Below, one piece after another: positions 1-36,278 of a DNA stretch of 36,278 nt. The notes beneath the pieces are model-generated. The model had not been told where the DNA came from, ran no database searches, and saw only the letters and a list, made by a program, of their open reading frames with translations. Origin of the DNA: Cellvibrionaceae bacterium (GTDB lineage Bacteria > Pseudomonadota > Gammaproteobacteria > Pseudomonadales > Cellvibrionaceae); assembly GCA_027012915.1 (NCBI GenBank), contig JALUYN010000582.1:1-36278 (forward strand), given 5' to 3'. Made by a program: the position numbers and the translations under genes. Each line of letters opens with the position of its first letter. The stretch's first letter is position 1.

Positions 1-498
1 CAGCAGATCCAGCTGCCCTGCCAGAGCCACTCCAAGGCCTTGAGCCGAATAAATCGCCAGGCTCATTTGGATAACACTGATTTGCAAGCTGGTTTGGGAA
101 GACTGCGACTGGATCTGCGGTAACACCCGATCGCGCAGCGGTTGAATCATTGTGGCCACCGAGCCCGCCAACATTGCATAGACGAATAAAACCCACATAG
201 CCAAAGCGTTATTCAGCAAAGTGGTTAACAGCACACCGTGTAATCCGGCCAACAACAAATACAACCAGGGAAGCCAAATACCACTGCGAGGACGATCGGC
301 GAACGCGCCTCCGTGCAACATCAACACCACGACTGGAAACAGGCCAAAAAACTGCAGCCAACCCATTTGCAGCGACGAGAGGTGTAATTCACCAGCCGCC
401 AGCCAAGGTACCACCACGGTTTGCACACCCGTAGCCAATGCGGCGAGCGCAGCAGCCAGATGATAGCGAAGCAGAGGGTTGGTCAGTACGGAGGTCAT
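1..498 (-). CDS. MFS transporter, N-terminal part (cut by window edge)
   Basis: An open frame runs leftward from ATG at 498 to the window edge without a stop, giving 166 codons of a hydrophobic protein. The N-terminus reads MTSVLTNPLLRYHLAAALAA, followed by a helix with VQTVVVPWLAAGEL, then a second helix and the charged loop GGAFADRPRSG, which resembles the loop between helices 2 and 3 of major facilitator transporters (typically G-x3-D-R-x-G/R-R). At least four membrane segments are visible. The layout resembles the MFS_3 / EntS-like exporters, but the substrate cannot be told from this part. It lies downstream of amtB on the same strand, separated by a strong terminator, so it is probably transcribed independently. 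No good Shine-Dalgarno site precedes the ATG. Confidence 0.75.
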   Translation of the reverse strand, partial: MTSVLTNPLLRYHLAAALAALATGVQTVVVPWLAAGELHLSSLQMGWLQFFGLFPVVVLMLHGGAFADRPRSGIWLPWLYLLLAGLHGVLLTTLLNNALAMWVLFVYAMLAGSVATMIQPLRDRVLPQIQSQSSQTSLQISVIQMSLAIYSAQGLGVALAGQLDLL

Positions 499-520
499 AG
501 GCGGTGGATTCTACCATTAA

Positions 521-552
521 AAAAGCCGGTGGCGTGACCGCCACCGGCTTTT
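521..552 (-). terminator. Rho-independent terminator, amtB / MFS gene boundary
   Basis: A perfect stem of 14 pairs (521-534 with 539-552, core GCCGGTGGCG/CGCCACCGGC) closes a TGAC loop. A-run and T-run flanks make it usable on both strands. On the minus strand it lies about 30 bp past the amtB stop. Confidence 0.9.
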
Positions 553-582
553 GTGTTCGGCATAAGCTCAGTTCAAAGAAAC

Positions 583-1878
583 TCAGTACTTGTAACCAGT
601 TTCTTCGTGCAGCACCAGATCCAGACCCACTGTCTCGTCTTCCTGAGAAACGCGAATGCCAGAGGTCAGCACACCTGTAATCTTCAGCAGGATGTAGGTC
701 ACAACGCCAGTGTAAACAAAAGTCGCCGCAACGCCGATCGCTTGAACAGTCAGCTGCTCGCCAATGGAATTAATACCGTCGGCAAAACCGAAGCCACTGA
801 AAATACCCAGATCAGGAGACGCAAAGATGCCTGCGAACAAAGTACCGATGATTCCACCAACACCGTGAACAGGGAATACATCCAGCGAGTCATCAATTTT
901 CCATTTGCGCTTAACCGCCTGAGTCGCGTAGAAACACACCACACCAGCGCTCAAACCAATAACCAGCGCGCCCGCCGGGCCAACGTAGCCTGAACAAGGG
1001 GTGATGGTACCCAGGCCTGCAACCATACCAGTGACAATACCCAGTACGCTTGGCTTGCCAAATTTCACCCACTCCATGGTCATCCACGCCAGAGAACCGG
1101 CTGCGGCTGAGATATGGGTAACTGTCATAGCCATGGCGGCATCGCCATTGGCGGCCAGGGCGGAACCGGCGTTAAAACCAAACCAACCGACCCACAGCAT
1201 ACCGGCACCGGTAACCGTCATGGTCATATTGTGGGGAGGCATGGCCGTCGTTGGAAAACCGTTGCGGTTGCCGATCATCAATGCGGCCACCAGAGCAGCC
1301 ACACCGGCGGTAACGTGAACCACAGTACCACCGGCAAAGTCCAGCAGACCCATTTGGCCCAGCCAGCCGCCGCCCCATACCCAGTGACAAACCGGGAAAT
1401 AGACGGCAATCAACCAAAATGCACTGAAAATCATCATTGAAGAGAATTTCATACGCTCGGCGAAAGCACCGACAATCAGTGCGGGAGTAATAATCGCGAA
1501 GGTCATCTGAAACATAAAGAACAGAGACTCTGGAATATCACCGGACAGGTCTTCACGCGCGGCTCCGGCCATGAACATGCGACTTAGGTCGCCAATCCAG
1601 GCATTGCCCTCTCCAAAGCTCAGGCTGTAACCCGCGATCAACCAAATCAGAGACGCCATACAGGCAATAGCAAAACACTGCATAAGTACCGAAAGAACGT
1701 TCTTGGTACGCACCAAGCCGCCATAGAACAGCGACAGACCAGGCAAGGTCATAAACAGCACCAGAGCGGTAGCTGTCAGAATCCAGGCGGTATTCGCACC
1801 GCTCAATTCGTCAGCAGCGAGAGCCGCTGGCGACAGGGCCAATAACGCCCCGATTCCCAGTAACTTTTTCATCATCAT
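583..1878 (-). CDS. amtB: Ammonium transporter AmtB
   Basis: Conducts ammonia/ammonium through the inner membrane. The roughly 431-residue product begins with a signal-like segment (MMMKKLLGIGALLALSPAALA) and then the Amt/Rh signature region (NTAWILTATALVLFMTLPGLSLFYGG), followed by about 11 hydrophobic segments. The conserved histidines fall in VVHVTAGVAALV and in DVFPVHGVGGIIGTLFAG, the twin-His pore pair of the family. Three consecutive ATG codons occur at 1878, 1875 and 1872. An AGGA at short distance upstream (revcomp ACAGGAATCT) best fits 1878 or 1875, so the longer in-frame extension to 1899 is not used. No glnK lies beside it in this window, although a glnK-amtB pair is the usual arrangement. 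The leader of about 200 bp upstream shows no clear sigma-54 (GG-N10-GC) promoter to my eye. Confidence 0.95.
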   Translation of the reverse strand: MMMKKLLGIGALLALSPAALAADELSGANTAWILTATALVLFMTLPGLSLFYGGLVRTKNVLSVLMQCFAIACMASLIWLIAGYSLSFGEGNAWIGDLSRMFMAGAAREDLSGDIPESLFFMFQMTFAIITPALIVGAFAERMKFSSMMIFSAFWLIAVYFPVCHWVWGGGWLGQMGLLDFAGGTVVHVTAGVAALVAALMIGNRNGFPTTAMPPHNMTMTVTGAGMLWVGWFGFNAGSALAANGDAAMAMTVTHISAAAGSLAWMTMEWVKFGKPSVLGIVTGMVAGLGTITPCSGYVGPAGALVIGLSAGVVCFYATQAVKRKWKIDDSLDVFPVHGVGGIIGTLFAGIFASPDLGIFSGFGFADGINSIGEQLTVQAIGVAATFVYTGVVTYILLKITGVLTSGIRVSQEDETVGLDLVLHEETGYKY

Positions 1879-1951
1879 AGATTCCTGTAATGAACACACA
1901 TCGTTGACAGTCGTAGTTATTTTTTATGCTTGCGGCGTTATGCTCACCGCT

Positions 1952-1976
1952 AAAAGGCTGGCCATTGTGCCCAGCC
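1952..1976 (-). terminator. Possible terminator downstream of the transglutaminase gene
   Basis: On the minus strand GGCTGG pairs with CCAGCC around a 9-nt loop and is followed by TTTTAG. It lies about 120 nt past the tgpA-like stop and upstream of amtB. The stem is only six pairs, so this is a weak call. Confidence 0.35.
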
Positions 1977-2096
1977 ATTGGGCTTTTCTCAAGACCATGC
2001 ACCGCCTTGGTACCCACTGTTTTTCATAACGCACCACGCTGGATCAGAAATTTTGGATGCGCACCAAACTGAGTCATTTTTGGAGCTAATTTTGGG

Positions 2097-4136
2097 TCAA
2101 ATAGCCCTTCGCAACAGGCGCAGCAAGCGTCGCATTTCTTGCTCTTGAAGCTCGCTTTCACCGTAATAGGCCTCTTCGAAGCGCCTGTTGAATAGCATCA
2201 ACAGAGATTCTGCGGCTGGCCGGTCTTGCGCCACACGTCGCAAGTAGTCTCCTACAGGCTCACCCTGCTGCCGCTCGAACCCCTGCCTTGCAAGCAACCG
2301 CTGTAAACGCCGTATCATTTTCACCTCAGGCGCCAAAGCCTTGGGCCGGCTGATCCACCACAGATGCAACGTCATAAGAACCAGAACCGAACCGCCCCCG
2401 CCGAGCACCACAAGAAGCAGCTTCAAAGGAGTAACACCATCGAGCCAGTTATCAAGAAACTGTGATTGTTGCTCACTATCAAAGCCCATCACAGAGCGAT
2501 GCCAACGGTAATTCAATGCATCCCACTGCATGCGCAAATTATTGAAAAATGCGAGGTTTCGGTAGCGGCCGAGAGACCAGGGGCTTTCCACTAGACTCGC
2601 CTGAAGATTCCCAAGGCTCTGTCGAACGCGCTCCGGGGCTACTGCAGCCGTCGGGTCATGGCGCACCCACCCCCTACCCGGCAACCACACTTCGGCCCAG
2701 GCATGAGCATCGTATTGATGGATCACGTAGTAGTTCTCCGATGAGTTGTACTCACCACCCAAATAACCGGCAACCACACGCGCAGGAATCCCCGCAGCCC
2801 GCATCATCACCACAAAGCTGCTGGCGTAGTGTTCACAAAAACCTTGCTGAGTTCCCCAAAGAAATTCGTCCACCGTATGCTTTCCTAGTCGCGGCGGCTC
2901 CAGGGTGTAAACAAAAGTGGCGTTAAAGAAAGCCAATACCCGATCAATATATGCCTGATCTGACCCTGCCTCTAACCGCCAGCGCTCTGCGCTCTCTCGC
3001 GCACGTGGGTTAAACCCGTCCGGCAGCCTCAAATTAACATTGCGGATAACATCGGGCAGTCGGCTGCGCTCGATAGCGTAATCAAGACTGGAAGACACCG
3101 AATAGACCATGCGCTGGCGAATGGGATCATCGGCAACCAAACGCTGATTTGTCGTTTGGATAATTTTCTTATCTGTGGCACTGCGGTAGTCGGTAGTGAG
3201 CATCAAACTATAGAGCCAAGGCTGCTGTGTCGGCTCTATAATAATTTCGTAATCTACAGGGCGTCCCAGGGCTTGCTCATGCTCTTGTGAATACTCCGAG
3301 GTATCTCCGTTACGTGTATCACGCCCCCACTGAATCCAGCTTTCGCCATCTGTACCCGGACCGTTGGTGGAAGGACTCCAACGACGGCCATCGAACTCCG
3401 AAAAGATTAATCCGCGCCAATACAGATCTTCTGCACGGGGACGCGCATTTTCAAAGGTAGCCCTAAACGCCACACCTCCTGAGCGAGACAGGCTGGAAAA
3501 ATCCCCTGGCGACATACTGTCACTGACGCCCGTGATACCGCCATGATTCTCCAGGGGAATATGCCAAAGCGAACCTATCCGCGGCATCACCAGGAATAGC
3601 AAGACCATCAACGGCAGACTGTGCAACATCAAACGTCCGGCCAGCCTCATGCTGCGCCGCGGTTTCTGATGCCCTTGTGGCTGGTGCATTACCAACAAGG
3701 CCGTCGTGACGAGCAACAAGCAAACAGCACCGATCAGCAGATCTGCAATTCCCTGGGAAAACAAAAACTGAGTCGCCACCAGGAAGTAACAGAGATACAA
3801 CAGTAATTGCGCATCTTTGCGGCTCTTCATTTCCAGCAATTTCAACAGCGCCCCGCAGACGAATAACGACACCATTGGCTCCAGAGCGAGAAACCGTCCA
3901 AATGTCAAAAACAGTCCGGCACTGCACACACACACCAACAATAACTTTATGAGACCACCGGGCATGCGCCACACGCCTCGATACAACTGGATACGCCAAA
4001 GCCCCACAAACAATCCAACTGCCAGAGTCCAACCAGGCAGTTCGGCAGTCATGGGCACAATACTCAGCGATAAGGCGATTACCAGCCACAGTAAGCCATT
4101 GCGCGGAGGCAGATAGTTTACGGCTGTATCAGTCAT
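2097..4136 (-). CDS. tgpA: TgpA-like membrane protein with periplasmic transglutaminase domain
   Basis: A 679-residue protein with the DUF3488-transglutaminase-DUF4129 architecture. About seven membrane helices occupy residues 13-185, then a large soluble domain contains the transglutaminase core: Cys433 in QGFCEHYASSF, His478 in DAHAWAEVWL and Asp494 in RHDPTAAV, the Cys-His-Asp triad of the superfamily. One more helix (about 571-594) is followed by a basic C-terminal DUF4129 tail ending in RRLLRLLRR. In Pseudomonas aeruginosa the homologue TgpA is needed for viability; its substrate is not settled. The start overlaps the end of the upstream DUF58 gene by 8 nt, which points to translational coupling. 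The gene set usually also contains a MoxR AAA+ ATPase, which is missing here. Confidence 0.9.
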   Translation of the reverse strand: MTDTAVNYLPPRNGLLWLVIALSLSIVPMTAELPGWTLAVGLFVGLWRIQLYRGVWRMPGGLIKLLLVCVCSAGLFLTFGRFLALEPMVSLFVCGALLKLLEMKSRKDAQLLLYLCYFLVATQFLFSQGIADLLIGAVCLLLVTTALLVMHQPQGHQKPRRSMRLAGRLMLHSLPLMVLLFLVMPRIGSLWHIPLENHGGITGVSDSMSPGDFSSLSRSGGVAFRATFENARPRAEDLYWRGLIFSEFDGRRWSPSTNGPGTDGESWIQWGRDTRNGDTSEYSQEHEQALGRPVDYEIIIEPTQQPWLYSLMLTTDYRSATDKKIIQTTNQRLVADDPIRQRMVYSVSSSLDYAIERSRLPDVIRNVNLRLPDGFNPRARESAERWRLEAGSDQAYIDRVLAFFNATFVYTLEPPRLGKHTVDEFLWGTQQGFCEHYASSFVVMMRAAGIPARVVAGYLGGEYNSSENYYVIHQYDAHAWAEVWLPGRGWVRHDPTAAVAPERVRQSLGNLQASLVESPWSLGRYRNLAFFNNLRMQWDALNYRWHRSVMGFDSEQQSQFLDNWLDGVTPLKLLLVVLGGGGSVLVLMTLHLWWISRPKALAPEVKMIRRLQRLLARQGFERQQGEPVGDYLRRVAQDRPAAESLLMLFNRRFEEAYYGESELQEQEMRRLLRLLRRAI

Positions 4137-5136
4137 GCTCTGCCTCGCTTATGCCATACAAAGCCAGAGCTCTAAGTACGGCGTGTTTGTGCTCGACACC
4201 TGTATCAGGCTCTATATCCACCCCAGGCATACGCAGGCCGTACAATTGCTGTGTTGCCGATATCTTTAGCGCCCAATAACACAACACAGAGAGCCTCTGC
4301 TCTGTAGCCAGCCCATCGAGCGCGTCCCAATCAAGCCACAGCTGTTGTTCACGGTAGGCCACATAATCTTTGCTGAGCAGGCCCTGCCCCCGAGCATACT
4401 GCTTCCAGGCAATATGTCGCGGGGACATGCCATTGTGATGCCGTTTGAAACCGTGAAAATCCTCGGCTCCCTGCTCGTCGAGCACATTACCGTCCTGCTC
4501 TGAGCTACTGCTCATGGGCATATCAAAGCCAGCGATCGGTTTGGGGTACACCAAAATGCGAGCGCCAAGGTTAGGATAGCTCCAGCATCGAATAATGCCC
4601 AATGGGAAGTTGCTGCTTATGTGAATACGGCCGGGCTGAAACCAGCCACGATGACTGGCAGGAGCAAACAGTTTGAGCACCGCCTGTTTATCCTCAATAA
4701 GATCCACTTCGACCGGGGAACCACCCTCGAAGCCCAATACGATATTTTCCTTGTCCGCTTTTTCACTGCAGCTCACCAAAAGCTCGATCTCGCCTTCCTC
4801 CCCCACAAAACAGGGCGTAGAACGCAGGTATTCGAGCTGCAGGCCGGACAGGTTAAAGAACGTGTGATGTATGCAAACTAACAACAGGGCCACGAGAAAG
4901 AACGCCAAACCCAGAACCATGTTGTTCTCGTAGTTGGTGCCCATCAACCACAGCATCAACACCAACAACAAAAAACCAAAGCCGGCTTTCGATGGGAAAA
5001 TAAACAGGCTTTTGTTATTGAGCGTTTGCCTGCGTTGCGGGCGTAAACGTCGATTCACCCAACGCTCAAAGCGGGCCCGCAACTTTTGTCGCGTTCCGGA
5101 AAAAGCGCTCTCTTGCAGCTGTTGCCATTGGCTCAT
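4129..5136 (-). CDS. DUF58 domain protein
   Basis: A 335-residue protein with a basic cytoplasmic N-terminus (to about residue 45), two close membrane helices (about 50-90), then a soluble region ending in the DUF58 signature FHGFKRHHNGMSPRHIAWKQ and DYVAYREQQLWLDWDALDG. DUF58 proteins have a von Willebrand A-like fold and are typically encoded between a MoxR ATPase and a transglutaminase-like protein; their molecular role is poorly known. Here it heads a two-gene unit with the tgpA-like gene (8-nt overlap). The 78-bp region upstream is divergent to the DUF416 gene, so no moxR precedes it. Confidence 0.88.
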   Translation of the reverse strand: MSQWQQLQESAFSGTRQKLRARFERWVNRRLRPQRRQTLNNKSLFIFPSKAGFGFLLLVLMLWLMGTNYENNMVLGLAFFLVALLLVCIHHTFFNLSGLQLEYLRSTPCFVGEEGEIELLVSCSEKADKENIVLGFEGGSPVEVDLIEDKQAVLKLFAPASHRGWFQPGRIHISSNFPLGIIRCWSYPNLGARILVYPKPIAGFDMPMSSSSEQDGNVLDEQGAEDFHGFKRHHNGMSPRHIAWKQYARGQGLLSKDYVAYREQQLWLDWDALDGLATEQRLSVLCYWALKISATQQLYGLRMPGVDIEPDTGVEHKHAVLRALALYGISEAEHD

Positions 5137-5214
5137 ATCATTATGAAATCTATTACATTACAAGCACCTACGGTAACCTGAGTGCTTTGCGAAAACAATC
5201 AAGACCGACTCCCT

Positions 5215-5781
5215 ATGATCCCAACGTTTGAACATCAGTGGCAGAAAATTGCTTTTATTGCAGCGCTCTGCAGTCGCCATCAGGGCAACCACTCCATCTA
5301 CTGCGAGACAATTGAAAAAAGCGAGCATGCAGCGCTGTACGGCAAGATACTGAACAAGGTGTGGGAGTACCTTGCCGGGCAGTTAAAATCCATGAAAAAT
5401 CTGGAAAACGCCCTGCAGCAGCTGGAGGACATCACTCCCGAGCCCACCGAGGACGATGGCTACGGCGTTTATCCAGCCTTGGATGCCTGTCTGTTGCTTA
5501 CCAGCGCACTGCAAATGATTCTGGATAAGAGCATTGATGACGTCGAACAGGCCGCTCCACTGTCGCTGGCCACCGTGTGCCAATTTATTGAGATTAGCGA
5601 AGGGCTGGACAAAAATTCCGACGCCATGGCTCAGCACCCCCTGTATCAGGAAGAGAGTCAGTTCCAGCAGCATCTGACAACCAACCTCAATGTGGTGAAC
5701 CAAACCCAAACACAGGTTGTCAAACAGCTGCGACGAGAACTCTCTGAGTACACCTACAGTAATCTGGGCATCGCGATCTGA
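5215..5781 (+). CDS. DUF416 / YjaG family protein
   Basis: A 188-residue soluble, mostly helical protein starting MIPTFEHQWQKIAFIAALCSRH, which aligns by eye with E. coli YjaG (DUF416). The family has no established biochemical role. Recognisable traits are the N-terminal helix followed by CSRHQGNHSIYCET, the KVWEYLAGQL helix and the acidic EPTEDDGYGVYPALDACL segment. A GTG at 5182 would add 11 residues, but the ATG at 5215 matches the family's usual N-terminus. Neither start has a strong Shine-Dalgarno site. It is divergent from the DUF58 gene and followed 93 bp later by nhaA on the same strand. Confidence 0.8.
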   Translation: MIPTFEHQWQKIAFIAALCSRHQGNHSIYCETIEKSEHAALYGKILNKVWEYLAGQLKSMKNLENALQQLEDITPEPTEDDGYGVYPALDACLLLTSALQMILDKSIDDVEQAAPLSLATVCQFIEISEGLDKNSDAMAQHPLYQEESQFQQHLTTNLNVVNQTQTQVVKQLRRELSEYTYSNLGIAI

Positions 5782-5874
5782 CGTAATGCCCACCATCTAA
5801 AAACGAAAAGAAAAACGCTAGAATTAGCTACACTTTAAATTAGCCGGAAATTGGGAGTGAAACACAAGGTGTCA

Positions 5875-7089
5875 ATGGACAAGAGCAGCACCGACAACCA
5901 CAACAATCAAGCCAGCTACATATCCGACTTTCTGCGCATGGAGTCGGCAGGTGGCATACTGTTAATGTTAGCGGCGGTTCTGGCTATTATCTGTGCCAAC
6001 ACCCCGCTGGAATCCATATACCAACTGCTGTTATCGACACCGGTTGAAGTGCGCGTCGGTGCTCTGGAAATCGCCAAGCCCCTGCTGCTTTGGATTAACG
6101 ACGGTCTTATGGCGATCTTTTTCTTTCTCGTCGGGCTGGAGCTGAAGCGGGAGCTGATCGAAGGCGAACTTTCTGACAAGCGCAACATCATCCTTCCCGG
6201 CGTAGGCGCCATCGGCGGTATGCTGGTTCCAGCGGTGATTTATCTTTATTTCAACCACGGCGATGATATCGCGCAACAAGGCTGGGCCATTCCCGCCGCC
6301 ACCGATATTGCCTTCGCCCTTGGCGTGCTCTCGCTGTTGGGCTCGCGCGTACCCACCACCATCAAGATTTTCCTGACGTCACTGGCGATCTTCGATGATA
6401 TTGGTGCCATTCTGATTATCGCGTTCTTCTACACCGCAAAAATATCGGTGACCTCGCTGATCGTTGTGGCCTGCTGTATTCCGGTTCTTATGATCCTCAA
6501 TCGTCGCAATGTGATTGCCAACAGTCCCTATATTTTGATCGGCATTATCATGTGGATCGCGACCCTGAAATCAGGAGTTCACGCAACACTGGCAGGCGTT
6601 GTGATGGCGATGTTTATCCCCATGCGCAGTAAGCAAGATCCTTCCATATCGCCGGTAAAGATCATGGAGCACGATCTCCACCCTATCGTCGCCTTCTTCG
6701 TTTTACCGGTGTTTGCCTTCGCCAATGCGGGTATCAATCTTGAAGGCGTTGGACTTTCGCAGTTGGCTCACAGTGTACCGCTGGGTATCGCTCTCGGCCT
6801 GTTCTTCGGCAAACAGATCGGCATTTTCGGACTTTGCGCCCTGGTTATTAAACTGAAATGGGTGGAACTTCCCAAGGGTATTTCCTGGCTTAGCCTCTAC
6901 GGAACCTCGGCACTGTGCGGTATCGGTTTCACCATGAGCTTGTTTATTGGTTCATTGGCATTCGAGGAGACCGGCGCCAACCTGCTGTTTGATGAACGGC
7001 TGGGCATCATTCTGGGATCACTGATATCCGGAGTCGTTGGCTTTCTGATCCTCAGGCAGAGCCTGCCGAAGCCCCCTCAAGGGCAATAA
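5875..7089 (+). CDS. nhaA: Na+/H+ antiporter NhaA
   Basis: Exchanges internal Na+ for external H+ across the inner membrane, for sodium and pH homeostasis. The roughly 404-residue protein has about 12 hydrophobic segments. Key ion-binding acidic residues are present: the Asp in AATDIAFALG (residue 144) and the adjacent Asp pair in IFDDIGAILII (174-175), corresponding to D133 and D163/D164 of E. coli NhaA. The N-terminal part FLRMESAGGILLMLAAVLAI and FFFLVGLELKRELIEGEL are family hallmarks. I choose ATG 5875 because AAGG at 5866-5869 lies 5 nt upstream; the frame is open to 5851. The solute-binding protein gene starts 6 nt after its stop, suggesting co-transcription. It matches the sodium theme of the nqr operon in the same window. 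Confidence 0.96.
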   Translation: MDKSSTDNHNNQASYISDFLRMESAGGILLMLAAVLAIICANTPLESIYQLLLSTPVEVRVGALEIAKPLLLWINDGLMAIFFFLVGLELKRELIEGELSDKRNIILPGVGAIGGMLVPAVIYLYFNHGDDIAQQGWAIPAATDIAFALGVLSLLGSRVPTTIKIFLTSLAIFDDIGAILIIAFFYTAKISVTSLIVVACCIPVLMILNRRNVIANSPYILIGIIMWIATLKSGVHATLAGVVMAMFIPMRSKQDPSISPVKIMEHDLHPIVAFFVLPVFAFANAGINLEGVGLSQLAHSVPLGIALGLFFGKQIGIFGLCALVIKLKWVELPKGISWLSLYGTSALCGIGFTMSLFIGSLAFEETGANLLFDERLGIILGSLISGVVGFLILRQSLPKPPQGQ

Positions 7090-7094
7090 TTGCT

Positions 7095-7808
7095 GTGAAA
7101 TATCTTGGGCTAGCGACGCTTCTTCTGTCCATATCTGCCTACGCGGAGCTGCCCAATATGACCGTTCGAACTTACCACATCCCCCCCTGGGTCGTGGTGG
7201 ACGGCAATCGCGCATCAGGAATCGCTATGGACGATCTGAGAGCGTTTGCCAAGCTTCTGCCGTTCAAGATCATCATTGAGCCTTACCCATGGAAGCGCGC
7301 GGAGAATACCAGCCGGGCAAAGCTGCCCGATCCCATTGCCCTGTTTCCATGCACCCCGGTACCTGAGCGCACCGACTATTTTCTAGTTTCAAAACAGTTT
7401 CGCACCTCTCACACCGTATTCCTGGCAAAACCCGATCTCCTTAAGGCAGATCAGATAACGCTGGAGCAATACAAGAAAGATCATTCACATACTGTGGCCG
7501 TGCGAGAGGGACATATCCTGCTGCAGGATCTCAAGAATCTCGGCATTCACTATGTCACAGCAAGTTCCATCGATCAGTTAATGAATCTGTTATTACGCGG
7601 GCGAGTTGAAGTCGCTTTTGACTATGACAAAGTATTTAACGACTACCTTGGTAGTCGCCATCATCTCTTGAACGAGACTGAGTTACAGCAAACCCTGGTG
7701 CACCCCATCACGTACGGGTTCTGCATCAATCGTCACAGTGAACACGCAGAGCAATATCTGGAAACGATCAATACCGTCCACGAGGTGTTTATGAGGGAAG
7801 AGCGATAG
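7095..7808 (+). CDS. Periplasmic solute-binding protein, family 3-like
   Basis: A 237-residue protein with a signal peptide (MKYLGLATLLLSISAYA, likely cleavage after Ala17) and the two-lobed fold of extracellular solute-binding proteins related to amino-acid binding family 3 (TVRTYHIPPWVVVDG at lobe start, SGIAMDDLRAFAKLLP, later VAVREGHILLQDLKNLGI and LLLRGRVEVAFDYDKV). The conserved Arg/Asp ligand pattern of amino-acid binders is not obvious, so the ligand is unknown. The start is GTG, with AAGGG 11 nt upstream inside the nhaA end. No permease or ATPase gene is nearby, so it is not part of a local ABC operon; such orphans often act in sensing or have no known partner. Confidence 0.75.
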   Translation: MKYLGLATLLLSISAYAELPNMTVRTYHIPPWVVVDGNRASGIAMDDLRAFAKLLPFKIIIEPYPWKRAENTSRAKLPDPIALFPCTPVPERTDYFLVSKQFRTSHTVFLAKPDLLKADQITLEQYKKDHSHTVAVREGHILLQDLKNLGIHYVTASSIDQLMNLLLRGRVEVAFDYDKVFNDYLGSRHHLLNETELQQTLVHPITYGFCINRHSEHAEQYLETINTVHEVFMREER

Positions 7809-7825
7809 CCGACAGGATCAGCGTT

Positions 7826-9055
7826 TTATAAGTCCGGAAACGGATTATCCTCGTCTTCTTTGTCCTCTTCGATCTCCTCCAGGCTAAGACTCAACCCCGA
7901 TGACTTTGGTTTACTGTCGCTGCCTTGTGGCGATTCATCGTCCATTTCGTCAATCGCAGCTACACTAAGTCCTGCCCCGCCACTTACCGCGCCATTGCCT
8001 TGATCCAATTTAATACGCAAACGTAAGTTGTTAGCCGAATCCGCGTTGCGCAGCGCTTCATCCAAGCTGATGCGACCATCCTTGTACAGGTGATACAGCG
8101 CGGAATCAAAAGTTCGCATGCCGAGATTTTCAGATTTCTCCATAATCTCTTTGATATTCTCGAATTCTCCCTTGATGATCATCTCTTCAATGGTCTTGGT
8201 GCCCAGCAATACTTCCACTGCTGCGCAACGTTTGCCGTCGATTGTGGGTACCAACCGTTGAGATACGAAGGCTCGAAGATTCTGCCCCAAGCCCATTAAG
8301 AGCTGCGGCCTGCGTTCCTCGGGAAACATATTGACAATGCGATCCAACGCCTGGTTAGCATTGTTGGCGTGCAACGTCGAAATAGCCAAGTGCCCGGTCT
8401 CGGCGAATGCTAAAGCGTGCTCCATTGTTTCGCGATCGCGAATCTCACCAATCAGAATTACATCCGGCGCCTGACGCAGGGTATTTTTCAAGGCGTTGTG
8501 AAAGCTACGGGTATCTACACCCACTTCCCGCTGATTGATAATGCACTTCTTGTGCTTGTGCACATACTCGACAGGATCTTCAATGGTGATGATATGACCA
8601 CCGCTGGTGCTGTTGCGATGGTCAATCAGCGCCGCCAGAGAGGTGGACTTACCCGACCCCGTGCCACCGACAAATAAGATCAGGCCACGCTTGGAATTGA
8701 CCACTTCCTTTAAAATCGGGGGCAACTTGAGATCTTCAAACTTCGGAATTTCGGTATTAATGTTTCGCGCAACAATGGAAACCTCATTACGCTGTTTGAA
8801 GATATTGATGCGAAAGCGCCCCACCTGAGGAATCGAAATCGCCAGATTCATTTCCAGCTCGTGTTCAAACTCGTGGCGCTGCTCTTCGTCCATAATATCG
8901 TGAGCAATTTTCGCGATGGCCCCTGCTGCCAGAGGCTCTTTGGCGAGAGGCTTGAGGGTGCCTTGAAATTTGGCACACGGCGGAGCACCGGTACTCAAAT
9001 ACAAATCAGATCCATCGTTCTTTGCCAGAATTTTTAGGTATTCTTGAATAATCAC
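7826..9055 (-). CDS. pilU: Type IV pilus retraction ATPase PilU
   Basis: A 409-residue PilT-like secretion ATPase. It has an N-terminal PAS-like domain, Walker A GGTGSGKST at 130-138, Asp box (TIEDPVEYVH, about 157-166), Walker B DVILIGEIRD at 198-207 and a His box around His229. The long tail past residue 340, ending in an acidic stretch (EEIEEDKEDEDNPFPDL), distinguishes PilU from PilT, which is about 345 residues. PilU is an accessory motor that works with PilT at the base of the type IV pilus. No pilT or yggS gene is adjacent here; the pair is commonly linked, so pilT must be elsewhere or outside the window. It converges with the solute-binding protein gene over only 17 bp. Confidence 0.9.
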   Translation of the reverse strand: MIIQEYLKILAKNDGSDLYLSTGAPPCAKFQGTLKPLAKEPLAAGAIAKIAHDIMDEEQRHEFEHELEMNLAISIPQVGRFRINIFKQRNEVSIVARNINTEIPKFEDLKLPPILKEVVNSKRGLILFVGGTGSGKSTSLAALIDHRNSTSGGHIITIEDPVEYVHKHKKCIINQREVGVDTRSFHNALKNTLRQAPDVILIGEIRDRETMEHALAFAETGHLAISTLHANNANQALDRIVNMFPEERRPQLLMGLGQNLRAFVSQRLVPTIDGKRCAAVEVLLGTKTIEEMIIKGEFENIKEIMEKSENLGMRTFDSALYHLYKDGRISLDEALRNADSANNLRLRIKLDQGNGAVSGGAGLSVAAIDEMDDESPQGSDSKPKSSGLSLSLEEIEEDKEDEDNPFPDL

Positions 9056-9135
9056 ATCGACTCCTTGTGACTCACGTTTCGATACCTAATTGATACACAA
9101 CCTTCTCGACTTTTCCACCGCGATCTCCCTATCGA

Positions 9136-9681
9136 CTACTCTGAAAACGACGGCGCAAACGGCTCTTTTTCAACTCCCAACGCGTTGACCACAAAGCTCA
9201 CCGCGTGGTAGAGACCTGCCAACATCACCAATTCAACGATTTGTTCATCACTAAAATCGGCCTTGAGACGCTGCCAGATTTCACCGTTGAGCATTTGGGT
9301 TTCGTGCAACTGATCACACAGTTCAATCAAAAGTAGCTGCTCTTCACTCCACAGATGCGGACTAATTTCACGACGGCAGGTGTCATCGATCTGGGTCTTA
9401 TTCAATCCAGCCGCTTTTGCAAATCCCGCCACATGAACGCCCCACTCATATTCGGCACCGCAGTTGGCGCAGCTTCTGAGAATAACCAATTCTCGCTGCG
9501 CAATGCTGACGCTGCCCCTGTCCAGTAAGCCGCCGGAGACCATGCGCTTCAGCACACGCGGGTTGACACCGACTGTTCGAAAAATATTCAGCGGAGGCAT
9601 ACCTTCAGGCATAACCTGATCAAAACTCTTTTGTACATCTTCGGCATAAGGCGCCACTAAGGGTTGGATACGTGCAGACAT
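9136..9681 (-). CDS. Carboxymuconolactone decarboxylase (CMD/AhpD-like) family protein
   Basis: A 181-residue helical protein of the CMD superfamily. The family core is at about residues 60-95, with Cys71 and Cys74 in RSCANCGAEYEWGVH and His83, a variant of the AhpD CxxC-x8-H relay. Later helices (FSDEQIVELVMLAGLYHAVSFVVNALG) are typical. The true activity (thiol peroxidase-like or decarboxylase) cannot be told from sequence. ATG 9681 is preceded by GAGGA with 7-nt spacing, so the 11-residue upstream extension is rejected. It is divergent from an HxlR regulator with two palindromes in between, which suggests it is the main target of that repressor. Confidence 0.85.
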   Translation of the reverse strand: MSARIQPLVAPYAEDVQKSFDQVMPEGMPPLNIFRTVGVNPRVLKRMVSGGLLDRGSVSIAQRELVILRSCANCGAEYEWGVHVAGFAKAAGLNKTQIDDTCRREISPHLWSEEQLLLIELCDQLHETQMLNGEIWQRLKADFSDEQIVELVMLAGLYHAVSFVVNALGVEKEPFAPSFSE

Positions 9682-9721
9682 ATTTGAATCCTCTACTTGG
9701 ACAATACACAACAATAACTTA

Positions 9722-9740
9722 TGCTACATTTTTTGTAGCA
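9722..9740. promoter_or_regulatory. Operator palindrome 1 between CMD gene and hxlR-type gene
   Basis: TGCTACA-N5-TGTAGCA, a perfect inverted repeat with a T5 spacer, in the divergent intergenic region. It matches palindrome 2 in sequence and spacing. Likely bound by the HxlR-family protein encoded at 9800. Confidence 0.75.
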
Positions 9741-9749
9741 ACCAACCAA

Positions 9750-9768
9750 TGCTACACTATATGTAGCA
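9750..9768. promoter_or_regulatory. Operator palindrome 2 between CMD gene and hxlR-type gene
   Basis: Second perfect TGCTACA-N5-TGTAGCA repeat, 28 bp centre to centre from the first. The pair occupies the region where both divergent promoters should lie, fitting joint control of the CMD gene and autoregulation. Confidence 0.75.
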
Positions 9769-9799
9769 CAATTAACAACCATCAAGGAGGGTACCACCA

Positions 9800-10087
9800 G
9801 TGACAACACAACGGCCTATTGTTGAACTGATCGATCTGCTGGGGAAAAAATGGGTAATGCGAATTATCTGGGAACTAAAAGATGATCAATGCACATTTAG
9901 AGAATTACAGTCCCGCTGCGGGGACATCTCACCAACGATTATTAATCGCCGGATTAAGGAGTTGAGCGACTCACGCCTTGTAGAGAAAGCAGACTCCGGC
10001 TATCAACTGACTACGCACGGCCACGAACTGCTAGAGCTGTTCAATCCCATCAATGAATTTGCCCAACGCTGGGCTGAACGCCAGTAA
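9800..10087 (+). CDS. HxlR-family winged helix-turn-helix regulator
   Basis: A 95-residue HxlR/DUF24 DNA-binding protein: LLGKKWVMRIIWELKDDQCTFRELQ, then ISPTIINRRIKELSDSRLVEK (recognition helix) and SGYQLTTHGHELLELFNPI (wing and C-terminal helix). Many members sense quinones or electrophiles through an N-terminal cysteine; here the first cysteine is in the DDQC segment and another in SRCGD, with none before the first helix, so a classical N-terminal Cys switch is absent. GTG start at 9800 with a strong AAGGAGG at 9784-9790. Two TGCTACA palindromes lie just upstream. It probably regulates itself and the divergent CMD gene, possibly also the nearby MDR oxidoreductase. Confidence 0.9.
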   Translation: MTTQRPIVELIDLLGKKWVMRIIWELKDDQCTFRELQSRCGDISPTIINRRIKELSDSRLVEKADSGYQLTTHGHELLELFNPINEFAQRWAERQ

Positions 10088-10103
10088 AACAAAAACTTAG
10101 ACA

Positions 10104-10141
10104 TAAAAAAGAGCCCCACCAGCTTCGCCAGAGGGGCTCTT
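10104..10141 (-). terminator. Terminator between hxlR-type gene and MDR oxidoreductase
   Basis: AAGAGCCCC at 10109-10117 pairs with GGGGCTCTT at 10133-10141. The A-run at 10105-10110 gives a strong T-run for the leftward oxidoreductase transcript; the rightward T-run is poor, so it mainly serves the minus strand. Confidence 0.85.
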
Positions 10142-10165
10142 ACTACTCGCAGTCAAAGTGCTAAA

Positions 10166-11296
10166 TTACAGCCCTTTTTGCGGACACAGCAGATACTTTT
10201 CACCGGTAGTTTTGGCGTTGTACTGCTTGGCAATATCAGCAGACAACATTTCAGCAAAAGACAATTCACTGGTGTACGAGCTGGCAAAGGTGGTTTTCAG
10301 CTCTATCGCAACACGTGTTTGCAGCTCAACAATCTTTTCCATACCGGCTTTCGCCAGGAAATTGGTCAGCAACCACCCACCCACAGACCAGGTCATTCCA
10401 TAGGCGCGATTCAGAGTTGTGGGCGCAAAATCAAGACTGCCGTAGATGTATACCTGTTTCTGAACAGTGGTGCCATAAATGCTGTACGGCTGTGGTGTTC
10501 GCAGCAGAGCCTGCTCCATGGCAGTCAAAATTTGGCTGGCCAGCTCACCACCACCTGTAGCATCAAAAGCCAGCGTAGCGCCAGTCTCTTGAATGGCATC
10601 AATCAACTGCACCATAAAATCGTCATCGGTGCTGTTGATAATGTACTTCGCGCCCAGGCCCTTTAGGATATCCACCTGTTCCTGCTTACGCACAATATTA
10701 ACCAGTTCAATGCCGTCAGCCTGACACACCTTGTTCAGCATCTGCCCCAAATTTGAAGCTGCAGCGGTATGAACCAGAGCGGTATGCCCTTCCATGCGCA
10801 TGGTTTCGACCATGCCCAGCGCCGTCATGGGATTAACGAAGCAGGACGCTGCATCGCGAGCCGGAGTGCCGTCTGCGACCGGCAAGCACATCGCCGCGGG
10901 TACTGCACGGTATTGGGCGTACATAGATCCGCCCGCCACTCCAACAGTTTTCCCCATCAGAGCCTGAGCTTCGGGGCTGTTGCCCGCAGCAATTACAACA
11001 CCTGCCCCCTCGTTACCTACAACGAGGTCTTGGCCGATTCGCTCTTTGAATCGAGGCAAAAATGAGGGATGCACCGGCGCAGACAGCACAGAATCGGTAC
11101 CTTCACCCGCAGTGGTCGCAGAGTTGATGTCCGCTGGACCAAACATAACCCCCAAATCAGATGGGTTAATCGGTGACGCCTCAATACGAACCACTACTTC
11201 GTGATCTGCCGGGGTGGGGATATCCACTTGCTTCAGACAAACCTTTAAAGTGCCGCTTTCCTCAAGCGTCGAAAACATTTGCAAACCTTTACTCAT
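10166..11296 (-). CDS. Zinc-free MDR (medium-chain) dehydrogenase/reductase, quinone oxidoreductase-like
   Basis: A 376-residue medium-chain dehydrogenase/reductase. The GroES-like N-terminal domain contains VVVRIEASPINPSDLGVMFG and VVGNEGAGVVIAAG (the family's G-x-E-G-x-G-V segment). The Rossmann part follows with ALVHTAAASNLGQMLNKVCQ (in place of the usual GAxGGVG motif) and later LAFDATGGGELASQIL. The cysteines and histidines that bind catalytic or structural zinc in alcohol dehydrogenases are missing, so it belongs to the zinc-independent quinone reductase / enoyl reductase side. Substrate unknown. The ATG has GGAGAG 6 nt upstream. It converges on the HxlR gene and is divergent from maeB. 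Confidence 0.85.
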   Translation of the reverse strand: MSKGLQMFSTLEESGTLKVCLKQVDIPTPADHEVVVRIEASPINPSDLGVMFGPADINSATTAGEGTDSVLSAPVHPSFLPRFKERIGQDLVVGNEGAGVVIAAGNSPEAQALMGKTVGVAGGSMYAQYRAVPAAMCLPVADGTPARDAASCFVNPMTALGMVETMRMEGHTALVHTAAASNLGQMLNKVCQADGIELVNIVRKQEQVDILKGLGAKYIINSTDDDFMVQLIDAIQETGATLAFDATGGGELASQILTAMEQALLRTPQPYSIYGTTVQKQVYIYGSLDFAPTTLNRAYGMTWSVGGWLLTNFLAKAGMEKIVELQTRVAIELKTTFASSYTSELSFAEMLSADIAKQYNAKTTGEKYLLCPQKGL

Positions 11297-11530
11297 TTAT
11301 CTCTCCTGATTGTTCTTTGCTGATCAATTTCATGACCAGATTTTGGTACAGCAAGGTGTTATTTCAAGACTCTCAAACCATTCTAATTTTTGATGAGAGT
11401 TATTGATAAACATGATGTCAATTTCACCCACCGAAACACTCAACCACTATTCATCGCATCTATTTTCATTATAGGCATGTATTATTTCGCCCTCCAAATT
11501 TGGCAGACATTGATAGGGTTACAGTTTCTA

Positions 11531-12484
11531 ATGAGTGATGATTTAAAAGAAAGTGCACTTCACTACCACCGCTACCCAACACCGGGAAAACTGGCGACAC
11601 ACGCCAGCAAACCTTTGGCAAACCAGCGTGATCTGGCTCTTGCCTATTCGCCAGGAGTCGCTTTTGCCTGCCAGGAAATCGTAGACAATCCAGAGTCTGC
11701 GAGTCAGTACACCTCACGTTCTAATCTCGTTGGAGTGATCAGTAATGGTAGCGCCGTGCTTGGACTGGGTAATATCGGCGCGCTCGCCTCAAAACCTGTT
11801 ATGGAAGGCAAAGGGGTGCTCTTCAAACAGTTTGCCGGGCTGGATGTCTTTGATATTGAAATAGATCAGGCCGACCCAGAGAAACTGGTGGAGACGATAG
11901 CCAGCCTTGAGCCCACATTCGGTGCTATTAATCTCGAAGATATCAAAGCACCTGAGTGCTTTATTGTTGAGCAAAAGCTTCGCGAAAGAATGAACATTCC
12001 GGTTTTCCACGATGACCAACACGGAACCGCCATCACCGCCGCCGCAGGCGTGCTCAACGGGCTGAAACTCGTCGGCAAAGATATCGGTCAGGTGAAAATT
12101 GTAACCTCTGGCGCTGGCGCCGCAGCATTGGCGTGCCTGGATCTACTGATAAACCTGGGAGTGCGAAAAGAGAACATTACTGTAACCGACATTTCCGGCG
12201 TGAGTTACAAGGGGCGTAAGGAAAACATCAACCCATACAATAGCCGCTACGCAATCGACACCGACGCGCGTACGCTGAATGATGTTATCGATGGTGCCGA
12301 TATCTTTCTTGGGCTATCCGCGCCAGGAGTACTTAACGGGGATATGGTTAAACGCATGGCTGATAAACCGCTAATTTTTGCCATGGCAAACCCTACCCCC
12401 GAGATCATGCCTGATGAAGCCAAAGCAGCACGCCCCGATGCCATTATCGCCACGGGTAGATCGGACTTTCCTAGGGCCTGTTAA
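11531..12484 (+). pseudogene. maeB: maeB 5' fragment: malic enzyme domain, interrupted
   Basis: N-terminal part of the hybrid NADP-dependent malic enzyme (malate to pyruvate + CO2 + NADPH). It starts at ATG 11531 (MSDDLKESALHYHRYPTPGK), the usual MaeB N-terminus; an open extension to 11390 is hydrophobic and unlike the family. Visible are [38 protein letters not shown], the metal-binding NLEDIKAPECF and FHDDQHGTAITAA, and the cofactor loop TSGAGAAALACLDLL. The frame is normal to residue 314 (GRSDFP), then enters a 265-bp element and stops at TAA 12482-12484 after three foreign residues. The continuation (NQLNNVLCFPFIFRGALD) resumes in the same frame at 12741. Without the 267-bp insertion (element plus duplicated TA) the gene would encode 760 residues, a normal MaeB length. 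Confidence 0.92.
12472..12473. repeat. Target-site duplication TA, left
   Basis: TA directly before the element's GGGCCTG end; the matching TA is at 12739-12740. Removing the element and one TA restores the expected maeB reading TTT-CCT-AAT-CAA. Confidence 0.75.
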
Positions 12485-12738
12485 CACTAATTCTGATACT
12501 TCTGCTGGAGACTATTTTCGCTCCCAGTCAGGCGGTATGAGCGCCATTTAGTTATTCTAAATAAGCGAATTCCAACGCAGCTGGGGGCGAAAATAGGCCC
12601 AGCCCTTCGGGTTGCGTCTCAAATCGCGCCACTCGTTGTTGCTCGTCACTCGTTTAGAACCACTAAACTCACTTCTCGCGCCTAGATTGGCGCGATTTGA
12701 GACGCAACAGAAGCATCAGAATTAGTGTTAACAGGCCC
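12474..12738 (+). mobile_element. Structured MITE-like element, copy 1 (inside maeB)
   Basis: A 265-bp non-coding element bounded by terminal inverted repeats of about 31 bp with one mismatch, beginning GGGCCTGTTAACACTAATTC at the left and mirrored at 12708-12738. It is flanked by a TA duplication. Inside, arm A pairs 12504-12527 with 12581-12603 (one bulged A, one A-G mismatch, one G-T) and carries an apical hairpin 12546-12551/12557-12562. A CCCTTCGGG minihairpin follows at 12603-12611. Arm B pairs 12611-12631 with 12688-12708 perfectly over 21 pairs and carries an apical hairpin 12652-12657/12663-12668. No transposase is encoded, so it must be moved in trans. TA targeting is known for IS630/Tc1-type and for some IS5-type elements; I cannot assign the family. 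Copy 2 is at 32923. Confidence 0.88.
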
Positions 12739-14080
12739 TAATCAACTCAACAACGTACTGTGCTTCCCATTTATATTTCGCGGGGCCCTGGATTGCGGCG
12801 CAACGGCGATTAATGAAGAGATGAAAATCGCCTGTGTTAAAGCCATCGCCGAGCTGGCACACGCCGAAGTTTCGGAAGTGGTGGCCAATGCCTACCAGAA
12901 CGAAACACTAAAATTTGGCCCTGAGTACATTATTCCAAAACCGTTTGATCCAAGGCTTGTTACTGTAATTCCGCCTGCAGTTGCCAAAGCTGCCATGGAC
13001 AGCAACGTTGCCAAAACTCCTATCGTCAATATGTTCGCCTACCAGGACAAATTGAACCGCTTTGTGTTCCGCTCGGGGTCTGTTATGAAAGGGGTGTTCA
13101 ATGTGGTCCGTGAAAACCCGCGCCGCTTGATCTACTCCGGCGGTGGCGACGAACGGGTCTTGCGCTGCATACAAACCCTACAACAAGACGATAGCCTCGC
13201 GCCGATACTTATCGGGCAGAGAGATACGGTAGAGGAAACCATTCGCGAGGTTGGATTGCAGATCCGCATTGGTCGCGATTTTGAGCTAATAGATCCAAAC
13301 GAATTCAATGGCTATTCGGACTTGACCAAGCAATATCACTCAATGTTAGGGCGAGATGGTGTATGGCCTGCAGATGCCGAGGTCATTCTGCGCAATAACC
13401 CGACGGCACTCGGCGCTATGCTTCTTCAGCGTGGTGATGCCGACGCGATGATTGCCGGCCCAAGAGGAAACTTTCAGGATCACTTCAAGCAAATCAAATC
13501 GATCATTGGATTACAGGAAGGCGTTCAATGCCCGGCAGCCATGAATTTGCTGATTCTGGAAAACGGTACCTACTTTGTCACCGACAGCTACATCAACTAC
13601 CAGCCAACCGCGGAAGAAATAGTTGAAATAACCCTCCTCGCTTCTGCACAGGTTCGTAGATTTGGCCTTACGCCCAAAGTAGCCCTGCTGTCGCATTCAA
13701 ATTTTGGCAGCTCGGGGCATCCATCAGCAAAACTGATGAGACGAGCCAAGGAAATCCTGGAGCAGCAAGCTCCAGATCTGGAAGTCGAGGGTGAAATGCG
13801 CACTGATGCGGCCCTTTCTGAAGACATAAGAAACAAGATGTTCCCGAACTCCAGACTCAAAGGCGAAGCCAATCTTTTGATCGCCCCTAACCTGGACGCG
13901 GCGAATATCACCTTCAAAGGAATGAAAGCCATAGGCCGTGGAGTCAGTATCGGTCCGATACTGCTCGGTATGGATAAACCTGTACACATACTGACTCGTA
14001 CAGCCACCAGTAGAGGGACTGTCAATCTAAGTGCTCTGGCCGCCGCAGACGCAGCCTTTAACTCTCAGGTCTTGGTATAG
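12725..14080 (+). pseudogene. maeB: maeB 3' fragment: rest of malic domain plus phosphotransacetylase-like domain
   Basis: C-terminal part of MaeB. Homology resumes at 12741 (NQLNNVLCFPFIFRGALD), completing the malic-enzyme NAD(P) domain (INEEMKIACVKAIAELAH). A linker follows, then the phosphotransacetylase-like (PTA) domain from about 13100 (GVFNVVRENPRRLIYSGGGDERVLRC, MLGRDGVWPADAEVILRNNPTALGAMLLQRGDADAMIAG, KVALLSHSNFGSSGHPSAKLMRRA, GIG-like GRGVSIGPILLGMDKPVHIL). In intact MaeB this domain binds acetyl-CoA as an allosteric effector. The frame is open back to a GTG at 12725 that lies within the element's right inverted repeat, but no Shine-Dalgarno site precedes it, so separate translation is doubtful. 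The fragment lacks the catalytic residues of the malic domain. Confidence 0.9.
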
Positions 14081-14092
14081 GCTTCAATAACG

Positions 14093-14126
14093 AAAAAAGC
14101 GATGTCGTCTGTTCGACATCGCCTTT
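14093..14126. terminator. Bidirectional terminator between maeB and sthA
   Basis: GCGATGTCG (14099-14107) pairs with CGACATCGC (14114-14122) around a 6-nt loop; an A6 run on the left supplies a T-run for the leftward sthA transcript, and CTTTC follows on the right for maeB. Confidence 0.85.
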
Positions 14127-14165
14127 CATTCACACCAATACAACAACCAGAATAATAAGCAAAAC

Positions 14166-15569
14166 TCAGAAGCGATTGGCTCGATTCAAACCCTCCAGGG
14201 CTGCAATGCGATAAGCCTCGGCCATGGTTGGGTAATTAAAGGTGTTCTTCACAAAAAACTTGATGCTATTGGCTTCACCTTCCTGACTCATTATGGCCTG
14301 GCCAATATGAATAATTTCGGCAGCTTCCGCACCAAAGCAATGAATACCAAGAATCTCCAGGGTATCGACGCGAAACAGCAGCTTGAGCATGCCAACGTCT
14401 TCCCCGGAAATTTGCGCTCTTGCGGTATTCTTGAAGAACGCGCGCCCCACCTCATAAGGTATTTTAGCGTCGGTCAATTCTCGCTCGGTTTTTCCAATTG
14501 AACTGATCTCTGGCAACGTATAAATACCAGTGGGCGCGTCGGTAACAAAGCGCACTGTCTGACCACAGATACCGCGGGCACAGGCACGCCCCTGATCCGA
14601 GGAGGCACTCGCCAAGCTCGGCCAGCCGATCACATCGCCCACCGCATAGACGTTCTCCAGATCAGTCTGATAACGCTCATCTACCTTAAGCTGACCACGA
14701 TGATCCGCCTCCAACCCGAGCGCTTCCAGATTCAGATCATCGGTATTGCCCGTTCTGCCGTTGCACCAGAGCAGTACATCCGCACGTATGTGCTTGCCGG
14801 ACTTAAAGTGCATCTGCACACCGTTGTCGTCGGCCACCACATATTCGTACTCCTCGCAGTGACGCACTGTGACGCCATTATTACGCAGGTGATAACTCAA
14901 GGCATCGGAGATTTCATCGTCCAAAAACGATAGTAAGCGATCGCGACCGTTGATCAGATCCACCTTAACATCAAGGCTTGAAAAAATGGACGCGTACTCA
15001 CTGCCAATAACGCCAGCACCATAAATAATCATGGTCCGCGGTGTATGACTCATTTTGAGAATAGTGTCGCTGTCATAGATGCGCGGATGATTGAAATCAA
15101 CATCATCGGGGCGATAAGGACGAGAGCCGGTGGCAATAATAATATCCTTCGCCGTTATGTATTCAATTGCACCGTCGTCCAGACGAATCTGCACTCGGTT
15201 TGAATCAACGAAAGACGCTTCCCCGGTATGAACAGTCACGCGGTTGCGCGAATAGACCCGGGTATACATATCCACTTGTTTGGGAATGACCTGAGAAGCG
15301 GCCTCGAGGATATCCGGATAGGACAACCAGCGCGGCTCGCTGATGGTTCGAAACAACTTTTGGCTGTTGTAGCGTATCAGTTGCTTAACTGCATGACGCA
15401 GTGACTTTGAGGGGACAGTACCTTTATGGGCGCAGTTGCCGCCCAGCATATCATGGCGTTCCACCATGCCAACATTGAGCCCGCTTTTGACTGCAGCCAT
15501 CGCTGCGCCATTGCCCGCAGGCCCCGTTCCAATTACCAGCAGATCGTACGAATACTCCGCCTTGCCCAT
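14166..15569 (-). CDS. sthA: Soluble pyridine nucleotide transhydrogenase SthA
   Basis: A 467-residue FAD flavoprotein that passes reducing equivalents between NADPH and NAD+ in the cytosol. The FAD-binding segment is [22 protein letters not shown] (about 9-30). The redox-centre region reads [13 protein letters not shown]: Cys46 is kept while the partner Cys of the disulfide-reductase family is Thr51, the hallmark of SthA rather than a lipoamide or glutathione reductase. The second nucleotide-binding fold starts at [21 protein letters not shown], and the C-terminal dimerisation domain ends [21 protein letters not shown] 15569 is preceded by AAGGGG at 9-nt spacing. It converges on the broken maeB gene, a notable pairing since MaeB makes NADPH and SthA consumes it. 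It lies 49 bp after nqrM on the same strand and may be read partly from the nqr operon. Confidence 0.95.
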
Positions 15570-15618
15570 GTATTATTTCCCCTTCTATTGGGCCAACAAA
15601 CAGGCCCGATGATTATCC

Positions 15619-15849
15619 TCACTTTTTGCTCGCATCATAGGCCAGTTCGGATGTCGCAGGCTGATCCTGCTGCTCTTCGCACTTATTCGGGTCTCCACCG
15701 CAGATATCACAGGTGTAGTCCTTCTCACCCAGAGCCGCACCCACGCCACCACAGGAGCCACTGATAGGCTTGCGCCCCATAATGACACCCACAGACATGG
15801 CCACAACAACCAACAACAGTCCAACGAAAGCAAAAATTAATGTTTGCAT
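15619..15849 (-). CDS. nqrM: Na+-NQR maturation factor NqrM (DUF539)
   Basis: A 76-residue protein with one N-terminal membrane helix (MQTLIFAFVGLLLVVVAMSVGVIMG) and a cysteine cluster: GSCGG then TCDICGGDPNKC. NqrM is thought to deliver iron to the cysteine cage formed by NqrD and NqrE. GAGG lies 5 nt before ATG 15849. It is the last gene of the nqr-apbE cluster, 41 bp after apbE, the position it holds in other gammaproteobacteria. The C-terminal tail (EEQQDQPATSELAYDASKK) is polar and poorly conserved. Confidence 0.93.
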   Translation of the reverse strand: MQTLIFAFVGLLLVVVAMSVGVIMGRKPISGSCGGVGAALGEKDYTCDICGGDPNKCEEQQDQPATSELAYDASKK

Positions 15850-15890
15850 AACAGCCTCTGGATTCGGACGGTTTTTAAGTGTTCTTCCTT

Positions 15891-16943
15891 TTAAAGAGGC
15901 ACCTCAGCTTTAAAAGCATCGGAGCTGAACTCTTTGAAACCGCTCTCAGTATGAATTATAAAAAATGCCGGGATTTTATGGCTATTAGCCAATAGTAGTG
16001 CCTTCTCGTACCCCATCACGTTAAACGCCGTAGCTAACGCATCAGCACGGGCACAAAGAGGGTCCAATACAGTCACCGATACCAGATTGTGCTGTACCGG
16101 ATATCCCGTGCGTGGATCGATAGTATGACTGTAGCGCTGCCCTTCCAGTTCAAAAAAGTTGCGATAATCTCCGGACGTCGCTATCGACGTATTGGATAGA
16201 CTCACTGCCTTCTGAACCAGTTTCTCCAGGCTCGCTACGGGCGTCTCTATGCCGATACGCCAGGGTTTTGCATGTTTGTTGGTGCCGGAAACCCGAATCT
16301 CACCACCGATCTCTACAAGAAAGTCATTGTACCCTTTCTCGAGCAACAACTCAGCCAGTTTGTCGACACCATAGCCTTTGGCCACTGCACTGAGGTCGAT
16401 GTAGACGGGCTTCGCCCTTTTGACCTGACGAGTATCAGTTTGCAGCAATACGTGCTGTGCGCCAACGCTCTGGCGGAGCTCGTTGATTTCTTGTTCGGTG
16501 GGAATCTGGGTGATAGAAAAGTCTGGACCAAAGCCCCAGCGATTGACCAACGGCCCGACAGTAATGTCAAAGCCGCCTTGCGACAGTTTGGTGACGTCCT
16601 GACTCAACACCAAAACCTGGAACAAATCATTGGATATGGTCTGCCAGCTACCCGGAGCAGATCGATTTAATGTCGACAGTTCCGAATCTTCGATATAAGT
16701 GGACATGGACTGATTGATTAAGCGCAACTGCTTATCCACGGCCCCTTGCAGTTCCTGCTCTTGAGTCGGTGTCAGCACCGCTACCAGGGAAATGTTATAG
16801 GTGGTGCCCATGGTCGCACCAGACAGATGGGTTGTGTCTCGCGGTGCATCACCGCAACCAGCCAGAAATAATAAAACAACGCCCAACAAAAAAGAGGCCA
16901 GCAAAGCTGACCCCTTTCTCGTATCGTTATTGAGATAACTCAC
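15891..16943 (-). CDS. apbE: FAD:protein FMN transferase ApbE
   Basis: Attaches FMN covalently to threonine residues of NqrB and NqrC in the periplasm, using FAD as donor. The 350-residue lipoprotein has a signal peptide with lipobox LAGC (Cys30). Family motifs follow: SGATMGTTYNISLV (about 41-54), VGPLVNRWGFGP, YIDLSAVAKGYGVDKLAELL, VEIGGEIRVSG, HTIDPRTGYPV and LCARADALATAFNVMG. The start is GTG 16943, five nt after the nqrF stop, so the gene is translationally linked to the nqr operon. The target motifs it would modify are visible in NqrB and NqrC of this window. Confidence 0.95.
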   Translation of the reverse strand: MSYLNNDTRKGSALLASFLLGVVLLFLAGCGDAPRDTTHLSGATMGTTYNISLVAVLTPTQEQELQGAVDKQLRLINQSMSTYIEDSELSTLNRSAPGSWQTISNDLFQVLVLSQDVTKLSQGGFDITVGPLVNRWGFGPDFSITQIPTEQEINELRQSVGAQHVLLQTDTRQVKRAKPVYIDLSAVAKGYGVDKLAELLLEKGYNDFLVEIGGEIRVSGTNKHAKPWRIGIETPVASLEKLVQKAVSLSNTSIATSGDYRNFFELEGQRYSHTIDPRTGYPVQHNLVSVTVLDPLCARADALATAFNVMGYEKALLLANSHKIPAFFIIHTESGFKEFSSDAFKAEVPL

Positions 16944-16948
16944 AACGA

Positions 16949-18172
16949 TTAGCCGCCGAAATCATCCAACAGAATATTTTCGTCTTCAACGCCGAGATCT
17001 TTCAACATCTTGATCACAGCGGCGTTCATCATTGGAGGCCCACACATGTAGAACTCACAATCTTCTGGGGCCGGGTGGTCTTTCAGATACTCATCGTACA
17101 GAACATTATGGATAAAGCCGGTCAGGCCTTCCCAGTTGTCCTCTGGCTGAGGATCCGACATGGCCACATGCCATGTGAAGTTTGGATTCTCATTGGCCAG
17201 CATGTCGTACTCGTCCTGATAGAACAGCTCTTTCAAAGAACGAGCCCCATACCAGAAAGACATAGTGCGATCAGACTTCAGACGCTTAAGCTGATCGAAG
17301 ATATGGGAGCGCATTGGCGCCATACCCGCACCACCACCAACAAATACCATTTCGTTATCGGTATCTTTAGCGAAGAACTCACCAAATGGTCCGAATACAG
17401 TGATCTTGTCACCTGGCTTCAGACTGAAAACGAAAGAAGACATCTGACCTGGAGGAATGCCCTGAGAGCCTGGAGGTGGCGTTGCAATACGAATATTGAA
17501 CTTAACCACACCCTTCTCTTCCGGGTAGTTAGCCATGGAGTAAGCGCGAATGATCGGCTCGTCTACCTTGGACTCCAGATTGAAGAAGCCAAAGTGCTCC
17601 CAATCGCCACGGTACTGATCTTCAACATCAAAGTCAGAGAATTTAACGTGGTGCGCCGGGGCTTCCAGCTGAACGTAACCACCAGCACGGAAGTCAACAT
17701 TCTCGCCTTCAGGCAGCTTCAGAGTCAGTTCTTTAATGAAGGTAGCAACGTTCGGGTTGGACTCAACGGTACACTCCCACTGCTTAACACCAAAGACATC
17801 GTCTTCAACTTCAATTTTCATGTCCTGTTTAACGGGAACCTGGCAAGACAGACGCCAGCCTTCGTTAGCTTCACGCTTGGTAAAGGCACTTTCCTCTGTA
17901 GGCAGCATGGAACCACCACCAGATTCAACGACACATTTACACTGCGCACAGCTACCGCCACCACCACAGGCAGAAGGCAGGAACAGACCGTTAGCAGCCA
18001 GGGTCTGCAGCAATTTGCCACCGGCCGGTACAGTCAGTGTTTTCTCACCGTTAATTTCGATACTTACATCGCCGGAGTTAACCAGCTTGGCACGCGCGCC
18101 CAAGATCACAAACACCAACGCAAGCACGATGGCGGTGAACATGACCACACCTAACACAATTGTCATATCCAT
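16949..18172 (-). CDS. nqrF: Na+-NQR subunit F (NADH-oxidising)
   Basis: Electron entry subunit of the sodium pump: takes electrons from NADH through FAD and a [2Fe-2S] centre. The 407-residue product has an N-terminal membrane helix (about 4-26), then a plant-type ferredoxin domain with Cys69, Cys75, Cys78 and Cys110 ([14 protein letters not shown] ... SCQ), one residue offset from the Vibrio cholerae ligands. The ferredoxin reductase part contains [11 protein letters not shown] (FAD), [17 protein letters not shown] (NADH), [13 protein letters not shown] and ends LLDDFGG, the usual C-terminus. GAGG lies 10 nt before the ATG. It sits last of the six structural genes. Confidence 0.97.
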
Positions 18173-18191
18173 GTTTTGAATACCTCGCTGA

Positions 18192-18788
18192 TTACAGGTC
18201 GATGCCGCCGAAGGACATAAAGCCCAACGACATCAAGCCAACAGTGATAAAGGTAATACCCAGGCCCTGCAGGCCAGCAGGCACATCACTGTACTTCATC
18301 TTTTCGCGGATACCTGCCAGCGCAGTGATCGCCAGAGCCCAACCCACACCAGAGCCAATACCGAAAACAGTAGATTCAGCTAAATTGTAGTCACGCTCCA
18401 CCATGAACAGTACCGCACCCATGATGGCACAATTCACGGTAATCAGTGGCAGGAAAACACCCAGCGCGTTGTACAGCGCAGGCATAAACTTATCCAGAAC
18501 CATTTCCAGAATCTGTACCATCGCCGCAATCACGCCTATGTAGGTAATCAGGCCCAGAAAACTAAGATCCACACCTTCTACCAGAGCATCTGGTGCAAGA
18601 ATGTTGACGTACAACAGATTGTTAACAGGTACGGTGATACCCAGTACCACAACAACCGCAATACCCAGACCCAATGCTGCTTCTACTTTTTTTGAGATGG
18701 CGATAAAAGTACACATCCCCAAGAAGAAACTCAGTGCCATGTTGTCGATAAATATCGAGCGAACAAAGAGACTCAGATAATGTTCCAT
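18192..18788 (-). CDS. nqrE: Na+-NQR subunit E
   Basis: A 198-residue membrane subunit with six hydrophobic segments, homologous to NqrD in inverted topology. Cys26 ([10 protein letters not shown]) and Cys120 (ITVNCAIMG) are the two ligands it contributes to the intramembrane iron centre shared with NqrD. Starts at 18788, three nt after the nqrD stop. Confidence 0.97.
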
Positions 18789-18791
18789 TGC

Positions 18792-19445
18792 TTAAGCCTC
18801 CTTCGCTGTATTCGGGCAGATTTTAAATTCAGACTCTTCATTCTGTTCTGGTTTGGCTGCGCGAATAGCCCAGATAATCAAACCGATCAGGAAGAAAGCA
18901 CTTGGTGGCAGTAGCATCATACCGTTGGAAACATACCAACCGCCTTCAGTGGCCAGTGGCAGAATTTCGAAACCGAGAAGCTTACCCGATCCGAACAACT
19001 CTCTCAGAGTGCCCAGAATAATCAGGAAGAAGCTATATCCCAGACCGTTACCTATACCATCCAAGAAGCTGGCACTTGGCCCATTCTTCATGGCAAAGGC
19101 TTCAGCACGCCCCATTACGATACAGTTGGTAATGATTAGTCCTACGAATACGGACAACTGCTTACTGATATCGTAGGCCACCGCTTTCAGTACCTGATCC
19201 ACCACGATTACCAAAGAGGCAATAATGGTCATCTGTACAATAATGCGAATGTTGTTTGGAATCTGATTGCGTACCAGTGATACAAACAGGTTAGAGAACG
19301 CTGTTACAGTGGTCAGTGCAATACACATTACCAAGGTAACCTTGAGTGAACTGGTTACCGCCAGAGCAGAGCAGATACCCAGGATTTGTAATCCGATCGG
19401 GTTATTGTCCAGTACGGGTTTAAATAGCAGCTCTTTCACTTTCAT
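18792..19445 (-). CDS. nqrD: Na+-NQR subunit D
   Basis: A 217-residue membrane subunit with six hydrophobic segments and the family N-terminus [22 protein letters not shown]. Cys25 and Cys108 ([17 protein letters not shown]) are its share of the NqrD/NqrE iron site. It starts two nt after the nqrC stop and ends three nt before nqrE, so the genes are tightly packed. Confidence 0.97.
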
Positions 19446-19447
19446 GA

Positions 19448-20212
19448 TCAGGCCTCCCCTTTCTTCAGGTTGTTCAGGAAGCCAGCATAGCCATTATGGC
19501 CCATCCAGAACTTGATCAGGTTATCAACACCACGACTGGTCAAAGTCGCACCAGACAGACCGTCAACCTTGTTGATATCACCAGCAGGTGCTGCGCCCTT
19601 GGTAATGGTAATAGCTACGGAGCCATCAGCAGCGTAAACTTCTTTACCTACCCAAAGAGCTTTCCAGCGCGGGTTATCCACTTCACCACCCAGCCCCGGA
19701 GTTTCACCGTGCTGGTAGAAGCCAAGTCCCACAATGGTGTTTCCATCCGCTTCCAGGGCCATAAAGCCGTACAAGGTGGACCACAGACCGTAACCTTTAA
19801 TAGGCAGAATCAGTTTGTCCAGCTGACCATCTTGCTCAACCAGATAAACTAGGCCAACGTTTTCCTTACTACCAATTTTAGCGATATCGGTGTCACCATC
19901 GAGCTTAGTAGAAAGCGCTGGATCTTTAGCGGCCTTCTGTTGGTCGTAATCTTCGATTGCAATAGCGTCGGTAAATTTACCGCTGCTGAAATCGATGGCT
20001 TTAGTAGTCACAGATTTGAATTGCTCTTCTACTGCAACACCTTCTTCGTACAGACCAGCGGCTTGCAGAATATTGCGTTTAAAGTCACGTGCCTTGTTGA
20101 CTTCTTGCGCAGGACGCAGCATTACAGCAGCGGTCGATACAACGATCGAGCAGACAATACAAAGCGCCAGTGCAACACCAATAGTTTTTCCAATAGTATC
20201 TTTATTAGCCAC
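19448..20212 (-). CDS. nqrC: Na+-NQR subunit C (covalent FMN)
   Basis: A 254-residue subunit with one N-terminal membrane helix and a periplasmic FMN-binding domain. The flavinylation motif [13 protein letters not shown] places the FMN-bearing residue at Thr225, the same number as in Vibrio cholerae. I choose GTG 20212 ([10 protein letters not shown]) over the longer frame to 20257 because a GGAGG lies 7 nt upstream and the family begins there. This start overlaps the nqrB end by 8 nt. ApbE encoded in the same operon supplies the flavin. Confidence 0.96.
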
Positions 20213-21398
20213 GTGCCAACCTCCGCTTGATGTTGGATTGAACAACGAAGTGGTCAATCAGTGGGGCAAACAGGTTTGCAAACAGAATGGCGAGCATCAT
20301 GCCTTCCGGGAACGCAGGGTTTACAACGCGAATCAGAACAACCATAAAGCCGATCAGACCGCCGAACCACCATTTGCCAGCGTCGGTCATGGAGGCAGAC
20401 ACAGGGTCCGTCGCCATAAAGATCATACCGAACGCAAAACCGCCAATCACAAAGTGCCAATACCAAGGCATGGCCATCATTGGGTTGGTTTCGGGGTTGC
20501 CAACCATATTGAACAGGGTTGAAGTCAGGAACATGCCCAGCATCACGCCCAGAATAATACGCAAGGAAGCAATCTTCATCGCTACCAGAACCACACCACC
20601 GAGCAAAATAGCAAAAGTAGAAACTTCACCAATAGAGCCTTGCATGTTGCCCCAGAAAGCATCCATCCAAGTCAGCTGAGACTGCAGCGCAGCCATACCG
20701 TCGGAAGCTGCAACGGACAGAGCTGTAGCGCCGGTATAACCGTCTACCGCGGTCCAGACTGCATCGCCGGACAGTTCTGCCGGATAGGCAAAGAACAAGA
20801 AGGCACGGCCAGTCAGTGCGGGGTTAAGGAAGTTCTTACCAGTACCGCCAAACACCTCTTTACCGATCACAACACCGAAGCTGATGCCCAGCGCAACCTG
20901 CCACAAAGGCACGTCTGGCGGGCAAATCAGAGCAAACAGCACTGAGGTAACAAAGAAACCTTCGTTTACTTCGTGGCCGCGCTTCATGGCGAACAGCACT
21001 TCCCAGAAACCACCCACAACAAAGGTCACGAGGTAGATAGGCAGGAAGTACAAAGCGCCATGCCAAATATTATTGATGGTGCTGGTTGGATCGAAACCGT
21101 CAATAAACAGATCTCGCCAGTTACCAATCTGGGTAAGTCCCAGATCCATCATAATGGTGTTGGCCTGCATACCGACACTGTGCATACCGAAGAACATCGC
21201 CGGGAAAGTACACATCCACACAGTGATCATCATGCGCTTCAGATCGATACCGTCGCGCACGTGAGAGGTAGTTTTAGTTACGTCGGATGGACGGTAGAAA
21301 ACCGTGTCAACCGCTTCGTACAAAGCGTACCAGTTTTCATATTTACCGCCTTTGTGAAAATGCGGCTCCATATCGTCAAGGATTTTACGCAGTCCCAT
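20205..21398 (-). CDS. nqrB: Na+-NQR subunit B (covalent FMN, Na+ path)
   Basis: The large membrane subunit (397 residues, about ten hydrophobic segments) that carries a covalent FMN, riboflavin and the sodium path. The N-terminus [21 protein letters not shown] is diagnostic. The flavinylation motif is [13 protein letters not shown] with Thr225 as the expected FMN-bearing residue. [20 protein letters not shown] and [16 protein letters not shown] are further family hallmarks. It starts three nt after nqrA. Confidence 0.97.
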
Positions 21399-21401
21399 AC
21401 C

Positions 21402-23013
<1,612 letters not shown>

Positions 23014-23042
23014 ATTATAGAGATGAGAGAGCCGTCTGACCA
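23014..23042 (-). promoter_or_regulatory. Likely sigma-70 promoter of the nqr operon
   Basis: On the minus strand TGGTCA (23042-23037), 17 bp, then TATAAT (23019-23014), a perfect -10 hexamer with a 4/6 -35. The next gene downstream is nqrA. From here to the upstream GAPDH terminator (23043-23198) I see nothing else. Confidence 0.6.
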
Positions 23043-23198
23043 GCCAGAATGACAACTTTGAACCATTTTTGTTGCAAAAAAAGTCAATTAACTCAGTCTC
23101 TTAGACTAAAGTCTCGGGTTGCCGGTCAGATTTTGTACAGTCCAGGCGATTCGCAACATAAACCCGCGTCCAAATCGGCAGTTCACAATCGCCAGGCA

Positions 23199-23231
23199 TA
23201 AAAAAACCGCTACTGTTGCCAGCAGCGGTTT
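23199..23231 (-). terminator. Terminator of the GAPDH gene
   Basis: AAACCGCT (23204-23211) pairs with AGCGGTTT (23224-23231), extended by CTG/CAG across one mismatch. An A-run at 23200-23206 gives the T-run for the leftward transcript. It lies about 20 bp after the stop. Confidence 0.88.
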
Positions 23232-23252
23232 GTGTCGCGATTAACAAAGGTG

Positions 23253-24704
23253 TTATGGGAACATCTTGTAATCTACGCCACACATATCTTCCAGGCAACG
23301 AACAACCTGACAGCTGTAACCAAACTCGTTGTCGTACCAGCAGTACAAAACTGCATTCTTGCCATCAACGATGGTGGCACGGCTATCAAAGACACAAGCG
23401 TGACGAGACCCAACGAAGTCGGTAGAAACAACTTCTGGAGAGTTGGTAAAATCGATCTGTTGACGCAATGGCGAATGCAATGCCATTTCGCGCATGTAGT
23501 CGTTCAACTCTTCAGTGGTAGTTTCCTTACCCAGATTCAGGTTCAGAATCGCCATAGAAACATTGGGTGTTGGTACGCGGATCGCATTACCGGTCAACTT
23601 ACCCTTCAGCTCAGGCAGCGCCTTTGCTACAGCCTTGGCAGCACCCGTCTCAGTAATAACCATGTTCATAGCTGCGCTACGACCACGACGATCACCTTTG
23701 TGGTAATTATCGATCAAGTTCTGGTCATTGGTGTAGGCATGAACGGTTTCAACGTGCCCGTTTTCAACACCGTACTTGTCCATCATCACTTTCAGGACAG
23801 GTGTAATAGCATTGGTAGTACAGGATGCCGCAGACAGAATGGTGTCTTGCGGGGTAATAACATTGTTGTTAATACCGTAAACAACATTCTTAATATCGCC
23901 CTTGCCAGGCGCGGTCAGAATGACTTTGGCAGCACCGGGGCACTTCAAGTGCTGACCCAGACCGTCTTCGTCACGCCACACACCGGTGTTGTCGACAATG
24001 ATGGCGTTATTGATGCCGTGAGCGGTGTAATCCACCTCTGAAGGAGAGCTGGCGTAGATAATTTTTACCGGGTTGCCGTTCAGAACCAGGGTATTGTTCT
24101 CTTCGTCAACGCGAATGGTGCCCTTGAAGGATCCATGAATAGAATCACGACGCAACAGACTAGCGCGTTTGACCAGATCATCAACAGCATTGCCTTTACG
24201 CACAACAATGGCGCGCAGACGCAATACATCGCCAGAACCTGCTTTCTCGATCAGTAGACGCGCTACCAAACGACCGATACGACCAAAACCGTAGAGAACA
24301 ACGTCCTGAGGCTCTGGCAAAGGCTTGTCTTTGTTCTCAATGGCACCAGCAACATTGGCTTTGACAAACTCCAATACATCGGCACCTTCGCCCTGCTCCA
24401 TATAGCGAACGGCCAGCTGTCCCACATCAATATGCGCAGGACCCAGCTCCAGCTTGGTCAGTGCTTCTACAATCGGGAACGTTTCAAATTCGGACAGCTC
24501 GTTGGACTCTACCTGACGCACAAAACGGTGTGCCTTCATAATGTCGATTACAGAGCGGTTAACCAATGGTTTACCGTACACATAGACGCTGACGTTATTC
24601 TGACGATTGAGGCTGCCAATCATCGGGATCATGCTTTCCGCAAGCGCTTCGCGCTCTTTCCAGTCCTTGAAGTAGTCGTCTGGCTTAGGTCTACTCATAC
24701 TCAC
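23253..24704 (-). CDS. Glyceraldehyde-3-phosphate dehydrogenase, long form
   Basis: A 483-residue GAPDH, about 140 residues longer than classical GapA because of an N-terminal extension (residues 1-130) seen in one proteobacterial branch, e.g. the gap gene near mfd in pseudomonads. The NAD-binding motif YGFGRIGR begins at 138. The catalytic pair is Cys295 in SAASCTTNAITPV and His322 in ETVHAYTNDQNLID. WYDNEFGYSCQVV near the end is also standard. The start is GTG 24704 with GAAGG about 10 nt upstream; ATG 24698, two codons in, is nearly as likely. Whether it runs in glycolysis or gluconeogenesis and its NAD/NADP preference cannot be told here. The gap to the next gene upstream (24705-24874) should hold its promoter. 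Confidence 0.93.
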   Translation of the reverse strand: MSMSRPKPDDYFKDWKEREALAESMIPMIGSLNRQNNVSVYVYGKPLVNRSVIDIMKAHRFVRQVESNELSEFETFPIVEALTKLELGPAHIDVGQLAVRYMEQGEGADVLEFVKANVAGAIENKDKPLPEPQDVVLYGFGRIGRLVARLLIEKAGSGDVLRLRAIVVRKGNAVDDLVKRASLLRRDSIHGSFKGTIRVDEENNTLVLNGNPVKIIYASSPSEVDYTAHGINNAIIVDNTGVWRDEDGLGQHLKCPGAAKVILTAPGKGDIKNVVYGINNNVITPQDTILSAASCTTNAITPVLKVMMDKYGVENGHVETVHAYTNDQNLIDNYHKGDRRGRSAAMNMVITETGAAKAVAKALPELKGKLTGNAIRVPTPNVSMAILNLNLGKETTTEELNDYMREMALHSPLRQQIDFTNSPEVVSTDFVGSRHACVFDSRATIVDGKNAVLYCWYDNEFGYSCQVVRCLEDMCGVDYKMFP

Positions 24705-24874
24705 TGTCTAGGTACCTTCAGTTGAAGTCAATTTAGGGGGTTACCACCTCAGATTCCGCCCCTCTTGGGCAGGCCACCATGAAATGGGGGCGCTATTATC
24801 GTTGCAAGCTTAGGCAGGCGCAAGAACCAAGATCAAAAAACGCCCAATTGCCACAAATTTTTCATAAACAGATG

Positions 24875-25558
24875 TTATAGGGGAATCAAAGTCATGCTCA
24901 CCACTGAGTGAGCCACAGTATTTATGGCCCGCTGACTTTTGCCGGCGATTATGACAGCCATCATATCCTGATTGGCAATCATCTTGCCCAGCAACCTCTC
25001 AAAACTCAGGTTGGCTTGCCTGCCCTCAAGGTGATTGGAAAGGATCAGGGGTTGACCACGCGCATCGATGCGAGATCGCAACAACCACGCCACCACCTCG
25101 AGGTTGCGGGCGCTGTGGTAGAGCTTCTGCTGGTCAAGCTCGTCAAACATGTAAAACTCATGTTTTCCGCCGTAGGATTCATGCAACATATCACTAATCC
25201 CCAACATCAGCGCAAACACTCTGTCCCCAGAATAGTCACTATCAAAAGCAAGTCGGATAGCCTCGATGCCACGACTGCCGCTTACCGCTCGCAGTGACAC
25301 TGCGTCATACTCCTGTGTAGCAAACTGGCGTTCGCGCAACGACAGGCTTATCCCTGATTCACGCCTTAATTCGCGGGGATTACGCTTATAGAGCTTAACC
25401 AAAAGCTGCGCCGTCATATCCGTTGCCATACGCCTGTGGGCGTCAGCGACCAAATCTATGTCTGACTTTGCCAACCCTTTTAAAGAGACCCCATTAGGGG
25501 AATTTGAGGCACACCCACACACCAGTAGCAAGAGGGCCAAGCCCAACAGCCTTCCCAT
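24875..25558 (-). CDS. Predicted lipoprotein of unknown function
   Basis: Not recognised. From ATG 25558 it encodes 227 residues with a lipoprotein signal (MGRLLGLALLLLVCGCASN, probable lipidated Cys in the VCGC box). The mature part is soluble and largely helical, with KSDIDLVADAHRRMATDMTAQLLVKLYKRNPRELRRE, FALMLGISDMLHESYGGKHEFYMFDELDQQKLYHSARNLEVVAWLL and a C-terminal LLGKMIANQDMMAVIIAGKSQRAINTVAHSV. A start at 25621 would give a 21-residue basic pre-sequence and is possible. It is divergent from mfd with under 100 bp between starts. It may be outer-membrane anchored, since the residue after Cys is not Asp. Confidence 0.7.
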   Translation of the reverse strand: MGRLLGLALLLLVCGCASNSPNGVSLKGLAKSDIDLVADAHRRMATDMTAQLLVKLYKRNPRELRRESGISLSLRERQFATQEYDAVSLRAVSGSRGIEAIRLAFDSDYSGDRVFALMLGISDMLHESYGGKHEFYMFDELDQQKLYHSARNLEVVAWLLRSRIDARGQPLILSNHLEGRQANLSFERLLGKMIANQDMMAVIIAGKSQRAINTVAHSVVSMTLIPL

Positions 25559-25655
25559 ATTTCTCGACGCTGCTCTAACAAACACGTTCCGCCCTACTGC
25601 TTTCACCGCTACAATAGCCATCACTTGAAATACGATCCCTGATTTATCCCGCTTT

Positions 25656-28600
25656 ATGGCTTCCAACTCCAGCATTTTTGTTTTCCCACCACAGATTACC
25701 AACAGCGCTCTAGAACCCGGTGACAAACACCAGTGGGGCGATCTTACCGGCGACAGCCAAACTTTGGCGATCTACGAATCCGCAGCCCAACACGACAGCC
25801 TCTCGGTTGTTTTATGCCCCGACACACAAACCGCCCGGGATATCGAAAGCGCGCTCAACTTTTTTTTCAGCGATAGCGCTGTCGAAGGTGACACCCCAAC
25901 GGTACTCAGTCTGCCGGATTGGGAAACCTTGCCCTATGATCACTTTTCGCCACACCAGGACATCATCTCTGAGCGCATGCTGACTCTTTATCGACTGCCA
26001 CAAATGCGTCGAGGCATTTTGATTCTGCCAGTCAGCACCCTAATGCACCGCCTGCCACCAGCCACCTTTTTAGCAGGAAACAGCCTGGTTTTAAAACCCG
26101 GCCAGGAATTTGTGATTGACACCATGCGCGCTCAACTGGAGAACGCAGGCTACCACTGCGTCGATACCGTCTACGAACACGGCGAGTTCGCGGTGCGAGG
26201 AGCCCTGGTGGACATCTTCCCGATGGGTAGCGATACCCCGTTTCGCATTGACCTTTTCGACGATGAAATCGAGTCGCTGCGCACCTTTGACCCGGAAACC
26301 CAGCGCACCGTCGACAAACTTGAGAAAATCGAACTGTTGCCCGCCAAGGAATACCCGCTCGACAGACTGGGCATATCCCGGTTTCGCGACAACTGGCACG
26401 CGCGCTTCGATGTTGACCACAAAGCGTGCCCCATCTATCAGGACATCAGTAATGGCATTAGCCCAGCGGGCATTGAGTACTACCTGCCGCTGTTCTACGA
26501 ACAGTGCAGCACTCTGTTCGACTATTTACCTGCAGACACCCAATTTCTGACCGTAGGTGCCATACCAGCGGCCACAGAACACTTTTGGAGCGAAGTGACC
26601 GAGCGCTATGACAGCCTTTGCGGCGACGTGCAACGGCCGATTCTCAAGCCTGCGGAGATGTTCATTCCTTCGGAAGACATTTTCCAGCAGCTCAACCACT
26701 ACCCTCGTACTTCGCTCAATCATGAACGTCTCATTGAAAGTCAAGGTAAGTGGAATCTACCCACCGAGCCGACACTGGATGTTGCGGTGGATTCCAAAGC
26801 CGAGTCTCCACTGGCCAAACTCGAGAACTTTCTCAATCACACGCCGACGCGAGTGCTGTTCTGCGTAGAATCGGCTGGACGACGCGAAGCCTTGCTGGAA
26901 CTGCTGCAACGGATCAAGGTTTCCCCCTTTCAACCCGAGAGCTGGCAACACTTCCTAAGAGAAGAAGACGCCACTAGCGTAATCATTTCTGAGTTGAGTC
27001 ACGGTTTTAGCCTGCCCGAGGCCAACCTCTGCGTACTCACGGAAAACGAGATCTTCGGTGCACGTATTCGCCAGCGCCGGCGCCGACAAAAGCCCACGGA
27101 GCAAAACGAGAATGCCATTCGCAATCTCACCGAGCTCACCATAGGCTCGCCAGTAGTACATATTGATCACGGCGTGGGTCGCTACCTTGGCCTGGAAACC
27201 ATTAGCCACGATGGTGATACCAACGAGTTTCTTACCCTCGAGTATGCCAATGGTGCCAAACTCTACGTGCCGGTATCGAGCCTGGATTTGATCAGCCGCT
27301 ATTCCGGTGCCGACCCAGACCACGCGCCACTGCACAAACTCGGCAGTGAGCAGTGGCAAAAAGCCAAGAAAAAAGCCGCAGAACAGGTACGAGACACCGC
27401 GGCAGAGCTGCTGGATATTTACGCCAGACGCGCCGCTCGCAAAGGACATGCCTTTGCAGAGCAGCGAGATGCCTACCAGCGATTCGCCAACGACTTCCCC
27501 TTCGAAGAAACAGTAGATCAGGAAAATGCCATCGCCGCAGTCTGCAAGGATATGTACTCCTCACAACCCATGGATCGCCTGGTATGTGGTGACGTCGGCT
27601 TCGGTAAAACAGAAGTGGCCATGCGCGCGGCATTTATCGCCGCATACAGCGGCAAGCAAGTAGCCATGCTGGTACCCACCACCCTTTTGGCACAACAACA
27701 CTTCGAAAATTTCCGTGATCGCTTTGCCGACTGGCCCGTGAGCATTGAAGTGATATCACGCTTTAAAAGCGACAAAGAAGTGAAAGCCATCCAGAATCGT
27801 CTGAGTGAAGGCAAAGTGGATATTTTGATCGGCACCCATCGCCTGTTGCAGTCGGATCTCAATTACAAGAGCCTCGGTCTACTGATCATCGACGAAGAGC
27901 ATCGCTTCGGCGTCCGTCAAAAAGAGCGTCTCAAAAGCCTGCGCTCCGAGGTAGATATTTTGACGCTTACCGCGACACCTATTCCTCGAACCTTGAACAT
28001 GGCCATGTCCGGGATTCGCGATCTGTCGATCATTGCCACGCCGCCCGCGAAGCGACTGTCAGTAAAAACATTCGTCAGACAGTCAGAGAGCAATATGATC
28101 AAGGAAGCCGTTTTGCGTGAGATTCTACGCGGCGGCCAAGTGTACTACCTGCACAACGAGGTCAGCTCCATTGAGAAGACCGCCCGGGAACTTGAAGAGC
28201 TTATTCCGGAAGCTCGTGTGGGCATTGGCCACGGACAAATGCGAGAACGCCAGCTTGAAGAAGTCATGTCCGACTTTTATCACAAGCGCTTCAATGTACT
28301 GGTGTGCACAACGATTATTGAAACGGGGATTGATGTTCCTAACGCCAATACAATTATCATTGATCGCGCAGACAAATTCGGGCTCGCACAGCTTCACCAG
28401 CTACGCGGTCGCGTAGGTCGCTCTCACCATCAGGCCTACGCCTACCTGCTGACGCCACATAAAAAGGCAATGACAAACGATGCTATAAAACGCCTGGATG
28501 CCATCGCCCAAACCACCGATCTTGGCGCAGGCTTTACACTGGCAACCCACGACATGGAAATCCGTGGTGCCGGCGAGCTCTTGGGTGACGAACAAAGCGG

Positions 28601-29147
28601 TCAAATGCAAGCCGTCGGCTTCACCCTATATATGGATATGCTGGACCGCGCAGTAAAAGCCATCAAAGACGGCAAGACACCAAATCCGGAAGAAGCAATC
28701 GACACAGGCATCGATATCAACCTGCGCATTCCTGCGCTTATACCGGATGATTTCTTGCCCGACGTTCACTCTCGGCTGATGATGTACAAGCGCATCTCCG
28801 CTGCAGATAGCGATGAAGCACTCAGGGAGTTACAAGTAGAAATGATTGACCGATTCGGCCTGCTACCCGACCCCTGCAAGAATCTTTTCAAGGTTGCCAG
28901 CATTAAACTTCGAGCCCAAACATTGGGCATCAAAAAGCTGGAAGCAGGAAGCAATTCCGGCAAGATGGAGTTTGGCGCTGTTACCCAAGTGGATCCCCTC
29001 ACAATTGTTAAAATGGTACAGACTAAACCTCAGCACTATCGCCTTGAAGGCGCCAGCGCACTGAAGTTCGACATTGAGATGGACAGCCCGCAGGCCCGTA
29101 TTGATAATGTGGTCAATCTGCTTGAATCTTTGGCGCAAAGCGCCTGA
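25656..29147 (+). CDS. mfd: Transcription-repair coupling factor Mfd
   Basis: Displaces RNA polymerase stalled at DNA lesions and recruits UvrA. The 1163-residue protein has UvrB-like domains at the N-terminus (SLPDWETLPYDHFSPHQDIISERM), the RNA polymerase-interacting CarD-like domain near 495-560 (GSPVVHIDHGVGRYLGLE), and the RecG-like translocase. Walker A GDVGFGKT is at 645-652, the DEEH box at 746-749 (LLIIDEEHRFG), then LTATPIPRTLNMAMSG, and motif VI region QLHQLRGRVGRS. The C-terminal TRCF domain follows (LRIPALIPDDFLPDVHSRL). Length is normal for the family (about 1150). The Shine-Dalgarno site before ATG 25656 is weak. csiV follows 23 nt after the stop and is probably co-transcribed. 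Confidence 0.97.
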   Translation: MASNSSIFVFPPQITNSALEPGDKHQWGDLTGDSQTLAIYESAAQHDSLSVVLCPDTQTARDIESALNFFFSDSAVEGDTPTVLSLPDWETLPYDHFSPHQDIISERMLTLYRLPQMRRGILILPVSTLMHRLPPATFLAGNSLVLKPGQEFVIDTMRAQLENAGYHCVDTVYEHGEFAVRGALVDIFPMGSDTPFRIDLFDDEIESLRTFDPETQRTVDKLEKIELLPAKEYPLDRLGISRFRDNWHARFDVDHKACPIYQDISNGISPAGIEYYLPLFYEQCSTLFDYLPADTQFLTVGAIPAATEHFWSEVTERYDSLCGDVQRPILKPAEMFIPSEDIFQQLNHYPRTSLNHERLIESQGKWNLPTEPTLDVAVDSKAESPLAKLENFLNHTPTRVLFCVESAGRREALLELLQRIKVSPFQPESWQHFLREEDATSVIISELSHGFSLPEANLCVLTENEIFGARIRQRRRRQKPTEQNENAIRNLTELTIGSPVVHIDHGVGRYLGLETISHDGDTNEFLTLEYANGAKLYVPVSSLDLISRYSGADPDHAPLHKLGSEQWQKAKKKAAEQVRDTAAELLDIYARRAARKGHAFAEQRDAYQRFANDFPFEETVDQENAIAAVCKDMYSSQPMDRLVCGDVGFGKTEVAMRAAFIAAYSGKQVAMLVPTTLLAQQHFENFRDRFADWPVSIEVISRFKSDKEVKAIQNRLSEGKVDILIGTHRLLQSDLNYKSLGLLIIDEEHRFGVRQKERLKSLRSEVDILTLTATPIPRTLNMAMSGIRDLSIIATPPAKRLSVKTFVRQSESNMIKEAVLREILRGGQVYYLHNEVSSIEKTARELEELIPEARVGIGHGQMRERQLEEVMSDFYHKRFNVLVCTTIIETGIDVPNANTIIIDRADKFGLAQLHQLRGRVGRSHHQAYAYLLTPHKKAMTNDAIKRLDAIAQTTDLGAGFTLATHDMEIRGAGELLGDEQSGQMQAVGFTLYMDMLDRAVKAIKDGKTPNPEEAIDTGIDINLRIPALIPDDFLPDVHSRLMMYKRISAADSDEALRELQVEMIDRFGLLPDPCKNLFKVASIKLRAQTLGIKKLEAGSNSGKMEFGAVTQVDPLTIVKMVQTKPQHYRLEGASALKFDIEMDSPQARIDNVVNLLESLAQSA

Positions 29148-29170
29148 TTAACGACAAATGAAATATACCG

Positions 29171-30142
29171 ATGACTCCAGAATTTGCTATGAATAGGCTC
29201 GTGACATTCCTCAAGAAAGCACGACAGCCTCTATCACTGATCGCTGTGATGACCATACTGTGGACTCACAACACACTGGCGCAAAACACCAATACTGGTG
29301 AGAGCAGTATCGACTCAACACAACCCTCCTCCGAGCAAACTAATGACCACGGTAACGAAGGTCGCTGGTTTCAGGTAGAGATGATCGTATTTGCGCAAAA
29401 TCCAAATCAACGTCAACAGGAAACCTGGCCCACCAATATCGCTATTGCCTACCCCCCAAATTGGAAGCAGTTAGAAGATCCCGAACAGACCGAACACGTG
29501 GATGTAGAAGCGCTGCTGGAAACAGCAGACTACTATCAGCTACCAATTGAACAACGATTGCTCAATAACAACATTCGCGATTTAGAGCGCTCTGTAGGGC
29601 ACCGCGTGCTATTTCACGAAGCCTGGCGCCAACAGGTCTGGGGTGCCGACGAAGCCCCATCGCTTCTGATCAACGGCGGCAAACAGTACGGAGAACACTT
29701 TGAGCTGGAAGGCAGCGTTCAGCTCAGCGTCGCGCGCTACCTTCACCTTAAAACCAATCTTTGGTTTACAGAATTTCACCACAACTTTGGCCAGGAAGCG
29801 TCGGACTACCCGCCCTTGCCTGCCGTTCCAACCCGAGATACACGTGATGAAGCACAAAGTGCCACCGAACATCACCTGCCATCCTGGGATCAATTGCAAC
29901 TGATCAGCAGCGAATACGAAAAAATTCTGGATCAACCCTACGTCAGCTCTCGCATTACAACCATGCAGCAAAAACGCCGAATGCGAAGCAAAGAAATTCA
30001 CTATATCGACCACCCGGTCATTGGTATTCTGATCTATATATTGCCCTACGAGCTGCCAGAAACGGAACCTGAGTCCGAGGCGGAAATAGACAATAGTATG
30101 ACAGGCGATACGATCCAAGATCAGTCGCAGCAAACGCCATAA
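29171..30142 (+). CDS. csiV: CsiV-family peptidoglycan-binding protein
   Basis: A 323-residue exported protein. The N-terminus has a signal peptide (LSLIAVMTILWTHNTLAQ), then a low-complexity Ser/Gln/Asn linker to about residue 58, then the CsiV core starting RWFQVEMIVFAQNPN, a family hallmark. Further on are HEAWRQQVWG, GSVQLSVARYLHLKTNLWF, and SKEIHYIDHPVIGILIYILPYEL. In Vibrio cholerae CsiV binds peptidoglycan and supports cell-shape integrity. The acidic tail (ETEPESEAEIDN) is variable. Starts at 29171 and 29189 are both possible; neither has a strong ribosome site. It lies downstream of mfd, an arrangement also found in Pseudomonas. Confidence 0.85.
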   Translation: MTPEFAMNRLVTFLKKARQPLSLIAVMTILWTHNTLAQNTNTGESSIDSTQPSSEQTNDHGNEGRWFQVEMIVFAQNPNQRQQETWPTNIAIAYPPNWKQLEDPEQTEHVDVEALLETADYYQLPIEQRLLNNNIRDLERSVGHRVLFHEAWRQQVWGADEAPSLLINGGKQYGEHFELEGSVQLSVARYLHLKTNLWFTEFHHNFGQEASDYPPLPAVPTRDTRDEAQSATEHHLPSWDQLQLISSEYEKILDQPYVSSRITTMQQKRRMRSKEIHYIDHPVIGILIYILPYELPETEPESEAEIDNSMTGDTIQDQSQQTP

Positions 30143-30171
30143 AAAAACGCGGGTAATTCCCGCGTTTTTTT
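30141..30171. terminator. Bidirectional terminator between csiV and the cold-shock gene
   Basis: A7-CGCGGG (30141-30153), loop TAATT, CCCGCG-T7 (30159-30171). Perfect 13-pair hairpin with T-runs on both strands, between converging genes. Confidence 0.95.
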
Positions 30172-30203
30172 ATGCATTCGGATCTCTATGATCAGACAGT
30201 AGG

Positions 30204-30419
30204 CTAGGTTAAGCAGATTACCTTTTCTGCCTGCAGGCCTTTCTCGCCGTGCTGCAGATCGAACTCTACCGACTGACCTTCGTTGAGAGATCGGTACCCC
30301 TCACCTTCTATATTTCGGTAGTGAACAAAAATATCATCGGGGCTTTCTTCCCGAGTGATGAAACCGTATCCACGAGCATTATTAAACCATTTAACGATGC
30401 CAGTCTGTCGATCAGACAT
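30204..30419 (-). CDS. Cold-shock domain protein (CspA/CspD-like)
   Basis: A 71-residue single cold-shock domain that binds single-stranded RNA/DNA. RNP1 is RGYGFI and RNP2 is DIFVHY; the N-terminus [15 protein letters not shown] and [22 protein letters not shown] are standard. The [13 protein letters not shown] segment is closer to CspD/CapB-type proteins than to CspA, but the sub-class is not certain. GAGGT lies about 8 nt before ATG 30419, at the end of a long A/T-rich leader (about 30420-30480) as is common for csp genes. The 277-bp stretch 30420-30696 up to kdsB otherwise shows nothing I can identify. Confidence 0.93.
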
Positions 30420-30696
30420 TACAAATTTACCTCTTCGCTATTATTTTTATGATGTTGTTGATTGTTATTATTTTTTGAACTGCAAAATGCGCATAAGCGA
30501 CAACGCCTGCGCAATGCAAGAGACAACATTTTTATGACAAATATCGCGACATGTCCAGAAGAAATTAATCCGAACTAGGTTTCACCTTCAGACCGGCGAT
30601 GCCAAACCGGTGGTGCTAACAAGACAAACAGCCCACTATGAGTTCTCCCCATCACTCAGAATAGGTTGCGGAGCTTCTCAACGAGCCTGCCGAGCA

Positions 30697-31473
30697 CTAG
30701 TCCTCAAAAACAGAGCGAATGCGCGCCAGATCATCAGGTGTATCGACACCAGACGGGACAACTGCCGAAGCCTGAGCTACATGGATACGATGACCGTTCC
30801 ACATAATCCGCAGTTGCTCTAAGCATTCCAGCTCCTCGAGCATTGCAACTGGCCAGCCCTTAAATTCATTCAACAGCCCCACACGATAGGCGTAGATACC
30901 AATATGGCGCGCAAAAGCGGGCTGCATCGGCAGGATTGCTTTGGTGGTCGCAAACGTATCACGCGGCCAGGGAATTGATGCTCGACTGAAGTAGAGCGCA
31001 AAACCGTTTTTATCCATCACTACTTTAACGGCATTGGGGTCGGTAAACTCATCTACCGCTTCTATTTTTTCGCACAGAGTGGCAACACTGGCTTCTTCCA
31101 TGCGCGACAGATTTTGCGCCACCTGGTCGATTACTTCTGGCGGAATCAGCGGCTCATCGCCCTGAACATTGACCACAATGTGATCATCGGGCAATCCGAG
31201 AAATTCCACCACCTCCTGAATTCGATCAGTGCCGGACTCATGCTCAGAAGATGTCTTACAGCATTCGCCTCCAAAACCCTGCACAGCATTGATAATGCGC
31301 TGATCATCGGTGGCGACAATCACTCTGGCAGCGCTGCTTTTCTGTGCCTGCTGATAGACATGCTGAATCATAGGCAAATCGTCAATCAACTCCAGAGGCT
31401 TGCCTGGCAAACGGCTCGAATCGTATCGAGCTGGAATAACGACGGTATATTCGACTTCGGCGCTGCGGCTCAT
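30697..31473 (-). CDS. kdsB: 3-deoxy-manno-octulosonate cytidylyltransferase KdsB
   Basis: Activates Kdo with CTP to CMP-Kdo for lipopolysaccharide inner-core synthesis. The 258-residue protein starts [27 protein letters not shown], the nucleotide-binding N-terminus. Other family segments are [46 protein letters not shown] and [12 protein letters not shown]. The ATG at 31473 overlaps the lpxK stop as ATGA, supporting this start over the longer frame to 31548. It is the last gene of the exbB-exbD-lpxK-kdsB unit. Confidence 0.97.
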
Positions 31474-32468
31474 GTTTGTTTCTCCAGAAAATCGTCCAAC
31501 TTCTTCCAAAAGGAAGGTGGTAAATCGGAAGTAACCAGCAGACTCCACCAGTTATCGTCGGCAAACCCGCGGCACTTCACTGCATCTTTTGTCGTCATCA
31601 ACAAGCATTGTCCCTTAGCGTACGCCAGGTCACTAGCCGTAAACGGGTGGTGATCTGGAAAAGCCCTGGTATCAGGTCGCAACCCCAATTCAGACAAGGT
31701 ATGAAAAAAACGCTGCGGATTGCCAATGCCTGTTACCGCCAGAACTTTCCCATCAGTCTGCTCTTTGATAAACGGCATAGGTTTTTGCTCCTCCCGCCCG
31801 GCAACGTGCTGCCATAAGGTTGGCTTTAGCTGCATCGAGTGACTGTCAAGCCCCTCAACAGACAGAGACTGACTGCCATTAACAACAACACAATCTACCG
31901 AGTGCAGGCGCGAAGGTGGCTCCCGCAGCGGTCCCGCAGGCAGACAAAAACCATTTCCCATTTGTCGTTGACCATCGACCACACAGATCTCAAATTGACG
32001 AGCCAGGCGATAGTGTTGCAACCCGTCATCACTAAGAATGACATCGCAACCGAAATCTTGTATCAGCTGTCGGGCTGAATTTACCCGATCAGGCCCCACC
32101 ATAACGGGACAACCCGTGGACAAGGAAATCAGCAAAGGCTCGTCACCACAGACCGCAGGATCAGAATCAAGAGTAACACTGAAAGGGTAAAAAGGAGCGC
32201 TGCCACCGTAGCCGCGGCTGATAACGCCGGGCTTATATCCCCGCTCTTGTAAATATTTCACCAACGCAATGATCAGCGGTGTCTTACCGGTCCCACCAAT
32301 AGCGATATTGCCAACAACGATAACCGGCACCTCAAGTGGAACAGCTTTGTGCGATAGCGTGGCACGACGCCAACTCGCCAAAAGCGACAATAGCCAAGCC
32401 AGCGGCAGCAACAAGTACAACCACCAGCGGCCCTCATACCATGCGGACAAAATGCGCTGTTGCATCAA
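31470..32468 (-). CDS. lpxK: Tetraacyldisaccharide 4'-kinase LpxK
   Basis: Phosphorylates the lipid A precursor disaccharide at the 4' position on the inner-membrane face. The 332-residue protein has an N-terminal membrane anchor ([21 protein letters not shown]) and the P-loop [12 protein letters not shown] at 53-64. Also visible are [32 protein letters not shown] and [13 protein letters not shown]. The start lies 27 bp after exbD, and the end overlaps kdsB by 4 nt. The initial Met-Met pair leaves the exact first residue uncertain. Confidence 0.96.
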
Positions 32469-32495
32469 GAATTTCCGAGCATTGACTGCAAAATA

Positions 32496-32918
32496 CTATG
32501 GTTCGTCGCTAGGCTTGCGCGTCGTCATACTGAGATGCACAAAACCGGCCTGCCCTGCGGCATCCATTGCAGTTATCACCGACTGGTGTGGCGTTTTTGC
32601 ATCAGCGGTTATCATTAACGGACGATCAAGATTGCCCTCGGCAATTTTCAGCAATGCAGCCTTGAGGGTTTTACCCTGGTTATTGACGAGCGCCTTAGCG
32701 TTCACCGAATAGTTGCCCTGAGCATCAATCAGAATTTCCAGCGGTTCCGCCTGCTTCACTCCGGGCTCACCCACCGCTTCTGGAAGATCGACCTTAAGAT
32801 GAGTTTCTTTTGTGAAGGTGGTTGAAACCATAAAGAAAATCAGCAGAAGAAACACCACATCAATCAACGGTGTCAGGTTAATACTGTCTTCCTGATTTGA
32901 TTGCCGTTTGAACTTCAC
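32496..32918 (-). CDS. exbD: Biopolymer transport protein ExbD/TolR family
   Basis: A 140-residue protein with a short cytoplasmic N-terminus, one membrane helix (LIDVVFLLLIFFMVSTTF) and a periplasmic domain. Asp20 in LTPLIDVVF is the conserved proton-path residue. With ExbB it forms a proton-driven motor in the inner membrane; the lpxK-kdsB context is the common ExbBD-like pair beside lipid A genes. I choose GTG 32918 (VKFKRQSNQEDS) because family members begin there; an in-frame GTG at 32936 would add six residues encoded by the adjacent MITE end. The only ribosome site for 32918 (AGG, 7 nt upstream) lies in the element's terminal repeat. Confidence 0.9.
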   Translation of the reverse strand: MKFKRQSNQEDSINLTPLIDVVFLLLIFFMVSTTFTKETHLKVDLPEAVGEPGVKQAEPLEILIDAQGNYSVNAKALVNNQGKTLKAALLKIAEGNLDRPLMITADAKTPHQSVITAMDAAGQAGFVHLSMTTRKPSDEP

Positions 32919-32922
32919 AAAA

Positions 32923-33188
32923 GGACCTGCCCACACTCTGTCAATTGTCGCTGCTGGAGACCATTTTTTCGTCCAGCAAGGCGGAGGGAACGCTGTGTAG
33001 TAATTCTACATGAGTGAGCGACAACGCGACTGGGCGAGAAAATGGTCCCAGCCCTTCGGGTTGTGGCTAAAAAGCCGCCACTTGTCGTTGCTCGTCGTTT
33101 ATTTGGACAAACCAAACTACTCTCCTTGCGCCTAAATTGGCGGCTTTTTAGTCACAACATCGATAATTGACAGAGTGTGGTCAGGTCC
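32923..33188 (+). mobile_element. Structured MITE-like element, copy 2 (between exbB and exbD)
   Basis: A 266-bp element with terminal inverted repeats of about 28 bp and two mismatches, beginning GGACCTG(C/A)CCACACTCTG at 32923 and mirrored at 33161-33188. It is flanked by AA on both sides, possibly a drifted or alternative 2-bp duplication. Arm A pairs 32953-32976 with 33030-33052, with a single bulged A at the same place as copy 1 and two G-T pairs; apical hairpin 32996-33000/33006-33010. CCCTTCGGG at 33052-33060. Arm B pairs 33060-33080 with 33138-33158 (21 pairs, one G-T), apical hairpin 33102-33106/33112-33116. The architecture equals copy 1 although much of the stem sequence differs. 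No coding capacity. It lies opposite in orientation to the exb transcript. Confidence 0.87.
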
Positions 33189-33191
33189 AAC

Positions 33192-33821
33192 TCAAACAGC
33201 TTCTTTAACATCTACGCGGCGGTCCGAGTGCAAAGCATCCACCAGCTTTACAGCGTCCTGCTCCATAACGACCATCAAGCCATCTACCCTGCGACAGAAA
33301 AATCGGTGCAGCATCATCGCTGGAATTGCCACACACAAACCGGCGGCGGTGGTAATCAAAGCTTCTGAAATACCACCAGCCAGAACTCCTGCGTTGCCTG
33401 TCCCCTGGACCATAATTGCAGTGAAGACCTTAATCATGCCCAGCACCGTGCCCAACAGCCCAAGCAAGGGGGCGATAGCGGCAATGGTTCCCAATACACC
33501 CAAATAGCGCTCCAAATCGTGGACCACCTGATTGGCTGCTTCTTGGATACTGTCTTTCATTACTTCACGACCGTGCCGAGAATTACTGAGACCGGCGGCG
33601 AGAATCAACCCCAACTCAGAAGATTGTTTCAGCTCTTTGAGCTTGCTCGCGTCCATTTGATTATTACGCAACCATCCCCACACTTGGGCCAACAGGTGAC
33701 GCGGTGCAATTTTGTCGGCATTTAATGTCCAGTAACGCTCAATTGCGATGGCAATGACCACGATGGAACACAAAATAATCGGCAGCATAAGCCAGCCACC
33801 GGCAGAAACTATCTCAAGCAC
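33192..33821 (-). CDS. exbB: MotA/TolQ/ExbB proton channel family protein
   Basis: A 209-residue protein with three membrane helices: LMLPIILCSIVVIAIAIERYW near the start, and the conserved pair in YLGVLGTIAAIAPLLGLLGTVLGMIKVF and GGISEALITTAAGLCVAIPAMMLHRFF. It forms the pentameric channel of the ExbB-ExbD motor. GTG start at 33821 with a GGGAAG upstream. The stop at 33192 is only three bp from the MITE copy 2 end, so the mobile element separates it from its partner exbD by 273 bp, where these genes are normally almost contiguous. Confidence 0.93.
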   Translation of the reverse strand: MLEIVSAGGWLMLPIILCSIVVIAIAIERYWTLNADKIAPRHLLAQVWGWLRNNQMDASKLKELKQSSELGLILAAGLSNSRHGREVMKDSIQEAANQVVHDLERYLGVLGTIAAIAPLLGLLGTVLGMIKVFTAIMVQGTGNAGVLAGGISEALITTAAGLCVAIPAMMLHRFFCRRVDGLMVVMEQDAVKLVDALHSDRRVDVKEAV

Positions 33822-33995
33822 AAATACTTCCCTTCATTATCTTTATCGGGTTCCCGGTTCGCCACCATCTAAGCTAACACCAAAGCCAATATCAAAAAAA
33901 CATCAGCTAGCTCAAAGCGCGATCAGCCGCACTACCCCGAGGTGACGAAACCCACTCCAGACCCAGACTTTACCATATTCGCCAACGATAGATAG

Positions 33996-36278
33996 CTACA
34001 TCCAATAACGTTTACGAAGATTGCGCGCACTGTTCCAAAGCACTTTTCCCTTCGGCGAAATAGTGAAGTGAACAGCCCCCAGCTCAGCGGTATTCAGGAG
34101 CGATGCTCCCACTCGCTGATAGCGATCTACAACCTCTGTAGCTGGATGACCGTAACCATTTCGATAACCCGCACTAAACACAACCCAGCGAGGTCTCAAC
34201 TGATGAACCCAGAGCCGACCAGATGATGTACGACTGCCGTGATGAGGAGCCATAAGAATATCAACGGGGGCTGAGAGCTCAGACTCAGCTAACAGCAACT
34301 GCTCCCTGCCATTCTCAATATCACCGGGGAGCAGAATCCGAACACCCGCATATTCGAGCAGCAAAACACAGGAGCGATCATTGGCATTATCAAACTCACC
34401 TTCTCCAACGCCAAACCTCGTAACTCGCACATCACCCCAATAGCTCAGACTCTTACCACTGCAGGGCGATATCGGCACAGATTCCTCAATCTCTGCAGAC
34501 AACCATCGTCGGGCATCTTCAGCGCGGATCCAGAGTTTCTCCGCAGACATGGAATTTACCAATGGCGGCAAGCCTCCGGCATGGTCAGCATCACCGTGAC
34601 TGACCACCACCGTATCTAGCTGAGTGATGCCTCGGTATTGAAAGTAAGGCAATAGTACTCCCGCAACGTGAAAATCCCGCCCGACATCCACTAGATGATG
34701 ACGCTCTCGCTCATGGATGACTACAGAGAGTCCCTGCCCAACATCCAAAACCACAACTTCGAGACCTTCGGATATCACCTCTCTGGAACAGATCACCGAT
34801 ACACTGCCCAGCAACGCCAGTAATTTTAACAATTGCGGCAGCGGGCTGAAGAGCAACAGCGCAATAGAGAACATTGCAATTCGAACATCAAAAGTCGCGA
34901 CGCCAGACCTTTGCCACAACCAGAACTCCCAATCGGCGATCATTAACAAGCCACTTTCGAACTGATCCAAAAACCAAACCAGAAACTGCAAAGGCATCAG
35001 AGCATAATTTAGAATCAACTCGAACAATTCCGCGCTCGCAAACGCAATTGCCGTCATTAACAACAGCACAGGAACTACCAGTATCCCCACATAGGGAATA
35101 ACCATAAAATTGACGAGCGGCGAGACCAAAGACACTGGAAGCCCGGCAAACCACTGCAACAGCCCCAGAGCGGCAAACAATACGGCTTGTGCCCAAAGCA
35201 GTTGTCGCCAGCGGGCGCGCTGCCCAACCCAGCGCCCCTGAAATGTGGCAACCAAAATAGCCACTGCCCCGAAAGACAGCCATAGTCCCAAATCGTAGAG
35301 GCTCAGCGGAAAAAAACAGAACACAACGGCCAGTGCAAACCACCAGGCAAACCATGGGCTAAAACGCCTCCCGCTGAGCGATACCAACACCCACACCGTT
35401 AACATCAGCAAGGCTCTCTGCGTGGGTAGCGAAAGCCCAGCTAACAGCGCATAACTCGCCGCGACACCCCAAGCACACCCCATAGCTATGCCAGGCGTAA
35501 AACAGTAGCCCGGAGACAGAGCATTTAGACAACGCCCAACCCCTTGCCCCAGCAATAACCCCACTCCGGCAGCCAGACCGATATGCAGACCCGATATCGC
35601 CAACAAATGTGCCAATCCCAAGTACTGAAGGCGAGTTCGGTCCTCCGCGAGTATTGCGCTCTTATCCCCCGTCACCAAGGCGACAGCTAGAGCTGATGCT
35701 TCGGCGGATGTTGCGCTGGCAAGAATCTTCTCCCTGAACTCTTGACGCACGCGGTGAATAGATGAAAAAGACAATCCCTGTTCTTGCAGAACCTGATTGC
35801 CCAACCACCGGCGAACGTAGCCTGTCGCACCTATGCCCCGGCTTAACAGCCATCGCTCGTAGTCAAAACCACCAAGATTTACATAACCATGGGGCCGCTT
35901 CAGTTTCACACGCAGCTCCAGGCGAGAGCCGGCTAGCACATACTTATCGGAATACCAGTTGAGACGTATGCGTTCTGGAAATTTCGCCAGCGGCATCACA
36001 TTTTCACCTTTCTGACCTTCAATGCCACTCAGAGACTCGACTTTTAATACGAAACGCAGCCCCCGCTCGGTGCGTACTGGCAGAGAGTCCACCGTCCCCA
36101 CAACCTGCAGCTCCACACCCTCCAGGGCAGCGTTCAAGCGGTTATCCAAGCGCTGATGTCCCCAGAAAGTCGCCCACAGAGCCGCAAATAGAGCCAACAT
36201 TGCGAAACCCCAAAGCTGGCGAAACCTGGCAAGCACAGGCACGAGCCGGCCAAGCGCACCCAAAACACCACAGGCAAT
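33996..36278 (-). CDS. comEC: DNA internalisation competence protein ComEC/Rec2 (N-terminus beyond window)
   Basis: Inner-membrane channel for uptake of single-stranded DNA during transformation. The frame is open from the right edge (36278) to 33996, about 760 codons; TTG 36263 is the first possible start but the upstream codons (IACGV) continue the membrane helix, so the true start is probably outside. Order of parts: N-terminal helices, the DUF4131/OB-like region (LEGVELQVVGTVDSLP), the Competence multi-helix core (ALAVALVTGDKSAI, LAHLLAISGLHIGLAAG, LSLPTQRALLMLTVWV), and a C-terminal metallo-beta-lactamase-like domain with LDVGQGLSVVI and VVSHGDADHAGGLPPL, then GDIENGREQLLL and APHHGSRTSS. 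The nuclease-type motif is intact. The 174-bp gap to exbB (33822-33995) likely holds the exbB promoter. Confidence 0.94.
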   Translation of the reverse strand: MACGVLGALGRLVPVLARFRQLWGFAMLALFAALWATFWGHQRLDNRLNAALEGVELQVVGTVDSLPVRTERGLRFVLKVESLSGIEGQKGENVMPLAKFPERIRLNWYSDKYVLAGSRLELRVKLKRPHGYVNLGGFDYERWLLSRGIGATGYVRRWLGNQVLQEQGLSFSSIHRVRQEFREKILASATSAEASALAVALVTGDKSAILAEDRTRLQYLGLAHLLAISGLHIGLAAGVGLLLGQGVGRCLNALSPGYCFTPGIAMGCAWGVAASYALLAGLSLPTQRALLMLTVWVLVSLSGRRFSPWFAWWFALAVVFCFFPLSLYDLGLWLSFGAVAILVATFQGRWVGQRARWRQLLWAQAVLFAALGLLQWFAGLPVSLVSPLVNFMVIPYVGILVVPVLLLMTAIAFASAELFELILNYALMPLQFLVWFLDQFESGLLMIADWEFWLWQRSGVATFDVRIAMFSIALLLFSPLPQLLKLLALLGSVSVICSREVISEGLEVVVLDVGQGLSVVIHERERHHLVDVGRDFHVAGVLLPYFQYRGITQLDTVVVSHGDADHAGGLPPLVNSMSAEKLWIRAEDARRWLSAEIEESVPISPCSGKSLSYWGDVRVTRFGVGEGEFDNANDRSCVLLLEYAGVRILLPGDIENGREQLLLAESELSAPVDILMAPHHGSRTSSGRLWVHQLRPRWVVFSAGYRNGYGHPATEVVDRYQRVGASLLNTAELGAVHFTISPKGKVLWNSARNLRKRYWM

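Follow-up and report, generated by a model that had tools for sequence, protein, structure and literature searches.

Two segments of a Cellvibrionaceae contig (the window, i.e. the whole stretch of 36,278 nt analyzed) fold into the same multi-arm figure, being only 68% identical in sequence, and raise the question of what kind of element they are, and of when their fold matters. The answer favored here, at a probability of roughly 0.55, is that they are MITEs mobilized in trans by the transposase of IS427-type members of the IS5 family, the fold being needed when the element is copied, likely as DNA.

The two copies and their insertion sites

The features of the window are as follows.

11534..12473, plus strand: 5' part of maeB with the malic enzyme domain; copy 1 interrupts the gene here
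12472..12473: left TA of the target duplication (CCTA/GGGCC), flank of copy 1
12474..12738, plus strand: copy 1, apparent MITE, 265 bp; 24 of 24 terminal positions complementary, TA at both flanks
12474..12507, plus strand: terminal stem, left arm; the first 19 nt are the left end of a Pelomonas IS (L288)
12512..12596, plus strand: arm A; outer stem 12512-12527 / 12581-12596, head and apical hairpin
12603..12611, plus strand: centre of copy 1, CCCTTCGGG minihairpin, from sequence and MFE fold
12611..12708, plus strand: arm B, the inverted homologue of arm A; it has the outer stem 12611-12634 / 12685-12708, a head and an apical hairpin
12705..12738, plus strand: terminal stem, right arm; inverted repeat 12472-12507 / 12705-12740, 94% complementary
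12739..12740: right TA of the target duplication (GGCCC/TAATC), flank of copy 1
12741..14080, plus strand: 3' part of maeB, remaining NAD-binding domain and phosphotransacetylase domain
32496..32936, minus strand: ExbD/TolR-family gene (PF02472); the ORF as listed begins within copy 2
32923..33188, plus strand: copy 2, 266 bp; ends diverged (GGACCTG / CAGGTCC), without TA flanks
33052..33060, plus strand: centre of copy 2, CCCTTCGGG, from sequence
33192..33821, minus strand: MotA/TolQ/ExbB-family gene (PF01618), its end 4 bp from copy 2

The MFE folds of copies 1 and 2 (-144.3 and -141.9 kcal/mol; z -17.1 and -13.6) were matched in stability by none of 200 shuffles of either sequence, and bear out the sizes, positions and layout given in the preliminary description, with terminal stem, arm A, minihairpin and arm B. 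Inside, two homologous arms, each a long hairpin, flank the CCCTTCGGG centre as an inverted dimer. Eighty-eight pairs are common to both folds, 61 identical, 24 changed on both sides and three on one side; pairing persists in each of the 27 that changed. As common pairs drawn from MFE folds are paired by construction, the relevant part of the comparison is the permutation of the letters on the 3' side of those 27 pairs, which restored full pairing in 0 of 20,000 trials. Among 27 further pairs found in one fold only, 17 can pair in both copies, nine in one, and one is gapped. Compensated changes in the arms had been claimed before, and are present, though in slightly different numbers (12 double and 3 single, rather than 11 and 2); 12 more double changes, outside that earlier count, reside in the terminal stem.

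Neither copy contains an ORF of at least 80 aa in the ORF list of the window. Copy 1 splits maeB precisely, excision of 267 bp restores the frame, and the single PDB alignment of the joined maeB shown is gapless at the join. The CCTA repeat around copy 1 arises because the TA duplication is combined with the element end CCC and a target starting with CCTA. Bypass of the 267-nt insert by ribosomes, or its loss from the mRNA, would leave maeB active; the insert length is divisible by three, a CCT codon is in frame at each side of the gap, and the fold would draw both sides together. Relatives of the element are however mostly intergenic (49 of 60 evaluable elements, 20 of 80 having been left out as too close to the locus end), whereas random positions are mostly genic (333/534), and bypass is given practically no credit. 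Copy 2 is located between same-strand ExbB-like and ExbD-like genes and, to judge from this arrangement, is probably transcribed with both; a second GTG of the ExbD/TolR-family gene is found just outside copy 2.

A family of elements with covarying stems

A total of 124 unique full-length elements was gathered, both window copies included, 88 of which are exactly 265 bp long. The collection was made by using CCCTTCGGGTTG and TTGCTCGTC as search pattern, and the conservation of both is consequently in part a matter of choice; of three plasmid elements that BLAST turned up, all have the CCCTTCGGG centre and one has TTGCTCGTC. Among pattern matches in loci (n=124), 19 fail a loose end test, and 23 more are off-size or lack the expected centre (the filter admitting 258-272 bp with that centre), which leaves 82. 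From the HTCC5015 set one copy at a contig edge was left out. Some elements lack an arm or a part of it: T. endolucinida has forms of 226–227 bp at 8 sites, elements of 168–175 bp with a single arm occupy three sites, and one copy is reduced to little beyond its ends. Two pattern matches in viral contigs were judged to be due to chance, and phages had none. The element interior is new; the family was not recognized in any description within the open-licence literature searched, and the whole window gave 0 matches to Rfam 15 at gathering threshold.

Pairing covaries between lineages in the terminal stem as well as in the two arms and their apical hairpins. In the multi-copy alignment 19 of 89 structure pairs covary at E<0.05 against a tree-based null, and the preliminary description had named the lack of such covariation as the result that would speak against it; 17 of the 89 pairs exceed the maximum of 40 simulated alignments, vs. 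0 of 34,102 other pairs.

Ends, targets and the probable mobilizing transposase

In a set of 80 elements the left flank reads YTA 63 times and the right flank TAR 65 times, and TA is found on both sides in 36 of 39 HTCC5015 copies. Copies occur in many unrelated places, mostly interrupting nothing (80 elements). When compared with the ends of eight ISs, 97 of 124 elements are at both ends within 2 of 14 nt, and 46 are exact over 14 nt, permuted left ends being never less than 5 mismatches away from an IS end; 16 of the 124 have ends at least 5 mismatches from every IS end compared. The left end of copy 1 is identical across 19 nt to that of the Pelomonas IS, which is 823 bp long, flanked by TA, and has two ORFs matching PF13340, DDE_Tnp_1 and NCBIfam transpos_IS5_3. 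Element-like ends and TA flanks are also found in 7 of 10 related plasmid-borne transposase regions read. Among the element-bearing genomes with an IS427-type IS that has matching ends is one of Thiodiazotropha. An IS of the IS427-type family, 834–835 bp long and with the end TAGGGCCTGTTAACA, resides at two places of G313, a genome with 265-bp elements (locus L013). G005 also has an IS with such ends, but its only element of the 265-bp type has other ends.

IS5_3 transposases at E<=0.001 were detected in 7 of 19 bearing genomes vs. 8 of 14 control genomes; the IS5_3 cut-off is passed in 3 of the 19, one of which (G007, L330) is without these ends. An IS with element-type ends was not found in most of the 19 bearing genomes, and no IS was found whose internal deletion could yield the element interior. 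In the search for an autonomous element with the same ends in G001 and G002, the ends were, among the places listed, paired at short range or solitary; a transposase-sized partner was found neither in G003 and G004, nor within 4.5 kb of 17 solitary ends.

A MITE is indicated by the element's ends taken together with its TA flanks and YTAR target, its copy number and the matching IS5/IS427-type ISs. The copies appear to be non-autonomous MITEs of about 265 bp, with YTAR target and TA duplication, which an IS427-type transposase of the IS5 family would move in trans; the ISs of that transposase, 0.8 kb long, share the element's ends. Copy 1 has, like the ISs, the 2-bp TA duplication by which MITEs of this type are recognized; copy 2 has no TA. 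The earlier interpretation holds in part: the internal fold, beyond the ends, is kept (compensated changes, covariation, depletion of shared stem variants), but removal of the element from the MITE class on that account is not supported. With IS5-family (IS427-type) MITEs it shares the terminal sequence GGGCCTGTTAACAC (or GGGCGTGTTMACAC), TA duplication and many copies, no coding capacity being seen and the transposase presumably acting in trans; it differs in that its interior keeps a constant size and contains two covarying hairpin arms, each the inverted homologue of the other. IS5/IS427 entries in the portion of PMC3281130 covered measure 832–865 bp, mostly with 2-bp repeats.

Other origins were considered and set aside. 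Derivation from IS630/Tc1 elements was rejected because PF13358 is found in only 3 of 12 bearing genomes. The near-identical IS pair of HTCC5015 (L287 and L293, DDE_Tnp_1 loci) was dismissed as a source because its ends differ from those of the element. Y1 transposases are found in 10 of 12 bearing vs. 5 of 14 control genomes, but a Y1/RAYT mobilizer was discarded because marker motifs of the element are absent from all of the 20 Y1 loci read, out of 23 matches. REPINs are inverted hairpin pairs moved in trans by RAYT, and within-genome copies are near identical. The elements described here have in common with REPINs the inverted hairpin pair, mobility in trans and near-identical copies within a genome, yet differ by the TA duplication, DDE-type ends and the lack of a marker motif at the 20 Y1 loci read.

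Correia elements (CREE/NEMIS) similarly have a TA target, long terminal repeats and a hairpin core, and by eye show, as the element does, CAAGGC and CAACGC at the foot of a hairpin head of about 50 nt; they differ in having a single core instead of two arms, and other ends. The kinship suggested by these motifs was not sustained by profile tests in either direction, element-half profiles reaching a best E of 0.049 against CREE-like loci (L240), and the CREE profile a best score of 5.6 bits against 76 element halves, compared with up to 8.3 bits for shuffles. ERIC sequences are likewise small, palindromic and intergenic, and end in TA (table of PMC2229807); no profile match was found at the single ERIC locus compared (L242). 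The mobilizing transposase is not named in the passages covered for Correia (PMC2649163) and ERIC (PMC2229807).

When the fold may be selected, and as which nucleic acid

In HTCC5015, private changes number 22 in 194 stem columns and 10 in 71 loop columns (p=0.53), and shared variants number 4 in stems and 10 in loops (p=0.0004). In seven more families pooled, five families with fewer than 4 copies and copies more than 15% diverged being left out, private changes again do not differ (p=0.18), and shared variants are rarer in stems (p=0.0013); stem depletion tested as an interaction in the pool gives p=0.066, and is missing in 3 of 8 families (rates are about equal in RK and G8, reversed in G3). 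In one HTCC5015 terminal-stem pair a one-sided change is found in 10 of 39 copies, seven of which carry the same change. Because private changes are as frequent in stems as in loops, and shared variants avoid stems, the fold seems to be selected at element propagation.

Correction of quasi-palindromes is a known process, and an unselected fold could persist if template switching, or conversion between the arms, altered both sides of the palindrome in one event. In line with this, 34 of 37 double changes in the seven families are Watson-Crick, and one HTCC5015 copy features an A-T to T-A swap. One-sided departures from the stems prevail however over two-sided ones, both in HTCC5015 (36 vs. 9, eight of the nine being one shared variant) and within genomes of the other families (147 vs. 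37), and one-sided intermediates of the shared two-sided HTCC5015 variant are present in 10 copies. Self-correction alone, moreover, would not preserve the non-complementary heads and the fixed length, both of which are kept, and it is held to be an improbable source of the pairing.

A functional RNA was among the three readings left by the preliminary description, and is considered here as made from one strand, mobility being incidental. CUUCGG is a very stable RNA loop, and is present; stem pairs covary, and RNAalifold structure pairs include 151 G-T vs. 74 A-C, by a method favoring G-U. In strand-neutral stem pairs outside head-to-head pairs the figures are 70 and 63, and paired cells of the family consensus sequences comprise 478 Watson-Crick, 8 G-T, 11 A-C and 20 other combinations; with head-to-head pairs included, G-T exceeds A-C in 23 of 34 sequences (p=0.058). 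The lack of a clear G-U excess over A-C in strand-neutral pairs and in source-like sequences makes a one-strand RNA look unlikely, and the inverted homology of the two halves, the scatter of copies over unrelated places and the absence of Rfam matches further lower its standing to very slight. This reading is hence the least likely of the three, and folded single-strand DNA, or a scaffold for protein, is favored.

The fold might alternatively act as RNA in either orientation, the element being transcribed from one or the other strand at each landing place and the hairpins serving as RNase III sites, stabilizers or insulators that would soften insertion. Such a role is reported for Correia elements, which are bound and cleaved by RNase III (PMC2649163). 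If both strands were required, a G-U preference would vanish as well; the folds listed are highly stable as RNA whichever strand is taken, and copy 2 is probably co-transcribed with its neighbors. The stems of resident copies, however, show no protection, private changes being as frequent in them as in loops, which a benefit at the insertion site would prevent; Rfam gave no match either, and such a role is considered unlikely, if worth keeping in mind.

In the preferred reading, a MITE whose fold is needed at propagation, the fold would matter as the element is copied, and would most likely form in DNA, as single-strand hairpins at the replication fork or by supercoil-driven extrusion from the central minihairpin. 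Folded DNA could bring both ends into one short duplex, which would aid pairing and cutting by the transposase, and the conserved arm heads are putative sites for a further protein. Three of eight families without stem depletion, the elements that lack arms, and the failure to find the transposase in most bearing genomes weigh against this reading. More tentatively, the family may exemplify a class of bacterial transposable elements that an ordinary DDE transposase (IS5/IS427-type) can move only once their DNA has folded into a fixed hairpin object with several arms. The substrate would then be folded DNA, preserved through covariation much like an RNA gene, the conserved heads being read by a further protein.

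MITEs are usually seen as two ends and a dispensable middle; here the middle keeps size and pairing across lineages as its letters change, and selection can be separated from decay within one genome. Should movement depend on folding, there would be a structural checkpoint in DDE transposition. The family also provides a comparison case for Correia and ERIC repeats.

Two insertions of a widespread element

The two copies pointed out in the preliminary description, and their fold, are real: by structure prediction both fold as described there, with a terminal stem and two arms (A and B) around a central minihairpin.

12474-12738: copy 1, within maeB
32923-33188: copy 2, filling the gap between ExbB-like and ExbD-like genes, both on the minus strand

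With DNA folding parameters copy 1 folds strongly on both strands (z -16.5 and -14.3). It makes a precise 267-bp insertion in maeB; removal of the element and of one TA opens the frame again, and the join is gapless there in the one PDB alignment shown. A CCT codon lies in frame on either side of the 267-nt insert (12466-12473 and 12736-12743), probably resulting from the sequences of the target and of the element end. TA was looked for in the flanks of copy 2, and none was found.

Scanning species genomes with a two-loop pattern gave at least 120 stretches, a few of which are chance or truncated matches. Among those listed are stretches from Thiodiazotropha, HTCC5015, Alcanivorax, Gilvimarinus, Porticoccus, Woeseiaceae, Nevskia, Pelomonas, Roseateles and others, and from MAGs labelled Planctomycetota, Verrucomicrobia and Peregrinibacteria; these labels may be binning errors, though the Planctomycetota genome contains 5 divergent matches and the Peregrinibacteria genome 6. 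The pattern was found in 11 of 369 sampled genomes of the class, 3 of them already known, and in a sample of 294 Planctomycetota genomes only in the centre genome. Distant BLAST matches reside on plasmids of Halomonas, Methylophaga and Magnetococcus. The first set of loci contained 124 pattern matches; a loose end test kept 105, and 82 had full length; with further loci the collection reached 124 unique full-length elements, both window copies counted, a number equal to the former by chance. Eighty-eight are exactly 265 bp long. Copies in HTCC5015, a many-copy carrier, are 96-100% identical to one another; the 37 representatives under 90% identity have a median pairwise identity of 0.65.

Fold and symmetry of the element

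These representatives and the Halomonas relative (38 in all) were aligned by sequence alone, and the consensus structure was computed from the alignment. Covariation at E<0.05 was found for 19 of 89 structure pairs; 17 of the 89, vs. 0 of 34,102 other pairs, exceed the maximum of a null of 40 alignments generated by tree-based simulation with equal substitutions per column. Support extends to pairs of the terminal stem, of both arms, of the arm A head and of both apical hairpins, and the fold of the element is real. A left-half profile matches 31 of 38 reverse-complemented right halves (E 6.7e-18 to 0.0023, in this small set). Judged by this match the left half and the reverse complement of the right are homologous, as in an inverted dimer, and the element is therefore nearly symmetric about CCCTTCGGG. 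The MFE structure of two Methylophaga elements (L082, L121) is a single long hairpin, arm paired with arm.

The sequence of the centre (12603-12611 in copy 1, 33052-33060 in copy 2) is CTTCGG on one strand, with CGAAG on the opposite one. CUUCGG is a very stable RNA loop; CGAAG is a very stable DNA loop, and can extrude under supercoiling. When pairs are defined without G-U, G-T and A-C number 70 and 63 excluding head-to-head pairs, and 97 and 77 including them; the consensus sequences of eight families have 8 and 11; pairs chosen by RNAalifold, which favours G-U, give 151 and 74. RNA made from one strand should prefer G-U and RNA from either strand need not, so the element may still act as RNA. 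PMC4245961 reports that hairpins form at a long perfect palindrome on replicating E. coli DNA. We infer a folded-DNA mechanism for the element.

Probable selection at propagation, and incomplete forms

In the 39 HTCC5015 copies compared, changes private to one copy, which have arisen after insertion, affect stems and loops equally, with 22 in 194 stem columns and 10 in 71 loop columns (p=0.53). Shared variants, present in at least two copies, which have spread or were spread, number 4 in stems and 10 in loops (p=0.0004), being sevenfold rarer in stems. In seven further families of at least 4 copies each, pooled, private changes number 0.089 per stem and 0.112 per loop column (p=0.18), shared variants 0.030 and 0.067 (p=0.0013), the interaction of the two classifications giving p=0.066. 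Stem depletion is clear in families G1, HS, G7 and G4, stems and loops are about equal in RK and G8, and the reverse holds in G3. The data support selection of the fold at propagation, with variation among single families. Efficient self-correction is unlikely, since within genomes one-sided stem departures outnumber two-sided ones (36 vs. 9 in HTCC5015, 147 vs. 37 in the seven families).

Forms without part or all of an arm occur, and count against a need for the fold. A 226-227-bp form resides at 8 sites in T. endolucinida, with a REP-like repeat at its junction; because one full element has both REP-like repeats, this form could arise repeatedly by recombination between them, and possibly it spread itself. 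One-armed forms were found at one site each, of 174 and 175 bp in Alloalcanivorax (without arm B and without arm A, respectively) and of 168 bp in HTCC5015. Of the one-armed derivatives (L220, L329, L174) one lacks arm A and two arm B, the deletions lying near arm bases. Gilvimarinus (L202-L208) has longer relatives, about 313, 347 and 362 bp in length, several with another hairpin as centre; of three that were folded, two lack the CCCTTCGGG centre. In Thiodiazotropha (L010, L017, L024, L170 and others) the arms carry an inserted REP-like palindrome, about 27 bp long (CGCCCCGAAGGAAGTGCCCTTGGGG), which results in forms of 292 bp and longer. Genomes bearing the element (L156-L175, L209-L221) contain many solitary ends, in which TAGGGCCTGTTMACAC runs into unrelated DNA; these look as if they were remnants of cut-away palindromes.

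Probable mobilising transposase, and classification

IS630 transposases are found in 3/12 bearing genomes vs. 3/14 controls, Y1 in 10/12 vs. 5/14, and DDE_Tnp_1 in 9/12 vs. 9/14. A DDE_Tnp_1 locus of Pelomonas (L288) is an 823-bp IS flanked by TA, its left end being that of window copy 1 over 19 nt, its ORFs matching PF13340, DDE_Tnp_1 and NCBIfam transpos_IS5_3. Seven of ten related plasmid transposase regions have such ends and TA flanks (L298-L303, L305); L304, L306 and L307 do not. We take these ISs to be of the IS427 type. The name follows in part a table in PMC3281130. Both ends are within 2 of 14 nt of those of the eight ISs in 97/124 elements, and at least 5 mismatches away in 16/124. 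One genome with 265-bp elements (G313, locus L013) carries at two places a TA-flanked IS of 834-835 bp, one end being TAGGGCCTGTTAACA and the other TAGGGGGCGTTAACA; in the other bearing genomes searched, G005 excepted, no IS with these ends was found. IS5_3 matches occur in 7/19 bearing genomes, past cut-off in 3, and the transposase may be gained and lost by transfer. That the element is moved by the IS type with matching ends is well supported, though not proven.

Correia-core-like sequences (CAAGGCG..GCAGACAGTACAANTAGTACGGCAAGGCG..GCAACGC) with other ends were observed in genomes of the order Burkholderiales (L226-L241), and occur well beyond perfect Correia matches; a Correia query matched 46/300 genomes at E<=0.001. 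By its ends, target and copies the element described here is a MITE, and its novelty among MITEs is the conserved folded interior.
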